NCBI RefSeq assembly: GCF_000341735.1
Contig: NZ_KB455575.1
Span: 1,022,399 to 1,086,398 of the forward strand
Direction of reading: 5' to 3'
Source: Methylotuvimicrobium buryatense 5G
Lineage (GTDB): Bacteria > Pseudomonadota > Gammaproteobacteria > Methylococcales > Methylomonadaceae
DNA: 64,000 nt
Positions within the stretch are counted from its first letter, which is position 1, and each line of letters opens with the position of its first letter. The translations under genes and the position numbers were made by a program. The notes under the pieces are model-generated. The model saw only the letters and a program-made list of their open reading frames with translations. It had not been told where the DNA came from and did no database searches. Shown here one piece after another: positions 1-64,000 of this stretch.

Positions 1-1
1 G

Positions 2-346
2 GAACGTATCCGATGTCTTCTCTATGGGCGTCTGATCGTCATTCTGACCGTGCAACGGTTGCTCGCGCTGGCTGCACGGCAGGCGGAAAACGAAGGTCGC
101 GAACTGTCTTTTGACAAAGCTATCCAATGGTTGTTGCGACAGGATCGGTTTTTGAAAGCCTTTGTCGCGCGGCAGTTCGACACGCTGATGCGTAAGCTGT
201 TAGGTAACCTGCGAAGGCTGCTTAAAGCCAAGCGAAAGCGGCGCACGACTCGGCAATTGATTACACAACAAGTAGGATACTTGGACAGCTTCTCAGACTC
301 GTCGGAGGAACTCGATAACGGTTTAGCTGCGGGGAGCTACGCTTAG
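2..346 (+). CDS. IS4-like transposase, C-terminal part (5' end outside window)
   Basis: The frame is open from the left edge, beginning ERIRCLLYGRLIVI, and stops at TAG 344-346, so only about 114 C-terminal residues are visible. A run resembling R-x-R-C-L-x-Y-x-R-L-I-V followed by a basic helical tail (KAKRKRRTTRQ) is typical of the C-terminal region of IS4-type DDE transposases. The catalytic Asp residues would lie upstream, outside the window, so it cannot be judged whether the gene is intact. It sits head-on to a second transposase remnant on the other strand. The family call rests on C-terminal resemblance only. Confidence 0.6.
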   Translation, partial: ERIRCLLYGRLIVILTVQRLLALAARQAENEGRELSFDKAIQWLLRQDRFLKAFVARQFDTLMRKLLGNLRRLLKAKRKRRTTRQLITQQVGYLDSFSDSSEELDNGLAAGSYA

Positions 347-491
347 CTTGATGCGTATGGGTTGCAAACCCCGTCCTGCTAGGGATATGCTGGTTTTTGG
401 GCTTTAGCTGAAGAAACTTGCTAATCAGGTGAATTATTACTAAAGTTTCGGAGTTTATTTTAACCCCCATAAATAGCCCAAAACCCTTGAT

Positions 492-1658
492 CTATAAGGC
501 CTCAAGCCTTAGGGTTTTAGGGTCAAGTTGCAAGACTTGCATAAACCAGCAGTGTATGTGTGCATCTATCGTTTCCAGCACGAGTGCGGTGACCGCATCA
601 CCCAATACCGCTGTTAATTCATCCAGCGCACCGCTGAGCACGGCACGAAATACCTACCACAGTTTGGCGGCATAATGGATGTCGGTGCTGTTCGCTCGCA
701 ATTGCTGCCTCATACCGGCAACGCTGGCAACACCGTGCATCTGTTTGGCAATCACCAACAGGCAAAAGCGTATGGCCGTTAAGTGAATCGAAGCCACGTA
801 AGCCGCATAGTGTGTGCTTTGCTCTTTCAAAAAGCCCAGCTGCTGCTTCGCTTCCTTGAAATACACTTCGATCGCCCAGCGCATCGCATAAAGTTCGAGT
901 ATCTGTGTCGCCGTTAAGGCGGTATCGGTGCAGAGGAACACCGCCCAATCCTTTTTACCGGCTTGCGTTTTATCGGTGCGGGCGGTGCCGCGCACAAACA
1001 ACAGTCGAACCGGCGCCCACTGTTCGGGCTGCTTGTCCTGTTCGGCCAGGTTGATTTCAACATCCACGACTTTAGCCTGGTACGGCTGTCCGACAATGGG
1101 TTGCCAGTGTTTCCGAACGACGTGTCGATACAGCGCCTGGACATCCAAGTCACGGTTGATCACCGCCTCCCCGCGATACTCGCGGAGCCGGTACTTCAGC
1201 TTGCTCTTCTTCATGCGTAGCACGGCTACTAACGACGCCTCTTGGCTCAGGCGAATCATCGCTTTGCTGCCAAACCCGGCATCGGCCAGTAAATAATCCC
1301 CTTCGATGCCCGTCCGTAACGCACGGTGTATCATGGTTTTCGCCATCTCCGGCTTAGTCTGTTACTGTGCTGCGGCATAGCGCTTGGCCACGATACTACG
1401 CCCATCTTGAAAAGCTTGCGTCAACGGCTGCGCTCGGGTTTGACTGATGTAAAGCTCGCTATCCAACGGCACAAATCCGGCTTCGCAGCTCAAGCCCAAG
1501 GTCAACACCTGCTGCCCCATGACATGCCGCCCGGTCGTATGATCGAAGTGACTGGACACGCCCGGCATCTTCTTGCCGAACCGTTGCTGAATCGAATCAT
1601 CCAAGACCAAGGCCTTCGGGCCGGCGCTCATCAAGGCGCGTACCGCCTTCTCATTTCA
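492..1658 (-). pseudogene. IS4-like DDE transposase, decayed (two in-frame stops, N-terminus missing)
   Basis: One minus-strand frame runs from about 1658 to a TAG at 494-492 and reads as a DDE transposase. It has LVLDDSI (first Asp), then DHTTGRHVMGQQ, LLADAGF (second Asp), and YAMRWAIEVYFKEAKQQLGF, the Y-R-E-K signature carrying the catalytic Glu. The frame is broken by TAA at 1364-1362 (after KRYAAAQ) and TAG at 656-654 (after YAAKLW). Recognisable sequence continues past both (QTKPEMAKTM; VFRAVLSGALDEL), so these are nonsense mutations in otherwise well kept sequence. The N-terminus is lost at about 1658, next to an inserted short repeat. The element is therefore dead, but the decay looks recent because the catalytic residues survive. 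Confidence 0.8.
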
Positions 1659-1673
1659 GCCTCCTTAGGAATA

Positions 1674-1852
1674 TGCACAAAATAACTGCTACAAGTAGTA
1701 GGCTTTGCGGAGGTTCGGTGATTCGCTTCAGGACCGCCGTGAATACATCCATGTAAACTTGACGGCGGCTTTCCCTGCCGCCGACACCTGTCAATCGAGC
1801 CACCGAACCTTCTTCTAACAGTTGTCGAAGTTATTTCATGCTTGTTCCTTAG
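1674..1852. repeat. Family A inverted-repeat element, copy A1
   Basis: Divergent copy of an approximately 180-bp MITE-like repeat also seen at 6.9, 29.6, 30.1 and 54.8 kb. The ends are imperfect inverted repeats (CTTAGGAATATGCA... at 1674; complement of ...TTCCTTAG at 1852). The inner arms GGTTCGGTGATTCG and CGAGCCACCGAACC are also inverted. The copy abuts the truncated N-terminus of the IS4-like pseudogene. The short motif ATTTCA occurs on both sides, but a target duplication is not certain. No coding sequence was recognised between 1659 and 2268 apart from this copy and copy B1. Confidence 0.7.
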
Positions 1853-1973
1853 TATTTCATAGTCCATTCGACTCCTGATTTGGCTGATGGTTCTACGTAA
1901 TCAGGTAAGAAAATACCTATAGGTAAATCTGATATCGCTGATTGTTTCCGTAGAGCTTAATTGGGAAACTGTA

Positions 1974-2123
1974 TCCATCGCAGATCAAAATTCGGTGTTG
2001 GGGTTCCTGTCAAAAGAGCGCCGTATAAACTTCCAGGCACTGTGTCGGCATTCATGCATGCAAAGTTTTTGCCTGAACTCCGTTGCCTTTTCAGGCACTG
2101 GCGAAATTTGAAGTGCGAAAGGT
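1974..2123. repeat. Family B inverted-repeat element, copy B1
   Basis: Begins TCCATCGCAGATCAAAATTC and ends GAAATTTGAAGTGCGAAAGG. The two ends are imperfect inverted repeats of about 23 bp. Near-full-length relatives lie at 41831-41982 and 52669-52820. The inner part of B1 is more diverged than in those two copies. It lies about 145 bp upstream of the first chemosensory gene, so it may be part of that leader region. Confidence 0.7.
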
Positions 2124-2254
2124 ATAGAAGCTCAAAATGATATTCGGTCAAAAGCAAATCTAAGGTAGATAGCGGCTTGAAGACAACTCGACAGAAATGT
2201 AATTTTTTCCGAATGCTAATAGATGATTGCCGTATTTAGCAAGTCCGGCGTTTT

Positions 2255-2260
2255 AAGGAG
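2255..2260 (+). promoter_or_regulatory. Ribosome binding site of the dual-tip receptor
   Basis: AAGGAG lies 8 bases before the ATG at 2269. It supports that start over any alternative. No convincing promoter boxes were found upstream. Confidence 0.7.
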
Positions 2261-2268
2261 ACCCACCG

Positions 2269-4188
2269 ATGGCCATAGTAAAAAAAAATATTTCACAAGC
2301 TCATGTTGTTGCTGTCGATAGCGCAAAACAATCGACGGTTTCAGTGCGTGAAGCGGAAGCTCAACGTAAAAAGGCGCGGACTCTCGCCAAGCAGCAACAA
2401 GCCGCTGAGCGGATAGCCGCTGCAACAGGTCAACTTGCATCCGGCATCAATGAGGCAGCATCTGCTGCGGAGGAACTTAAACGCGCGTCCGACCAAATCG
2501 CTACGGGCGCCGAAGAAGCATCGGGGGCCGCGCACGAATCGTTGACCGCGTTCAAGCAAGTAGGTGATGCGGTTACTCGTCAAATGCAAAATGCCGAAGA
2601 AGGCCAAAAGAAAATGGATGCCACACAGTCCTTGGTCATGAAAACCAGCGATGAAATCATGGGCCTTGTTAATAATGTGGGCATTGCCGCTCAACGCCAA
2701 TCGACATCTGTCGAAATGGTGGTTGAGTTGGAAAAACAGGCGGCCAACATTGGCGATATCGTCAAAGCCGTAGCCCGTATTGCCGATCAAACCAATCTAT
2801 TGGCGCTCAATGCGGCGATCGAGGCCGCTCGAGCCGGAAAACATGGAAAGGGATTTGCTGTTGTCGCCGATGAAGTAAGAACGTTGGCCGAAACCTCGGA
2901 AAAAAGCGCCAAGCAGATACAGGACTTAGTCGGGCAGATACAACAGGAAGTCAAGATTATCGCCGACGGCATCAATAATTCCGCCAAAAACATCGAGGGC
3001 GAGGTCGAAAAAGGCAAGGCCATTACCGAACAATTAGAGCAAATTCGTCTGAATACGATCGATATTATCAATGGGGTTCGTGAGATTGCGGCCGTTGCTC
3101 AGCAATCGAATGTAGCCGCTTTGCAGGCATTGAAAGGCTCGGAAAACATTGCGGCGGCAGCCGAAGAACAGTCGGCTGCCGCAGAAGAAGCGGCTAAGAC
3201 GGTCGCCGAACAGGCCCAAGCGCTTGCGGAATGCGAACAAGCCGCACAAAGCTTGTCGGAGTTGGCGGAGGATCTGAAAAATTCGACAGACGTTGCCAAG
3301 AGTGCCGAAGAGGTGGCATCGGCGGCCGAACAATTGTCTTCGGCCGTTCAAGAAATCAATCGCTCTGGTACTCAGATCATGGCGGCGATAGAACAAATCC
3401 GTAAGGGCGCTCAGGTACAAGCGTCCGGATCAGAAGAGTCGGCAGCCGCTATAAGCCAAATCGACAAGGGATTGGAAGTTGCGCAAGGGCGAGCAGAGAC
3501 GAGTACCCAGAAGGTCAATGCGATTAAAGATATGTTGGCGGGCAACAAGACGAGCGTCGATGCATTGATTGAAGGGATTTCCAATTCGGCCGGCGCTTCT
3601 CGCTCCTGTATTAAACAAATTAAAGATTTGGGAATGGTGTCCCGCCGTATCGACAAGATTGTCGATGCGATTTCTACCGTTTCGATTCAAACGAATATGT
3701 TGGCGGTCAACGGTTCTATAGAGGCGGCGCGTGCGGGCGAGTTCGGCAAGGGGTTTGTTGTCGTTGCAACCGATATTCGTAATTTGGCGCATGATTCGGC
3801 CGAAAATGCGGATCGTATCAAGGATTTGGTGAAAGCGGTGCAAGATCAGATCGGTGTTGTGGAAAAGGATTTGGAAGAGATTGCAATTTCTGCGCATAGC
3901 GAGGTGGAAAAAGCCAAAACGATTACAGACAGTCTGGTAACCATCGAATCCGATATCTTAGGTGTCGAGCAAGGTACGCAACAAATTTTAATGGCAGCCA
4001 ATGAAATTGCGGCCGCGATCGGTCAAGTCAAAACGGGAGTCGATCAAATTGCAGCGGCCGCACAAGAAGCCGAAAAAGCGGCGTCTGAAGCCGCGTCCGC
4101 TGCAAATCAGCAATCTCAGGGTGCGGAAGAATTGGCCGCCGCAATCGAGGAAATTGCCTCGCTCGCCGACGAACTACAAAGTGCCTAA
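2269..4188 (+). CDS. Soluble methyl-accepting chemotaxis receptor with two signalling tips
   Basis: This 639-residue protein has no membrane segment or signal peptide, so it should be cytoplasmic. It is almost entirely Ala/Glu/Gln-rich coiled coil. Two separate receptor hairpin tips are visible: residues about 167-205 ([35 protein letters not shown]) and about 464-505 ([33 protein letters not shown]). A typical receptor has one tip, which binds CheA and CheW. The second tip departs from consensus (VNGS for [12 protein letters not shown]). No ligand-binding domain is evident. It opens chemosensory cluster 1, 30 bp ahead of the triple-CheW gene. The MCP class is sure; how the two tips fold is unknown. 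Confidence 0.9.
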
Positions 4189-4218
4189 GATGTTTCCAAA
4201 TATTGCTGAGAGTATGCC

Positions 4219-5817
4219 ATGACAACAGAAACCCTAGAGCAGCGGATGGAGCTAACCAAAGTTGAAGACTCGGTTGTTAAAGATACCGATTCCGATATTC
4301 GCCAGTTTGTTACTTTCATCGTCGGCAAAGAAGTTTTTGCCGTAGATATGGAACCGGTACAAGAAATTATTCGAGTTCCTCATGTGGTGCGCGTGCCGTT
4401 GGCTCCCGAAACATTAGAGGGATTAGCCAATTTACGAGGCAATGTTTTGCCGATTATTTCCTTGCGTAAAATATTTGGTTTTCAAGAGCGTGAATACGAT
4501 GATGCGACTCGTGCGGTCGTCATCAAGCAAGGACAACCGCTCGGTTTTGTGGTCGATAAAGTATCCAGTGTGGTCGGCATAGAGCCCGAAAACATCGAAG
4601 ATGTCGGTTCGATCAAAGGAACCGTGGATACCGATTTGCTTTCCGGATTGCTTAAGAATGTCGGCGGTCATGCAATGATCATGATTTTGGACTTTTCAAA
4701 ATTGATTATTCGAGAGTTTAAAGATATCGCCGAATTGAATTGTTCCGCGTCGCCCGTTGGAATATCAAGCGATTATGGTAATGAAGCGGCTGAAATGGAA
4801 GAGACGGTAAGCGATGAGTTGCAATTGGTGAGTTTTGTCGTAGCCGAACAGGAATATGCCATAGCGATCGAGGACGTTCAGGAAATCGTGCAAGTACCGG
4901 ATCATATCGTACAGGTTCCAAATTCCGAGTCGCATGTGTTAGGGATCATGACTCTGAGAAACCGGCTGTTGCCGTTGGTCAGTTTGCGCTGCATGTTCGG
5001 CTTGCCCGCTCTGAAGGCGGACGAGCATAGCCGTATCGTTGTCGTATCGTTGGGAACGGCGTCGGTTGGCGTGGTAATGGATAGCGTCAATGAGGTTTTG
5101 CGCGTCGGTAAAGCTTATGTCGAAAATATGCCGGGGCTATTCGCTCGCGACGGCGATTTGTCCGATATATCCGAAATTTGTCGTCTTGACGGAGGAGCGC
5201 GACTGGTTTCGATTATCTCTGCCGGAAATATGTTTCGGCATACTGCGGTCAAGGAAGCATTGAATACTGTGGATCAATTACGCGAGAACGAAAACATGTC
5301 CAACAATGAGATTATCGAAAACCAAGAGACCGAGATTATCGAAGACGAAGAGCAAGTAGTTGTTTTTCGTTTGGACAAGGAGGAATTCGGGGTGCCGATC
5401 GGTAGTGTTCAGGAAATTGTTCGTGTTCCAGATTCGTTGACGCATGTGCCGAAGGCGCCGGCTTTTGTCGAAGGTGTGATCAATCTTCGCGGATCGGTGC
5501 TTCCGGTCGTCGATCAACGCTTGAGATTGGGATTCTCGGCAGTAGAACGCAACGACAGACAACGTATCATGGTGTTTTTGTTAGACGGCATTCGCACGGG
5601 ATTTATAGTCGATTCGGTTTCGGAAGTATTGAAAATTTCGAAAAATACCATCGAACCGTCACCGCATTTGTCCAACGAGCAAGCGCAATTGATAAGTCGT
5701 GTTGCTAATCTGGAAAAGCAAAAAAGGTTGATTCAATTGATTGAACCGACACGGTTGATCGAAAGCCGTGATTTGAAGGGATTGGAAGAGTTGACAAAGC
5801 AAGATGGCCCTCAATGA
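4219..5817 (+). CDS. Triple-domain CheW coupling protein
   Basis: This 532-residue protein is three CheW domains in tandem. Domain 1 is about residues 27-168 (RQFVTFIVGKEVFAVDM, LANLRGNVLPIISLRK). Domain 2 is about 200-350 (LVSFVVAEQEYAIAIEDVQE, TLRNRLLPLVSLR). Domain 3 is about 375-515 (VVVFRLDKEEFGVPIGSVQE, INLRGSVLPVVDQR). Ordinary CheW is a single domain of about 160 residues linking receptor tips to the CheA kinase. Three copies in one chain could cross-link several receptor tips. It directly follows the two-tip receptor, which suggests that the two assemble together; this is inferred. The ATG at 4219 is the first in frame and has only a weak ribosome binding site. Confidence 0.92.
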   Translation: MTTETLEQRMELTKVEDSVVKDTDSDIRQFVTFIVGKEVFAVDMEPVQEIIRVPHVVRVPLAPETLEGLANLRGNVLPIISLRKIFGFQEREYDDATRAVVIKQGQPLGFVVDKVSSVVGIEPENIEDVGSIKGTVDTDLLSGLLKNVGGHAMIMILDFSKLIIREFKDIAELNCSASPVGISSDYGNEAAEMEETVSDELQLVSFVVAEQEYAIAIEDVQEIVQVPDHIVQVPNSESHVLGIMTLRNRLLPLVSLRCMFGLPALKADEHSRIVVVSLGTASVGVVMDSVNEVLRVGKAYVENMPGLFARDGDLSDISEICRLDGGARLVSIISAGNMFRHTAVKEALNTVDQLRENENMSNNEIIENQETEIIEDEEQVVVFRLDKEEFGVPIGSVQEIVRVPDSLTHVPKAPAFVEGVINLRGSVLPVVDQRLRLGFSAVERNDRQRIMVFLLDGIRTGFIVDSVSEVLKISKNTIEPSPHLSNEQAQLISRVANLEKQKRLIQLIEPTRLIESRDLKGLEELTKQDGPQ

Positions 5818-5870
5818 ATGTTTCAATGCGGCAATATAGATTGGCGATAATGAAAGGTACAGGGTAGCGC

Positions 5871-6923
5871 ATGATAAAAATATTGATTGTTGACGATTCG
5901 GCATTGATGAGACGCCATTTGGCAGCTGTGTTCGAAGCGGAGGGCGGATTCGAGATAGGTTTGGCGCGCAACGGAAAGGAAGCGGTGGAAGAAAATATGG
6001 CATTCAAACCGGATGTTGTAACCCTAGACATCAATATGCCGGAAATGGATGGCTTGACTGCCCTGGCATTGTTGATGGCGGAACGCCCCGTGCCGGTTGT
6101 CATGGTGTCGTCGCTGACGGAAAAAGGCGCTTTGGCCAGTTTCGAGGCGATGGCGCTCGGTGCGGTTGACTATATCGCGAAACCGGATGGAACCATATCG
6201 CTTTCGATCGATGCGATCAGGCGTGAAATTATCGACAAAGTGCGAGCGGCTTATCGGGCCAAACCGAAATGCGCGAGGGGCGGAAAAAATTTTCAGCGCG
6301 ACGCGATCAAGCCGGCTCAGAAAGAAGTCAAAAAACATTTCGAAACTGCTGATTCGGGAGTGGTCGTCATTGGCGTATCGACCGGAGGCCCTAGAACCTT
6401 GGAGGATATTTTGCCGCAACTACCGGAAGATTTTCCTTGGCCGATTCTAGTAGCTCAACACATGCCGAGCAGCTTTACATTGCCTTTTGCGAATCGAATG
6501 AACGACTTGTGCCGGTTACAGGTAACCGAAGCTTCGAGAATTGTACCGCTCGAAGCCGGAACGATTTACATTGCCAAGGGTGGCGCCGATGCCGTATTGA
6601 CTCGGAGAGTCGGCCGTCTGTCGATGCAGGCGAAACCCGAAGCCCCTGAGTATTTATGGCATCCGTCGGTCGAGTTATTAGGCAGGTCGGTATTGGAGCA
6701 TTACGAGCCGACACAGGTAATTGCCGTCATGTTGACCGGGATGGGGTATGACGGTGCCGATGCCTTTGCCGAAATCAGAAAAAAAGGCGGGCGTACGATT
6801 GCCGAGTCGGAAGCATCTGCGGTCGTATTCGGTATGCCGGCAGAACTGATCAAACGCGGCGGCGCGACGGTCGTGCTCGATTCCGGGCGCATTGCCGATC
6901 AGATCGTTCAGTGGGCCGGTTAA
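5871..6923 (+). CDS. cheB: CheB protein-glutamate methylesterase
   Basis: Receiver-methylesterase of 350 residues that removes methyl groups from receptor glutamates and deamidates glutamines. The receiver domain carries D53 in TLDINMPEMDG. The C-terminal esterase has the Ser-His-Asp triad: S170 in GVSTGG, H197 in AQHMPSS and D294 in LTGMGYDGAD. It lies 53 bp after the triple-CheW gene and is separated from the rest of cluster 1 by repeat copy A2. It is one of two CheB genes in the window; the other is at 18.8 kb. Confidence 0.95.
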   Translation: MIKILIVDDSALMRRHLAAVFEAEGGFEIGLARNGKEAVEENMAFKPDVVTLDINMPEMDGLTALALLMAERPVPVVMVSSLTEKGALASFEAMALGAVDYIAKPDGTISLSIDAIRREIIDKVRAAYRAKPKCARGGKNFQRDAIKPAQKEVKKHFETADSGVVVIGVSTGGPRTLEDILPQLPEDFPWPILVAQHMPSSFTLPFANRMNDLCRLQVTEASRIVPLEAGTIYIAKGGADAVLTRRVGRLSMQAKPEAPEYLWHPSVELLGRSVLEHYEPTQVIAVMLTGMGYDGADAFAEIRKKGGRTIAESEASAVVFGMPAELIKRGGATVVLDSGRIADQIVQWAG

Positions 6924-6925
6924 CT

Positions 6926-7110
6926 TAGGATTTCGTGATAAATAACGTCCTGGAACTATGAGCTTTGTTGAGGGTTCGGTAACTCGCTTGACAGGACGCC
7001 GTGAATACGTCCTTGTAGGCTTGACGGCGGCTTTCCCTGCGGCCGACACCTGCCAATCGAGTTACCGAACCCTCCGAAAAATAGGGAAGTTATTTACGGC
7101 CAAATCCTTA
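6926..7110. repeat. Family A inverted-repeat element, copy A2 (reference copy)
   Basis: Well preserved copy of about 185 bp. The left end TTAGGATTTCGTGATAAATA and the complement of the right end (TAAGGATTTGGCCGTAAATA) form imperfect terminal inverted repeats of about 22 bp. The inner arms at 6973-6986 (GGTTCGGTAACTCG) and 7058-7071 (CGAGTTACCGAACC) are a perfect 14-bp inverted repeat. The centre has GCCGT...ACGGC and GGCGGC...GCGGCC pairings, so nearly the whole element can fold. It contains no gene. It separates cheB from the HEAT-repeat gene within an otherwise co-directional cluster. Confidence 0.85.
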
Positions 7111-7127
7111 ATGGCATTGCGCTCAAT

Positions 7128-7207
7128 GCTAGGAGAGGGACTGGCAAAGCCTTTGCCGAGTACCCCGGCACCTCCATAGATTTATGCCGAAATTTGGAGT
7201 GCGAAAG
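7128..7207. repeat. Partial family B element (right half only)
   Basis: The segment with CTGGCAAAGCCTTTGCC and the end ATGCCGAAATTTGGAGTGCGAAA matches the right half of family B. The left end (CCCATCGCAGAT) is absent. It sits directly after A2, so two unrelated element ends are nested here. Confidence 0.6.
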
Positions 7208-7240
7208 TGATTGTCAGGAAATGTATTAGGAGAACGACGG

Positions 7241-7879
7241 ATGATGAGTATTGTAAAAAAGCGAACAATCGAGAATGCCCAGAATAACGATACAAAGCAG
7301 ATTCATCGGGCGTTACCGGAATTGATCGACGCGATGGAATCATGCGACGTGAATGTCAGGCGTTTGGCCGCACGCGAATTGGCGTTTTATCCTGAAGCCG
7401 CACAAACACTGGTTTCGTGCCTAAAACGGGAATGCGATTCGAGCGTCAGGGAAGTCATTTTGACATCATTGACTCGATGCGATTCTCCCGAATTTGTAGA
7501 GGAATTGGCTGATTGTTTGAGAAGCGAAGATGCCTCGTTACGCAATGAAGTCATCGAAGCCATGAAAGCGATAACTGTGGAAGTCGTACCGGTGATGGAA
7601 CAATTGCTTGTCGATCCCGATCCGGATGTGCGGATTTTAGCCGTGAATATTTTGGAATCGTTGCGTCATCCCAAAGTGGAGCAATGGTTGATAAATATCA
7701 TCGAGCGAGATTCACACGTTAATGTTTGTGCCGCTGCAGTCGATTTGCTTTGCGAATTGGCTACGGAAAAATCGCGACCGGCGTTGGAGGTTTTTATAAC
7801 AAGATTTTCGGACGAGCCGTATATACGATTTGCCGCGGAATTGGCATTGTATCGAATCAAAGCGAATCGAATCACATAA
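7241..7879 (+). CDS. HEAT-repeat protein of the chemosensory cluster
   Basis: This 212-residue all-helical protein has repeating units of about 30 residues, such as DVNVRRLAARELAFYPEAA, DASLRNEVIEAMKAI, DPDVRILAVNILESLRHP and EPYIRFAAELALYRI, which are typical of HEAT/PBS-lyase-like scaffolds. No catalytic motif is seen. The ATG at 7241 (followed by another at 7244) is chosen because AGGAGA lies at 7228-7233; an upstream TTG at 7211 would fall before that site. It ends 12 bp before cheR, so the two are probably cotranscribed. A role as a protein-protein adaptor for CheR or the receptor array is inferred from position only. Confidence 0.8.
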   Translation: MMSIVKKRTIENAQNNDTKQIHRALPELIDAMESCDVNVRRLAARELAFYPEAAQTLVSCLKRECDSSVREVILTSLTRCDSPEFVEELADCLRSEDASLRNEVIEAMKAITVEVVPVMEQLLVDPDPDVRILAVNILESLRHPKVEQWLINIIERDSHVNVCAAAVDLLCELATEKSRPALEVFITRFSDEPYIRFAAELALYRIKANRIT

Positions 7880-7891
7880 AGTTGAGACGCC

Positions 7892-8734
7892 ATGACGAAA
7901 ACGTTAATCAATGATGAAGATTTTCGAAAATTCGGGGAATATTTTTACCGTAAAACGGGTATTCAATTCGAGGTTTCGAAGCGTTATTTCGTCGACAAGC
8001 GTTTGATCGAACGGATCAATGCTACCCAATCCGATAATTTTCTAAATTATTTCATGATGCTGCGTTTCGACAGCGATGGCCTTGAGTTACAGAAATTAGT
8101 CAACTTGATGACCGTCAACGAAACCTATTTCTTTCGGGAGGCATACCAATTCGACTGTCTTGTAAACAGCATTTTGAACGAAATCACAGATACTAAAAAT
8201 GACCGAAGGCCGATACGGATTTGGTCTATACCGTCGGCTTCGGGCGAAGAGCCTTATTCAATCGTGATCTATTTATTGGAGCATTGGCCGGGTATCGAAC
8301 AGTGGGATGTTGAAATCATCTCTTCGGATATCGATACCGATATCATAGCCAGCGCAAAACGAGGCCACTATACGGATCGTTCGGTTCAGCATCTTCCCAA
8401 GTATTTGTTGAGAAAATATTTCGTCCCTAAAAACGATGGTTTTCAGATCTGTGACGATTTACGCGATGCCGTGGAATTCACCAGAGTTAATCTGATCGAT
8501 CCGATGGAGGTTCGCGCATATCGCGAATTCGATGTAATTTTCTGTCGAAATCTACTGATTTATTTCGACGATTTGTCACGCCGTCAGGCCGCCGATACGT
8601 TCTACGACGCTTTGAATCCGGGCGGATTTGTCTGCCTGGGGCATTCGGAGTCGATGAGCCGAATATCTTCGCTCTTTCGTGTACGTAAGTTTCCAGAGGG
8701 AATCGTCTACCAAAAGCCAAAGGAGGACATATGA
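7892..8734 (+). CDS. cheR: CheR chemoreceptor methyltransferase (cluster 1)
   Basis: SAM-dependent methyltransferase of 280 residues that methylates receptor glutamates. The N-terminal helical domain has the TVNETYFFRE motif at about residues 72-81. The SAM-binding motif is WSIPSASGEEPYS, an altered form of the usual WSAACSTGEEPYS. The later motifs FDVIFCRNLLIYFD and LNPGGFVCLGHSES are present. It overlaps the following cheY by 4 bp (ATGA). It is paired with the CheB at 5.9 kb, opposing methylation and demethylation. Confidence 0.93.
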   Translation: MTKTLINDEDFRKFGEYFYRKTGIQFEVSKRYFVDKRLIERINATQSDNFLNYFMMLRFDSDGLELQKLVNLMTVNETYFFREAYQFDCLVNSILNEITDTKNDRRPIRIWSIPSASGEEPYSIVIYLLEHWPGIEQWDVEIISSDIDTDIIASAKRGHYTDRSVQHLPKYLLRKYFVPKNDGFQICDDLRDAVEFTRVNLIDPMEVRAYREFDVIFCRNLLIYFDDLSRRQAADTFYDALNPGGFVCLGHSESMSRISSLFRVRKFPEGIVYQKPKEDI

Positions 8735-9102
8735 AACGCATTCTGATTGTCGACGATGCCGCTACGGTGCGGCTATATCATCGCAATATAATCGAATCGG
8801 CCGGTTTTGTGGCAGATGAAGCGATCAACGGCATCGAAGCCCTCGAGAAAGCGCTGTCTATGCCGTTCGACCTATTTCTGGTCGATATCAATATGCCGAA
8901 ACTCGATGGTTACGGTTTTATTAAAGAACTGCGAAGTCAAGATATCGCGCAAGCGCCGGCGATGATCGTTTCGACCGAAGCCAAGGAAAGCGACAGGGAT
9001 AAGGCATACATGGCCGGGGCCAACCTGTACATTATAAAGCCAACGAAACCACAGGAATTGTTGACGTATATCGGTTTGTTACTTGGGGAGGAGGCTGCAT
9101 GA
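8731..9102 (+). CDS. cheY: CheY-like single-domain response regulator
   Basis: Receiver domain only, 123 residues. The acidic pocket is VDD (residues 8-9), the phosphoacceptor is D52 in LVDINMPKLDG, the conserved Thr is in IVSTEAK and the Lys in YIIKPTKP. It lacks an output domain. It overlaps both cheR upstream and cheA downstream by 4 bp, indicating coupled translation and a direct CheA1 substrate. It is one of two CheY proteins flanking CheA1; one may act as a phosphate sink, but the sequence does not say which. Confidence 0.93.
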   Translation: MKRILIVDDAATVRLYHRNIIESAGFVADEAINGIEALEKALSMPFDLFLVDINMPKLDGYGFIKELRSQDIAQAPAMIVSTEAKESDRDKAYMAGANLYIIKPTKPQELLTYIGLLLGEEAA

Positions 9103-11471
9103 CGCCATTGCTCGAGCAATTCATTTCCGAATCGCGCGACTTTTTGCCGGAAATCAATGAAAAATTGATGCGCCTGGAAACCGAAGCCGGTAACGCCCAA
9201 GTTATGAACGAATTATTTCGCTTGGTTCATACGCTCAAAGGTAATAGCGGCCTATTCGATTTTCCCGAGATGACGCGTGTATTACATGCTTGTGAAGATT
9301 TGCTGGATGCCGTGCGCGATAATCGGGCGTCCTATTCGGAAAGCATGGCCGATTGTTTGTTGGAAGCTATGGATTTTAGCGGCATGTTACTCGATGAAAT
9401 CGAGTCATCGGAAAAGATCGATTCCAAGCATGCGCGAATGTCGGTCGAGTTGACGGCTTCGCTACTGCATTTGATCGAGTCTAAACAAGAATCGAATAAG
9501 GCTGTAGGCTTGGCTCAAAAAAACGATCGATCGACCATTTTTAAGTTGCCGAACGAATTGGATAGCGATTTGCGTAAAAGGTTGTATTGCGCCATTGTGA
9601 ACGATAGCCTACCGGTAGTCTATATCGAATACGCGCCGGAATCGGAATGTTTTTTCAAAGGCGAAGATCCTTTTTTTCAAGTGAGACAAATTCCCGAAAT
9701 CGTGTGGCGTTCTATACAAGTAACCTCGCCTGATTTCGATATCAAACACATAGACCCCTATCAATGTGGCCTCAAATTCCGGATATTGTGTCGGGCGGAA
9801 GCGTCCGAGTTACAAGAACTTTTCCGATATACTCCCGAACAGGTAAAAATAATTTCGTTGACTCCCGAGGACCTATTACCGTTCGATCGCATTAAATTTC
9901 CTGAAGGGATTCAGGCCGAAAGAACTGATCAGACCTTGGACGAACTCGGGGAGGGGGAGGTTTTAGCGCTCACCGAAGAACAGACGATTGCGCTTCGTGA
10001 AATTCTATGTGCTCAACGCGACGTATTGGCACAGGCCGATGATGTGCCATGGTTGAAAGGCCGTTTACGCTCAGTCGCGGTCGCCTTGACGGCAATTCAT
10101 AGAGCGCTTGGTCGTATTGATTCGATCCCGATGATTGAAGCTGCATTAAATGATGCATTGGCACATGAGACGTCGGCCCCCCTGCAGGAATGGCTCGAAA
10201 AGCATGCGCCTGAAACCGCACTTATATCGACAGCACTCGAAGAAAATGCCGATTTCGAGCCTAAATTCGGTCGGCGTGCTGAAGATGTTATTTGCGGGCC
10301 TAAAACGCTCAAAGTCGACCAAGAAAAAATCGACCGATTGATGGCCTTGATCGGCGAAATGGTCGTTGCGAAAAACAGCTTGCCTTATTTAGCCTTACGC
10401 GCCGAAAACCAATTCGGGAGCCGCGAACTGGCGCGTGAAATCAAAACTGAATATGCCGTCATCAACCGCATCGCCGAGGAAATGCAAGATGCGATCATGC
10501 AAGTGCGCATGTTGCCGGTATCGTTTATCTTTCAACGATTTCCCAGGCTCGTGCGGGATATATCGAAAAGATTGGGTAAGCAAGTGACTTTGGTCATGGA
10601 AGGCGAAAACACTGAGGCTGATAAAAATATTGTCGAAGCTTTGGCCGATCCGTTGATACACATTATTCGCAATAGTCTTGATCACGGAATTGAAAAGCCG
10701 GATGCGAGAGAAGCGTCTGGGAAAAGCAAAGCTGGTCGATTGACGATACGCGCAGGCCAAGAGTCGGATAGAGTTGTTATTGAAATTACGGACGATGGCC
10801 GGGGCGTCGATCCGGAAATCGTTAAGCGTAAAGCTTATGAAAAAGGCTTAATCGATGAAATCGAAAGAGAGCGAATGAGCGACCGCGAAGCTGTCAATTT
10901 GGTTTTTGCGGCCGGTTTTTCCACGGCGGCGAAGGTGTCTGAAATATCCGGGCGCGGCGTAGGCATGGATGTGGTCCGCAATGCCGTCGAAAAAGTCAAC
11001 GGTACGGTTGTCATGGAAAGCGACAACGGCAAGGGCACCCGAGTATTGCTTTCATTGCCGCTATCGATGGCCGTCACAAATGTCATGATCATCGAATCGA
11101 ATAACCAAATTTTTGGAGTACCGATGGATACGGTTGTGGAAACGGTAAGAGTATCCGAATCCGCGATACGCGTTATCAAAAAAAGACAGGCAGCAGTGTT
11201 GCGAGGTCGTATAGTGCCATTACTTTCGTTGAACCGATTGTTGGGAATCGGTACCCGGCAGCGACTCGATGACGATAATAAATATGCAGCGCTTGTGGTG
11301 CGAATACGTGGCGAGCAAGTCGGCGTATTGGTGGATAATTTCCATGAAACCGTCGATATCATTCTCAAACCGGTAAATGGAATTTTGAGCGGATTGAATG
11401 CGTATGCCGGTTCCGCCCTATTGGGCGACGGTTCGGTGCTCATGGTTTTGAATCCGAAGGAGCTTGTGTGA
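9099..11471 (+). CDS. cheA: CheA chemotaxis histidine kinase (cluster 1)
   Basis: CheA of 790 residues. The P1/HPt domain carries phosphorylated H44 in LVHTLKGNSG. A P2-like docking region follows (about 165-290), then a helical linker, the dimerisation domain from about residue 405 (KVDQEKIDRLMALIGEM), the ATPase domain with the N box near 511 (ADPLIHIIRNSLDHG) plus DDGRGVD and GRGVGMDVVR, and a C-terminal CheW-like regulatory domain from about 655. It is longer than E. coli CheA because of an extra helical stretch at about 285-400. It is flanked by cheY genes and is the kinase of chemosensory cluster 1. Confidence 0.95.
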   Translation: MTPLLEQFISESRDFLPEINEKLMRLETEAGNAQVMNELFRLVHTLKGNSGLFDFPEMTRVLHACEDLLDAVRDNRASYSESMADCLLEAMDFSGMLLDEIESSEKIDSKHARMSVELTASLLHLIESKQESNKAVGLAQKNDRSTIFKLPNELDSDLRKRLYCAIVNDSLPVVYIEYAPESECFFKGEDPFFQVRQIPEIVWRSIQVTSPDFDIKHIDPYQCGLKFRILCRAEASELQELFRYTPEQVKIISLTPEDLLPFDRIKFPEGIQAERTDQTLDELGEGEVLALTEEQTIALREILCAQRDVLAQADDVPWLKGRLRSVAVALTAIHRALGRIDSIPMIEAALNDALAHETSAPLQEWLEKHAPETALISTALEENADFEPKFGRRAEDVICGPKTLKVDQEKIDRLMALIGEMVVAKNSLPYLALRAENQFGSRELAREIKTEYAVINRIAEEMQDAIMQVRMLPVSFIFQRFPRLVRDISKRLGKQVTLVMEGENTEADKNIVEALADPLIHIIRNSLDHGIEKPDAREASGKSKAGRLTIRAGQESDRVVIEITDDGRGVDPEIVKRKAYEKGLIDEIERERMSDREAVNLVFAAGFSTAAKVSEISGRGVGMDVVRNAVEKVNGTVVMESDNGKGTRVLLSLPLSMAVTNVMIIESNNQIFGVPMDTVVETVRVSESAIRVIKKRQAAVLRGRIVPLLSLNRLLGIGTRQRLDDDNKYAALVVRIRGEQVGVLVDNFHETVDIILKPVNGILSGLNAYAGSALLGDGSVLMVLNPKELV

Positions 11472-11719
11472 TGGCGATTGATTATCGAAATGAATGCGCG
11501 GTATTTAGCGATGTGGTCGGCGTCGAAGAAGCCGACGGCTTATTGGAATGGCTTGAAATAAACCCGGGCAAGCCTGTGGTTCTGGAAAAATGTCAACATC
11601 TACACACGGCTATCTTACAAGTTTTGATGATGTTTAAGCCGCCCGTTTCGGTTTTTCCTGCGAACGAAGAATTATGCAATTGGTTAACCGAGTTGTGGCC
11701 ACAGAATCCAGGAGAATGA
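11471..11719 (+). CDS. Small STAS-like protein next to CheA1
   Basis: A protein of 82 residues, with GLLEWLEINPGKPVVLEKCQ and HLHTAILQVLMMFKPP in the place where STAS domains carry their central strand and helix. The ATG at 11471 overlaps the cheA stop (TGATG); a GTG at 11468 is an alternative. The usual phosphorylatable Ser/Thr of SpoIIAA-type STAS domains corresponds here to the HLHTA segment, so phosphorylation at that Thr is possible but unproven. Chemosensory cluster 2 also has a STAS gene beside cheA, at 32.0 kb. The link to the neighbouring stressosome is inference. Confidence 0.7.
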   Translation: MAIDYRNECAVFSDVVGVEEADGLLEWLEINPGKPVVLEKCQHLHTAILQVLMMFKPPVSVFPANEELCNWLTELWPQNPGE

Positions 11720-11720
11720 C

Positions 11721-12095
11721 ATGGCAAAAACAATATTGATCGTTGACGATTCGAGTACGATGCTGATGAGCGTCAAAAATAGCCTTGAGATCGGCGGCTT
11801 CACTGTCGAAAGCGCCGATGATGGCGTAAAGGCTCTGAACAAACTCAAAACCGGATACAAACCCGATTTGATCATTACCGATATCAATATGCCGAATATG
11901 AACGGCATCGATTTGATCATGAAAACACGTGAGTTGCCGGCACTCCGTTTCGTTCCGATCTTGGTATTGACGACCGAAAGCCAGCAGGCCAAACGCGACG
12001 AAGCGAAAAAGTACGGCGCTACCGGTTGGTTGGTTAAGCCTGTTGGAGGTACGGATCTGCTAAAGATCATTAAACAAGTTTTGCCGGGCGCATGA
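11721..12095 (+). CDS. cheY: CheY-like response regulator, second copy in cluster 1
   Basis: Receiver domain of 124 residues. The acidic pair is at residues 9-10 (VDD), the phosphoacceptor is D54 in [11 protein letters not shown], the Thr is in VLTTES and the Lys in WLVKPVGG. It resembles the CheY of cluster 2 (31652) more than the first CheY of this cluster, with the shared pattern LTTES-QA-K. It begins 1 bp after the STAS gene and is followed 16 bp later by a receptor gene. An output target is not visible; no flagellar switch gene is nearby. Confidence 0.93.
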
Positions 12096-12111
12096 AATCC
12101 GGGGGGTGCTA

Positions 12112-13335
12112 ATGAATGATACGGAACGGTTGTTTGCCGAGTTCGACCGGGAGCTTGCCGCAGTGCGAAAAAATGCGGCGTTCAGTATCGCCGCCGCCAT
12201 TTTTACTATGCCTGCGTTGTTACTTTTTTTGTCTGATTCCGACCAGGTTCTCTTAAGTTTTTCGGTAGCGGTGACCGCGCTTTGCATCCCGGTTTGGCTG
12301 GTGCTTTTGCACAGTAACAAACGCTTGACATTGCTGGTTGAAAAAACGAAAGCACAAATGGCGTCGACAGAAGTTTTCCAGGAAAAGTGCCGTCATGGCG
12401 GGAAGTTCATCAATGTCAGTCTCGATCTCGATCAGCTGATTCACCCCAATCTAGAGGATGTGCAAAATCATACCGAACACGCATCGCATCGCATTATCGA
12501 ACGTGTCAGCGCGTTGGCGGCGACGGCAAAGCGATTGGTCGATTATCTGGATAAGGCGAGCTTCGAATCCACGGATATGCAACAGGAAATCGAGACAAAG
12601 ACCGAAGTGATTGAAAATATAGTGCGCGTTATGCCGGCGCGTATTAAAGAAGATCAAGAAAAGGTTTGTCAGTTGACTGAACGGATACGTGCGATGACGC
12701 AAAATATCGGTGTCATAGGCAATATAGCGGATCAAACCAATTTGTTGGCGCTCAATGCTTCAATCGAAGCTGCAAGAGCCGGCGAGGCCGGACGAGGATT
12801 TGCCGTAGTTGCCGACGAGGTTAGAAAACTTGCTCAAACATCGGCCGTTGTCGCCCAGGAAATCGAAACGGCGATGTCAGGTGTACGAAAAGCGCTGGAA
12901 GAAGGTTTCGACGAGACTTATCGTGATCGGATGAACGATGAAATCAAGAATGCGGAAGACGTTATCGCTACGATCAAAAAGCTAGGTAACGGCTATATGG
13001 ATATGAGGCAGTTTTACAAGACGGTTCTGGACGTAATGACTGAGTACAACACCAATTTGGCTAGGGATATTTGCGAAGTGTTGGGTGAAATACAATTTCA
13101 AGACGTTGTGCGACAACGCATCGAGCGAATGCGCAACACATTGCAGCAGCGCGAAGCCATTTTTCGCGAGATGGCCGATTATCTGGAGGAAGGCGAAGCA
13201 TCGTCGGATAAGTTACCGAAGGCTATGTTGTCGGGGCTGTGCGAATTACTCAAAGGCTATCGGGAGGAAGAGGAATGCCATGTTTCCGGCCTTGCGAATA
13301 TGGATGGCGCTTTATCGAGACTCGAATTGTTTTAG
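12112..13335 (+). CDS. Two-TM chemoreceptor with CheZ-like C-terminal motif
   Basis: Receptor of 407 residues. Two membrane helices at about 23-40 and 47-66 are joined by a loop of only a few residues, so there is no periplasmic sensor. The signalling tip ([35 protein letters not shown]) is at about 203-240. The C-terminal segment contains [13 protein letters not shown], with D331 and Q335 spaced as in the D-x-x-x-Q active site of CheZ phosphatase. The ATG at 12112 follows a G-rich stretch; a GTG at 12106 is possible. A paralogue of the same architecture starts cluster 2 at 30428. It may sense the membrane or the cell interior. Confidence 0.88.
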
Positions 13336-13466
13336 GGTTTAATGCCGGGGTTGAGGATTTTCGTTGCGAGTCGGCTTTCAAAAGGTGAAAAATTTTCGAA
13401 CATACCGCCTATAACGGTTAATAGACAACGATGTCCGCGAGGTTGTGGGCTTAAGGGGAAGAATTC

Positions 13467-14342
13467 ATGAATGACAATTCGCGATCGATTATCCAAACAT
13501 TGTTTTTACACGACCGTGAAAATATCGCCGAGGAATGGATGGCTGAAATCGCCGAAATCGTGGCGGGAACGCCTCATTTGATGACTCTCGATGCATGGAA
13601 AATATATGCCGAACGCATGTTCGATGAAATTGTGCGATGGCTAACGGAATATCATCCGAACGTTACTGCCGTTCGGGCCGATAAAACAACTAGGCTTGGC
13701 GGACTGGTGATCGAGTTGAGCGCGAAATGCGCAAAACTAGGCATGCCGCCAGCCGATACGGTACGTTACGTCATTTCGTTGAAGAAAGTCTTGATGCGGC
13801 GTGCGCTTGCGGAACCGGATCTTGCGGTCAAGGATATGGTTGCTTGCTTTTCCGCGTTGGACGATCTGCTGGATAGTTTGTCCTTGCTGACTTTCGAGAC
13901 CTATGTCGACTCGCGTGAAAAGATTATCGCTCAGCAAAGCTTATCGCTGTTGGAATTGTCGAGTCCGGCCGTGCTGCTTTGGAATCAAGTGATTTTATTG
14001 CCGCTGATCGGGTTGATCGATACCTTAAGAGCCCGCCAATTTACCGAAAGATTGCTCGAAGCGATCGCGCGGCATGAGGCAGCCGTATCGATTATTGATG
14101 TCACCGGCGTGCCGATTTTCGATACCGGCGTGGCGAAGCACATTATGAAAGCCGTCGATGCGGCGCAATTGCTCGGTTCGCGTGTCGTAATGACGGGTTT
14201 GAGTCCGGAAGGCGCGCAAACATTGACCAAGCTCGGTATTGCTTTCGACGGCGTGATCAGTAGGGCCAGCCTTCGAGCCGGTATGGCCGAAGCGTTGAAA
14301 ATGATTGGCTGCCGTATCGTTGACGAAAAGGCCAAATCATGA
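13467..14342 (+). CDS. RsbR-like stressosome protein (N-terminal sensor domain + STAS)
   Basis: This 291-residue protein has an N-terminal all-helical RsbRD-like region (about 10-150: IAEEWMAEIAE, MFDEIVRWLTEY) and a C-terminal STAS domain (about 175-280). Within the STAS domain IIDVTGVPIFDTGVAKHIM places T220 where RsbR proteins carry the Thr phosphorylated by RsbT. In Bacillus such proteins form the outer turrets of the roughly 1.8 MDa stressosome. A 131-bp gap separates it from the chemoreceptor upstream, so it may have its own promoter. It overlaps the RsbS gene by 4 bp. Confidence 0.88.
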   Translation: MNDNSRSIIQTLFLHDRENIAEEWMAEIAEIVAGTPHLMTLDAWKIYAERMFDEIVRWLTEYHPNVTAVRADKTTRLGGLVIELSAKCAKLGMPPADTVRYVISLKKVLMRRALAEPDLAVKDMVACFSALDDLLDSLSLLTFETYVDSREKIIAQQSLSLLELSSPAVLLWNQVILLPLIGLIDTLRARQFTERLLEAIARHEAAVSIIDVTGVPIFDTGVAKHIMKAVDAAQLLGSRVVMTGLSPEGAQTLTKLGIAFDGVISRASLRAGMAEALKMIGCRIVDEKAKS

Positions 14343-14725
14343 AAATACCTATTTTACGTCTCGGGCGTATCTTATTGACCTCGGTGCAAATCGACTTGTC
14401 GGACAACGATGTCCTGCAATTTCAGAGCGATGTGGTCGCCCAGATATCGGAAGTCGAGGCTTTGGGCATCGCGATTGATATTTCGGCGCTCGATGTCGTC
14501 GACTCGTACATGGCGCGCGTGCTCAGCGATACCGCCGGTATGGCGCGGATGCTCGGTGCCGAAGTGATCATCAGCGGCATTCAGCCCTTTGTGGCGATGA
14601 CGCTGATTGAAATGGGCAGGGGGCTGATCGGAGCGGATTGTGTCTTTAATCTTGAACAGGCGGTGGAGCGGCTTAACGAACGGATCGCGGAGAGAGGCGA
14701 CAAATTTTCATACTTGAGGGATTGA
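14339..14725 (+). CDS. rsbS: RsbS-like STAS scaffold of the stressosome
   Basis: A protein of 128 residues, nearly all STAS domain. IPILRLGRILLTSVQIDL starts the fold, and S56 in DVVDSYMARVL corresponds to the Ser that RsbT phosphorylates in RsbS. The later segment IISGIQPFVAMTLIEMG is typical of RsbS. With RsbR it should form the stressosome core that holds the RsbT kinase until stress. The gene overlaps rsbR by ATGA and precedes the first RsbT-like gene by 3 bp, so order and spacing match the Bacillus rsbR-rsbS-rsbT unit. Confidence 0.9.
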   Translation: MKIPILRLGRILLTSVQIDLSDNDVLQFQSDVVAQISEVEALGIAIDISALDVVDSYMARVLSDTAGMARMLGAEVIISGIQPFVAMTLIEMGRGLIGADCVFNLEQAVERLNERIAERGDKFSYLRD

Positions 14726-14728
14726 GTC

Positions 14729-15148
14729 ATGGCCAAACCTCATTTCGAAAAATCAATTTCGATCGAGGCTTCGTCCGATATCGTCAGGGCTAGAAGCGAA
14801 GTTCGCACTATAGCGGCTTCGATGGGGTTCGGCAGTGCGGATCAGACGCGCCTAGCCACCGCCGTGTCGGAACTGGCGCGCAATATCATACAGAATGCCG
14901 GTAGTGGCGTTTGCGAAGTGACGGATATTTCTAGTACCGAGTCGGTGATTTTGCATATTGTTTTTCAAGATAACGGTCCCGGTATCCCCGATATAGCTCT
15001 AGCCATGCAGGATGGTTACAGTACGAATGGCGGGTTGGGCGCCGGTTTGCCGGGTACGCGTCGGCTGATCGACGGCTTTTCGATCGAATCGCGTCCGGGG
15101 TTGACGCGAGTTTCGATTACGATGCAAAGAGAAAGCGGTTTATGCTAA
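14729..15148 (+). CDS. rsbT: RsbT-like serine/threonine kinase
   Basis: GHKL-type ATP-binding kinase of 139 residues. The N box is ELARNIIQNA, the G1 box is DNGPGIPDI, and the glycine-rich lid is GGLGAGLPGTRRLID. In the known system RsbT phosphorylates RsbR and RsbS and, once released, activates an RsbU-type partner. Here the candidate partner is the histidine kinase at 16150, which has an RsbU-like N-terminus. It overlaps the second RsbT-like gene by 7 bp. Confidence 0.9.
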   Translation: MAKPHFEKSISIEASSDIVRARSEVRTIAASMGFGSADQTRLATAVSELARNIIQNAGSGVCEVTDISSTESVILHIVFQDNGPGIPDIALAMQDGYSTNGGLGAGLPGTRRLIDGFSIESRPGLTRVSITMQRESGLC

Positions 15149-15555
15149 AAGAATCGACTGTATCGAATGGCGTTGTACGTACGATTATCGTCATTGAATC
15201 AGATATCGCCGATGCAATGCGACAGACACGAGCCTTGGCGACGCAGGCCGGTTTCGGTCGTATAGCGGTTTGTTACATTGCGACGGCGGTGGTGGAATTA
15301 ACAACTAATTTGTTGATACATGCCGGCGGCGGCTATTTCGAAGCCGAAATAGCCGCCGATGGTCGCTGGATTACATTGGTTGCAAAGGATAATGGTCCAG
15401 GAATCGCCGACATTAATCTCGCATTAACCGACGGATTTAGCACGGTTGGGGGATTGGGCTGCGGTTTGCCGGGTGTCATGCGATTAATGGAGCACATCGA
15501 AATCAAAACGCAGATCGGTATCGGTACCTGTGTCGTTGCAAGGAAGAGTAAATGA
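15142..15555 (+). CDS. Second RsbT-like ATP-binding kinase
   Basis: A protein of 137 residues with the same layout as its neighbour: N box ELTTNLLIHA, G1 box DNGPGIADI, lid GGLGCGLPGVMRLME. The Bacillus stressosome locus has a single rsbT at this place, so this is either a duplicated RsbT or a kinase with a separate STAS target, such as the small STAS proteins of the chemosensory clusters. It overlaps the phosphatase gene downstream by 4 bp. Divergence from its neighbour is considerable, so the duplication is not recent. Confidence 0.85.
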   Translation: MLKESTVSNGVVRTIIVIESDIADAMRQTRALATQAGFGRIAVCYIATAVVELTTNLLIHAGGGYFEAEIAADGRWITLVAKDNGPGIADINLALTDGFSTVGGLGCGLPGVMRLMEHIEIKTQIGIGTCVVARKSK

Positions 15556-16160
15556 CCGAAAAATCAATACACGACGATGCTTGTACCGCCGGTTATGCGA
15601 CTCGCCCGTGTCCGGGCGAGCGGGTTTGCGGAGACAGTTGTAGAATTTGGACTAATAACCGTCGAATCGTGCTGGCACTGGCGGATGGATTAGGCCATGG
15701 ATCGCATGCCGCGAGCGCAGCCGAAAAAGCATTGTGTATTATCGGGTCGCGCGTTGATTGGCCGCTCGAACGATTATTCGGAGAATGCGACGAACAACTG
15801 CGCGATACACGCGGCGCCGCATTATGCGTAGCTTCCATAGAGTTGGATACCGGACGAATGGTTCACGCGTCGGTCGGCAATGTCCGGACTGTTATTTTGA
15901 ACGGTGATGCGGAGAAACGTTTATCCGGGGCATGCGGAATTATAGGCGCCGGATACGATTATTTAGCGCCTGAAGTCTTCACGTTGACGAAATTTGATTG
16001 GCTGACCATGTATTCCGATGGCTTTGCGGAATATTTACCGTTACGCGAATTGTTTGAACATAATGAGTCTAATTCTCGTGTAACAGCCGAACAAGCATTG
16101 GCGCGTTGGGCATCGGGCCGAGACGACGCATCAATGTTGATTTATCGTCATGATGCCTAG
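15552..16160 (+). CDS. rsbX: RsbX-like PP2C phosphatase (SpoIIE type)
   Basis: PP2C-fold serine phosphatase of 202 residues. VLALADGLGHGSHAASAAEK carries the metal-binding Asp and the DGxGHG signature, and WLTMYSDGFAEYL carries the second metal-binding Asp. The length matches RsbX (about 200 residues), which resets the stressosome by dephosphorylating RsbS and RsbR. The position after the rsbT genes also matches. It overlaps the following histidine kinase gene by 11 bp. Confidence 0.85.
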   Translation: MTEKSIHDDACTAGYATRPCPGERVCGDSCRIWTNNRRIVLALADGLGHGSHAASAAEKALCIIGSRVDWPLERLFGECDEQLRDTRGAALCVASIELDTGRMVHASVGNVRTVILNGDAEKRLSGACGIIGAGYDYLAPEVFTLTKFDWLTMYSDGFAEYLPLRELFEHNESNSRVTAEQALARWASGRDDASMLIYRHDA

Positions 16161-17223
16161 TTCGTTACCCTATGATTCCGACAAATCCGCATTGGAACGC
16201 TATGTTCGAATATTGGATGGCTTTATTAACGCAAAGGACAACTACATCGCGGAGGATTATTTGACCGAGGCCTTCGAATTGGGGCGCGAATTGGCGAGGA
16301 ATGCGATTTCACCGGATGAAGTCGTCGGTTTGCATGACGAGGCTTTGATTCAACTTAGCCATAGAGATTTCGAAACGCCTATAGGAAAAGTCGTGCATCG
16401 TTTATCCAAGCCGTTGCTCGAGATGTCGATGGCTTACGGTTTGGCATTTCGCGAGCAAATTGAACAAAGATACGAGGCCTTTGTTAACGAACGGCTTCTG
16501 CAATCAAATAAGCTGGAGGCGATCGGTACGTTGGCAGCCGGTATCGCGCACGATTTCAACAACATTATCGGCAGTATCATCGGTTTCGCAGAGATGACCG
16601 GCGATTTGCTTGCCGATTCAAGGCAAGGACAGGAGAACATTCGGCAAATTTCGATTGCCTGTAGTCGGGCGCATGATTTAGTAGTGCGGATGCTTTCTTT
16701 TGCACGCCAAATACCGGCTACACCCATATTGCTGGATATTGCCGATCCCATACGAGAAGCGTTGACCATGTTGTCGGTAACGCTGGATGCGTGTATACAA
16801 ATAAATTTCTCGATAATGGATGAACACCTTTGCGTCATGGCAGATCCGGGACAGATTCAACAACTCATCATGAATTTGTGTATCAATGCCGCGGAATCGA
16901 TGATGCCGCGCGGCGGACGTATCGATATTGAGGTAGGCTTGGCGAGAGGACATATCGCCGGTGATTTTTCGAAACATTGTAACAACAATATCTATTTATT
17001 GGTTGCCGATACCGGTTCGGGCATGCCACCTGAAATCCAAAAACAAATTTTCGATCCTTTTTTTACGACAAAAGCGCCGAGCGGCGGTAGCGGTCTGGGG
17101 CTTTCGGTCGTTTACGGTATTGTGAAGAGTTTAGGTGGGATGATTGAAGTCGGTAGTCGCTCGACCGGTGGCGACACCGGTACGGAGTTTCGGGTTTTTT
17201 TGCCCCGTGCGGCCTCCGGCTGA
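16150..17223 (+). CDS. Histidine kinase with RsbU-like N-terminal domain
   Basis: This 357-residue protein joins two parts. Residues about 10-105 (LERYVRILDGFINAKD, LGRELARNAISPDEVVGLHD, LEMSMAYGLAFREQIE) resemble the N-terminal domain by which RsbU phosphatase binds RsbT. The rest is a histidine kinase: H134 in GIAHDFNNIIG, N box IMNLCINAAESM, DTGSGMP and GSGLGLSVVYGI. No membrane segment is present. RsbT released from the stressosome would here activate a histidine kinase instead of a PP2C phosphatase. This wiring is inferred from domain content and gene order. The response regulator that follows is the obvious target. Confidence 0.85.
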   Translation: MMPSSLPYDSDKSALERYVRILDGFINAKDNYIAEDYLTEAFELGRELARNAISPDEVVGLHDEALIQLSHRDFETPIGKVVHRLSKPLLEMSMAYGLAFREQIEQRYEAFVNERLLQSNKLEAIGTLAAGIAHDFNNIIGSIIGFAEMTGDLLADSRQGQENIRQISIACSRAHDLVVRMLSFARQIPATPILLDIADPIREALTMLSVTLDACIQINFSIMDEHLCVMADPGQIQQLIMNLCINAAESMMPRGGRIDIEVGLARGHIAGDFSKHCNNNIYLLVADTGSGMPPEIQKQIFDPFFTTKAPSGGSGLGLSVVYGIVKSLGGMIEVGSRSTGGDTGTEFRVFLPRAASG

Positions 17224-17256
17224 TGGTGGGGTGTGTTAGATATTGAGGAGAGGTTT

Positions 17257-17628
17257 GTGGCGAATATTTTGCTTATTGAAGATGACGAACAGTTTCGTAC
17301 GATGCTCGTACAAATGCTGGTTTCGGATTCTCACAAAGTCGATTTGGCCGTTGATGGGGAAGTAGGATTCAAGCTGGCATTGCAAAAAAAACACGATTTG
17401 ATCATTACCGATATTCTATTGCCGAAAAAAGACGGTATCGAAATCATTATGGACTTGAACAGAAGCGGTTACCCGATTCCAATCATTGCGATTTCCGGCG
17501 GAAGAAGATCGATAAGTGCCGATTTCAACCTCGAGTCGGCCGCATTGGTCGGCGTCAAAGCAATGCTTGCCAAACCGTTTACGCGAAATGATTTGCGTAA
17601 TGCGTTAAATCGCGTATTGAATCGATAA
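17257..17628 (+). CDS. Single-domain response regulator of the stressosome module
   Basis: Receiver of 123 residues without output domain. The acidic pair is IEDD, the phosphoacceptor is D52 in IITDILLPKKDG, the switch Ser is in IAISGG and the Lys in LAKPFTRND. GTG 17257 is preferred because GAGGAGAGG at 17245-17253 is properly spaced and the protein then starts VANILLIEDD; the longer frame from 17233 adds eight unlikely residues. It is the presumed phosphate acceptor of the adjacent kinase. As it lacks DNA-binding or enzymatic output, the signal must pass on by protein contact, possibly to CheR/CheB or the GGDEF-EAL protein downstream. Confidence 0.88.
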   Translation: MANILLIEDDEQFRTMLVQMLVSDSHKVDLAVDGEVGFKLALQKKHDLIITDILLPKKDGIEIIMDLNRSGYPIPIIAISGGRRSISADFNLESAALVGVKAMLAKPFTRNDLRNALNRVLNR

Positions 17629-17794
17629 TGAGGAGAGCGAACGGCATGGCTTTCGAGCAGCCAATACGAAACTACGGTTTCGATGATTTCGGTATCAGTT
17701 TATTCCGATGTCGAAATCAATTTGCGCCTATAGTATTTCTTCAGGGTTTTGGCCAATATGACATCTAAGGGCGAGATTTTATGGATAGTTTTAG

Positions 17795-18637
17795 ATGAGA
17801 GCGGAAACGATTAACGGGTATGGCGGCGGCAATTTACCGATATTGTACGATCACGAGTTCGACCGATTCCGCGATTTGATATACCGGATTGCCGGTATCT
17901 CAATGTCGCCGGCGAAAAAGACGCTGGTTGCGAATCGTTTGATGAAGCGCCTCCGTTATTACGGTATGTCCAGCTTCGCCGAATATTATCGGCTGTTAAG
18001 TGATCCGAAACAAAAAAAAGAATTGCAAATGGCAGTCGATTTGTTGACCACCAATGAAACGCATTTTTTTCGCGAGCCGAAGCATTTCGATTTTTTGTCG
18101 CAACATATTTTGTCTTCATGGTCCGATCGCGCGTTGTTTCGCGTTTGGAGCGCGGCTTGTTCGAGCGGAGAAGAACCCTATACGTTGGCGATGCTGTTAT
18201 CCGAAGCTTTCGGCGATACAAATTGGGAAGTCATCGCGAGCGATCTGAGCATGCGCATGTTGAGTGCAGCGAGAAAAGGCGTTTATTCATTGGACAAAGC
18301 GAATGAAATTCCCAAATATTATTTGAACCGCTATTGTCTGAAAGGATACGGCAGCAAAACCGGGACTCTTTTGATGGAAAAAAAACTGCGCGATCGAGTG
18401 CGATTTTGTCAATACAATCTGACGAAATGCGGCGAGCAGTTCGGTGTATTCGATGTGATATTTTTACGTAATGTTTTGATTTATTTCGACCAAGAAACCA
18501 AGCGCCAGGTAGTTTTGCACCTATTGCCGTCGCTACGAAGCGGCGGCTATTTTTTTGTCAGTCACTCCGAAACGCTGAACGATATCGAATGCGGTTTGAC
18601 GTTGGTGGCGCCGTCGATTTATCGCAAACCGGTCTAG
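17795..18637 (+). CDS. cheR: CheR chemoreceptor methyltransferase, second copy
   Basis: Methyltransferase of 280 residues with LLTTNETHFFRE at about 86-97, the SAM site VWSAACSSGEEPYTLAM, then FDVIFLRNVLIYFD and LRSGGYFFVSHSET. It keeps the consensus WSAACSSGEEPY motif that the first CheR has changed. It lies 166 bp after the response regulator and 203 bp before a second cheB, so CheR2 and CheB2 form a pair. These may serve chemosensory cluster 2 at 30-38 kb, which has no cheR or cheB of its own; that is inference. Confidence 0.93.
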   Translation: MRAETINGYGGGNLPILYDHEFDRFRDLIYRIAGISMSPAKKTLVANRLMKRLRYYGMSSFAEYYRLLSDPKQKKELQMAVDLLTTNETHFFREPKHFDFLSQHILSSWSDRALFRVWSAACSSGEEPYTLAMLLSEAFGDTNWEVIASDLSMRMLSAARKGVYSLDKANEIPKYYLNRYCLKGYGSKTGTLLMEKKLRDRVRFCQYNLTKCGEQFGVFDVIFLRNVLIYFDQETKRQVVLHLLPSLRSGGYFFVSHSETLNDIECGLTLVAPSIYRKPV

Positions 18638-18840
18638 AGGAAACTTCCCGTTGGTGCATGTGTCGTGTGCAATATCGGTCGGATATAACAAACTTGGACT
18701 CGAGTTGACTTATTGCATGGATTAAGTAGCAAGCCTATATCTGGTGCTGCTTTCAAAACGATGTAAATCGATAAGGAATACACGGATAAAAAAAACCGCG
18801 TGGTCTGGGCGTTAATCAATGAGTAATTTTTCATGAGGCG

Positions 18841-19947
18841 ATGATGGTTATCAAAGTGATGGTAGTCGACGATTCGGCTTTCGTACGAAAAATATTGACT
18901 GAAATACTTTCGGAAGACCGCGGCATCGATGTAATCGGCGCGGCCGCCGATCCGATCTTCGCGATGCGACATATGCGAAGACAATGGCCCGATGTCATCG
19001 TGTTGGATATCGTTATGCCCAGAATGGACGGCATCGTTTTTCTTAAACAATTGATGAGCGATCGTCCGACTCCGGTGGTGATGTGTTCGGCTTTTACAGA
19101 AAAAGGCGCGGAAGCGACGATTCGTGCGTTGGCCGCCGGAGCGGTCAATTTTGTCACGAAACCTAGAGCGGGGCTTAGAGAAAGACTTCCGTCGGCAGCC
19201 GGCAGCGTTCTTCACGCGGTAAAGGAAGCCTCGCAAGCGCGCGTGATCAATTTATCGAACAGCCGCCCGAACGAAAGCAAGTGCCCAATCGAGGTCGGTC
19301 CTAAATTAAATGCCGATGCCATTCTATCGAAGCCGGACCGCTTGACTGCTCCTGCGACCGAGCGAATAGCGGTCGTCGGCGCATCGACAGGCGGTACGCG
19401 TGCACTCGAAAAGGTTTTGACGACATTGCCTTCTTCCTGTCCGGGTTTAGCGATCGTGCAGCATATGCCGGCAAAATTTACCGAAGCGTTCGCGGCGCGT
19501 TTGAACGGCATTTGCCAAATCGAAGTCCGGGAGGCCGTCAACGGCGATCGAATTATGCCGGGCAAGGCCTTGATTGCGCCCGGCGGAAAGCATATGCTTG
19601 TCAAACGCGCTTTCGGCGCTTATTACGTCGAAATCGTCGACGGGCCTCCCGTGTGCCGGCACTGTCCCTCGGTCGATGTGTTATTTCGATCGGCGGCTAA
19701 ATTTGCCGGAAAAAACGCGCTGGGTATTTTGATGACCGGCATGGGCGATGACGGTGCCAGAGGGCTAAAAGAACTCTACGAATGCGGCGCGCAAACAATG
19801 ATTCAGGACGAAGCAAGTTGCGTGATCTACGGCATGCCTAAAGAGGCGCTCAAATTAGGGGCGGTTGGAACGGTGCTTTCGCTTTCGGACATTTCGCCTG
19901 AGATTATGAAATATGCGGGTAAGGAACGAATATGGGACGCTACATGA
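18841..19947 (+). CDS. cheB: CheB protein-glutamate methylesterase, second copy
   Basis: Receiver-methylesterase of 368 residues. The receiver phosphoacceptor is D56 in IVLDIVMPRMDG. The esterase triad motifs are GASTGGTRAL (Ser), IVQHMPAKFT (His) and LMTGMGDDGARG (Asp). A linker of about 50 residues joins the domains. It starts ATGATG at 18841 after GAGGCG. It overlaps the GGDEF-EAL gene by 16 bp, which suggests cotranslation of adaptation and cyclic-di-GMP functions. Confidence 0.95.
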   Translation: MMVIKVMVVDDSAFVRKILTEILSEDRGIDVIGAAADPIFAMRHMRRQWPDVIVLDIVMPRMDGIVFLKQLMSDRPTPVVMCSAFTEKGAEATIRALAAGAVNFVTKPRAGLRERLPSAAGSVLHAVKEASQARVINLSNSRPNESKCPIEVGPKLNADAILSKPDRLTAPATERIAVVGASTGGTRALEKVLTTLPSSCPGLAIVQHMPAKFTEAFAARLNGICQIEVREAVNGDRIMPGKALIAPGGKHMLVKRAFGAYYVEIVDGPPVCRHCPSVDVLFRSAAKFAGKNALGILMTGMGDDGARGLKELYECGAQTMIQDEASCVIYGMPKEALKLGAVGTVLSLSDISPEIMKYAGKERIWDAT

Positions 19948-22094
19948 CAGCTTTAGAAAGTTTCGCTCCGCGTTGGTTTCTAAAATGCGTAAACTGCTGC
20001 ATTAAAAAACCGTTGAGCATGTTCACCGAAGCGTCGCTAGACATGACGAGCGATGCGATTATCACGGTCGATGCCAAAGGCATCATCCAATATTGTAATC
20101 GATCAACGTTTAACCTACTGAATCTGGGTCGTGACGAGTTGATCGGGCGGTCTTTTTCCGAGATGGTGCAGTTGTTCAACGACAAAAGCGCTTGTTCTGA
20201 GGTCAATTTTTTCGAGCGTTTTTGTTCTACGGAACCGTTTTTCGATAGGGAATGTCCGTTGTTTTTGCACCGGCCCGACGGCAGCGATGTCGCGGTCGAA
20301 GATTGCGCGGTGCCGATCGAATTACCGGAAAGCCGGGAGCCTGGCGCGTTGATCGTGCTCAGAAATATTTCCGAGCGCAAACGGGCGCAAGATGCGCTCG
20401 ATCTCAGCGATCGAATGTTCCAAGATTTATTGAATTTCGTGCCCGATGCGTTGTTGATTGCCGAAGTCAATGGGAAAATCACACTGGTCAACACTAAAGC
20501 TGCGCGAATGTTCGGTTACGGGCGAGCCGAGCTGATCGGCATGGATTTGTTTGCGCTGATTCCCTTTTGCCCTTTTCATGAAAACCGGGCGCAACTTTTG
20601 TGCGGATGTGCTGACAACAATATCGATTCTTCATTATGTGAGATTTCATGTTTAAAAAAAGAGGGTGGCACGTTTCCGGGGGAAGTTAATTTCGGCTTGT
20701 TGGATTCGATCGAAGGCCGCTTGTTGATCGCTGTCGTACGGGATATCTCGCAACGCAAACAGTTCGAACGCCAGATTTCCTATCAAACGACACATAATGA
20801 GCTGACGCGTTTGCCGAATCGAGCCTTGCTGTTGGAACGTCTCGACGACGCGATAGTGCGGGCTCGATTAAATCGCACCATGGTGGGTCTCATGTTTGTC
20901 GACCTCGATAATTTCAAAAATATCAACGATACGCTCAGTCACGGAATTGGCGATGCTTTCTTGTGCGAGATTGCGACACGCTTACTTGGCTTATTGCCCG
21001 CATTCGACGAATTGGCGCATATCGGCGGAGATGAGTTCGTATTAATGTTTGAAAATGTTCGGGACAGAGAGGAGCTCGACGGTGTTGCGCAACGCGTACT
21101 CGAAACGATCGATCAACCTTGCGACATTGACGACCGACGCATACAGGTGAGTGCCAGCATCGGCATAACGGTATTTCCGGACGATGGGGACGATACGTTG
21201 ACGCTGCAACGCAATGCCGATATGGCAATGTATCGCGCGAAAGAAAAAGGACGCAACAGCTTTGCGTTTTACTGTCGGGACATGCACAAAACACAGCAAA
21301 TGCGCCTTGAAATCAGTAATGCGCTACGGCAAGCATTGGAAAACCGCGAATTCGAATTGCATTATCAGCCCAAACTCAATTTGCATACGGGTCGTATTAG
21401 CAGTGCCGAAGCATTGATTCGTTGGCAGCATCCGGAAAAAGGCATGATCGCGCCGGGGTTTTTTATTCCGTTGGCCGAGGAATACGGACTGATCGTCGAT
21501 ATCGGCGCCTGGGTAATCGATGAGTCGTGCCGACAAATCTCTCAGTGGCGAGCTGAAGGCATGGCGCCGCTGCGTGTTTCGGTCAACTTGTCGGCCGGAC
21601 AGTGTCGACGCGACGATATCTATACTCGAGTCATGAAAACCTTGTCGTTGTATGGCGTCGAGTCTAAATATCTGGAGCTCGAAGTGACCGAAAGCATGGT
21701 GTTGCACGATCCGGAGCAAGCTCTGCAAGTGTTTCGGGCATTGAGCGATGACGGTGTGCAGATAGCGATCGACGACTTCGGTACCGGTTATTCGTCTTTT
21801 TCCTATCTGAGGCGTTTCCCGTCGAAAGCGCTCAAGATCGATAAGTCGTTCGTCGACGGGCTGGCCGACGATATCGGTAATTTGGAAATCATACGCGCTA
21901 TCGTTTCCGTTGCGCATAATCTCGGCATGCGCGTCGTCGCCGAAGGCGTCGAGACGATTGAACAATTCGACCTGCTACGCGATAACGGCTGTGATTATAT
22001 TCAAGGTTACATTATTAGTAGGCCGGTTCGGGCATCTGAGATAGCCGGCTTTATAGTGGAAAGCGAGAGGCGCCTTTGGAATAAAGGGGTATGA
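19932..22094 (+). CDS. PAS-PAS-GGDEF-EAL cyclic-di-GMP enzyme
   Basis: This 720-residue protein has two PAS domains (about 35-150 and 160-280), a GGDEF domain and an EAL domain. GGDEF is intact (IGGDEFVLMF, motif at about 365-369), as is EAL (SAEALIRW at about 493-495, ELEVTES, DDFGTGYSS, LKIDKSF). Both diguanylate cyclase and phosphodiesterase activity are therefore possible. The product-inhibition RxxD before GGDEF reads PAFD, so the I-site Arg is missing. No membrane helix is seen. The 16-bp overlap with cheB suggests a link between the chemosensory and stressosome array and cyclic-di-GMP output. Confidence 0.92.
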   Translation: MGRYMTALESFAPRWFLKCVNCCIKKPLSMFTEASLDMTSDAIITVDAKGIIQYCNRSTFNLLNLGRDELIGRSFSEMVQLFNDKSACSEVNFFERFCSTEPFFDRECPLFLHRPDGSDVAVEDCAVPIELPESREPGALIVLRNISERKRAQDALDLSDRMFQDLLNFVPDALLIAEVNGKITLVNTKAARMFGYGRAELIGMDLFALIPFCPFHENRAQLLCGCADNNIDSSLCEISCLKKEGGTFPGEVNFGLLDSIEGRLLIAVVRDISQRKQFERQISYQTTHNELTRLPNRALLLERLDDAIVRARLNRTMVGLMFVDLDNFKNINDTLSHGIGDAFLCEIATRLLGLLPAFDELAHIGGDEFVLMFENVRDREELDGVAQRVLETIDQPCDIDDRRIQVSASIGITVFPDDGDDTLTLQRNADMAMYRAKEKGRNSFAFYCRDMHKTQQMRLEISNALRQALENREFELHYQPKLNLHTGRISSAEALIRWQHPEKGMIAPGFFIPLAEEYGLIVDIGAWVIDESCRQISQWRAEGMAPLRVSVNLSAGQCRRDDIYTRVMKTLSLYGVESKYLELEVTESMVLHDPEQALQVFRALSDDGVQIAIDDFGTGYSSFSYLRRFPSKALKIDKSFVDGLADDIGNLEIIRAIVSVAHNLGMRVVAEGVETIEQFDLLRDNGCDYIQGYIISRPVRASEIAGFIVESERRLWNKGV

Positions 22095-22353
22095 GACAAT
22101 GAGCAAGGTTGCTTAAAGCTAACTGCCTACGGCATAAGTGCCAACTTAAGAAAATAACGGGACGTTTCACTAAGGATTGCGGAATTCGGTGCCAGGTATG
22201 GCAATGCTTAGCTTCTCATTTATTTATGTAACTTGAATATCGGCAATCTACATGCGAGTTGACGAATAATGCAGTCAATGCACCATAGGGTAGGCGCTAA
22301 GTTGGTGTCTGCACGGTATGCCAAACTGAGGCAAAACCACACGAGGACAAGTC

Positions 22354-23562
22354 ATGGTTCAATCCCCTTTTAAAATTGTGGCAATAGAAGACTGGCCTTC
22401 AAATCAGCGAATGCTGCTCGATACGTTAGGTAACGACTATAACATACGAGTCGCAGCAACAGGCGTGCTAGGGCTGCGTTTGATCCAAGATGATCCTCCG
22501 GACTTAATTTTTCTAAAAAATCGCCTTCAAGACATGCTTGGGTTCGAAATTATCCGGAATCTTCGGTCTTGTATTAAGTTGCAGGATATACCGGTAATTT
22601 TACTAACTGAATCGAGCATGCTTGAAGATCATCTGATCGATTGGCAGATTGATAACATCGATTATATCTTTGAACCGATAAATAAAATTGTCGTTCTCTC
22701 AAGGGTCAAGACACAATTGGAATTAAGGAGTGTACAAAATAAACTAAAAAATCAAATTTGGTTTTATCAAATGGAAAAAATGGATTCCATAAGGAAACTG
22801 GTGTCCGGTATAGCGCATGAGTTAAATAATCCGTTGGGTTATGTTTATTCCAATATAAACGGTTTGAAACAATATCATCAGGATATATTTAATATATTAG
22901 AGTCGGCTGAGCGAATGATCGAGAGTTTTTCAGAGGGTTGTCGGGATCTTAATGCGTATAAACAGCTTAAAAATGATCTTTATTTCGATTTTATCAAACA
23001 GGATCTAATCAATATCGTTGATGAATCCCGTGAAGGAGTTGAACGAATTTCTAACATTGTCAAAAAGTTATGCGATTTTTCGCGTTTTGAAAAAGAGGCT
23101 GTTCATCTGCATGATATAGAGTCGGGTATTGATGTCGTTCTAGATGTATATCAAAACGAACTCCAAAAGAAAGCAACTATCATAAAAAATTACAATGGTA
23201 TATCGCCAATTTATTGTGTTGGGGATCAAATTAACCAGGTATTTACGAATTTATTGATAAATGCGGCGCAGGCCATTGAGGAGCATGGAACAATCACTAT
23301 CAATACCGGGTATTGGGGTAATGATTGGCTTTGGGTTGAGATTGTGGATGACGGGATAGGAATTCCCGAAGAGATTAAAAGTAAAATATTCGATCCTTTT
23401 TTTTCAACGAAGCCTGTTGGGCAAGGGGTCGGGTTAGGATTGGCTCTTGCTTATAAGATCGTTAAAGATCACAAAGGATTTATTAATGTATTTTCGCTAC
23501 CTGGAAAAGGCGCGAAGTTTCAAGTTTATTTGCCTGTTAATACTACGCCAAATCTAATATGA
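22354..23562 (+). CDS. Histidine kinase with degenerate receiver domain
   Basis: This 402-residue protein has an N-terminal receiver-like domain (1-125) followed by a kinase core: H155 in GIAHELNNPLG, N box LLINAAQAI, DDGIGIP, GVGLGLALAYKI. The receiver has lost its chemistry. The phosphoacceptor position is K55 (IFLKNRLQD), the conserved Lys is replaced by E107 (YIFEPIN), and the acidic pair reads IED. It should act as a non-phosphorylatable sensor or docking domain. The DNA is more AT-rich than the array upstream, and a 259-bp gap with no recognised feature precedes it. No partner regulator adjoins it. Confidence 0.88.
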   Translation: MVQSPFKIVAIEDWPSNQRMLLDTLGNDYNIRVAATGVLGLRLIQDDPPDLIFLKNRLQDMLGFEIIRNLRSCIKLQDIPVILLTESSMLEDHLIDWQIDNIDYIFEPINKIVVLSRVKTQLELRSVQNKLKNQIWFYQMEKMDSIRKLVSGIAHELNNPLGYVYSNINGLKQYHQDIFNILESAERMIESFSEGCRDLNAYKQLKNDLYFDFIKQDLINIVDESREGVERISNIVKKLCDFSRFEKEAVHLHDIESGIDVVLDVYQNELQKKATIIKNYNGISPIYCVGDQINQVFTNLLINAAQAIEEHGTITINTGYWGNDWLWVEIVDDGIGIPEEIKSKIFDPFFSTKPVGQGVGLGLALAYKIVKDHKGFINVFSLPGKGAKFQVYLPVNTTPNLI

Positions 23563-23766
23563 CTTACGGAGGTGAGGGCTTCTCGTTGATAACCTTTGCC
23601 AGTTAAGGAATCTGTATTATATATGTCGTAGTCTTTTTCAAGAGGGTAACTGAATATTACCATTGCTCCTGTTGCAACGATTATTTTGATATGCTAATTC
23701 TGTTTCATATGATTGTAATTCTTTTAATAATACATCTAAAACTTGCAGAAATATGGAATAATATTG

Positions 23767-26547
23767 ATGTCATATTCTATGAATAAGAAGACTAATATCC
23801 GAAATTTATCGCTTTGTATCATTTATACGTTTTTATACTTTATATTTGCAATTTCGATAACACTGCTCTATCCAATGAATTCTTATGGTATACCGTTTTG
23901 GCCTGCTGCAGGTATCGGACTAGGAGCGATGATACGAATGGGATACTCTGCTTGGATTGTAACCTTTGTCGGCGCATTTTGCTTTTCATCGATAATTAGG
24001 GGGGCAGGTATTGGCTATGCGGCAATGGAAGGGCTTGGTTCTTCAATGGGGGTTCTGGTTTGCTTTACATTACTAAATAAGCATAATTTTGATTCGGCAT
24101 TGCTTCGAGTTTACGATTTATGGTTATTAGTAGCCTCCGCTGCATTAAGTTCAGCGATATTTTCTAATATTAATCTTTTTTTTATCTATTACTCGAATTC
24201 GGACGTATCTCCCGAAATCTATATTAATGATTGGTTTAAGTGGTGGACAGGAGATGCACTTGGAGTTTTAATACTTACCCCGTTAGTTTTGACATGGACG
24301 GATAAAAGTCATTATGTCTTTGCAAAAAACGGCTTTTTTTTACGCGGGACTTTATATCTTACGGTTTTCATTTGTGGATATTTGGGTTTAATCGTATCGA
24401 GTAAGGTAATAGAAGAGCTTAGAGGACTAATCGTCATGGCGACTTTTCCTTCTCTTGCGTGGGCTGTGTTGCGTTTTTCATTAAGAGATGTCGTTTTATG
24501 CATATTTACGGCATCTTTTTTTTCGTTAGTAATATTTGGCTATCAAACACCGCAGTCTATAGAGTCGTTGATGTTTTTTATGTGGATGACTGCGCTAATG
24601 GCATTGTCTATCCATATCGCGATATCGTCAAACCGGCTTATGTTAATCCAATTAAATGAAAAGAATGAGCAATTGACCTCGCTGATCGAAACATTTCCCG
24701 ACGGTATTTTTCTAAATGACGGTCTAGGTCAATGTCAAATCGCAAATCGGGCAGGATTGGCGATTACACAATTAAATGATAAATCCGACTGGTACGGTAA
24801 AACAGAACGGCAGTTAGCGGTTAGCTCGCAATCCGATGATATGCGTTTACTATTCGAGTATTGCTCGGAAAGTACCGAAATGGCTTTCAAAAACGGACGC
24901 TTGATGAGAGGTGAACGTAAAATAAAAAAAAAGAACGGTGCGGCTCGTTATCTTGAAATACGCAAATTCCCTAGGCTTGGTAAAAACGGTGACCGAGTTG
25001 GAATCGTAACCATCGTACGAAATATAACCAAACAAAAATCAATTACCGAGACGTTGAGACAGAGTACGATTCAATATCAGAAGCAAGTTCGTTTGCTACA
25101 GACTGTTTTGGATGCTTTGCCAGCCCAGGTTGGATTGTTTGATAAAAATGGTTCAATTGTTGCCGTCAATCGAAGTTGGCTTTATAAATGCCAGCACGCG
25201 TGTACTAAATATTCCGATGTTAAAGCTGTTTGCGGGGAGCATCTTACGGGTTGTCCTCAGTTGACTGACATGCCCATTTCAGGCTATGTCAACGCAAGAA
25301 ACGGAATTTTCAAGGTATTGCATGGAGAAGCGCCGCAATTTGTCTACGAGTTTTCGGAGACGTGCTCGAACCAGTTTGCTTGGCGCAAGATGATCGTGAC
25401 ACCGATAGATCCTAAACTTATCGGTTCCTCCGGCGTTGTGGTGATGATTTTGGATGTCACCCAATCCAAAATTTCAGGCGATATTGTTCGTCAACGCGAA
25501 CGCCAATATCGTGCAATAACCGAGCATTCACCCGATATGATCCTTCGCGTGGGGCCGTCCGGTAGAATACTTTTTGCCAATAAAGCACTGACATCCTTCC
25601 TGAGACGGAATGGTTTTGGTTTGATTGGTCAAAAAGTAATCGAATTATGGGGAGACGAACATGTTGCTAGTTTGTGGAACGATGCGATAGACAGAATTAT
25701 TAACGGTGCGCAGCAACGCATAGAGTTGGTTTTTGAAACGAACGATGCAGATCAAATAGGAAGGCGAGTTTTTCAAGCATATATGGTACATGACGGCGTC
25801 GATAATGAAATAACTATACTAGTAGTGATTCGTGATATCACTGAGATAAAAGAGAAAGAAGATCGGTTGATCGAGTCTCATAAGCAATTACGTTTATTTG
25901 CTGCTGAATCCGAAATGGTGCGAGAGGCGGAAAAAAAGCATATTGCAAGAGAATTGCATGATGATTTAGGGCAGCTCTTAAGCGCTTTACGATTCGATAT
26001 CGGGCTATTGAAAATGCAGTATGCGGCAAGTGCTCCGGAACTTGAGCCAAGATTAATCAAGATGATGGATATACTCGAACGAGCAATTGAGTGCACTCGA
26101 AATGCTGTCGATCATATTCGCCCGAATGTTCTCGACATTGGACTTGATGCGGCGCTTGAATGGTTGCGTGACGATTTTGAAGAAATGTTCGGAATTGATT
26201 GCGAGCTACAGATAAAAGGAGAAATACCCGAGTTAAGCGAAGAGCAGGTAACGGTGCTTTTCCGTATTATGCAAGAATCGTTAACAAACATCGCTAAACA
26301 TGCCTGTGCGACATCTGCCTCAATCCAGTTTTGGTCGACTAATAATCTGATTTATTTAGTAGTTCGAGACAATGGCATTGGTTTTGATTTTGAAGGAGTC
26401 GATCGGAATAAAAAATGTTTCGGTTTGCTCGGTATGGAAGAGCGAGCGATTGCATTAGGAGGGTCGTTGACTATAGAGACTAAACCGGGTTTTGGATGCA
26501 GTACTATGTTGACTATCCCTATTTCAAGTAAAAACGAATCGTCATAG
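23767..26547 (+). CDS. MASE1-PAS hybrid sensor histidine kinase (NarX/UhpB type)
   Basis: About 926 residues. The N-terminus has a MASE1-like membrane sensor of roughly eight helices (about 15-290), then PAS regions (about 300-425, 430-570 and 580-700), a HisKA_3 domain with H731 in ELHDDLGQLLSAL and an ATPase domain (LTNIAKHA, RDNGIGFD, FGLLGMEERA). HDDLGQ fits the HDxxxQ pattern linked to phosphatase activity in NarX-type kinases. ATG 23767 is preferred over an upstream TTG (23743); ATG 23779 is also possible. The NarL-type regulator 277 bp downstream is the likely partner. The segment is AT-rich. Confidence 0.88.
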   Translation: MSYSMNKKTNIRNLSLCIIYTFLYFIFAISITLLYPMNSYGIPFWPAAGIGLGAMIRMGYSAWIVTFVGAFCFSSIIRGAGIGYAAMEGLGSSMGVLVCFTLLNKHNFDSALLRVYDLWLLVASAALSSAIFSNINLFFIYYSNSDVSPEIYINDWFKWWTGDALGVLILTPLVLTWTDKSHYVFAKNGFFLRGTLYLTVFICGYLGLIVSSKVIEELRGLIVMATFPSLAWAVLRFSLRDVVLCIFTASFFSLVIFGYQTPQSIESLMFFMWMTALMALSIHIAISSNRLMLIQLNEKNEQLTSLIETFPDGIFLNDGLGQCQIANRAGLAITQLNDKSDWYGKTERQLAVSSQSDDMRLLFEYCSESTEMAFKNGRLMRGERKIKKKNGAARYLEIRKFPRLGKNGDRVGIVTIVRNITKQKSITETLRQSTIQYQKQVRLLQTVLDALPAQVGLFDKNGSIVAVNRSWLYKCQHACTKYSDVKAVCGEHLTGCPQLTDMPISGYVNARNGIFKVLHGEAPQFVYEFSETCSNQFAWRKMIVTPIDPKLIGSSGVVVMILDVTQSKISGDIVRQRERQYRAITEHSPDMILRVGPSGRILFANKALTSFLRRNGFGLIGQKVIELWGDEHVASLWNDAIDRIINGAQQRIELVFETNDADQIGRRVFQAYMVHDGVDNEITILVVIRDITEIKEKEDRLIESHKQLRLFAAESEMVREAEKKHIARELHDDLGQLLSALRFDIGLLKMQYAASAPELEPRLIKMMDILERAIECTRNAVDHIRPNVLDIGLDAALEWLRDDFEEMFGIDCELQIKGEIPELSEEQVTVLFRIMQESLTNIAKHACATSASIQFWSTNNLIYLVVRDNGIGFDFEGVDRNKKCFGLLGMEERAIALGGSLTIETKPGFGCSTMLTIPISSKNESS

Positions 26548-26812
26548 AACTAATAATGAGTAACTATTCGTAAGCGTTCAGCCCCCTACCTGAATTGTAC
26601 AGGTTTTCGCGACCACAGAACTAGCTATCAATGGCTTGCCGCAGTTTTTCAGGGAAAATACTCATTTTTGAGGGGGAATCTGAACAATTACATTGGACGG
26701 ATTGGACTGTTAAATTTAGCTCGTATTATCAATCGCGTAATGGTTATCGAAATTTATAATACATGTATCGATACACTATTATCATAGCAAGTACAGAAGA
26801 GTTTTTTTATAA

Positions 26813-26820
26813 AGGAGGTA
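26813..26820 (+). promoter_or_regulatory. Strong ribosome binding site before a GTG start
   Basis: AAAGGAGGTAGAGA directly precedes GTG 26825 and decides this start. The 277-bp gap upstream holds no recognised gene. Confidence 0.7.
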
Positions 26821-26824
26821 GAGA

Positions 26825-27448
26825 GTGGTTAAAATTATACTAGCCGACGATCATGCTATTTTAAGAAGCGGACTCAAGGAAATATTAAATATAGCGCCCG
26901 ATATTCAATTAATAGGCGAGGCTGAGGATGGCGAGGAATTACTATGTCTTCTCAACAAACATGTTCCGAATATATTAATGACTGACATGTCTATGCCCGG
27001 AATTAATGGATTGGCTTTGATTGGAAGAATTCGAAAATATTATCCGGAATTACCGATTTTAGTATTGTCAATGTTAGATGATTTACAGTTAGTCATGCGT
27101 GCGGTTAATGCGGGGATTCAAGGGTATGTCACGAAGAGTTGTTCGCCGGAGATTTTATTGGAAGCGATTAACAAAGTTGCTTCAGGAGGTAAATATATTG
27201 AACCTAGACTAGCTGAGCGTGCATTATTTTCAGGTAAAGCAGAGAAGTCTCCTTTAGAACAGCTTTCCAAAAGAGAACATGAAATTTTTATGCTGCTAGT
27301 GCAGGGTATGGATGCAATGACAATTGCAGGCCGTTTATTTATCAGTGTTAAAACGGTTAGTACGCATAAATCGCATATATTAGAAAAGATGGATATGAAG
27401 AATGTAGCAGAACTTGTACGTTATGCGATGCAAAATCAGCTACTATAG
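26825..27448 (+). CDS. NarL/FixJ-family response regulator
   Basis: DNA-binding regulator of 207 residues. The receiver (1-120) has the phosphoacceptor Asp in LMTDMSMPGING and the Lys in YVTKSCSPE. The C-terminal LuxR-type helix-turn-helix (about 140-205) reads LSKREHEIFMLLVQG, then FISVKTVSTHKSHILEKM. The start is GTG 26825. Both gene order and type (NarL regulator after a HisKA_3 kinase) make it the partner of the MASE1-PAS kinase. Its target promoters are not evident from the window. Confidence 0.92.
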   Translation: MVKIILADDHAILRSGLKEILNIAPDIQLIGEAEDGEELLCLLNKHVPNILMTDMSMPGINGLALIGRIRKYYPELPILVLSMLDDLQLVMRAVNAGIQGYVTKSCSPEILLEAINKVASGGKYIEPRLAERALFSGKAEKSPLEQLSKREHEIFMLLVQGMDAMTIAGRLFISVKTVSTHKSHILEKMDMKNVAELVRYAMQNQLL

Positions 27449-27902
27449 ATTAAACTTCAAAAGCGCCTGTTTAGTGTTTGCTCTATGGCGCATTTGCGAT
27501 AGTATTCGTCATATAGGTATGGGTTTTCGATATGATATCCAGGTTGTATGGATGTGAAGCTAGGAATTGCCATCCATGGCACTGGATTATTCAAATTCGT
27601 TGACGAAATTACGCATTTTTCCTTAAGTTGGCGTCCTACGGAAAGAGTTAAATCAACCGGATAACGCTGATGATGTTTTTTCTTGGACTTAGCAAAAATT
27701 TAATTCTTGGAGAGTGAAGTGTAAATATTCAGCCTCCCCTCTTTGAAAAAGAGGGGAGGAGATTTTTAAATAAATCCTCCTCAATCCCCTTTGTTAAATG
27801 AGGAAGACAAATCGACAACTTGTTTTGGATGCAGGGTGAGTGAACAATTACAATGAAGTAGTATTAATGATTTAAAAAACACATTTTTAGTAGAGGGCTG
27901 TA
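27449..27902. other. Gene-free stretch with a palindromic repeat
   Basis: No open frame with recognisable content was seen. The stretch separates two convergent genes. It includes the hairpin described at 27733-27759 and related purine/pyrimidine runs to about 27810. Confidence 0.6.
27733..27759. repeat. 12-bp perfect hairpin, REP-like
   Basis: CCTCCCCTCTTT, a GAA loop, then AAAGAGGGGAGG form a perfect 12-bp stem. A second complementary pair (AGGAGGA ... TCCTCCT) follows to about 27782. It lies between convergent genes and may also act as a bidirectional terminator, although no long U-tract follows directly. Confidence 0.6.
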
Positions 27903-29420
27903 TCAGTTTTCGTGTTGGGTCAGCATTAAAATAAAACCATTAAGTAAATTATTTTCGAGAATAGCTGTTATTTTTAAATCGACAAAAACCATACGCCCAT
28001 CCAAATATTTCAACAACAGTTTCTTAAAATAAGCTTCTTTCTTTTCTGCTTCGATGCATGTCATTAATGCATATTCGATCGATTGAAAATCTTCTCCGCT
28101 TAGTTGCAGTACTTCATCCACTTTATGTAAAGTTGAACTATTTAATTCCCATCCGGTTAAGCGTGCCGCATCTACCGTCATATCGGTAATCCAGCCATCT
28201 GCATTAAGTACAATAATTGCAGCATCCAATGCGTTCATCGCGGCACGATTGCGATCTAAATCACCTTGTAGTTGAGAATTAGTTTGATAAAGATCATCCA
28301 ATTGATCGCTCAATGATTCGTTACAAGATTCGATAACCTTAAGTCGTCTAACCATTTCATCGGTACGAACTGCAATCTGAGTGTCCATATAATAACGAAG
28401 TGAGGTCAACTCGTCTTCCATGCTTTTAGTTCTTGTTATGTCGATAAGAATGCCTTGCATAAACACGGTTCGATTATGCCTGTCTGTCGCAAAAGTTGCT
28501 GAATCATGGAACCAGCGAAATTTGCCGTCGGAACAACGTAGCCGATAGTCGCAACAAAAGGGGTGTTTTTGCTGACAGCTTTGACGAAAAAAGCTTTCAA
28601 TGTTGCCTCTATCTTCTTCGTGCATGCTTTCGAAACGGGATTGCGCATCAATCTTCCATAATTCCGTTGAAATTCCAAATTCTTCAGCCTTAGGACTTAG
28701 ATAAATAAAGCGCTCGTCATCGCCAAGCGAAATTACATATGAAACGGCTTGTATTCGCTCCATTAAAGAATCATACATCGCTTCTGTACGATATTTTTGC
28801 TTTAAAGTGTAATGGTGACTTAATATATATTTAATGCAGAAGGGTAATATATTCAAATAATGTCCATTTGAATCCTTTTGCAAAAAATCAGTGACGCCGA
28901 ATTCTAATTCAATCTCTTGTTGATTCGAGTCATTATTGTCGGAAATGCTAAGTATGGGAGGAGCTAATTCTTTTCTTATGTGTTTTAATCGAGATAAAAA
29001 TTCCGACTTATGCATGTCGGAAATCGAATTTCCTAACAAAATACAATCGATCGAATATTTCTCTATACTAGCCAGTCCTTGAGAGCCCGATTCACATTCT
29101 AATATTGTTAAATCGAAATCCGCTAAATACTTCTGATCTAAAGAACGGAGATAAGCTATTCGGTCATTTTGTTTTTTTTCAACCAGCAATATATGAACTT
29201 GTTTTTGTTCTTTCTCAGTATTACCTGTATATATGGAGGGCTGTGTATGGAAAATTAATTCATTTTCATTTTGTCTTGAACAGAATCCGGCTTCCGGTCG
29301 AGAATATTGATAATGGTGATTTCCAAACATATACGCAGAATTTCGCGTTATCGTTTTAGAAAATATATCACATTTATTAGAAGTCATATTGGTGGGTTCT
29401 GAGAACATTTTAGGCTCCAT
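27903..29420 (-). CDS. Pseudo-receiver and PAS domain protein without output domain
   Basis: This 505-residue protein has a divergent receiver-like domain (about 74-200), a PAS domain with PAC motif (about 225-345), a coiled coil (about 350-395) and a second PAS domain (about 395-500). The receiver phosphoacceptor is replaced by G130 (CILLGNSISDM) and the acidic pair reads LVEKK, so it should not be phosphorylated. No kinase, cyclase or DNA-binding domain follows. It may act as a signal-binding adaptor for nearby kinases. It is transcribed convergently to the NarL-type regulator. It is AT-rich like its neighbours. The start at 29420 has no strong ribosome binding site. Confidence 0.75.
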   Translation of the reverse strand: MEPKMFSEPTNMTSNKCDIFSKTITRNSAYMFGNHHYQYSRPEAGFCSRQNENELIFHTQPSIYTGNTEKEQKQVHILLVEKKQNDRIAYLRSLDQKYLADFDLTILECESGSQGLASIEKYSIDCILLGNSISDMHKSEFLSRLKHIRKELAPPILSISDNNDSNQQEIELEFGVTDFLQKDSNGHYLNILPFCIKYILSHHYTLKQKYRTEAMYDSLMERIQAVSYVISLGDDERFIYLSPKAEEFGISTELWKIDAQSRFESMHEEDRGNIESFFRQSCQQKHPFCCDYRLRCSDGKFRWFHDSATFATDRHNRTVFMQGILIDITRTKSMEDELTSLRYYMDTQIAVRTDEMVRRLKVIESCNESLSDQLDDLYQTNSQLQGDLDRNRAAMNALDAAIIVLNADGWITDMTVDAARLTGWELNSSTLHKVDEVLQLSGEDFQSIEYALMTCIEAEKKEAYFKKLLLKYLDGRMVFVDLKITAILENNLLNGFILMLTQHEN

Positions 29421-29564
29421 ATTTTTTAACCAAAGGAATAGAAAGTAACTGATTCTGGTAATCTTATTTACCTCATATACTTATCGCACTTCAAATTTCG
29501 ACATTAGGCGTATGAAGTAGCCGGTGCGAATGTGGGTTTTGGTTCCTCGGCAACTGTCGAGTTA

Positions 29565-29751
29565 TAAGGATTTCGTGATAAATAACCTCCTGGAACTATG
29601 AGTTTTGTTGAGGGTTTGGTAACTCGCTTGACAGGAGGACGCCGTGAATACGTCCGTGCAGGCTTGACGTCGGCTTTCCCTGTTGCCGACACCGCCAATC
29701 GAGCTACCGAACCTTCCATAAAATAGGGAAGTTATTTTCGACCAAATCCTA
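29565..29751. repeat. Family A inverted-repeat element, copy A3
   Basis: Left end TAAGGATTTCGTGATAAATA; the complement of the right end reads TAGGATTTGGTCGAAAATAA. The inner arms GGTTTGGTAACTCG and CGAGCTACCGAACC are imperfectly inverted. It is very close to A2, with scattered point differences and three extra bases in the centre. Confidence 0.85.
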
Positions 29752-30059
29752 AGGATGTAATGAATGCAGAAAATTTAGTTTTTTCTGTTCTGCGTCGCAT
29801 ACTGCACGTCAATTTTGGTGTTCGTAAAGACTTTGGCAGTACCTCTTTCAACGTTAGGTGAGGAGGAGCAAAGAGCCTTATAGATACTTCATGTGGCATC
29901 CTTTGGCCGGATACTACGACGCCGAAAGTGGTAAGACAGTAGTATGAAAACGCCGGGTGCTTATTCAATTACGTTTTTATCCTATCAGTGCTCTTGGTTT
30001 GAAAGAATCGGTAATTTCTGATTTTTAAGTCAGTTTTTGCGTACTTATTTTTTAAAGCA

Positions 30060-30165
30060 TAAGGATTTCGTGATCAATAACGTCCTGGAGCTATGAGCTT
30101 TGTTGATAGTTCGGTCACTCGCTTGACAGGATGCCGTAAAACCAACATTTATCACCAAAACCTAA
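30060..30165. repeat. Family A element, internally deleted copy A4
   Basis: The left half (TAAGGATTTCGTGATCAATA, GTTCGGTCACTCGCTTGACA) is intact to about 30137. It then jumps to a sequence matching the right end (ATTTATCACCAAAACCTA). About 80 bp of the centre are missing. Confidence 0.7.
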
Positions 30166-30427
30166 GAAAATTCCGAGTGCCATATTTTTAAATTCCGATA
30201 TTAAAATCAGCGGCCGCCTATAGTAGGAGTTAATAGATATTTGATAATCTGCACGCTAATCTTTACGTATTGCTATCGTTCGTTAGCCGGATTTTGCAAT
30301 GGTTCAATAGCTATTGAGCAGTAAGCGGTAGTTGACGTCTGAAGTGCATTAAGAGCGGATAGAGTATTTACATTACCTTTGATCAAGATGTCGAAAGACA
30401 TGAGTTTGCCTGCCGAGTGACAAGATT

Positions 30428-31639
30428 ATGCAAAACGAAACATTTATGGGACGAATCTTTCATCATGCGTGGCCGACTGCATTTACCGGCTTGCTTGGGT
30501 GTGTATTTATCTTGTTCTTCGATCGTGGCGAAGTGGTGGATCCTGTACTTGCATTAACCGTTGTATCGTTATATTTGTCTCACGTGTCTGCGAATAAAGC
30601 CTGCGCATCGATAGAACATGCCGTACAAGCCGAACGTGCTCAGCAGGAATCGAAAAGAAAAGCGCTCGAAGCTGAGACGGTCAAAGGACTTGATAAGTTA
30701 TGTGAAAATGTGCTTCCGGTTTGGTCTCGGCAAATCGATTTGGCTAGGCGGCATACCGAAGAGTCGATCAGCGGCTTGGCGAAGCGTTTTTCCGAATTAG
30801 TGGAAAGAATCGAATCGACTGTTTCTACTTCGGTTGAAACGACCGGACAAGGAGAGACAAGTGGTATTTTGCAAGTGCTTAAGGAAAGCGAAACGACTCT
30901 TGGCGATATCATCGATTCGTTTAAAAGTGCGCTCAATCTACGAGAGGCCTTGTTTAGCCAGATAACCGAGTTAACGAAATTTACCGTCGAATTGAAAGCA
31001 ATGGCCGCGAGCATTAGAGATATTGCCGGACAGACAAATTTACTGGCACTTAATGCATCAATTGAAGCCTCACGTGCCGGAGAGCACGGTCGCGGATTTG
31101 CTGTAGTCGCCGATGAAGTTAGAAAGCTGTCGATGTTATCGGGGGATGCGGGGCGTCATATTACTGAAAAAGTGGAGTTAGTTAATGCCGCCATCAAATC
31201 CGTATTCGATGCATCAGAGCATTATTCCATCGAAGACGCTGTCATCATTCGTAACGCCGAGAATGCAATGCAACATGTATTGGAGGGCTTTCAAGGGGTT
31301 GTGTCGTCATTGTCCGATACTTGTATCGTACTCCAAAAAGAAGGATGTCAAATCAAGGATGAAATTTCGAACGTCTTGATTGATTTGCAGTTTCAGGATC
31401 GAGTCGGGCAAATGCTCGATCATGTATGTACCGATTTGAACAAGCTGGAAGGTTATTTACTTGAGCGAGACTCGCATCCGAACGGGTATGCACAGACGGA
31501 GATCGATGCCGATTCGTGGCTTAACGAGTTGTCCTGTGCTTATACGATGCACGAGCAACGCGTGATGCATCACGTTAAATCGGGATACGGTTCGAAGCAA
31601 ACAGTAACAACTAAGCCGACGGAAATTACCTTTTTTTGA
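30428..31639 (+). CDS. Two-TM chemoreceptor of cluster 2 with CheZ-like motif
   Basis: Receptor of 403 residues. Two membrane helices (about 14-31 and 37-52) with a minimal loop lie at the N-terminus, so no periplasmic sensor domain is present. The signalling tip ([35 protein letters not shown]) is at about 197-235. The C-terminal [15 protein letters not shown] places D324 and Q328 in the CheZ-type D-x-x-x-Q spacing, as in the receptor at 12112. The shared architecture makes the two receptors paralogues, one per CheA cluster. It lies 12 bp upstream of cheY and should head the cluster 2 operon. Confidence 0.88.
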
Positions 31640-31651
31640 GGAGATAGCACT

Positions 31652-32020
31652 ATGAGTAAAACGGTCATGATCGTCGACGATTCAGCATCTATTAGGCAAG
31701 TTGTCAGCATTGCTCTGAAGGGGGCGGGTTATCAGGTTATCGAAGCCTGCGATGGTCAAGACGGACTGGCGAAAGTTAGCGGGCAGCGAGTTCATTTGAT
31801 TATCAGCGATGTCAACATGCCGAAAATGGACGGTATTTCTTTTGTAAAGGAGCTAAAAAAAATTCCGGAAACAAAATTCATTCCGGTAATCATGCTGACA
31901 ACCGAAAGTATGCAGGCGAAAAAGCAGGAAGGTCAAGCCGCTGGTGCGAGAGCTTGGGTAGTCAAGCCGTTTCAACCCGAGCAGATGATTGCGGCCGTTT
32001 CGAAATTGATTATGTCGTAG
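31652..32020 (+). CDS. cheY: CheY-like response regulator (cluster 2)
   Basis: Receiver domain of 122 residues: acidic pair VDD, phosphoacceptor D53 in IISDVNMPKMDG, Thr in MLTTES, Lys in WVVKPFQPEQ. It is preceded by GAGGAGA and followed 11 bp later by the STAS gene. It is the sole CheY of cluster 2 and the natural substrate of the CheA at 32352. It is closest in sequence pattern to the second CheY of cluster 1. Confidence 0.94.
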   Translation: MSKTVMIVDDSASIRQVVSIALKGAGYQVIEACDGQDGLAKVSGQRVHLIISDVNMPKMDGISFVKELKKIPETKFIPVIMLTTESMQAKKQEGQAAGARAWVVKPFQPEQMIAAVSKLIMS

Positions 32021-32031
32021 GAGTTCATGTC

Positions 32032-32355
32032 ATGAATATTCGGTTCGATTACGATCCCGAAAATAATCGTCTGAGTTTAGATGGTGAGATGACGATTTAT
32101 ACAGCGGCCGAACTCAAAGGCCGGTTGATGCAGAGACTGCATGAATCCGAAACGCTCGCTATCGATTTGTCCCGTGTCGGCGAAATCGATTCGTCGGGAG
32201 TCCAGTTACTATTGCTGATGTTCAGGGACGCTGCGACCAAAAATAAATGTATCCGTATTGTCGCATCGAGTCCGGCATTCGACGAAGTCGTGTTTTTGTG
32301 TTCCCTGCAAGAAGCGTTTGGAATGAACGGTATCGAAGCCGAGGAGGAGGCATGA
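32032..32355 (+). CDS. STAS-domain protein (SpoIIAA-like) in cluster 2
   Basis: STAS domain of 107 residues: LSLDGEMTIYTAAELKGRL, then LAIDLSRVGEIDSSGVQLLL, where the Ser pair in DSSG corresponds to the phosphorylatable Ser of SpoIIAA-type antagonists. ATG 32032 is chosen for AGGAG at 32019-32023; the longer frame from 31954 runs through cheY. It overlaps cheA by ATGA. A kinase for this Ser is not in the cluster, but two RsbT-like kinases are encoded 17 kb upstream. The connection is inference. Confidence 0.9.
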   Translation: MNIRFDYDPENNRLSLDGEMTIYTAAELKGRLMQRLHESETLAIDLSRVGEIDSSGVQLLLLMFRDAATKNKCIRIVASSPAFDEVVFLCSLQEAFGMNGIEAEEEA

Positions 32356-34520
32356 ATCTGGATGAAGCGTTACAGACTTTTATTGAAGAAAGCAGCGACT
32401 TACTGACTCAAATGGAAGAAGCTTTGATACTGTCCGAGCAATCCGAAGAAATTTCTGAAATCGTCAATGTACTGTTTAGGGCGGCGCATACGATCAAAGG
32501 ATCGGCCGGTTTGTTTGGGTTTGATCACATAGTTTCGTTTACCCATGTTGTCGAAAGTTTGCTGGATAGGGTTAGGACGGCGGAACTCGAGCTGACTTCC
32601 GATCTGATCGCATTGTTGATGTATAGCCGCGATCATATCGCCGATTTGCTTGAAGACATGACCCCCGAACCTGGTAATGTCAGCGACGAGTTGCGCGAGA
32701 AAGGCGACCGGCTCGTCGAGCAATTGAAATGTCATCTTGGTAGCGATGAATCAATGCCGACTAAACCAAACGAAGATACGTCGGTTGCCCCAAACCGGAC
32801 AAACTGTGATCAGCGGCCGGTTCGTTCAGAAAATTGGCATATTTCGTTACGGTTTGCTCCTGATATATTGAAAAACGGCATGGAACCGTTTTCGTTTCTG
32901 CGTTATTTGTCCACTTACGGCGATATCGACCATGTTTGCACGGTTCCGGACGCGATTCCTTCAGAAGAGAAAATGGATCCTGAAATCAGTTATTTGGGAT
33001 ATGAACTCAGTTTCAAGAGCCGAGCCGAGCGGTCGGCGATCGATAGTACGTTCGACTTCATTCGCGATGGTAGTCAGATTAGACTGATACCGCCGCATGC
33101 CGATATTTCCGAATATATTGAGTTGATAACAATATTGCCGGAATCGAACGAGCGGGTCGCCGAATCTATCCGGAAGTGCGGTTCGTTGACTCAAGAAGAA
33201 TGTCGAACCGCGCTTTCGGAAATACAGCGGGTAAGTGCAGCCGATAGAACTCAGGTATCTAGAAGCGATATCGAAGCAAGTCCACCCGCGCCTAAATCGA
33301 ATCCATCGGAACGCAATGCGACGACCGTCGCAAAGAACGGAGAAAATCGCTTTATACGTGTGGACTCGGTCAAGCTGGATCGATTGATCGATCTGATCGG
33401 CGAATTGATCATCGCCGGCGCGAGTACAAGCATGGTGGCCCGAAAAATTGGCGTCGCCGAATTGCGGGAATCGACTTCGATTCTTTCTCGATTGGTCGAG
33501 GAGGTACGAAATACCGCATTAAATTTGCGAATGGTGCAAATCGGTACGATTTTCAATCGTTTTCAGCGCGTCGTTCGCGACGTAAGTCAAGAGCTCGGTA
33601 AAGATATCGAATTAATTGTCGAAGGCGCTGAAACCGAGTTAGACAAAACGGTCGTTGAGCGCATTGCCGACCCGTTGATGCATTTAGTCAGAAACGCAAT
33701 CGATCACGGCATTGAGCCGTTTGAGCTGCGTAGGGATAGAGGTAAGCCCGATAAAGGTACGGTCAGACTCGGTGCCTATCATGAGTCGGGCAGTATCGTA
33801 ATCGAAGTTGAGGACGACGGCGGTGGGTTGGATCGGGATGTCATTCTGGCGAAAGCGGTCGAGAAAGGCTTAGTTAGCGAAGGCCAATCAATGAGCGATC
33901 ATGAAGTTTTCAATTTGGTATTCGAGGCCGGATTCTCGACGGCTAAGGAAGTCAGTAATTTATCGGGCCGCGGAGTCGGGATGGATGTCGTTCGGCGCAA
34001 TATCGTCGATTTACGCGGTAGCGTTGAATTGTCGAGCCGGCTAGGAGAGGGAACCTCAGTCAAGATTCGATTACCGTTGACGTTGGCTATAATCGACGGT
34101 TTTTTAGTCGGCATCGGCAACGCGACCTATGTTTTACCCCTCGACATGGTTGTCGAATGTATAGAGCTAGCCGCCTGGAATCAAGAGGTCGGAGACGACA
34201 AGCGTTATTTGAATCTGCGCGGCGAGGTGATGCCGTATCTGAGATTGCATGAACATTTCGGAATATCGGGCAAGATCGGCAAACAGCGCAACGTCGTTGT
34301 TTTGAATTATGCAGGCGAAAAATTCGGTTTAGTCGTAGAAAAATTGATGGGCGAATTTCAAACGGTGATTAAACCGATGGGGAAAATGTTAGAGAAAGTC
34401 CAAGGTATTAGCGGCTTTACGATACTGGGTGGCGGGGATGTCGCATTGGTTTTAGACGTGCCGGGGTTGATGCGGCAAATTGTTCTTGAGCATGAACGCG
34501 AGGAGGATACCGTGCATTGA
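32352..34520 (+). CDS. cheA: CheA chemotaxis histidine kinase (cluster 2)
   Basis: CheA of 722 residues. P1/HPt has H46 in RAAHTIKGSAG. The P2-like region is about 160-300. The dimerisation domain starts near 332 (IRVDSVKLDRLIDLIGEL). The ATPase domain has its N box near 440 (ADPLMHLVRNAIDHG), DDGGGLD and GRGVGMDVVRR, and the CheW-like domain runs from about 580. ATG 32352 follows GGAGGAGG and overlaps the STAS stop; the frame open from 32247 is not coding before this ATG. It is clearly diverged from the CheA at 9.1 kb, so the two arrays are separate systems rather than a recent duplication. Confidence 0.95.
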   Translation: MNLDEALQTFIEESSDLLTQMEEALILSEQSEEISEIVNVLFRAAHTIKGSAGLFGFDHIVSFTHVVESLLDRVRTAELELTSDLIALLMYSRDHIADLLEDMTPEPGNVSDELREKGDRLVEQLKCHLGSDESMPTKPNEDTSVAPNRTNCDQRPVRSENWHISLRFAPDILKNGMEPFSFLRYLSTYGDIDHVCTVPDAIPSEEKMDPEISYLGYELSFKSRAERSAIDSTFDFIRDGSQIRLIPPHADISEYIELITILPESNERVAESIRKCGSLTQEECRTALSEIQRVSAADRTQVSRSDIEASPPAPKSNPSERNATTVAKNGENRFIRVDSVKLDRLIDLIGELIIAGASTSMVARKIGVAELRESTSILSRLVEEVRNTALNLRMVQIGTIFNRFQRVVRDVSQELGKDIELIVEGAETELDKTVVERIADPLMHLVRNAIDHGIEPFELRRDRGKPDKGTVRLGAYHESGSIVIEVEDDGGGLDRDVILAKAVEKGLVSEGQSMSDHEVFNLVFEAGFSTAKEVSNLSGRGVGMDVVRRNIVDLRGSVELSSRLGEGTSVKIRLPLTLAIIDGFLVGIGNATYVLPLDMVVECIELAAWNQEVGDDKRYLNLRGEVMPYLRLHEHFGISGKIGKQRNVVVLNYAGEKFGLVVEKLMGEFQTVIKPMGKMLEKVQGISGFTILGGGDVALVLDVPGLMRQIVLEHEREEDTVH

Positions 34521-34600
34521 TATTGAACGAAGACGGACTAATGTACGGCTCTGCGTTGTGCAACAATCGAGTCTGAAAAATAGCTCGAAGGAGATTGTTT

Positions 34601-37600
34601 ATGTTTACTACTATGAAATTGGGCACCCGGATCGGTTTGGGTTATTTCGTTGCATTGTTTTGCTTATTGCTTAGCGGTGTGTATGGTGCGATGAACTTAA
34701 AATCGGCCAATCAAGAGATGGGAACGATATACGAAGATAGGGTGGTTCCCTTAAAAGGGCTTAAGGCAATCGCCGATGCCTATGCGATCAATGTTATTGA
34801 TGCGGTCAATAAGACTAATGCCGGATTAATGAGTGCCGAAGAAGCTTTACAGAGTATTCGTAATGCTAGTCGACAAATTGGCCGTGAATGGAAGGCCTAC
34901 ACGGCCACGCGTCTGACGGACGAGGAAGAACGCTTGGCCGAACAAGCAGGCAAGTTGTTCGAGGCAGCCAATAGCGATATTCAGCGATTGGAGTCACTAT
35001 TGGAACGCCAATCGGGACTCATTGAAGGGCAATTAAGAGAATTCGACGGACCGCTTTACGCCAATATCGATCCAATCGGTAATAAAGTCGCCGAATTGAT
35101 CGACTTGCAATTGAATGTGGCCGATGAAATCTATCGTATGTCGGCCGATAATTATCTGCTCATGTTACAACTGACGGCAGTGATTATCGTCGTTTCGATG
35201 ATTGTTTCCGCATGGCTCGGTTTAGCGATTACCCGTAGCGTCATGAATCAGTTGGGCGGCGAGCCGGCGCTGGTTTATGACATAGGCAACAAAATATCTG
35301 GCGGCGATTTGAGCAGCAAAATTGATTGCAAGCCGGGCGATACGAACAGTTTATTGTATGGCATGGGGCGGATACAGCAAGCGATTCGATTGCTGGTCGA
35401 CGACACCTCGATGTTGACCCGATCGGCTCGCGAAGGGTTGCTTTCAACTCGGGCCGATACCGAACGACACAGCGGAGATTTTCGCGAAGTTATCGAGGGA
35501 TTCAACGGCTGCCTCGACGCGGTAATCGGTCCGCTTAATGTTGCGGCCGATTATGTCGATAGGATTTCGAAAGGCGATATGCCGCCGAAGATTACCGATA
35601 CTTATAAAGGCGATTTCAATACGATCAAGAACAATTTGAACACCTGCATCGAAGCAATCGATACAATGGTCGCCGAAGCCAACAATCTAGAACAGGCCGC
35701 TATCGAAGGCCGTCTGTCGACCCGTGCAGATGCGAGTCGTTATCAAGGCGACTACCGTAAAGTCGTCGAGGGCGTCAATAATTGTCTCGATGCGGTAATC
35801 GGACCGCTAAACGTTGCGGCCGACTATGTCGACAGGATCTCGAAAGGCGATATGCCGCCGAAGATTACCGCGACCTACAACGGGGATTTCAATGTCATCA
35901 AAAATAACCTGAATACCTGTATCGAAGCAATTAACTTAATGGTGGCTGAGGCTAACAATCTCGAACAGGCCGCAATACAAGGCATGTTGTCGGTTCGCGC
36001 CGATGCAAGTCAATATCAGGGAGACTATCGCAAAGTTGTCGAGGGAGTCAATAATTGTCTCGACGCGGTAATCAGCCCGCTAAACGTTGCGGCCGACTAT
36101 GTCGACAGGATTTCGAAAGGCGACATGCCGCCGAAGATTACCGCGACCTACAACGGGGATTTCAATGTCATCAAAAATAACCTGAATACCTGTATCGAAG
36201 CAATTAATTTAATGGTGGCTGAGGCCAGTAATCTCGAACAGGCTGCAATACAAGGCATGTTGTCGGTTCGCGCCGATGCGAGTCAATATCAAGGAGACTA
36301 TCGCAAAGTTGTCGAAGGGGTCAACAATTGTCTCGATGCGGTAATAGGTCCGCTTAATGTTGCGGCAGATTACGTCGATAAAATCGCCAAAGGCGAGGTT
36401 CCTCCGAAGATTACCGACAGTTATAACGGTGATTTCAATACGATCAAAAACAATTTGAACACCTGTATTGACGCAATCAATCGAATGGTTGCAGATGCGG
36501 CGATGTTGGCCGAAGCCGCCATTGATGGCCGTTTGGAGGCGCGAGCCGACGCATCGAAGCACCTAGGTGATTACCGGAAGATAGTCGAAGGCGTAAATCA
36601 AACGCTCGATTCGGTGATAGGTCCGGTAAACGACGTGATGCAATCGTTGGCTGCGATGGAAAAAGGCAATTTGACGCGAACCGTCGATGGCGAATACAAA
36701 GGGAAACTGAAGGAATTGCGTGACATGTTGAATAATACGCTGACTCGTTTGTCTCAAACTGTTGCCGAGATCAATATGACGACTCAGGAGCTAAATAATG
36801 CTTCCGAGCAGGTTAATGCAACCGCGCAGAGCTTAAGTCAGGCTGCTAGCGAGCAAGCGGCTAGTGTGGAGGAAACCTCATCGTCGATCGAACAAATGTC
36901 GGCATCGGTCAATCAAAACTCTGAGAATGCCAAAGTTACCGACGGCATTGCAACTAAAGCGGCTAAGGAAGCCGAAGAAGGTGGGGGGGCCGTAAAACAG
37001 ACCGTGACGGCAATGAAAAGTATTGCCGAGAAAATAGGCATCATCGACGATATTGCTTATCAGACCAATCTATTGGCGCTCAATGCGGCAATTGAAGCCG
37101 CGCGAGCCGGGGAGCACGGTAAGGGGTTCGCTGTTGTTGCAGCCGAGGTGCGTAATTTAGCGGAGCGCAGTCAGGTCGCGGCACAGGAAATCGGGGAACT
37201 GGCAGGGAAAAGCGTCGATACTGCCGAGAAAGCAGGAGGACTGCTCGATCAAATGCTGCCGTCGATCCAGAAGACTTCAGACCTCGTGCAGGAGATTGCA
37301 GCTGCATCCGAAGAGCAATCGGCCGGTGTGAGCCAGATTAATACGGCGATTAGTCAATTGAATCAAGTGGCACAGCAAAACGCCAGCGCAGCGGAAGAGC
37401 TGTCGTCGACTTCCGAAGAATTGGGGGCAAAATCTTCGCAACTGGGCGATTTGATGAGCTTTTTCAAAATTACCGAACAATCTGCGGGAAATCGCTTGGC
37501 TGCTGGCGGGAATTTGAAATTAGTGCATAAAGTTTCGAGCCGGACCAAAAAAATCGTCAATGAAGCTCAAGACGAGGAATTGGCGGATGACGAATTCGAA

Positions 37601-37615
37601 TACGCCCGATTCTAG
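34601..37615 (+). CDS. Chemoreceptor with four tandem HAMP-like repeats
   Basis: This 1004-residue receptor has membrane helices at about 9-30 and 184-210 enclosing a helical periplasmic sensor of four-helix-bundle type. A partial HAMP-like unit and four 91-residue repeats ([34 protein letters not shown]) follow at about 304-667, then the signalling domain with its tip near 814-860 ([20 protein letters not shown]). The C-terminus, EYARF after an acidic stretch, fits the x-[aromatic]-x-x-[aromatic] pattern of CheR/CheB docking pentapeptides. ATG 34601 follows GAAGGAG at 34587-34593. It is probably the main receptor of cluster 2. Confidence 0.92.
35510..36601 (+). repeat. Four in-frame 273-bp tandem repeats
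   Basis: Units start at 35510, 35783, 36056 and 36329, exactly 273 bp apart. Units 2 and 3 are almost identical at DNA level, while units 1 and 4 differ more. The spacing preserves the reading frame, so unit number can change by recombination without breaking the receptor. Confidence 0.9.
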
Positions 37616-37624
37616 GAGGTTATC

Positions 37625-38185
37625 ATGGAAAAAGTTGCCGATCGAAATAAGAAACAAGCGCATGATGTCGATCTTGAGCAGAATCAATATCTAACATTCA
37701 TGATTGCTGGCGATACTTTTGCGATGGGGATATTGGCTATAAAAGAGATCATTCAATATGGTCAGCTAACTGAAATTCCTCGCATGCCTGCGTTTATTCG
37801 AGGGGTTATCAATTTGCGCGGCGCGGTTGTGCCTGTTATCGATTTGAATGCCCGGTTCAATATGCCTGAGGCCCGCGTATCACGCCGTTCGTGCATTATT
37901 ATTGTTGAAATTCATACGGAAGAAGGCGAAAAACAAGATATCGGCGTTATGGTTGATGCTGTCAATGAGGTCCTGGAGATTCTACCGGCCGATATAGAAC
38001 CGGCTCCCTCATTCGGCGCTAATATCCGTTCCGACTTCATCGGTGGCATGGGTAAGATCAAAGGTCGGTTCGTGATTATTTTGAATATCGATCAAGTATT
38101 ATCGTTGTTTGAAATAGCGGATATAACAAGTGTTGCATCAATGGTTCGGAAGTCGTCAGAAACGGCAGAAAGAATGGCGGCCTAA
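37625..38185 (+). CDS. cheW: CheW coupling protein (cluster 2)
   Basis: Single-domain CheW of 186 residues: YLTFMIAGDTFAMGILAIKE, then GVINLRGAVVPVIDLNARF and IGVMVDAVNEVLEI. It links receptor tips to CheA2. It lies 9 bp after the poly-HAMP receptor with AGGAGG at the junction, so the two are cotranscribed. It is close in size to classical CheW, unlike the triple-domain protein of cluster 1. Confidence 0.95.
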   Translation: MEKVADRNKKQAHDVDLEQNQYLTFMIAGDTFAMGILAIKEIIQYGQLTEIPRMPAFIRGVINLRGAVVPVIDLNARFNMPEARVSRRSCIIIVEIHTEEGEKQDIGVMVDAVNEVLEILPADIEPAPSFGANIRSDFIGGMGKIKGRFVIILNIDQVLSLFEIADITSVASMVRKSSETAERMAA

Positions 38186-38247
38186 AAATCCGATTTTACG
38201 GTAATGGCATAGATTTATTAGTAATAATACATAACTGGAGTTTTATT

Positions 38248-38517
38248 ATGAATAACAAACGTATATTAAAAATTGTGTATGAACGGCCCAATCATTTCAA
38301 ATCGTCCGATATGCGCTGTCGGACCACATGCGGTATGTTGGTGATTTCGAAGCTGGATAACGGAGAAGAGCGCATGCAACTTAAATTAGACACTATTCCT
38401 CTCGATTCGGATTTTACAGGTTGGTTTAACGTAATTTCAGGAGACCAAGAGCTAGAGGGATTTGATGCCGAATATGAATATCCGGTTTTAACGTCAATTA
38501 GAAATCAGATTATGTAA
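38248..38517 (+). CDS. Small protein of unknown function after cheW
   Basis: A soluble protein of 89 residues with no motif that I recognise. It contains two Cys close together (RCRTTCG) and an acidic C-terminal half. ATG 38248 is preceded by CTGGAG at a fitting distance, and the frame ends 63 bp before the IS remnant. It may be the last gene of the chemosensory operon or an independent gene. Coding status rests on the ribosome binding site and on codon use like that of its neighbours. Confidence 0.55.
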   Translation: MNNKRILKIVYERPNHFKSSDMRCRTTCGMLVISKLDNGEERMQLKLDTIPLDSDFTGWFNVISGDQELEGFDAEYEYPVLTSIRNQIM

Positions 38518-38614
38518 AAAATTATCCGTCGGTTCTTCTGGGTTTTCCGTTGTGATCGTAAAACAAAGGTAACGTAAAAAAGCTTTGGCTCATAGTGGAA
38601 TCCGGGGAGCTGTT

Positions 38615-39427
38615 TCACGCCACCAACAATTCAACCAGAGATTGTAATAACGCTTTGCCGCGTTTTGTGTTACGAATAAATTCAAAAAAGCCCAGATAGA
38701 GCGGTAGATATTCTTGAGAGATACCGCGATGAGGTCGCAACCAGGAGCGTAACAAAGACCAGAGCCCTTCCATGGTGTTGACATGGACTTCGTGAAAGTA
38801 TCGCCATCCTCGTCGCGCGCATACTCTCCGGCCCCATGGCAGACACTTTTTCGAATGTATTCCCATTGTTCAAGGCGATCATAAATCGTGTATTCATCGG
38901 TATAGATCAATGTACCGCTAGCAATCGTTTGTTGCACTTAAGGTTTGATGGTAGCTTGCTGAACATTCTCGACCATGTGAATGACGACTTGTCCGCCTCG
39001 CTGAATCATGCCGAATATTGGCGGCTTTTCCTTGGCCAAAGTCCCGCGTCCACGCGCGCCTTTTAATCGGTTACGCCGACCTTTACGCCCTTTTTTTTAC
39101 TTTAGCGGGCTGTCCTTTGTGGCCTGAGACCACATAGACTTCATCGCATTCCACTTCGCCTTCTAGAACCACCGTCGGTTTTTTAGCCACAATACCGGAG
39201 CGCAACTGGCGTGTCATTTGTTGCGCGTCCGATTCATTCAAGTCTAGTTCGCGCGCAATATCGGAATTCGACATGTTCAACCCCATGAAGTATAAGCAGA
39301 GTATCCAGGTTTTCAACGGTTGATGATGTCCAGCGAAAATCGTATGAGTTAAATCATCGAACTTGCGGTGACAGTCTTTACAACCATAACGTTGACGATC
39401 TGGCTGACTCTCGTCTTTAGGGATCGT
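38615..39427 (-). pseudogene. IS1595-like (ISXO2 type) transposase, broken
   Basis: The minus strand encodes, in pieces, an ISXO2-type transposase. A zinc-ribbon end (YGCKDCHRKFDDL) is followed by ILCLYFMGLNMSNSDIARELD, VECDEVYVVSGHKG (an Asp of the catalytic site), TLIYTDEYTIYDRL and EVHVNTMEGLWSLLRSWLRP. The frame shifts in a run of eight T at 39091-39098, stops at TAA 38940-38938 and shifts again near 38805. The first zinc-ribbon Cys pair is missing, so the 5' end is truncated as well. The gene cannot make an intact transposase. Confidence 0.85.
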
Positions 39428-39503
39428 TTTAAGTCAAGAGATGAATAGCATTAGCATGATATGCTTATTTTTCCGTTACGGAAGAATTGGAGTCTGATAC
39501 AAA

Positions 39504-41248
39504 ATGCAGAGTAGGGGTGTGGTGGCGGCAGGTCATGAGCAAACTGCAAAAGCAGCCGCTTATATTCTCGGCGAAGGAGGCAATGCTTTCGATGCGGTGA
39601 TTGCCGCGCATTTGGCGGCTTGTGTTGCTGAGCCGGTGTTATCCTCATTGGCCGGCGGCGGTTTTTTGATGGCCCGTACCGCGCCCGGCGGCACTGTGCT
39701 CTATGATTTTTTTGTTCAAACGCCGCTCTCCAAGCGCAGCGTCGATGACACGGACTTTTTTCCGATTTCCGCAGACTTCGGCACAGTTCGGCAGGAGTTT
39801 CATATCGGTTTGGGTTCGGTCGCGACGCCCGGTACTGTTAAAGGATTATTTGCGGTTCACCGGGAACTCGGTACGCTACCGATGACGGTTCTAGCCGAAC
39901 CCGCTATTGAACTGGCAAGAAATGGCGTCGTTATGAATGCCTTTCAATCCTATATTTTCGACATCGTCAAGGCCATTTATCTGAGTTATCCCGAAGCGAG
40001 CAATACCTTCGGCAGCAAAATGCACCAAGGCCAATTACTGCAACAAGGAGAATTATTATATCTGCCGGATTTTGCCGATTGTCTCGAGGTGCTGGTTCGG
40101 GAGGGCGAAGCATTTTTCTATCAGGGTGACATCGCCGCCGCTGCCGCACGGCTTTGCGCCGAACAAGGCGGCCATCTTGCTAGTGAAGATTTTAGGCATT
40201 ATCGAACGGTCAAACGAAAACCGTTGTCGATCGAATATCGCGGCGCCACCGTGCAAACCAATCCCGCTCCCAGTTCAGGCGGCACGTTGATAGCCTTTGC
40301 ACTACAATTGCTACAATCTTTCGATCTGTCCCGCTATCGTTGCGGCACGGCGTCGTATCTCGATTTATTGGCACAGGTTCAAGATCTGACCAATAAGGCA
40401 CGCGTCGACTCCTACCTGAACGGTAGCTCGTACCATCCGGGGGAGCATGTTCTGGATCCGGAAAATGTTGAAGCTTATCGAACGCGTATCAAACCCGCTC
40501 CGTTTTGTTCTAGGGGAACCACGCAAATCAGTGTCATCGACGGTTTAGGCAATATCGCCAGTCTTACTACCAGCAACGGGGAAGGATGCGGCGTGTTCAT
40601 CCAGGGCAAACGCATTAAAATAAATGCCATATCAATATGTTATGACTATTCAACCTAAGCTTGCAGAATATTTTATTTGTTAGTTTTTTATTTTGTGGCA
40701 ATAAAGGCTGCCGCTATGAAATTACTGAAAATACTACGCATTATAACCATTTGATTTTATATGTAGTTTTAATGCGTTTACCCTGCGTGTTCATCCCCGG
40801 CACAGGCATTCTGCTCAACAACATGCTGGGCGAAAAAGACCTCAACCCCAAGGGTTTTCATGATTGGCCACCTAATCAAAGAATGACCTCGATGATGGCG
40901 CCATGCATCGTGACGCTTTCGGACAAACGGCGTATTGCTTTGGGATCGGGCGGTTCCAATCGGCTCCGTACGGCAATACTGCAAGTATTAATTAACATAA
41001 TCGATTTTAAAATGCCGCTGGACCTGGCTGTCAGGCATCCGCGCATTCATCATGAAGCCGGGTTGCTCAGCATAGAGGGGGGCTTTGATAATAACGAGGT
41101 CGCCCGGCTTCTTGAACATTATTCGAACTATAAAGTCTGGAACAGCCGTAATCTATTCTTTGGAGGCACGCATTCGGTTAGTAGTTCACCGGACGGTTTT
41201 TTCGGCATCGGCGATCCGCGGCGGGGAGGCTACGCCTTGGAGATTTGA
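39504..41248 (+). pseudogene. ggt: Gamma-glutamyltransferase gene split by a 184-bp element
   Basis: The first part (39504-40601, 366 codons) begins MQSRGVVAAGHEQTAKAAAY and includes GGNAFDAVIAA, EPVLSSLAGGG and the catalytic Thr339 in RGTTQISVIDGLGN. It breaks off within NGEGCGVFI. After removal of 40602-40785 and one target copy, reading resumes in frame at 40796 with PGTGILLNNMLGEKDLNP and ends at 41248 (PRRGGYALEI). GGT cleaves gamma-glutamyl bonds such as that of glutathione. As it stands, translation runs into the insert and stops at 40658, so most of the small subunit is lost. No signal peptide is seen. A decayed IS lies just upstream. Confidence 0.92.
40602..40785. mobile_element. 184-bp non-autonomous element (MITE) inside ggt
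   Basis: Ends are CAGGGCAAACGCATTAAAA (40602-40620) and the complement of 40767-40785 (CAGGGTAAACGCATTAAAA), a 19-bp terminal inverted repeat with one mismatch. It is flanked by the direct repeat CGTGTTCATC at 40592-40601 and 40786-40795, a 10-bp target duplication. The interior is AT-rich and has no gene. The parent transposase is not in the window; no second copy of these ends was seen. Confidence 0.93.
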
Positions 41249-41356
41249 TAGCACACGTCGACTTTCTCGCTAAGCTTGATGAATTTCATGTGCTTCATGG
41301 CTAAACTGCCGAATTTTGATCTACGATGATGATACATTAATCGCGAGGAAAATTAG

Positions 41357-41800
41357 ATGTTTGACTCTTTAGACCGCCTCATCTTATTGGTCTGCATCTT
41401 AAGCATGACAGCCTGCACACATTGTATGCCCAAAACACTGATCACCATCGCGGATGCGAGAACGCATCAGGCTAAACTGCTTGATATTGGAGAGTTAGGA
41501 GATACGGAGGGGGATATTTTGACGTTCGATCAACCCTTACTCGATGAACAAGGTTCACGGATCGGTAATAATAGCGGCATGTGCATACGTACGCGCGTTG
41601 GCCATAGCTTCCAATGTCAATGGACCTTGACCATGAAGAACGGCAGTATTCAGGTGGCTGGGCGTGAATTCGATACAGGAACGTCAGCTATAGCGATTGT
41701 TGGCGGTACAGGCCAATATTCTGGCATCAGTGGGCAAATGGAGTCAGTTAACAATGGAGATGGTACTTTTACTCAAATTTTGCACTATTGGGTTCAATAA
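41357..41800 (+). CDS. Predicted lipoprotein, allene-oxide-cyclase-like barrel
   Basis: A protein of 147 residues. The N-terminus LILLVCILSMTAC is a lipoprotein signal with lipobox SMTAC, so Cys20 would be lipidated. The remainder is beta-rich with GDILTFDQPLLDE, GHSFQCQWTLTMKNGSI and VGGTGQYSGISGQM, a pattern of the allene oxide cyclase/dirigent-like barrel family. Bacterial members are poorly characterised, and enzymatic activity should not be assumed. The gene is isolated, with a family B repeat 30 bp downstream. Confidence 0.7.
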   Translation: MFDSLDRLILLVCILSMTACTHCMPKTLITIADARTHQAKLLDIGELGDTEGDILTFDQPLLDEQGSRIGNNSGMCIRTRVGHSFQCQWTLTMKNGSIQVAGREFDTGTSAIAIVGGTGQYSGISGQMESVNNGDGTFTQILHYWVQ

Positions 41801-41830
41801 CAACAAATTGCGCTGCTCGGATTTTGTATA

Positions 41831-41982
41831 CCCATCGCAGATTAAAATTCGGCACCAGGGTGTCCGTCAAAGGACGCCGTGAATACATCCCTGTAGGCTC
41901 TATGCCAGCTCCATGCTGGCAAAGCCTTTGTCGCACACCTTGGCGCCTCCTCAGGCACTGCCGAAATTTGAAGTGCGAAAGG
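41831..41982. repeat. Family B inverted-repeat element, copy B2 (reference copy)
   Basis: A 152-bp copy between TATA on the left and TATA on the right. The left end CCCATCGCAGATTAAAATTC and the complement of the right end (CCTTTCGCACTTCAAATTTC) are imperfect inverted repeats of about 23 bp. The centre has CCAGCTCCATGCTGG and GCCGTGAATACATCC. The rest of the 41801-42130 gap holds no recognised gene. Confidence 0.85.
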
Positions 41983-42130
41983 TATAGTGGTGCAGGCTTG
42001 AAATTCTTTTCGGTAAGCATACTTCCCTGTACGCCGAAACATTTCAACCGTGGCCGAAGCAAGCCGAAACCGCTTAGGCCAATCCGAAACGTTGGGGACG
42101 GGTTAAATAACCCGTCCCACAGGAAGGCAA

Positions 42131-43591
42131 TTAAAACAAATCCTCCCAAATACTATTCACTTTCTGAATAATTTCCTTGGACATCACGATCGGCCGCCCC
42201 CATTCGCGGTCGGTTTCGCCGGGCCATTTATTGGTGGCATCGAAACCGGCTTTTGAGCCTAATCCGGAGACCGGCGAGGCAAAATCGAGATAATCGATGG
42301 GTGTGTTGTCGAGCAGCGTGAAATCTCGGGTAGGATCCATGCGTGTGGTCATCGCCCAGATGACATCTTTCCATTCGCGCGGATTGACGTCGTCGTCGAC
42401 GACGATGACGAATTTTGTGTACATGAATTGGCGCAGGAACGACCAAAGCCCAAGCATGACGCGTTTAGCGTGGCCGGGGTATTGTTTCTTTATGCTGATG
42501 ACGGCCAAGCGATAAGAACAACCTTCGGGCGGTAGGTAGAAATCGACGATTTCAGGAAATTGTTTTTGCAGAATCGGCACGAAAACTTCGTTTAATGCCA
42601 CGCCCAGCACGGCCGGTTCATCGGGCGGTTTGCCGGTGTAGGTGCTGTGGTAAATCGGATCCCGGCGCTGTGTAATTTTTTCGATCGTAAACACCGGAAA
42701 TTCGTCGACTTCGTTGTAATAGCCGGTATGATCGCCGTAAGGACCTTCGGGCGCGGTTTCGTTTGGATAAATGAAACCTTCCAACACGATTTCGGCGCTG
42801 GCCGGCACTTGCAAGTTATTGCACAGGCAGTCGGCAAGTTCGGTTTTGCTGCCGCGCAGTAACCCGGCGAAGGCGTATTCGGACAGGCTGTCCGGTATCG
42901 GCGTGACGGCGCCTAATATCGTCGCGGGATCCGCGCCGAGCGCGACCGCGACCGGAAACGGTTCGCCGGGATGGGCTTCTTGCCATTCCTTGAAATCCAA
43001 AGCGCCGCCGCGATGCGCGAGCCAGCGCATGATGACTTTGTTCTTTGCGATGACTTGTTGCCGGTAAATACCCAGGTTCTGACGCTCCTTGTAGGGGCCT
43101 TTGGTTATCACCAGGGCCCAAGTTATTAACGGTGCGGCATCCTCGGGCCAGCAAGTTTGTATCGGATAGTTGCCTAAGTCGATTTCATCGCCTTCGAGCA
43201 CGACTTCCTGGCAGGGCGGCGATTTAACGATTTTCGGCGCCATGTTCAATACTTGTTTAAATACCGGGATTTTGTCGAGTGCATCACGAAAACCCTTCGG
43301 CGGTTCCGGTTCTTTTAAATAAGCTAAGAGTTTGCCGATTTCGCGCAGGGACTCGACTGAATCGGCGCCCATGCCCATCGCGACTCGATGCGGCGTGCCG
43401 AAGAGGTTGCCGAGCAGCGGTATCGAATGACCTTTCGGATTTTCGAAGAGCAGGGCAGGTCCTTCTTGTTGTAGCGTGCGATTACATATTTCGGTGATTT
43501 CGAGCACCGGGTCGGCCGGGTATTGAATTCGCTTCAATTCGCCTTGTTTTTCCAGTTGCGCGATGAAATCGCGCAGGTCGTGATACTTCAT
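42131..43591 (-). CDS. ubiD: UbiD 4-hydroxy-3-polyprenylbenzoate decarboxylase
   Basis: UbiD-type prenylated-FMN-dependent decarboxylase of 486 residues, acting in ubiquinone biosynthesis. The N-terminus [20 protein letters not shown] and segments such as [31 protein letters not shown] and [16 protein letters not shown] are characteristic, and the length equals that of the E. coli enzyme. Its ATG overlaps the stop of the oligopeptidase gene (ATGA), so the two are translationally coupled. The cofactor-supplying ubiX is not in the window. Confidence 0.95.
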
Positions 43592-45627
43592 GCAGCGATT
43601 CCGTTGTGTCTGAGCAGCGCGTCGATTTCGGGTTCCCGTCCGCGAAATTGGATGAACAATTCCATCGCGTCGTCGCTTCCGCCTTGTTCGAGAATGTTGG
43701 TCAAAAATGCATGACCGATGGTTTCATTGAAGATACCATGCTCTTCGAACATCGAAAAGGCGTCGCTGGATAGCACTTCGGCCCATTTGTAACTGTAATA
43801 GCCTGCCGCATAGCCCCCCGCGAAGATATGCGAAAAACTGTGCGCAAAGCGGTTAAACGGCGGCGGCGTAACCACAGCGACTTGTTTTCTGACTTGGTCG
43901 AGAATTTCGTAGATGCGCCCGCCCTTGGCCGGATCGTATTCTTTATGGATTCTCAAGTCGAATAGACTGAATTCGAGTTGCCGAACCATCATCATGCCGG
44001 ATTGAAAATTTTTCGCGGCGAGCATTTTATCGAATAGGCTGTCCGGCAGTTTGTCACCGGTTTGATAATGGCCTGAAATCAATTCCAGCGCGTCTTTTTC
44101 CCAGCACCAGTTTTCCATGAACTGACTCGGCAACTCCACCGCATCCCATTCGACGCCGCTGATGCCGGAAACGCCGAGATGGTCAACCTTGGTCAGCATG
44201 TGGTGCAGCCCATGTCCGAATTCGTGAAACAACGTCGTCACTTCGTCGTGGGTCAATAACGCAGGATCGTCGCCCGTCGGCGGAGTGAAGTTACAGGTTA
44301 GATACGCGACCGGCGTTTGGACTTCGCCTTGGTATTTTTTGCGGCTAACGCAGACATCCATCCAGGCGCCGCCGCGTTTTTTCGGGCGGGCATAGAGATC
44401 GGTATAAAACTGACCGCGAAGTTGTCCGTCGCGGTCGTGAATTTGATAGAAACGGACGTCTTTGTGCCAGCTGTCGAAATTGTCGATTTCGCTGATGTCG
44501 AGTCCGTAGAGTTTTTCGACGATTGCGAACAGGCCGGGCAAGACCCGGTCGATCGGAAAATAGGTTTTCACTTCTTCCTGTGAAAGTTGATAAAAATGCT
44601 GGCGCATTTTTTCCGAGTAATAACCGATATCCCAAGGCTGCAAGTCTTTTATTCCGTAGTGTTTCGCGGCGAATTCGCGCAGTTCGAATAAATCTTTGCG
44701 CGCTTGTCGCCAGGATTTATCGGCCAAGTCCTCGAGAAAGCCGATGACCTGGTTGGGACTGTCGGCCATTTTGGTGGTCAGGGATAATTCGGCGTAGTTG
44801 TCATAACCTAAAAGGCGTGCTTTTTCATGCCGTAGCGCCAGAATTTGTTCCATGATTTGGCTATTGTCCCAGCGTCCCGCGTGCGGTCCGAGATCGGATG
44901 CACGCGTGACGAAGGCTTCGTAATGTTCGCGGCGCAACGCACGGCTGTCGGCATAGGTCATCACGGCTTGGAATGACGGAAATTGCAGCGTAATCATCCA
45001 GCCGCTTTGTTGATTGGCCTGAGCGGTTTGTTTGGCTTGTACCAATGCCGATTTCGGTAGGCCGGCTAGGTCATCGCTATCGGTGATCAGTTTGCTCCAG
45101 GCATTGGTCGCATCCATCAGATTTTCTTCGAAGCGGGAAGTCAGCTTCGATAGTTCTTGGCTGATTTCTTTGTAGCGTTGTTTCTTGGCCGGCTCCAAGT
45201 CTATGCCGGACAGTTTAAAATCTCGCAAAGCATTGGCGACGATTTTTTTCTGGGCCTTGTCATGGCTTTGAAATTCCTCGCTTTGTGCGATCGCTTGATA
45301 GGCTTTGAATAGAGCTTCGTTTTGGCCCATTTCGGTCGAATAATCGCTGAGCATCGGTAAGCAAGCGTTATAGGCCTCACGAAGCTGTTCGCTGTTGACC
45401 ACCGAATTCATATGGCTGACTGGAGACCAGGCTTTGTTGAGCTTGTCTTCGGCGTTTTCGATCGGCTCGATCAAGTTTTCCCAGCTATATTGGTCGGTGG
45501 CCTTGAGGTGCCGATCGACCGTCGCGCGCGCGTCTGACAGTAATTTTTCGACGGCGGGTACGACATGTTCGGGTTTAATTTCGGAGAAATGAGGCAAAGT
45601 GTTATCGGTCAGTAATGGGTTGTTCAT
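43588..45627 (-). CDS. prlC: Oligopeptidase A (M3 metallopeptidase)
   Basis: Zinc peptidase of about 679 residues that degrades short cytoplasmic peptides, including cleaved signal peptides. The zinc motif is [12 protein letters not shown] (HExxH). [17 protein letters not shown] and [16 protein letters not shown] are typical of M3A peptidases. I place the start at the Met of [17 protein letters not shown] (45627); the frame is open to 45669 but the extra 14 residues overlap the upstream gene. It is part of a minus-strand operon with the HDOD genes upstream and ubiD downstream. Confidence 0.95.
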
Positions 45628-45643
45628 GTGTTTTGGGTATCGA

Positions 45644-47020
45644 TCAAGAAAGAATTTGCATCGCCGCATCGATGCGCTGCCGCGCTTTGTGCAGGATATG
45701 CAGTGAAAAGTCCGGCGTCAATTTACCGTTGTTCAATTTGGTGTATGCAGGAATCGAATTGATATAGGGTAGTTCTTTATCATGTTGAATGCCGATATAG
45801 CTGTGTAATTTAGCCAGTATGATAATGTCGATCAGCGTCAGATTATCGCCGCTGTCATAATACCAGTCTTCGGCGTGTTGCGGAATTTGCTGAAGTTCTT
45901 CAGAAAAACCGAGGGTATGCAAGACTAATTTTCCTATTGGGGCTCTTAAAACCGGGATTGCCTCATTCAGTTCCGAGCGATTTTTATAGTGCTCAGGGTG
46001 TTGTTCGGCAAAATGAAGCAAAGGGATGATGCCGATATCGCTGATTAATCCCGCTAATAATGCGTCTTCGGGGTTAACCCGGCCGCTTTCCTGGGCCAAT
46101 ATAAAACTCAGGCTCGAAATGTAAAGGCTGTTTTTCCAAAGCGATTGCATGGCGGCAAGCAAGTGTTCGTTTTGACATCGAAACATTTGCTTGAGTCCGA
46201 TGCCCATCACTAGCTGACGCGTGGCGTTTAAGCCAAGACGTGTAACCGCTTCCTGGCAATTGGTGACCGGCGAAATTGGAGAGTAAAGAGGGCTGTTGGC
46301 GATCTGGACTAGCTTGGTGGCGATTGGCGGGTCGATTTGAATAATTTTAGCGGCTTCGCGGATATCAATCTCGAATTCCATCGCTTGCTTGAGCTTTAGA
46401 GCGACTGCGGGTAAAGAAGGCAAGGTTAGCTTGTTTTCGCGGTAAATTCGGGAAAAGTCGGCAAAAAAAACGTTATCTTCGATTTGTTTAGGCAGGTCGA
46501 TATCGATCAGTTCTAGGTGCGTTGCATCCGCTTTACTTTGCTCAGTCCACAATTTAATGAGCTCTGCCGAGACTTCGATGATCTCAACATCGGTTTTGGC
46601 GATTGCCGTAGCGCCAATAACTTTGCCGCTGTTAATCGGTAAATGCGACAGCGGCGAATCGGCGCTCATTTGATAGATGCTTTCGCAGTCCGGCGTCAAT
46701 TCGAGTGTTCCTTTGTGCAAATAAAGCACTTTGCCATTATTGCCTTGCCCCCTTACGAAAATCGTAGCTCCGGCCCGATAACAGTTTGTCCGTTGCTGCA
46801 AAAGCTCGATTGCTGCATCGTTAAGATTTCTTATCGGCACGAATTGTTTGAGTATTTCGACTGGCTGTTTTATGCGGCTTGTTTTGAAAGGTTTATCGCA
46901 GGCTAAAATAGGATCCGCAGCCGTAACGGGACGGTTTTCAACATGTTCCTGTGGATCGTTTTTAGACTCGGAAGGCTTGGATGTAAAACGACCGATTAAA
47001 TGGAAAAACCAATTGGGCAT
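45644..47020 (-). CDS. Cyclic-nucleotide-binding and HDOD domain protein 3
   Basis: This 458-residue protein has a cNMP-binding-like beta barrel (about 70-170: AGATIFVRGQGNNGKVLYLH) followed by an HDOD domain (about 195-430: LPSLPAVALKLKQAMEFE, IIQIDPPIATKLVQIANSPL, EDALLAGLISDIGIIPLLHF). HDOD resembles HD hydrolases but is generally catalytically inert and mediates signalling. It is third in a row of three paralogues spaced 3-5 bp apart. Inducer and partners are unknown. The conserved HD pair is not kept (SDIG), in line with HDOD. Confidence 0.88.
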   Translation of the reverse strand: MPNWFFHLIGRFTSKPSESKNDPQEHVENRPVTAADPILACDKPFKTSRIKQPVEILKQFVPIRNLNDAAIELLQQRTNCYRAGATIFVRGQGNNGKVLYLHKGTLELTPDCESIYQMSADSPLSHLPINSGKVIGATAIAKTDVEIIEVSAELIKLWTEQSKADATHLELIDIDLPKQIEDNVFFADFSRIYRENKLTLPSLPAVALKLKQAMEFEIDIREAAKIIQIDPPIATKLVQIANSPLYSPISPVTNCQEAVTRLGLNATRQLVMGIGLKQMFRCQNEHLLAAMQSLWKNSLYISSLSFILAQESGRVNPEDALLAGLISDIGIIPLLHFAEQHPEHYKNRSELNEAIPVLRAPIGKLVLHTLGFSEELQQIPQHAEDWYYDSGDNLTLIDIIILAKLHSYIGIQHDKELPYINSIPAYTKLNNGKLTPDFSLHILHKARQRIDAAMQILS

Positions 47021-47023
47021 ACG

Positions 47024-48370
47024 TCAAGCCAGAAAGTATTTCATTGTTTCGTTAATTTGTTGTTTGGCATCTTGCAATATTTGCAGTGACTGTTCAGGTG
47101 TCAATAATTGAGAATCCAGCTTTTGAAATGCCGGCAAAGTATTGATTAAAGGCAGTTCAACCCTGTACTCATACTGTGTCAATAAGAAATGGAATTTAGC
47201 CAACAGCACAATATCGCTTAGGTTTAAGGCTTCGCCGGAATGATCGAACCAGTTGCTTACTTTTACCGGAACTGTTTTGAGATTATCAGGAAACTCCCAT
47301 CTTTCCAAAATGATTGAGCCAATTTGGCCTTGCAATGTCTTGATGCATTGGTCAAGATCACTCACTGTGAAAGCACTTTCCGGCAATTGGTCGGCAAACA
47401 TTAACATGGGTAGGGTGCCGATATTATGCAGCAGTCCGGCCAGCAGGGCTTCTTCCGGGTTGACTTGGCGAGTCAAGTTTGCCAGCGTATAGCTAATGCA
47501 AGAAACCTTAATACTTTGTGCCCAATTTTCCTGAATACGTTTCTTAATCGTAGGTTTTTCGCTTTTTATCAGGTTTTTCATGCTGATCGCTGTAACCAGG
47601 TTCATGGTATTTTTAAACCCCAATCGATTAACCGCATCATGACAGTTTGTAATTGGGTTGAGTGTTCGATATACCGGGCTATTGACGATTTGAATTAATT
47701 TTGCCGCGATAAACGGATCCATGTTGACGATCTTGACGACTTCGGCAATGCCGATGTCTTGCATTGCCGATCGCCTAAGCTTGAAAGCGACATCGGGAAA
47801 GCTGGGAATTTTTAAATCGCGTTGCTGAAAATGCTCGTAAAAGCGGAGGAAAAATGGATTGTTTTGTAGCGAATCGGAGGCAAGTAACGGGTCATTTAAC
47901 GGGTTAATCGGGTTACGGTTAAGTAGTAATACGGTTTTTGGAATATAGATGACCGTAACATTCGATTTAGCGATGGCGGTAAACTGGTGAAAATCCCCGC
48001 TCGATAATGGAAACAATGCTTTTAGAATGGCTTCGTTAATTTCTTGCCCAATACCGCTGGCCGTTTCTAAATACACCGTACCTTTGCACAGATAAACGAG
48101 TGCATCGACCTCGGTACCGCGAATGAAAAGGGCAGCCCCCGGGGCGAAACTTTCGGTGCGAATTTTTAAAGCCTGTATCTCTTCTTCGGTTAACAGTTGC
48201 CCTAAAGGCATTAACCGTTTAAGAAAATTAACCGGAATTCTAACCGGTTTAATGTTGTTTCTTGAGTGATTTTCTCTTGAAAGCTGTATTTCAGCCGTTA
48301 TCGATTGTTCCCTTTTGGGAGCTTGCTTAGGCTTTGGAATAGGTCTTTTTTTAAATAAATTCAGTAGCAT
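47024..48370 (-). CDS. Cyclic-nucleotide-binding and HDOD domain protein 2
   Basis: This 448-residue paralogue has a cNMP-binding-like domain (about 65-165: GAALFIRGTEVDALVYLCKG) and an HDOD domain (about 190-425: IPSFPDVAFKLRRSAMQD, IVNMDPFIAAKLIQIVNSPV, EEALLAGLLHNIGTLPMLMF). The N-terminus is rich in Lys and Pro. It is similar in layout and length to the genes on both sides but clearly diverged, so the triplication is old. The domain pair suggests that a nucleotide or other small ligand tunes a protein-protein output. Confidence 0.88.
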   Translation of the reverse strand: MLLNLFKKRPIPKPKQAPKREQSITAEIQLSRENHSRNNIKPVRIPVNFLKRLMPLGQLLTEEEIQALKIRTESFAPGAALFIRGTEVDALVYLCKGTVYLETASGIGQEINEAILKALFPLSSGDFHQFTAIAKSNVTVIYIPKTVLLLNRNPINPLNDPLLASDSLQNNPFFLRFYEHFQQRDLKIPSFPDVAFKLRRSAMQDIGIAEVVKIVNMDPFIAAKLIQIVNSPVYRTLNPITNCHDAVNRLGFKNTMNLVTAISMKNLIKSEKPTIKKRIQENWAQSIKVSCISYTLANLTRQVNPEEALLAGLLHNIGTLPMLMFADQLPESAFTVSDLDQCIKTLQGQIGSIILERWEFPDNLKTVPVKVSNWFDHSGEALNLSDIVLLAKFHFLLTQYEYRVELPLINTLPAFQKLDSQLLTPEQSLQILQDAKQQINETMKYFLA

Positions 48371-48375
48371 AGTAT

Positions 48376-49656
48376 CTATATTGCAAAAGCTCGCTTGGCT
48401 TCGTTAATTTTAGTTTGCGCGTCATGAAGAATATGTAACGAGTTTTCCGGCGAGAGTTGGATAAAATCCAGTTTGCTTGCTGCTGGTATGGAAGTTATTT
48501 CCGGCAAATTAGCCATCTCCGGTGTGCCGATTTTACTATGCAGTCTTGATAATACGACGATATCGATTAGAGAAATCTGATTGCCGCGATGTTGGTACCA
48601 ATCGTCGGCATACAAAGGTATTTCGTAGAGTTCTTCGGGAAAACTCCATTCTCGCAAGATATAGGCGCTGACGGGGCCTCTTATAAAGGGAATGACACGC
48701 TCAAGCGACTCTTCCTTGTAGTAATCCTCCGGAAGGTTAGCGGCAAAATTCAAGAAAGGAACAATCCCTATATCGCAAACCAAGCCCCCGAGTAAAGCCT
48801 CTTCCGGATTGACTTTTTTGGTTTCGCTAGCTAAGACGTAGCAAATACAGGAAATGTAGATGCTTTGCCTCCAAACCCTATCCAGTATTTTTTTGATCAG
48901 TGGATTCTGGGAATGAAATATTTGTTTAAGACTGAGAGAAATCACTAAATTTTGGGTTGCTTTTAAACCGATTCTATTGACTGCTTCGAAGCATGTTTTA
49001 GCCGGAATAGCGGTTAAATATAACGGGCAGTTTGCAACTTGAATCAATTTCGCCGCCATGACCGGATCCAGTTGGATTATTTTAACGGCTTCGGCCACGC
49101 CAATTTCGGCTTGAATTGCTTTGCGCAGTTTAAAAGCAATATCCGGCAGCGACGGCACTTCCATTTCCTCCTCTAGGTAATACTGTGAAAAAGCTTGCAA
49201 TAATCGATTATCGGTTAATTCTTTCGGTATGTTAAGCGGCGCTGGATGATGGGAAGCGGGCGGCAATGCGCACATGATTTTATGCGAAACCCTCAATAGA
49301 CTTACGTCGGTTTTAGCGATAACATTCAAGGCGTGTTTGATACCGCTACAGAGGGGGAATTTAGCGCGTGCGGTATTGGCTTCGACTTCATAATTTTTTC
49401 CGGCGCTGTCGGAAATAATGACCGTTCCTTTCAATAAAAAATAAGCCGAGTCGTTTTGTTCACCTTGATTGAATAAGATAGTGTTGGCGGGAAAAACCTC
49501 AGAGTACCGGTCGGTTGCGAAAGACTCCAGCATTTCTGTATGTAAACTACGAATGGGAATCAACGTTTTCAGCGTTTCGACCGTTATCGGGTCAGGGTTA
49601 ATGCTGCACGCGGAACCTTGTTTGTTATCTTTGAAAAAATAATTCAATAAAGACAT
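48376..49656 (-). CDS. Cyclic-nucleotide-binding and HDOD domain protein 1
   Basis: First gene of the minus-strand operon. I take ATG 49656 (MSLLNYFFKDNKQG), giving 426 residues; a TTG at 49683 would add nine. A cNMP-binding-like domain (about 60-150: ANTILFNQGEQNDSAYFLLK) precedes an HDOD domain (about 165-410: VPSLPDIAFKLRKAIQAE, IIQLDPVMAAKLIQVANCPL, EEALLGGLVCDIGIVPFLNF). Its promoter should lie in the 131-bp gap to the divergent gene at 49788. Confidence 0.88.
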   Translation of the reverse strand: MSLLNYFFKDNKQGSACSINPDPITVETLKTLIPIRSLHTEMLESFATDRYSEVFPANTILFNQGEQNDSAYFLLKGTVIISDSAGKNYEVEANTARAKFPLCSGIKHALNVIAKTDVSLLRVSHKIMCALPPASHHPAPLNIPKELTDNRLLQAFSQYYLEEEMEVPSLPDIAFKLRKAIQAEIGVAEAVKIIQLDPVMAAKLIQVANCPLYLTAIPAKTCFEAVNRIGLKATQNLVISLSLKQIFHSQNPLIKKILDRVWRQSIYISCICYVLASETKKVNPEEALLGGLVCDIGIVPFLNFAANLPEDYYKEESLERVIPFIRGPVSAYILREWSFPEELYEIPLYADDWYQHRGNQISLIDIVVLSRLHSKIGTPEMANLPEITSIPAASKLDFIQLSPENSLHILHDAQTKINEAKRAFAI

Positions 49657-49787
49657 GCTGATTCCGTAAAAAACATTCGCCAAAAGTAAAAATTTGGAAT
49701 ACTGATTCGACTGTTAGTCTAAACTGCAATCGAGTATAGCAGAAACCGCACCCGCTTAATGACACTTACTAATGATTAAGAACAAAA

Positions 49788-51518
49788 ATGAATAAACTTA
49801 AATTCAGATTGCAATCCAACTTAACATACGAAGCAATGCCATTCGCTCCTGACGAACAATCTTTTGCGAAATGGCTGGATTTACTGTCTTCTGAAAATGG
49901 TTACGAAATTTGTCGTCAACTGGCTTCGGTTTTTCATGCCATGAATAGCATGGATATCAGTCCTCGATTTCGCTTTACATGTCTTCTTAAAGCAATTCCG
50001 CTGGTTAATGAAGTGGCCGAGAGGCTTGAAAGCTTATATTTGGATAGCGGCTTTCCCTTATCTGGAGAAGAATCTTCGAATGTCGAAATTTTAGTATGGG
50101 TTTACACGCAATTGACGATGAGTTTTTCGGATTTGAGTCATCAGCTCGAATCGATAGATACCAATTGGAGCAAGCAGGAACAAGCACAAATATTGTTTTC
50201 GGCAATGTATTCCGCGAGTCAAGTTTTACTGCATATAAGTCAAGTCTATGCTAGCGTTCAGAAAGGCTTTTGGTTAAATTGTTACCGTAATTACATAAGA
50301 GCGCAAACCCTTGAGCTTTTAAATATTCCAGTGAATATGAGTCATGTTAAGCATAAAACGATCGCAAGCGTCTTCAAGCAAATGCTTATTTTTTCGTGCT
50401 GTGATACGGATTGTTTTAGAGTTCGTGAAATGAATACTCTATTCAATTTGCTAGCAGAGTGTGTTGATACCATCAGCTTAACTAGCGAGGTGGCACCTGA
50501 AGCTATACAAGGTACTTTTCAGTTAAACTTGGATATCGATGAAGCGCCTAGCAAAAATTTACCCCCCCTAACCGAACCACAAAACAATACCCGTTATATT
50601 GCCACACTGCCAATCGTTAATTTTCTCATTACTGCCGCTCAAACAAGAAAAGATAAAAAAACGGATTTTCGCTTTATCGACAAGGATCTGCTTTTCAGAG
50701 TGGCGGAAGTATTGACTAAAAAACGCACAAGAAAATACACCCGTATCGTATCGACAGAGAATGCTAGGGGCTATATCGGTTTTAAGTCAATCGTCAGTGT
50801 GCTCGCAAAAATACAGGGTGTCGACAATGAAACAATTAAAGTGCGGTCTGCACATGACCCAAGAATTGCCGGAAGTTGGCAAGTACCGGATTTAGATTTG
50901 GTTCCGGAAGGCGATGAAATTGCTTATAACTTAAACCAGAAAAAAACCGGACTTTCGGCTATCGATCCGAAAGCGGCCAAAATCCATAAACTCAGCGCAC
51001 TGGCTTCAGGGACTAAGAAAATTTGGTCGCAACCTGAGCCGCTTGAACTACTCAATGAAATTCCGTTCGGCGATTTTTTGATCTTGAATAGCAGCATTAA
51101 AGGCTATGCATTGGTTTGGAGTTCGGAAGAACAAAGAATCAAAGTTGGCGAGTTGTTCGCGGTTCAACAACCAGGGTTTAAGGAATTGGAAATCGGTCAG
51201 ATCCGAAGAATCAGTCGACTTGAAGACGAGGGGCTGATTCTGGGCATTGAATTGATGGGAATGCGTTCTGAATTGGTTTGGATCATTTTGCTTGGAATTA
51301 ATAAGCAAGAAGGCCAACTGGCGATTTATGTCCCTGCCGATTCGATTTTACATCAGCCTGAGAGTATTGTTTTAGGTGCGCATTACTTAAAACCAGGGCA
51401 GACGATTGAGGTTCATCGGGGAAATCAAAGAATGCTTTATCGTATTGGAAAGCTTTTGCATGTCACAGCCGCGTTACAGCATATTGAATTAGTGGCTATT
51501 AATGAAGGTTCCTCTTAA
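49788..51518 (+). CDS. Protein of unknown function, 576 residues
   Basis: I do not recognise a named family with confidence. No signal peptide or membrane helix is evident. The first 250 residues are helical; a basic motif KKRTRKYTRI lies near 314-325. The C-terminal 150 residues are beta-rich, with WSSEEQRIKVGELFAV, LEIGQIRRISRLEDEGLILG and IELMGMRSELVWI. This pattern resembles PilZ-like regions of some cyclic-di-GMP receptors, with the basic motif before it as a possible nucleotide contact. That reading is tentative. The gene is divergent from the HDOD operon. Confidence 0.65.
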   Translation: MNKLKFRLQSNLTYEAMPFAPDEQSFAKWLDLLSSENGYEICRQLASVFHAMNSMDISPRFRFTCLLKAIPLVNEVAERLESLYLDSGFPLSGEESSNVEILVWVYTQLTMSFSDLSHQLESIDTNWSKQEQAQILFSAMYSASQVLLHISQVYASVQKGFWLNCYRNYIRAQTLELLNIPVNMSHVKHKTIASVFKQMLIFSCCDTDCFRVREMNTLFNLLAECVDTISLTSEVAPEAIQGTFQLNLDIDEAPSKNLPPLTEPQNNTRYIATLPIVNFLITAAQTRKDKKTDFRFIDKDLLFRVAEVLTKKRTRKYTRIVSTENARGYIGFKSIVSVLAKIQGVDNETIKVRSAHDPRIAGSWQVPDLDLVPEGDEIAYNLNQKKTGLSAIDPKAAKIHKLSALASGTKKIWSQPEPLELLNEIPFGDFLILNSSIKGYALVWSSEEQRIKVGELFAVQQPGFKELEIGQIRRISRLEDEGLILGIELMGMRSELVWIILLGINKQEGQLAIYVPADSILHQPESIVLGAHYLKPGQTIEVHRGNQRMLYRIGKLLHVTAALQHIELVAINEGSS

Positions 51519-51535
51519 ATATTTCTAGCGGTCGT

Positions 51536-52462
51536 TTAATGACACTTTGAAATATCGACTCCGGTTTTTTCGAGAATTGCCCGGCGTAATTTTTCTGCTT
51601 CCGCTACCTTCTGCATTAAGTCGGGTTCCGGGCAATGCTTTCCTCTGAAGCGATTAATCCCGCCCGTTTTCCTTTCATTGATAACCTCGACAATCGTTTT
51701 CCAGCCGATTTCCTTAGTATCATTGGCGAATGCAAAGACCATTGCCAAGTCGCATATATTATTAATAAGGCGCGGAACACCTGCGCTGTAATAAAAAATA
51801 GCCGCGCAAGCCGATTGATTGAATACTTTGGTCTGGCTGCCTGCGATTTGCAAGCGATGATCGATGTAAAGCTCGGTTTCTTCAAAGTTAAGAGGAGTCA
51901 GATGGTATTCGATCGAGATACGCTGAGCAAACTGAATCAGCTGCGGCTCGTTCAGCTTATCCACGAGTTCAGGCTGGCCGATCAAAATCAACTGGAGCAT
52001 GATTTCTTGCTGGACATTAATGTTGGAGAGCAGTCTGAGTTCTTCCAGTGTTTCAATTTCCATGTTCTGCGCTTCATCGACAATCAGCACGACGCGCCGC
52101 TTTTTCCGGGCTTGTTCAGTAATGAATTTGACGAACAGTTGGTAGCGCTCTGCTTTGGATTTCGTGTCATGACTGATGTCGAACGCACCTAGCACCCAAG
52201 TCAACAAATCGCCGAAAGCACTATGAGTATTGGTGATTACGCCGACGGTGCACTGATCCTTGATTTTATTTAACATACTTCGAATCAATGTGGTTTTACC
52301 TGAGCCGATTTCGCCGGTTATCACGGTAAAGCCGGCGTGACTCATCAAACCGTACTGCAAGGTGCTTAACGCTTTTCGATGCTTTGAGCTCAGGTACAAG
52401 AATTCCGGGTCGGGAATCAATGAGAATGGCTTTTTATTAAGACCGAAGAATTTTGTGTACAT
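51536..52462 (-). CDS. ExeA/GspA-family AAA ATPase
   Basis: ATPase of 308 residues that begins MYTKFFGLNKKPFSLIPDPE, the standard start of the ExeA family. Walker A is GEIGSGKTT (about 49-57) and Walker B is VVLIVDEAQN, followed by the sensor segment LILIGQPEL and the arginine motif FAQRISIEYHL. Relatives assist in assembling secretins or occur in exopolysaccharide (PEP-CTERM/XrtA) loci. No peptidoglycan-binding domain or membrane helix is visible here, and no secretion or polysaccharide genes are near. The gene is convergent with the unknown 576-residue protein. Confidence 0.85.
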   Translation of the reverse strand: MYTKFFGLNKKPFSLIPDPEFLYLSSKHRKALSTLQYGLMSHAGFTVITGEIGSGKTTLIRSMLNKIKDQCTVGVITNTHSAFGDLLTWVLGAFDISHDTKSKAERYQLFVKFITEQARKKRRVVLIVDEAQNMEIETLEELRLLSNINVQQEIMLQLILIGQPELVDKLNEPQLIQFAQRISIEYHLTPLNFEETELYIDHRLQIAGSQTKVFNQSACAAIFYYSAGVPRLINNICDLAMVFAFANDTKEIGWKTIVEVINERKTGGINRFRGKHCPEPDLMQKVAEAEKLRRAILEKTGVDISKCH

Positions 52463-53015
52463 TTAGATTTCTCATTCAAGCTGAATTGATTTTACGGTAT
52501 TAGATTCAGCAAAGCTTAAGTAACGGTTAAAAAATATAAAATACTTCAATAACGGTTGCGTTTTGCTGGCATCTCGTCAATGTATGAGTGTCGTCATGTA
52601 CTTAGCGTCATTTAATGGATAAAAAAATTTTGTCATTCAAATATCTTTGAAAAAATAGATTTAATATACCTTTCGCGCTTCAAATTTCGGCAGTGCCTGA
52701 GGAGGCGCCGGGGTGTGCGGCAAAGGCTTTGCCAGCATGGAGCGGGCATAGAGCCTACAGGGATGTATTTACGGAGTCCTTTGACAGACTCCCCGGCGCC
52801 GAATTTTGATCTGCGATGGGTATTAACTAAGCCGCCTATTATAACTGAATTAAGCATCCGAAGTAGTTTCGATAAAATTGTGCCAGCAATTCCCAGTTTG
52901 AGCAGTTTCGCCGATTTTAGGGTGTGGGGTATGCCTGTCAAGGGCCGCAGTGAAAGCAGAACCTTTCAGATTATTAGGCGATTTTTCGCTCGATTCTAGG
53001 AGTAGCTAATCACAA
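52463..53015. other. Gene-free stretch with family B copy
   Basis: Contains copy B3 (52669-52820). The flanks (52463-52668, 52821-53015) show no frame with recognisable content. Confidence 0.6.
52669..52820. repeat. Family B inverted-repeat element, copy B3 (reverse orientation)
   Basis: CCTTTCGCGCTTCAAATTTC at the left and ...GATCTGCGATGGG at the right make this the reverse complement of B2 at near-full length (152 bp). TATA precedes and TATTA follows. It differs from B2 at scattered positions. Confidence 0.85.
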
Positions 53016-53678
53016 TTAACTAAAAAGTTTAGCAATTAATGAAGATAGCGCGTCCAGAAAAACCGGCTCACTCGTTGAGTTTTCGTAAGTAACCCGATGG
53101 GGTTTTGGGGGTATAACAAATTGTTTTACTTTGGTTTTATTGCGAAACTTTTGCTCATGCAATAGTAATCCACCCGCTTTTTTCCATTCCATCAAGTGCG
53201 TAATTTCCCCATTATCGAGCCATATTCCGTGCGCATTGCATCGGTCGATGACGACGCCGCTTCGATGACCGTAATTAATGCGACGCATGAAGGCATCGCA
53301 TACAGGACATTTGATGTACTTAACTTTTTTGCTGTGTGCTTGATAACGCTCGACACTGATATTATGAAGCAATTGTTGATTGATACTGAAAACATTAGAA
53401 ACCGAACTTTTCAGTAATCGTTCGATCTCACCGGGGTCGAAAAATAAACCGAAACAGTGTTCGCAGCGTTCTATCATGAATTCGCCGAGGCCATCATTGA
53501 GGTCTAAGCCAACCGTGTGTAAAGACTCTGCGCAGTGCGGACATTTTCGTTCCGATTCATGATCAATGGTGACAAAATGATGCTTTCCATGCAAGTCGAC
53601 GTCATTTCGCGTACCGCAATAGCGGCAAAGGTTGGTATTGGCGAGCAGCGGCGCGGAGCAGTTATGACAGCGTTTCAT
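53016..53678 (-). CDS. Zinc-ribbon protein (zf-TFIIB type)
   Basis: A protein of 220 residues with three Cys-rich modules: an N-terminal CHNCSAPLLANTNLCRYCG ribbon, then CPHCAESL...CEHCFGLFFDPGE, and CPVCDAFM...CNAHGIWLDNGE. The pairs C-x-x-C ... C-x-x-C/H followed by G-x-W/F-L/F-D-x-G-E are typical of zf-TFIIB domain proteins of unknown role. It begins 5 bp after the SPFH gene stop and should be cotranscribed with it. A role in handling the SPFH complex is inferred from the pairing. Confidence 0.85.
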   Translation of the reverse strand: MKRCHNCSAPLLANTNLCRYCGTRNDVDLHGKHHFVTIDHESERKCPHCAESLHTVGLDLNDGLGEFMIERCEHCFGLFFDPGEIERLLKSSVSNVFSINQQLLHNISVERYQAHSKKVKYIKCPVCDAFMRRINYGHRSGVVIDRCNAHGIWLDNGEITHLMEWKKAGGLLLHEQKFRNKTKVKQFVIPPKPHRVTYENSTSEPVFLDALSSLIAKLFS

Positions 53679-53683
53679 AGGAC

Positions 53684-54691
53684 TTAAAAACGATCGAGAA
53701 TTTCTTTTCTTTTATCGGCGTATTCTTGCTCGGTAATCAAGCCGGAATCATGCATCTGTTTTAATTGCGCTAACTTTTGCACCGCTTCCGAATTACCTTG
53801 CGGTTGACTGGTTTGAACCGGTATAGCGGTTTGCGCCATGGATTGCCCGAAACCGAGGCCCGCACCCATGGCCATGCCAAGTCCTGCCGCACCGCTTTCG
53901 TTTCTGGCTGCGTCGCGCATCGCTTCTAGTTGTTGCAGTTGCGTATAATCGATACCTGCGATTTGCGCGGCATGTGTCTCGGCCGTCAAGTCGGCAATAC
54001 GTTTGATGCGTGTTTGCGTATCCTCGTCGAAATCGGTGCCTTCGATGCGAAAATCGGTGATTTCAAAACCGAGTTTTTGAAAGGCCGTTGATAATTTGAT
54101 GTGCATACCGTGTGCGATTTCTTCGCGATTCGCGTCGATATCGGCATAGCTGAAACGACTTTCGGCAAGATAATCGGCTAATGGATGCATGATACGAGCC
54201 GCCATGATTTCGCGAAACTCGTTGATATAAAAATTGTTATGGTTTCCGGCAACGTTAATGAAAAAATCCTCGGCATCGTAGATTCGATAACTGAAGTTGC
54301 CGTAGGCTTTTAGTCCTACCGGAAAATGATACTTCGGATCCTCATATTTGATGGGTGATGTGGTCCCCCATTTTTGATCGAGAATTTTAGTTTTTCTGAA
54401 AAAATAGATCGCAACTTTATGTTCGCTGACAAAAAACTGCATGAATTTTTTAATCGTCGTCCAAAAAGGAATATTCGCGGTGTTGAGTTCGACAAGACAA
54501 GGTTCTTGAATGACCGCTTTGACTTTACCTTCGTAAACAAAAATGCAGCCTTGTCCGGGCCCGACTATCAACTTGGAAGCATTTTTGATTTCGTCGCCGT
54601 TGTCTGTCCATTGTTCGAGCAGCGCTTCCGGATGCGGGTTATTCCATTGTATGACCGAACGAAGCTGTCGTTTAATACCGTTAAAAATCAC
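53684..54691 (-). CDS. SPFH-domain protein with SHOCT tail
   Basis: This 335-residue protein has an SPFH (stomatin/prohibitin-like) domain (about 30-235: VGPGQGCIFVYEGKV, YFFRKTKILDQKWGT, GLKAYGNFSYRIYD) of the virion-core-protein-like YdjI type, then a Gly/Ala/Met-rich linker, and a C-terminal SHOCT module (LAQLKQMHDSGLITEQEYADKR, about 310-332). There is no membrane helix. Such proteins form oligomeric scaffolds, and SHOCT segments often mediate oligomer contacts. It precedes the zinc-ribbon gene in one operon. Confidence 0.87.
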   Translation of the reverse strand: MIFNGIKRQLRSVIQWNNPHPEALLEQWTDNGDEIKNASKLIVGPGQGCIFVYEGKVKAVIQEPCLVELNTANIPFWTTIKKFMQFFVSEHKVAIYFFRKTKILDQKWGTTSPIKYEDPKYHFPVGLKAYGNFSYRIYDAEDFFINVAGNHNNFYINEFREIMAARIMHPLADYLAESRFSYADIDANREEIAHGMHIKLSTAFQKLGFEITDFRIEGTDFDEDTQTRIKRIADLTAETHAAQIAGIDYTQLQQLEAMRDAARNESGAAGLGMAMGAGLGFGQSMAQTAIPVQTSQPQGNSEAVQKLAQLKQMHDSGLITEQEYADKRKEILDRF

Positions 54692-54813
54692 AATGGCAAC
54701 CTCTGTTTTATTAATTTGTTAAGCATTGGTATTCTCGTATGAAGGCTATAATGATTCAATTTTAAGTCGGTTGACGACTCTTGTTCATCGCATTAAAGTT
54801 TTCGTTTTTGAAT

Positions 54814-55046
54814 TTAGGATTTCGTGATAAATAACCCCCTGGAACTATGAGCATTGTTGAGGGTTCGGTAACTCGCTTGACAAGACGCCGTGAATACGTC
54901 CTTGTAGGCTTGACGGCGTAATCTGATGCCATGGATGGCATGAATGCAGATTTCGCATGAGAAAAAATCTGCCCTGCCGCCGACACCTGCCAATCGAGCA
55001 ACCGAACCCTCCAAAAATAGGGAAGTTATTTTCGACCAAATCTTTA
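54814..55046. repeat. Family A element, copy A5 with inserted hairpins
   Basis: The ends match A2 and A3 (TTAGGATTTCGTGATAAATA; right GACCAAATCTTTA). The centre carries about 50 extra bases at roughly 54918-54970. These include two hairpins, ATGCCAT/ATGGCAT (54926-54941) and GCAGATTT/AAATCTGC (54946-54972). The element ends about 30 bp before the carbonic anhydrase start, and with its surroundings fills the gap 54692-55077. Confidence 0.85.
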
Positions 55047-55077
55047 GCAAAATTATAGTAAATAACCTGGAGGTTAT

Positions 55078-55638
55078 GTGTCGATTAGAAGATTTAAAGA
55101 TAAACAGCCTATCATAGGCCGTTCGGTTTTGATCGATCCAAGCGCTGTTGTCATTGGCGACGTCGTATTGGGCGATGATGTGTCGGTTTGGCCTTCGACC
55201 GTTATTCGGGGCGATGTTGAATCGATACGTATCGGCGATGGTACTAATGTACAAGACGGTTCGGTCTTGCATGTTTCCCATGCCGGTCCGTTTTCGCCTC
55301 AAGGTCAGCCTTTAACGATCGGTAGAGGCGTTACGATAGGTCATAATGCGGTGGTTCATGCCTGTACCGTCGGTGATTATTGTTTAATCGGCATTGGGGC
55401 GATTATTTTGGATGGAGCTGTTTTAGAAAATTACGTCATGCTCGGCGCCGGTGCGCTGGTGCCGCCCGGTAAAAAGCTCGAAAGCGGTTTTCTTTATGTC
55501 GGCAGTCCGGCCAGGCAAATACGTCCGTTGTCGGATCGTGAAAAAGAATTTTTGGAATATTCCTATCAGCATTACATTCAATTGAAAAATGAGCATTTGC
55601 AACATAATACGGCTCAACCGAACCAGCCCAGTTGCTGA
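55078..55638 (+). CDS. Gamma-class carbonic anhydrase family protein
   Basis: Left-handed beta-helix protein of 186 residues with hexapeptide repeats (VVIGDVVLGDDVSVW, VIRGDVESIRIGDG) and the candidate metal ligands in LHVSH and IGHNAVVHACTVGD. It resembles YrdA/CaiE-type proteins. Some members hydrate CO2 and others have no proven activity, so the enzyme role is uncertain. GTG 55078 is used with GGAGG at 55069-55073; an ATG at 55076 is out of frame. Its upstream region is largely repeat copy A5. dusA follows 8 bp downstream. Confidence 0.88.
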   Translation: MSIRRFKDKQPIIGRSVLIDPSAVVIGDVVLGDDVSVWPSTVIRGDVESIRIGDGTNVQDGSVLHVSHAGPFSPQGQPLTIGRGVTIGHNAVVHACTVGDYCLIGIGAIILDGAVLENYVMLGAGALVPPGKKLESGFLYVGSPARQIRPLSDREKEFLEYSYQHYIQLKNEHLQHNTAQPNQPSC

Positions 55639-55646
55639 ATACAATC

Positions 55647-56690
55647 ATGGCTCAATCTGAATTTCAAACTTGCAATGTAGCCACTGTCATCACATCGAAA
55701 TCCGATTCAGCATTGCCGGAAATCATAACGCCAAGAAAGTTCTGCGTTGCCCCTATGCTCGATTGGACGGACCGGCATTGCCGGTATTTTTATCGGTTGA
55801 TGTCAAAACATGCTTACTTATATACCGAAATGATTACGACCGGTGCCTTACTGCATGGCGACCGGGACCGGTTTTTACAATACCATCCCGACGAAAATCC
55901 ATTGGCATGTCAATTGGGCGGTAGTCATCCTCTGGAATTAGCGGCATGCGCTAAAATGGTCGAAGATTACGGCTATCACGAAGTTAACCTGAATGTCGGT
56001 TGTCCTAGCGACCGTGTGCAAAATGGACGATTCGGCGCATGTTTGATGGCGACTCCGGAATTAGTTGCCGAATGCTTATCGGCAATGAGTCGGGTCGTGT
56101 CGATTCCCGTGACTGTCAAATGTCGGATCGGTATAGACGATCAAGATTCCTACGAAGCGCTGCATCGTTTTATTACTCTGGTCTCCGAAGCCGGGTGCCG
56201 GGTGTTTATCATTCATGCCCGAAAAGCCTGGTTGAGCGGACTGTCTCCAAAGGAAAACCGGGAAATTCCGCCGCTACGCTACGATGTGGTATATCGGATC
56301 AAGAGGGACTTTCCACAATTGGAAATTATTTTGAATGGCGGCGTCCGCTCATTGGATCAAGCGCTTGTCATTAATAACGAGGTCGATGGCGTCATGGTCG
56401 GAAGAGAGGTTTATCAGAATCCTTATTTATTAGCCGGCGTCGATGAACTGTTTTACCGGAATTTTCATGCCATCAAGAGTCGTGAACAAATAGTAGAAGC
56501 CTTACTTCCTTATGTGGGTGAGCAATTAAAACAGGGCGTGCGATTGTATTCGATAGCACGGCACCTGCTTGGGCTTTTTCACGGGGTTCCTGGTGCCAGG
56601 TCTTGGCGACGGCATATTAGCGAAAACGGGACGAAACAGGATGCCGATCAAAATACGCTACTCAAGGCATTAGATTTAATATCCCGATAA
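55647..56690 (+). CDS. dusA: tRNA-dihydrouridine synthase A
   Basis: About 347 residues. FMN-dependent reductase of uridine 20/20a in the tRNA D-loop. The motifs are FCVAPMLDWTDRHCRYF, TEMITTGALLHGD, NLNVGCPSDRVQNGRFGACLM (the catalytic Cys lies in the NGRFGACL segment), FIIHARKAWLSGLSPKENR and NGGVRSLDQA. The Dus A subclass is supported by GLSPKENREIPPL. ATG 55647 is preferred over the upstream TTG at 55632. It probably shares an operon with the carbonic anhydrase gene. Confidence 0.93.
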   Translation: MAQSEFQTCNVATVITSKSDSALPEIITPRKFCVAPMLDWTDRHCRYFYRLMSKHAYLYTEMITTGALLHGDRDRFLQYHPDENPLACQLGGSHPLELAACAKMVEDYGYHEVNLNVGCPSDRVQNGRFGACLMATPELVAECLSAMSRVVSIPVTVKCRIGIDDQDSYEALHRFITLVSEAGCRVFIIHARKAWLSGLSPKENREIPPLRYDVVYRIKRDFPQLEIILNGGVRSLDQALVINNEVDGVMVGREVYQNPYLLAGVDELFYRNFHAIKSREQIVEALLPYVGEQLKQGVRLYSIARHLLGLFHGVPGARSWRRHISENGTKQDADQNTLLKALDLISR

Positions 56691-56729
56691 GGTATACTGG
56701 CCTGCTTTTTTAATTATAGAGAACGAACG

Positions 56730-57272
56730 ATGGAAGAGTATTTTTCCAAAATTATCGAAGCAGTCGGAGAGGACGTTACCCGCGAAGGTTTGGTCGACAC
56801 GCCTAAGCGGGCATCGGATGCATTCAAGTTTTTGAACAATGGTTATGAAAAAAACTTGGATGATGTGTTGAACGGGGCTATATTTCAAGCCGATACCGAA
56901 GATATGGTCATCGTTAAGGATATCGAACTCTATTCGTTATGCGAACATCACCTGTTACCCTTCATCGGCAAATGCCATGTCGGTTATCTCCCTCAGGGTA
57001 AGGTGCTGGGTCTTTCAAAGGTTGCACGAATTATCGATATGTATGCCAGGCGCTTACAGATCCAGGAAAAATTGACTAAACAGATCGCCGATGCTATCGA
57101 GAAATCCATCAATGCCAGAGGTGTTGCAGTAGTTATAGAAGCCAAACATCTATGCATGATGATGCGCGGTGTCGAAAAACAAAATTCGGTGATGACAACG
57201 TCAGTGATGACGGGGATTTTTAGGGAAGAAATCAGCACTCGCTCGGAGTTTTTGAATTTAATTAATCGTTAA
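56730..57272 (+). CDS. folE: GTP cyclohydrolase I
   Basis: A 180-residue enzyme converting GTP to dihydroneopterin triphosphate, the first step to folate. Zinc and catalytic motifs: [20 protein letters not shown] (Cys and His ligands) and [12 protein letters not shown] (second Cys). [11 protein letters not shown]-like residues near the start ([14 protein letters not shown]) are conserved. The size matches the short bacterial form. It lies 39 bp after dusA. Confidence 0.96.
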
Positions 57273-57318
57273 TGCCAGCCAAAAAATGGTAGGCATTTTG
57301 TCCTCGTAAGGTTTTGCG

Positions 57319-57510
57319 ATGAAAGACTACGATAGAAATTGCGCGGTTTGCAGGCTGATGCGCAGTTTAGCATTTAGCGGGCTCGGCATGGGTATCGGCG
57401 GTGGAGTCGCTTATCTGTTCGGAGCGTCAAGAGAAACCATTACGATGGTCGGAATTGTGACTGCGGCCATTATTGTGTTTGGCATTATCGATAGAAAGAA
57501 GAAACCATGA
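57319..57510 (+). CDS. Small two-helix membrane protein
   Basis: A protein of 63 residues with a CxxC-like start (NCAVCRLMRS), two hydrophobic segments (LAFSGLGMGIGGGVAYLF and ITMVGIVTAAIIVFGII) and a basic tail (DRKKKP). ATG 57319 has no strong ribosome binding site visible. It overlaps the MutS-like gene by 4 bp (ATGA), so the two are coupled and could form a membrane complex. No known family was recognised. Confidence 0.7.
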   Translation: MKDYDRNCAVCRLMRSLAFSGLGMGIGGGVAYLFGASRETITMVGIVTAAIIVFGIIDRKKKP

Positions 57511-59114
57511 AGTCGACAATATTACAAACTTGGCCTGAAAATTGGCCGGATACACGATCAAACTGGTTTGCCGATGGCGAACCGGGCGTAATCGACGCGG
57601 GCGCTTTCAGCGCGATTGAAGTCGATGAAATCTTCGATACTTTAAATCATACTCAAACTATTGCCGGACAATCGGTTTTGTATCGCTCGCTCGCCAAACC
57701 GCTCGATTCGATCGAAGCTATCAAAGCGAAGCAACAAGCGGTCGAAGCCATTGCTGATGACGCCGAATTGAGACAACAGCTTCAAGGCATTGTTGAACAA
57801 GCCTCGAGTAATGAAAAGAATCTTTATTTGTTGTTATACGGTGAATTTTTGGGTTCTTTCGGAACGGCACGCGAAGATAATGAAATCGAAGGTTTCGGCT
57901 ATCTTCAATACAAGCGTGGCACCCGGTTCATGCTGGACCTAGTTGACCAAGTCAAGGCCGTGCCTGAAACGCAAAGCTCCTATTTGAATGAGGTATTGGG
58001 GCAGATTAAAAACTTTACCGAGAGTCGAGCTTACTCATTGATGAAAGGCCCGGTATTTATCAGCGAACAAGGCATACAGAGCAAACAGGAACGAAAAGGA
58101 TCGTGGATCCCAGCGATTATTTTTAAGCCTAATCTCTTTAAACCCTTATTGATTGCTCTTTTTTTTGGGGTGCTTTGGGCGCTTGCGAACTTTTTTCCTA
58201 CTAGCCTGTTTAGTATTTCGAAGGAATCGATACCGGTGGCATCGATTTTCTTTGTGCCGCTACTGTTAATTTATTTTCCTGTGGTCGGCGGTTTTGATCG
58301 GGACAGTTGTATTATTCCGTTACGCAATGAGTTTAAAACTTCGCAAGCGGTTGGCGAAACCTTAGATGCGCTGGGCCAATTAGATGAATTGCTTGCGTTT
58401 ATAAAATTCCGGGAAAGCTTCGGTGGGGACCTTGCTCTTCCGCAATTTATCGAAGCCGATCATCATCGTATCAATCTCGTTAATGCACGCAACCCTGTTC
58501 TTGCTTACCAGAACCCGGAGTATGTCGGTAACGATTTTCAATTGGACGATGATAAACTAGTTTTAGTTACGGGCCCCAACAGCGGCGGTAAAACAGCATT
58601 TTGTAAAACGATTACGCAAATTCAACTATTGGGACAAATCGGTTGCTATGTACCGGTCAAATCTACGACTCTAACCGTTGCCGATAAGATTTTCTATCAA
58701 GTACCGGAAATCAGTCATTTGGATGATGGAGAAGGTCGTTTTGGTACCGAGCTAAAAAGAACTCGGGATATCTTTTTGGCTACGACAGCTAAAAGCCTCG
58801 TTGTGCTCGATGAGTTATCCGAAGGCACGACCTTCGAAGAAAAGCTCGAGTCGTCTTCCAACGTGCTTAACGGCTTTTACCGAAAAGGCAATAGTACTAT
58901 TTTAATCACACATAATCATCAGTTAGTTGATAATTTTGTTGCGGAGGGCATCGGCTTGCCGAAACAAGTCGAATTTGCCGGCGGTGCGCCTACCTATAAG
59001 TTAATAGAGGGTATATCCAGAGTCAGTCATGCCGATCGGGTAGCTAAGAAAATCGGGTTTTCCAAGGAAGATATCGACAAATATTTGGCCGATTCGAAAG
59101 GCGGTGCCAGTTAA
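57507..59114 (+). CDS. MutS-like ATPase with membrane segments
   Basis: This 535-residue protein has a MutS core-like helical part (EIFDTLNHTQTIAGQSVLYR), two hydrophobic segments at about 208-262 (LLIALFFGVLWALANFF; VASIFFVPLLLIYFP) and a C-terminal MutS ATPase domain. Walker A is GPNSGGKTAFCKT, Walker B is LVVLDELSEGTTFEE and the H-loop is TILITHNHQ. It lacks the mismatch-binding N-terminal domain of MutS, so a role in mismatch repair is unlikely. Membrane-anchored MutS-like ATPases have no settled function. The small membrane protein gene overlaps it upstream. Confidence 0.88.
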   Translation: MKSTILQTWPENWPDTRSNWFADGEPGVIDAGAFSAIEVDEIFDTLNHTQTIAGQSVLYRSLAKPLDSIEAIKAKQQAVEAIADDAELRQQLQGIVEQASSNEKNLYLLLYGEFLGSFGTAREDNEIEGFGYLQYKRGTRFMLDLVDQVKAVPETQSSYLNEVLGQIKNFTESRAYSLMKGPVFISEQGIQSKQERKGSWIPAIIFKPNLFKPLLIALFFGVLWALANFFPTSLFSISKESIPVASIFFVPLLLIYFPVVGGFDRDSCIIPLRNEFKTSQAVGETLDALGQLDELLAFIKFRESFGGDLALPQFIEADHHRINLVNARNPVLAYQNPEYVGNDFQLDDDKLVLVTGPNSGGKTAFCKTITQIQLLGQIGCYVPVKSTTLTVADKIFYQVPEISHLDDGEGRFGTELKRTRDIFLATTAKSLVVLDELSEGTTFEEKLESSSNVLNGFYRKGNSTILITHNHQLVDNFVAEGIGLPKQVEFAGGAPTYKLIEGISRVSHADRVAKKIGFSKEDIDKYLADSKGGAS

Positions 59115-59230
59115 AATAAAAAGTTCTATGGAATGGACTACACTGATTGTGTGAAATGGTGCTTAGGTTTTATAACAATTGTTGCGCATAATTTGGACTA
59201 ATCGTTCGAAATAAAAATTGGGAACAAGTC

Positions 59231-59803
59231 ATGCGAAAAAAGATCGTTTTCTATGTAGCCTTTTTTTTGTTCTCCGAGGTTTTATCGGCCGATATTTATA
59301 AGTATGTTTCGCCCGACGGAAAAGTTTATTATACCGATCGGCCTTCCCATCGATTTTATAAGCGAATCATCCGCACCCGTCCTTCGAGTTACAATTGGGC
59401 TGTGGGGCAAATGAAAGGTAATAAGCAGAAGTATAACGATATCATTGCGCAAGCAGCTTCGAAACACCAGGTCGATGAAAAGCTTTTGCATGCCGTTATT
59501 CAAGCAGAGTCCGCTTATCATGCCCAAGCAATTTCTTCGGCAGGCGCGGTAGGATTAATGCAATTGATGCCGGATACCGCTAAGCGCTACGGCGTTCGAG
59601 ATCGTACCGATCCGGCGCAAAATATCAATGGCGGGACACGCTATTTGAAGGATTTGCTAAAGATGTTCAATTCAAATTTAACATTGGCCGTTGCCGCATA
59701 TAATGCCGGCGAAGGCGCGGTAAAAAAATATAATAATTCCATTCCTCCTTATCCTGAAACCCGTAATTATGTTAAACAGGTTTTAGCGCTTTATCACAAG
59801 TAA
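59231..59803 (+). CDS. Lytic transglycosylase (DUF4124-like + SLT domain)
   Basis: This 190-residue protein has a signal peptide (cleavage likely after FSEVLSA), a short DUF4124-like segment (DIYKYVSPDGKVYYTDRP) and a lysozyme-like SLT domain. The domain has the catalytic Glu in HAVIQAESAYHAQAISSAGA, then GLMQLMPDTAKRYG and AAYNAGEGAV. It should cleave peptidoglycan in the periplasm. It is short compared with MltC/Slt, containing just the catalytic unit. It precedes the HDOD gene by 13 bp. Confidence 0.93.
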   Translation: MRKKIVFYVAFFLFSEVLSADIYKYVSPDGKVYYTDRPSHRFYKRIIRTRPSSYNWAVGQMKGNKQKYNDIIAQAASKHQVDEKLLHAVIQAESAYHAQAISSAGAVGLMQLMPDTAKRYGVRDRTDPAQNINGGTRYLKDLLKMFNSNLTLAVAAYNAGEGAVKKYNNSIPPYPETRNYVKQVLALYHK

Positions 59804-59816
59804 GGCGGGCTCAACG

Positions 59817-60671
59817 GTGGCAAAGAGCTTGACTGCAAAATCCTTAATAAAAGACTCTGTCAAACTCTATTCGTTGCCCGATATCTATTTTCAAATCAGG
59901 GAAATGGTTCGAGACCCTCGCTATACCGCTGTCGATATCGGTAGAGTCATAACAAAAGATCCGGCTTTAAGTATGCGTTTATTGAAAATCGTCAATAGTT
60001 CATTTTACGGTTTTCAAGCAAGAATCGATACCATTTCCAGAGCCGTTACCATTGTCGGAATAGATGAATTACAGAGCTTGGCGTTAGCGACTTCGGTTGT
60101 CGATACTTTCGACAACATTCCCGATGACTTGATTAACATGACCGACTTTTGGATACAAAGCATTCATTGCGCGGTCATTGCTAAACTACTAGCTAAGAAG
60201 GCGGCAGTTTTGCATTGCGAACGGTTATTTTTGACCGGTTTGCTGCACGATATCGGAGCATTGGTCATCTATACCAAGTTGCCCGATCAATCTCAGCAAA
60301 TACTGAAGAACAATTTCCAAAACAAGCGTCAACTGGCCAATTTAGAGCGGCAAGTCTTGGGTTTTACTCGTGCCGATGTAGGAGGGGAGCTGGCAGAATC
60401 ATGGAAACTCCCCGAATCCATATCGGAAGCGATACGTTACCAACTGCACCCTGAAAAAGCATTAATCCATAAATTAGATGCTCATTTGCTTTATTTGGCG
60501 ATTAATTTGAATGAGAGTAAAACGCGTGATGAGTTTTTGTCGACCTTATCGTCATCAACCTTATCTATTCTTCGGCTCAATGAAGCTAAAATCAAACAAG
60601 TAATGGCGGCGGCGGTTGATGAGGCCAATGCCACATTCGACATATTGGCACCGGGCAAACAGTTCCATTAA
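59817..60671 (+). CDS. HDOD domain protein
   Basis: A 284-residue protein, almost wholly one HDOD domain: YSLPDIYFQIREMVRDP, VITKDPALSMRLLKIVNSSFYG, AVTIVGIDELQSLALA and LFLTGLLHDIGALVIYTKLP. Here the HD pair (HDIG) is kept, unlike in the three HDOD proteins at 45-50 kb, but other HD residues are not obvious. It uses a GTG start at 59817. It is cotranscribed with the lytic transglycosylase gene. Function is unknown; the family is a signalling adaptor. Confidence 0.88.
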   Translation: MAKSLTAKSLIKDSVKLYSLPDIYFQIREMVRDPRYTAVDIGRVITKDPALSMRLLKIVNSSFYGFQARIDTISRAVTIVGIDELQSLALATSVVDTFDNIPDDLINMTDFWIQSIHCAVIAKLLAKKAAVLHCERLFLTGLLHDIGALVIYTKLPDQSQQILKNNFQNKRQLANLERQVLGFTRADVGGELAESWKLPESISEAIRYQLHPEKALIHKLDAHLLYLAINLNESKTRDEFLSTLSSSTLSILRLNEAKIKQVMAAAVDEANATFDILAPGKQFH

Positions 60672-60690
60672 GCCTTTTCAAGGCTCTTAA
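60668..60690 (+). terminator. Possible terminator after the HDOD gene
   Basis: AGCCTT-TTC-AAGGCT hairpin right after the stop codon at 60671. The stem is only six base pairs and there is no clear U-tract, so this is weak. Confidence 0.3.
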
Positions 60691-60859
60691 TCCTAAATTC
60701 GGCAGTCAGTCCACGAAAATCGCGAAATACACCAAAGCAATCATGCGGTTACATAAATCTCTTAAATCACTCAATTGGATAAGCGACTCGAAAGTATAAC
60801 TAATTGAATATTTTCGTGTGTTTCATGGACAAAATGCTTTTTCTTGGTTAATGAATTAT

Positions 60860-61444
60860 TTAAATCACCTTAACGCCGAACTTTTCCAGTAAGCCAATTA
60901 ATTTAATTAAAGGCAGTCCAATCAGAGCATTAGGATCGTCTCCCTCAATTTTGCTCAATAAAACAATACCCATTCCTTCAGATTTGAATCCTCCCGCGCA
61001 ATTAAACGGTTTTTCCAAGTCGACATAACGCTCGATGGCGATGTTTGTTAATTTTTTGAAATAAACATGGCATTCATCGATATCGCTAATCACTTCACCG
61101 GTTAAGCTGTTTGCAACCGCTACCCCGGTGTAAAATGTCATGCATTGACCTGAGGCGGCCGATAGTTGTTCAATGGTGGTTTTTCTGTTGCCCGGCTTAC
61201 TAAGCCGACAGCCTTTGAGAACCGGGACTTGGTCGGAGCCGATAATTAAACTGTTTGGAAATTTTCCGATTAATTCGCCGGCTTTGGCTTCGCTAAGCCG
61301 GCGAGCGGTTTGCCTTGGAGACTCATCGGGTAGCGGTGTTTCGTCAAGCCCCGGCGAATCGCAAATAAATTCCAAATGTAATTTTCGTAACAAAAATTGT
61401 CGATATTCGGAAGATGACGCAAGGACCAGTTGTTTGATTTCCAT
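60860..61444 (-). CDS. Maf/YceF-family nucleotide pyrophosphatase
   Basis: A 194-residue protein beginning LVLASSSEYRQFLLRKL, the Maf signature, with SPGLDETPLPDESP, ARRLSEAKA, IIGSDQVPVLKG and FNCAGGFKSEGMG. The SDQV and GGFKSEG forms fit the YceF subgroup, which hydrolyses m7GTP, rather than the dTTP-type Maf (SADT). It is divergent from yceD, with starts about 60 bp apart, the usual gene order in gammaproteobacteria. Confidence 0.93.
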   Translation of the reverse strand: MEIKQLVLASSSEYRQFLLRKLHLEFICDSPGLDETPLPDESPRQTARRLSEAKAGELIGKFPNSLIIGSDQVPVLKGCRLSKPGNRKTTIEQLSAASGQCMTFYTGVAVANSLTGEVISDIDECHVYFKKLTNIAIERYVDLEKPFNCAGGFKSEGMGIVLLSKIEGDDPNALIGLPLIKLIGLLEKFGVKVI

Positions 61445-61503
61445 TTTAGAAAGTTATATTGCGGTTTGACGAAGTACTCTATTACGGATATCATTGCCCG
61501 GTT

Positions 61504-62028
61504 ATGTTGGATCGATTACCCGAACTTATAGATCCTTTGAGTTTTGCTGATAAGCATAGCGAACTCTCGGGACAAATAAAACTAAAAAGCCTAAGTCGTT
61601 TAGCGCCTTTGCTAAAAGATGACGCGGGTGTTGCCACTGTTGAACTTTTTTTTAGCAGACACGGACGACTGGCAAGCATTGAAGGGAAAATTGCAGCGAC
61701 ATTGAACGTGGCGTGTCAAAACTGTTTAAATGCGATGGATTTGCATATAGAAAACAACATTAAGCTCGGAATCGTTAATTCATTGGATGAAGCGGATCGA
61801 TTGCCGGAAGATTATGAGCCTTTGCTGGTTGGGGAAGGAAAAATTCCCCTCAAAGATATTGTTGAGGATGAGCTATTGCTCGCCCTGCCTGATTTTCCGC
61901 GTCATTCGGAAGCTTGTTTTAGAACTGAGACAAGTATCGATCGTCAGGATTCTTTGGATGTCGAGCAATCGAATTCTAATAACCCTTTTTCAATTTTAGC
62001 CAAACTAAAGCATACTGGAGTGAAATAA
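61504..62028 (+). CDS. yceD: YceD/DUF177 protein
   Basis: About 174 residues. [20 protein letters not shown] matches the usual start of YceD proteins in gammaproteobacteria, so ATG 61504 is preferred over the TTG at 61459. The [10 protein letters not shown] motif carries a conserved Cys pair. YceD is linked to 23S rRNA accumulation and L32 (rpmF) in many bacteria. The gene overlaps the rpmF start by 1 bp. Confidence 0.92.
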
Positions 62029-62210
62029 TGGCTGTACAAAAAAGCAAAGTAACCCGTTCAAGACGTGGACAGCGTCGTTCTCATGATGCGTTAACCAGCA
62101 AGACCCTATCTCAGGATCCGTTGACTGGAGAAACTCACCTGCGTCATCACGTTAGCCCCGATGGTTTTTTCAAAGGCCGCCAAATCGTGAACACTAACGA
62201 CGAAGACTAA
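62028..62210 (+). CDS. rpmF: 50S ribosomal protein L32
   Basis: Sixty residues: [20 protein letters not shown] opens in typical L32 fashion, followed by [17 protein letters not shown]. It has no zinc Cys motif, the usual gammaproteobacterial form. It is cotranscribed with yceD and followed by a strong terminator-like hairpin before plsX. Confidence 0.97.
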
Positions 62211-62233
62211 GTTAAGTCGATTTCTTTTATATC

Positions 62234-62285
62234 AAGATGCTCAACCGAACCGGATTTATCCGGCTCGGTTGAGCATCTTATTTTT
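62234..62285 (+). terminator. Strong rho-independent terminator after rpmF
   Basis: AAGATGCTCAACCGAACCGG (62234-62253) pairs with CCGGCTCGGTTGAGCATCTT (62260-62279) with one mismatch. A TTTTT run follows at 62281-62285. It may reduce readthrough into plsX, 18 bp downstream, or work as an attenuator. Confidence 0.85.
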
Positions 62286-62302
62286 CAGGGTCATTCGCAG
62301 GC

Positions 62303-63331
62303 GTGAGTTTAACAATTTCAATTGATGCGATGGGCGGGGACCATGGGCCCGCGGTAACTATTCCGGCGTCATTGGATTGCTTAAAGAACAATCCAAACTT
62401 AAAACTGATCTTAGTAGGCGACGAAGCCGTGCTAAGAGATCATATGCCTCAGGCTTTGGTCGATTTTGCCGGTCGGCTTTCGATTCGACATGCATCGCAA
62501 TGCGTCGGCATGGACGAGTCGCCTTCTAAAGCATTAAAAAATAAAAAAGATTCTTCAATGCGTGTCGCGATTAATCTGGTTAAGAGCGGCGAAGCCGATG
62601 CTTGTGTGAGCGCGGGTAATACCGGTGCGCTGATGGCGACCGCGCGCTTTGTTTTAAAAATGATTCCGGGCATAGATCGACCGGCGATTATCTCGACAAT
62701 ACCTTCGATATTCGGTCACACCCATGTTTTGGATTTAGGCGGCAATGTCGATTGCACGGCAGAGCATCTCTTTCAATTCGCGGTAATGGGATCCGAATTG
62801 GTCAAAGCCGTTGAAAACATCGATAATCCGACTGTTGGTTTACTCAACATCGGCGAAGAGGACGTGAAAGGTAACGAGCAAGTCAAAGCCGCCGCCAAAT
62901 TGCTTGAAAACTCATCGTTAAATTATATAGGTTATGTAGAAGGGAATTCCTTGACGGCGGGTAACGTCAAGGTCGATTTGATTGTCGCCGACGGGTTTGT
63001 CGGTAATGTAGCTCTAAAATCCATTGAGGGAGCCGCTAAGATGATCGGTACCGTTTTGAAAGAAGCGTTTAATAAAAATATTTTTACGCGACTGTCTGGT
63101 TTGCTAATCTATCCGGTCATTCGATCCTTCAAGCAGCGAATAGACCCGCGGATGTATAATGGTGCCAGTTTTCTTGGCTTAAATGGTTTAGTGATCAAAA
63201 GCCATGGCGGTGCGGATGCTCTGGCGTTTAAAACGGCCGTGCAATTAGCGGAAATAGAAGTTTCCAAAGGCGTCATTAGAAAGATAGGCGAGCAGGTCGA
63301 AACCATATTATCGAAAAGAGAGAGTTTATGA
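62303..63331 (+). CDS. plsX: Phosphate acyltransferase PlsX
   Basis: A 342-residue enzyme converting acyl-ACP to acyl phosphate for phospholipid synthesis. ISIDAMGGDHGP, SVRINLVKSGEADA-like (RVAINLVKSGEADACVSAGNTGALMA) and LDLGGNVDC are family motifs. The start is GTG 62303. It overlaps fabH by ATGA. The gene order rpmF-plsX-fabH is classic for gammaproteobacteria. Confidence 0.97.
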   Translation: MSLTISIDAMGGDHGPAVTIPASLDCLKNNPNLKLILVGDEAVLRDHMPQALVDFAGRLSIRHASQCVGMDESPSKALKNKKDSSMRVAINLVKSGEADACVSAGNTGALMATARFVLKMIPGIDRPAIISTIPSIFGHTHVLDLGGNVDCTAEHLFQFAVMGSELVKAVENIDNPTVGLLNIGEEDVKGNEQVKAAAKLLENSSLNYIGYVEGNSLTAGNVKVDLIVADGFVGNVALKSIEGAAKMIGTVLKEAFNKNIFTRLSGLLIYPVIRSFKQRIDPRMYNGASFLGLNGLVIKSHGGADALAFKTAVQLAEIEVSKGVIRKIGEQVETILSKRESL

Positions 63332-64000
63332 CGCATTGCTCTAAAATAATCGGCACAGGCGGTTACTTACCTAAGCAAATTCGCACAAATGACGATATTT
63401 CAAAGATCGTCGATACCTCTGATGCTTGGATTTATGAGCGTACAGGTATTAAAAGTCGTCGTATCGCGGCACCCGACGAGACTGCGTCAAGCATGGGGGA
63501 AATTGCCGCTCGCCAAGCTATTGAAGCAGCCGGCATAGCTCCTGAGCAAATCGATATGATTATTGTCGCGACCGGCACTCCGGATCGCGTTTATCCGAGC
63601 ACCGGCTGTTTATTGCAAGAACGCTTGAACATCAAAAATTGTGTGGCGTTCGATATTCAAGCCGCTTGTTCGGGCACCATCTATGCGTTAAGTATTGCAG
63701 ACCAATATATTAAATCGGGAGCAGCTAAAACCATTTTAATTGTCGGCACCGAAATTTATTCCCGGATCATGGATTGGAGCGATAGAAGCACCTGCATACT
63801 CTTTGGCGATGGTGCCGGCGCCGTTTTATTGCAAGCTTCCGATAGCCCCGGCATTTTATCGACCCACATCCACTCGGACGGCGGATATGAAGAGTTGCTC
63901 TATTTACCTAATCCGCAAGTCGCGGCAGAGTCTAATCGCGATGAACCCGGCTATGTCAATATGCGCGGTAACGAGGTGTTTAAGATTGCTGTCAATACAC
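63328..64000 (+). CDS. fabH: Beta-ketoacyl-ACP synthase III, 5' part (runs off window)
   Basis: The first 224 codons of FabH, which condenses acetyl-CoA with malonyl-ACP to start fatty acid synthesis. The motifs KIIGTGGYLPKQIRTNDD, TGIKSRRIAAPDE and the catalytic Cys114 in IQAACSGTIYAL are present. The catalytic His and Asn lie beyond the window edge. It overlaps the plsX stop by 4 bp. Confidence 0.97.
   Translation, partial: MTHCSKIIGTGGYLPKQIRTNDDISKIVDTSDAWIYERTGIKSRRIAAPDETASSMGEIAARQAIEAAGIAPEQIDMIIVATGTPDRVYPSTGCLLQERLNIKNCVAFDIQAACSGTIYALSIADQYIKSGAAKTILIVGTEIYSRIMDWSDRSTCILFGDGAGAVLLQASDSPGILSTHIHSDGGYEELLYLPNPQVAAESNRDEPGYVNMRGNEVFKIAVNT

Follow-up and report, generated by a model that had tools for sequence, protein, structure and literature searches.

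Gene content of the locus

The window, a stretch of 64,000 nucleotides from Methylotuvimicrobium buryatense 5G, holds a chemosensory operon (cluster 1, 2269-13335) that is followed directly by RsbR-S-T-T-X (13467-16160), an RsbU_N histidine kinase and a lone receiver (16150-17628). Further on lie CheR2, CheB2 and a GGDEF-EAL protein (17795-22094) and a second chemosensory cluster (cluster 2, 30428-38185). Pfam bears out this gene content, which a preliminary description of the locus had already given. The features, with the basis of each call, are as follows.

2269..4188, plus strand: MCP1, cytoplasmic receptor with two signalling hairpins (DosM-like), F9 chassis (Pfam MCPsignal, two stretches)
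4219..5817, plus strand: triple CheW, 532 aa, F9 hallmark (Pfam CheW, three stretches, 312.7 bits)
5871..6923, plus strand: CheB1 (Pfam Response_reg and CheB_methylest)
7211..7879, plus strand: HEAT-repeat protein, F9 chassis (Pfam HEAT_2, 88.3 bits; equal place in relatives' operons)
7892..8734, plus strand: CheR1 (Pfam CheR)
8731..9102, plus strand: CheYa (Pfam Response_reg)
9099..11471, plus strand: CheA1 (Pfam Hpt, H-kinase_dim, HATPase_c, CheW)
11471..11719, plus strand: small STAS-fold protein in the CheA-CheY interval (no Pfam or NCBIfam match; fold comparison)
11721..12095, plus strand: CheYb (Pfam Response_reg)
12106..13335, plus strand: MCP2, receptor, last F9 core gene (Pfam MCPsignal)
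13467..14342, plus strand: RsbR (Pfam RsbRD_N and STAS; both phospho-threonine positions kept)
14339..14725, plus strand: RsbS (Pfam STAS; DSYMARVL phospho-serine motif)
14729..15148, plus strand: RsbT1 switch kinase (Pfam HATPase_c; N and G boxes intact)
15142..15555, plus strand: RsbT2 switch kinase (Pfam HATPase_c; N and G boxes intact)
15552..16160, plus strand: RsbX-like feedback phosphatase (Pfam SpoIIE, 41.1 bits; DGLGHG and SDG motifs)
16150..17223, plus strand: RsbU_N histidine kinase (Pfam RsbU_N, 32.3 bits against a cut-off of 25.5, HisKA, HATPase_c)
17233..17628, plus strand: REC1, lone receiver (Pfam Response_reg)
17795..18637, plus strand: CheR2 (relative comparison)
18841..19947, plus strand: CheB2 (relative comparison)
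19932..22094, plus strand: PAS-GGDEF-EAL protein, no RsbU_N match (Pfam)
27903..29420, minus strand: PAS/receiver gene between the stressosome block and cluster 2
30428..38185, plus strand: cluster 2 core, MCP3, CheY, STAS (32032-32355), CheA2, poly-HAMP MCP, CheW (Pfam)

Cluster 1 is classed as F9-type by two described features seen in its genes: the concatenated triple CheW and a cytoplasmic receptor that has paired signalling domains (DosM). In MCP1 the two hairpins have their tips at residues 174 and 474, and there is no hydrophobic, membrane-like stretch; MCP2 has two membrane-like segments (hydrophobic stretches 24-42 and 48-66). No F9 ParA gene was found in the window, which counts against a single unit. 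The short gene at 11471-11719, overlooked in the preliminary description, is kept in F9 operons. AlphaFold2 models its product with a pLDDT of 90.6, and by fold it comes closest to RsbV as solved together with RsbW (E 3.9e-4, TM-score 0.61). Searches of solved structures with the CheY, receptor and CheW proteins gave general family matches only. A literature search for CheW with HEAT repeats returned a single paper, a passage of which describes an archaeal HEAT protein linking Che proteins to the motor.

Pfam and the gene overlaps place RsbR with its STAS domain, the STAS protein RsbS and the RsbT kinases in one operon-like run. The motifs expected of active or phosphorylated sites are kept in RsbR, RsbS, both RsbT and RsbX, here and in relatives; the exceptions among the relatives are locus L095, where the first RsbR site is Ile, and L078, whose RsbT1 has DHGSGI for DxGPGI. 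Among the Pfam matches of the window proteins there is no sigma factor in the cassette, and the statement that no flagellar or sigma factor gene lies nearby holds for the 30 proteins scanned with Pfam and 10 flanking proteins.

Limits of the unit and the second chemosensory cluster

The 4-bp overlaps and tight spacing noted previously are real (-4 at 8731, 9099, 14339 and 15552, and also at 32352, provided that this is the CheA2 start). Gaps of 131 bp at 13335 and 166 bp at 17628 leave space for promoters and count against a single unit. Promoter-like and terminator-like sites are fewer than in shuffled sequence (7 against 24.2 and 20 against 25.4, respectively), so the scan supports no statement on transcript ends. 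Rfam gave no match at gathering scores; ten proteins had no NCBIfam match above the curated cut-off (for three of them, among the matches listed). The locus had been described as lying wholly on the plus strand from 2.3 to 38.2 kb, but the PAS/receiver gene at 27903-29420 is on the minus strand. Three more genes (REC-kinase, MASE1-kinase and LuxR regulator) lie at 22-30 kb, where the DNA is 38-41% GC as against 45-53% in the flanking parts.

CheR2 and CheB2 are 61% and 63% identical, respectively, to the adjoining CheR and CheB that end the cluster 2 operon of Methylobacter tundripaludum, and in genome G036 a 50.5% identical relative of CheR2 follows CheW2. Since the homologous pair closes the M. 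tundripaludum operon, CheR2 and CheB2 most likely belong to cluster 2, which on gene comparison would form with them a separate system neighbouring the F9 unit. In M. tundripaludum cluster 2 has equal gene order and lies about 520 kb from F9. In a Methylicorpusculum genome (G010) no cluster 2 was found in the 60 kb around the F9-stressosome unit, and relatives of CheA2 are on other contigs. Cluster 2 and F9 were linked in neither of these relatives (n=2).

The preliminary description had joined both arrays and the stressosome in one co-oriented unit; the association of the stressosome with one chemosensory operon is supported, membership of the second array is not supported, and the unit of 2.3-38.2 kb was drawn too large. 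Its model of the stressosome tuning receptor adaptation through a spare CheR/CheB is probably wrong. The pair resembles cluster 2's own, and its assignment to the stressosome was set aside because the M. tundripaludum counterpart belongs to cluster 2. The suggested link to c-di-GMP is only indirect in the window, where the GGDEF-EAL protein lacks an RsbU_N match; it looks direct in M. tundripaludum, whose cassette includes an RsbU_N-like PAS-GGDEF-EAL protein.

Occurrence of the F9-stressosome arrangement in other genomes

Conserved gene order in distant genomes had been put forward as the test of a unit, and such order is found. We kept 80 F9 loci from other genomes, all with a relative of the triple CheW, and 50 of these were usable; the other 30 were set aside because CheA was incomplete, a second receptor was not found, or the sequence ran on for under 1.3 kb past that receptor. 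The search for RsbS covered 50 of the 80 loci, chosen by hand and including all those with a stressosome. RsbR-S-T-T-X directly follows MCP2 in 15 of the 50 usable loci, from methanotrophs, purple sulphur bacteria, Burkholderiales and one Desulfuromonadales genome; several linked genomes, the last included, are metagenome bins. Two further genomes, one of another class, have rearranged versions. The RsbU_N kinase and receiver come next in 13 of the 15, the exceptions being L099 (kinase only) and L136 (about 1 kb of contig remains past RsbS). In 8 of 18 linked genomes ParA lies beyond RSTTX, kinase and REC1, such that the cassette is nested in the F9 operon; the Methylicorpusculum unit ends with receiver and ParA. 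ParA is within 560 bases of MCP2 in 19 of the 34 usable loci in which no stressosome was seen (L149 set apart). The genome of another class, G446, has F9, a receiver, RSTTX and an RsbU_N-like kinase in one run. Its RsbS is only 47% identical, and the sampling that yielded this genome did not select for F9.

Among the F9 operons and the stressosomes examined, the majority of each are unjoined. No stressosome directly follows MCP2 in 35 of the 50 usable loci, a count that includes L149, which has one a few genes on, and that refers to the 1.7-3.2 kb viewed beyond, so that others may have one. RsbS searches of broad samples led to 32 genomes, of which 29 gave no triple CheW at E 1e-60. In two F9 genomes (G822 and G176) the F9-type RsbS is on a different contig, with no che gene within 12.7 kb upstream of it in G176.

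The kinase slot is modular. A Janthinobacterium kinase has a PAS-like region (22.3 bits, cut-off 23.1) and is accompanied by REC1, G258 has kinase and REC1 without RST, and in some relatives REC1 adjoins ParA without a stressosome. The G258 kinase matches RsbU_N at 31.5 bits, above the cut-off of 25.5; five of the six matching proteins of relatives fall below it, which counts against the one-unit view. These five proteins (two from M. tundripaludum, one each from Herbaspirillum, Methylicorpusculum and L149) align over the domain. A search of the phylum with the whole kinase was uninformative, as it found 183 of 398 genomes through the common kinase domain.

Trees of the F9 chassis and the stressosome share 11 of 13 splits for the 16 rows with direct linkage (no more than 3 when labels were shuffled 2000 times), and distances in the two sets correlate at 0.88, a value reached in 0 of 5000 shuffles. 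Agreement is weaker with L149 added (10 of 14 splits) and with the unlinked L097 also added (9 of 15). Descent of both gene sets with the species would also give such agreement; the comparison covered these two sets. The chassis tree, which covers 78 of the 80 loci and the window (G446 is in no tree), needs 9 changes between cassette present and absent; thus the cassette has been gained or lost often.

Known systems and models for the array

The claim that no described system joins these layers is partly upheld: among the papers listed in our literature search none combines F9 with a stressosome, but Shewanella Che1 has a partner-switch pair, and published work describes control of c-di-GMP by stressosomes and proposes an aerotaxis role for them. 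Likenesses to known systems can be summarised as (i) the F9 system of Vibrio cholerae (cluster I) shares the triple CheW, the DosM cytoplasmic receptor with double signalling domain and CheA, and has an operon-encoded receptor with a membrane region (24H type there) to which MCP2, with its two membrane-like segments, may correspond, whereas the F9 sections of that paper, compared by description, do not mention a stressosome, RsbU_N kinase or receiver module (PMC7534058); (ii) RSTX modules of V. vulnificus and other Proteobacteria place a signalling protein, which in some cases has RsbU_N, after RsbR-S-T-X, but the survey concerns globin-type RsbR and its section 10 names no chemosensory operon (PMC9237108), whereas in the window RsbR has an RsbRD_N match, there are two RsbT genes and the module is inside an F9 operon; (iii) Che1 of Shewanella oneidensis encodes the partner-switching pair CrsR/CrsA, tied to the RpoS response, but is called an F7 array, and its pair is anti-sigma/antagonist with no RsbR/S/T among the ten genes listed (PMC9855816); (iv) in Moorella thermoacetica RsbT controls a c-di-GMP enzyme through RsbU_N (RsbU_N-GGDEF), in passages that describe no chemosensory operon (PMC12143880, PMC4976288).

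Since the stressosome genes are inside the array operon, here and in distant relatives, stressosome and F9 array probably work together. That 2269-17628 is one signalling unit, with the complete stressosome as an extra sensory input, is a proposal to which we give about even weight. We propose that the stressosome most likely feeds F9 through RsbT, the RsbU_N kinase and the receiver. Stress would cause RsbT1 and RsbT2 to phosphorylate RsbR and RsbS and to detach from the stressosome. RsbT is described as acting on RsbU_N (PMC12143880). The adjacent RsbU_N histidine kinase is the likely target of freed RsbT, which by analogy with its action on RsbU would bind and alter kinase activity. The kinase would set REC1 phosphorylation, REC1 would act on the CheA/CheW base plate or, where ParA is present, on array placement, and RsbX would reset the stressosome. 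RsbU_N-GGDEF-EAL proteins may, in some lineages, pass the RsbT signal on to c-di-GMP as well. The F9 array would then be partly a stress-response device. G258, with kinase and REC1 but no RST, and L081, where a PAS-like region replaces RsbU_N, are as expected of an input.

The reverse direction is unlikely. Here the array would be upstream, CheA phosphorylating REC1 or regulating the RsbU_N kinase, with the stressosome as output or additional regulator of stress physiology or c-di-GMP. REC1 directly follows MCP2 in L079, L080, L087, L089, L097, L101 and L109; as no kinase gene separates the two, CheA could be the kinase for REC1 (in several of these little DNA is available past REC1, and in L087 part of a kinase is matched farther along). 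RsbU_N-like GGDEF-EAL proteins adjoin F9 in M. tundripaludum and Herbaspirillum, and the Shewanella Che system is proposed to control its partner switch (PMC9855816). The input-like variants above and the absence of a sigma factor from the cassette argue against this direction. It is very unlikely that RsbT leaves the stressosome to dock on the small STAS-fold protein, switching partners directly at the array. A relative of this protein is present in 65 of the 67 F9 loci holding the interval, and its fold best matches RsbV complexed with the kinase RsbW; yet 13 of 17 stressosome-linked loci carry Ala or Pro where the phosphorylated residue normally stands, which weakens the idea that RsbT phosphorylates it. 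Since the protein is also encoded in F9 operons that have no stressosome, it did not arise to serve one.

Mere co-location, an island of unrelated modules tolerated side by side and inherited together by chance, is improbable. The region is composite with variable GC, cluster 2 adjoins here and is 520 kb away in M. tundripaludum, a 34-kb block is wholly absent from a sister genome, and most F9 operons and stressosomes are unjoined. Against chance stand identical order and slot in 15 of 50 loci from several classes, nesting before the F9 ParA in eight genomes, and the divergent G446 case, which came up independently of any F9 criterion.

F9 arrays are documented in images and in their components, but no function is known for them; deletion of the V. 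cholerae F9 CheA is reported to give no detectable phenotype under standard conditions (PMC7534058). Finding a conserved stressosome within the operon gives a genetic hint of possible F9 stimuli in the lineages that carry it, and the proposed route through RsbT, the RsbU_N kinase and REC1 makes the purpose testable. If correct, a chemosensory array joins sigma factors and c-di-GMP as a stressosome target. A stronger form, in which array and stressosome make a physical or regulatory super-complex whose stress hub sets the lattice state by way of RsbT, an RsbU_N kinase and a receiver, and the long-unexplained F9 arrays serve stress response, not taxis, is possible but doubtful. Some of the species are named culture-collection strains, so experiments are possible.

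Gene content of the proposed chemosensory-stressosome unit

The genes named in the preliminary description are present as described (Pfam), but it overlooked a small open reading frame between CheA and CheY of the first chemosensory operon. The genome holding the window (5.07 Mb) has six CheA-type matches. The parts considered here are:

2269-13335, cluster 1, F9-type chemosensory operon (MCP1, triple CheW, CheB, HEAT, CheR, CheY, CheA, CheY, MCP2)
11471-11719, small open reading frame within cluster 1
13467-16160, stressosome genes RsbR-RsbS-RsbT-RsbT-RsbX (RSTTX)
16150-17223, kinase with an RsbU_N domain
17233-17628, lone receiver, which with RSTTX and the kinase makes up the cassette
17795-19947, CheR2 and CheB2
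30428-38185, cluster 2, second chemosensory set

The block 2269-17628 is tightly packed, its gene junctions ranging from -11 to +53 bases with two exceptions (287 bases in front of the HEAT gene, and 131 from MCP2 to RsbR); 166 bases separate the end of the receiver from CheR2. A transposase gene (654-1346, minus strand) lies upstream of the F9 operon. At eight F9 loci from several genera (L101, L131, L138, L144, L145, L148, L150 and L155) a LuxR-type regulator and a kinase precede MCP1 and resemble the pair at 23.7-27.4 kb of the window.

By its architecture, cluster 1 is assigned to the F9 systems. A review covering the F9 system of Vibrio cholerae (PMC7534058) names as its hallmarks three CheW units fused in one protein, an array that is purely cytoplasmic and whose receptor has two signalling domains, and an operon-encoded receptor with a membrane region. 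Cluster 1 has the triple CheW; MCP1 lacks a hydrophobic segment and shows two hairpin tips (residues 174 and 474), and MCP2 has two hydrophobic, membrane-like segments. According to the review, cells deleted for the F9 CheA show no detectable phenotype in standard conditions, low oxygen induces the F9 clusters, and their function is elusive.

The 11471-11719 protein has a relative in 65 of 67 F9 loci. Its predicted structure (pLDDT 90.6) has a STAS fold, the nearest solved fold being RsbV bound to RsbW (E 3.9e-4). Thirteen of 17 linked loci have Ala or Pro at the usual phosphorylation position, so a phospho-switch at this protein seems unlikely.

Position and inheritance of the stressosome in F9 operons

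Scanning the genome collection with a triple-CheW alignment gave at least 587 pattern-matching stretches, 568 of them encoding a relative (any CheW counted), and the best 80 of the 568 loci were retained. The order receptor-CheW3-CheB-HEAT-CheR-CheY-CheA-CheY-receptor is repeated in nearly all loci that are long enough, and 50 of the 80 were usable, in that they contain the end of CheA and the second receptor and reach 1.3 kb or more past it. The preliminary description had looked to conserved order in distant species as support for a unit, and such conservation is found: RsbR, RsbS, RsbT, RsbT and RsbX are the next same-strand genes after the second receptor in 15 of the 50 usable loci. These linked genomes, several of which are metagenome bins, comprise Methylicorpusculum, Methylobacter tundripaludum, two Allochromatium, Lamprobacter, Thiorhodococcus, Imhoffiella, Halochromatium, Marichromatium, Ectothiorhodospira shaposhnikovii, Undibacterium, one Burkholderiaceae, one Desulfuromonadales and two unplaced proteobacterial genomes. 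An RsbU_N kinase and a receiver follow RsbX in 13 of the 15, with a second kinase between them in the Burkholderiaceae locus; at L099 the kinase alone was matched after RsbX, and the L136 contig stops about 1 kb past RsbS.

One further locus, L149, is rearranged (kinase, receiver, ParA, then RSTTX) and was set apart, leaving 34 usable loci in which no stressosome was seen. In 19 of these 34 a gene for a ParA ATPase begins no more than 560 bases from the second receptor, in some with a receiver in front. ParA lies beyond RSTTX, kinase and receiver in eight linked genomes (Lamprobacter, GSL.Bin27, Halochromatium, E. shaposhnikovii, the Desulfuromonadales, M. tundripaludum, Undibacterium and Methylicorpusculum). 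In these eight the cassette is nested inside the F9 operon, ahead of ParA. The window has no such ParA.

With few exceptions the RsbS phospho-serine, the RsbR threonines, the N and G boxes of both RsbT, the RsbX metal motifs, the kinase histidine and the receiver aspartate are kept, residues expected to form the active or phosphorylated sites. The exceptions are Ile at one RsbR site in L095 and an altered G box in RsbT1 of L078.

Mapped on the 79-row chassis tree, the stressosome requires 9 changes for its 16 rows, compared with 14.6 under shuffling (0 of 500 shuffles as low); the cassette is clustered, yet has been gained or lost repeatedly. Across the 16 directly linked rows the stressosome and chassis trees have 11 of 13 splits in common (at most 3 in 2000 label shuffles), and their distances correlate at 0.88 (0 of 5000 permutations as high). 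Split agreement is 10/14 with L149 added and 9/15 with the unlinked L097 as well; one tree places L097 next to Undibacterium, the other next to the Desulfuromonadales row. This agreement is what joint inheritance predicts, although plain descent with the species would yield the same. The 19 F9-type stressosomes, among them the two that are unlinked, cluster together and separately from five others (support 100/99) in a tree that does not include the genome G446.

Broader samples show how restricted the joining is. Among 369 genomes of the window's class, triple CheW (E 1e-60) occurs in 8 and RsbS (E 1e-10) in 9, both together in only two, the window's and G176; at the same threshold RsbS occurs in 24 of 398 phylum genomes. 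Across both samples, window excluded, 2 of 31 stressosome genomes have triple CheW. One is G176, whose RsbS is F9-type (64%) with no che gene in the 12.7 kb upstream on its contig. The other, G446, belongs to another class, and its F9 operon continues directly into a receiver, RsbR, RsbS, two RsbT, RsbX and an RsbU_N-like kinase, with RsbS only 47% identical. The seven other class-sample stressosome loci have no F9 chassis in the 5.9-20 kb fetched for each, which holds only lone receivers, kinases, regulators and GGDEF genes. In L206 and L207 the stressosome is followed by a kinase that resembles the MASE1 kinase of the window in the latter's C-terminal part, then by a LuxR regulator and a GGDEF protein.

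RsbS is present in 7 of 61 near relatives: the window, Methylicorpusculum and five more at 31-41% identity, these five having no F9 chassis in 13-40 kb around RsbS. Among these five, G008 and G035 gave only weak CheR/CheB-like matches (27-29%) there. RsbS was also searched in 50 of the 80 F9 genomes, a deliberate selection that included every stressosome locus. F9-type RsbS (62-74% identity) was present in 17, directly linked in 15, rearranged in L149 and on another contig in G822; nine further genomes gave RsbS matches at 31-46%, and G818, the one site inspected among them, has no F9 chassis. Most stressosomes are thus unconnected to F9, most F9 operons show no adjoining stressosome, and, as the sample counts indicate, the joining is specific to certain lineages.

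A possible route from stressosome to array

According to one study (PMC12143880), RsbT that has left a stressosome attaches to RsbU at its N-terminal domain and linker, and the linker becomes a coiled coil; the authors argue that domains of this kind can control both histidine kinases and diguanylate cyclases, and point out that stressosome operons include kinases with RsbU_N. The window kinase matches RsbU_N at 32.3 bits (cut-off 25.5, Pfam). Freed RsbT would bind this domain of the adjoining kinase and alter signalling by the kinase and receiver, whose output may pass on to the F9 array.

The stressosome slot itself varies. G258 (locus L065) lacks RsbR-S-T-T and half of RsbX, and retains the kinase and receiver; at L065 12191-12502 the C-terminal half of RsbX immediately follows the second receptor. 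The kinase of a Janthinobacterium genome has a PAS-like region (22.3 bits, cut-off 23.1) where RsbU_N would otherwise be. Both variants fit a stressosome that serves the kinase and receiver as an interchangeable input, and suggest that signalling runs in this direction. The M. tundripaludum cassette has a second RsbU_N-like protein, with PAS-GGDEF-EAL (18.4 bits), and in Herbaspirillum one directly follows the F9 operon (24.4 bits); both regions align with the domain of the kinases despite scoring below the cut-off.

The separate parts are known, and their combination appears to be new. Among the matches listed, titles and abstract openings in the open-licence literature yielded no stressosome inside a chemosensory operon. 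In related work, stressosome modules with kinases or GGDEF proteins have been described (PMC9237108), a stressosome role in aerotaxis has been suggested (PMC4260858, PMC4976288), and the Shewanella Che1 system carries a partner-switch pair (PMC9855816).

Cluster 2 and a probable deletion in a sister genome

Cluster 2 had been grouped with the stressosome, and CheR2/CheB2 read as a spare pair in the stressosome block; neither proposal is supported by the relatives compared. In M. tundripaludum the cluster-2 genes (MASE1-like kinase, LuxR regulator, receptor, CheY, STAS, CheA2, poly-HAMP receptors, CheW, CheR2 and CheB2) form one group that lies about 520 kb away from the F9 unit, the window's CheR2 and CheB2 are 61% and 63% identical to the pair there, and in G036 a CheR2 relative likewise follows CheW2. 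From this gene content, identity and order, 17.8-38.2 kb of the window is most simply one chemosensory system, permuted in order, with CheR2/CheB2 as its own pair.

In G002, a genome of the same genus with flanks 92-98% identical, window position 2864 is joined to 37051. The 34-kb block absent there holds nearly all of the region discussed, and in its place is an in-frame chimeric receptor of 357 residues (L225, G002:C2:2348665-2349738) whose beginning is that of the window's first receptor and whose end is that of the window's poly-HAMP receptor. Most simply read, an ancestor shared by the two genomes carried the complete block, and G002 lost it when two receptor hairpins recombined. Neither a full-length triple CheW match nor RsbS turned up in five further genomes of the genus (one 79% complete).

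Several further features lie in and beyond cluster 2. The poly-HAMP receptor (34595-37615) has five HAMP_2 stretches that look near-identical in translation, as if recently multiplied. A gamma-glutamyltranspeptidase (39504-41248) is split into two open reading frames, the interruption being a repeat (about 186 bp, near 40601-40787). Other parts of the genome contain several near-identical copies of this repeat, which is missing at the corresponding place in G002. Another repeat of about 160 bp (around 41827-41986), with dozens of copies listed in the genus, looks mobile or REP-like. Three adjoining HDOD-domain genes, one with a cyclic-nucleotide-binding domain, occupy 45644-49683 on the minus strand.
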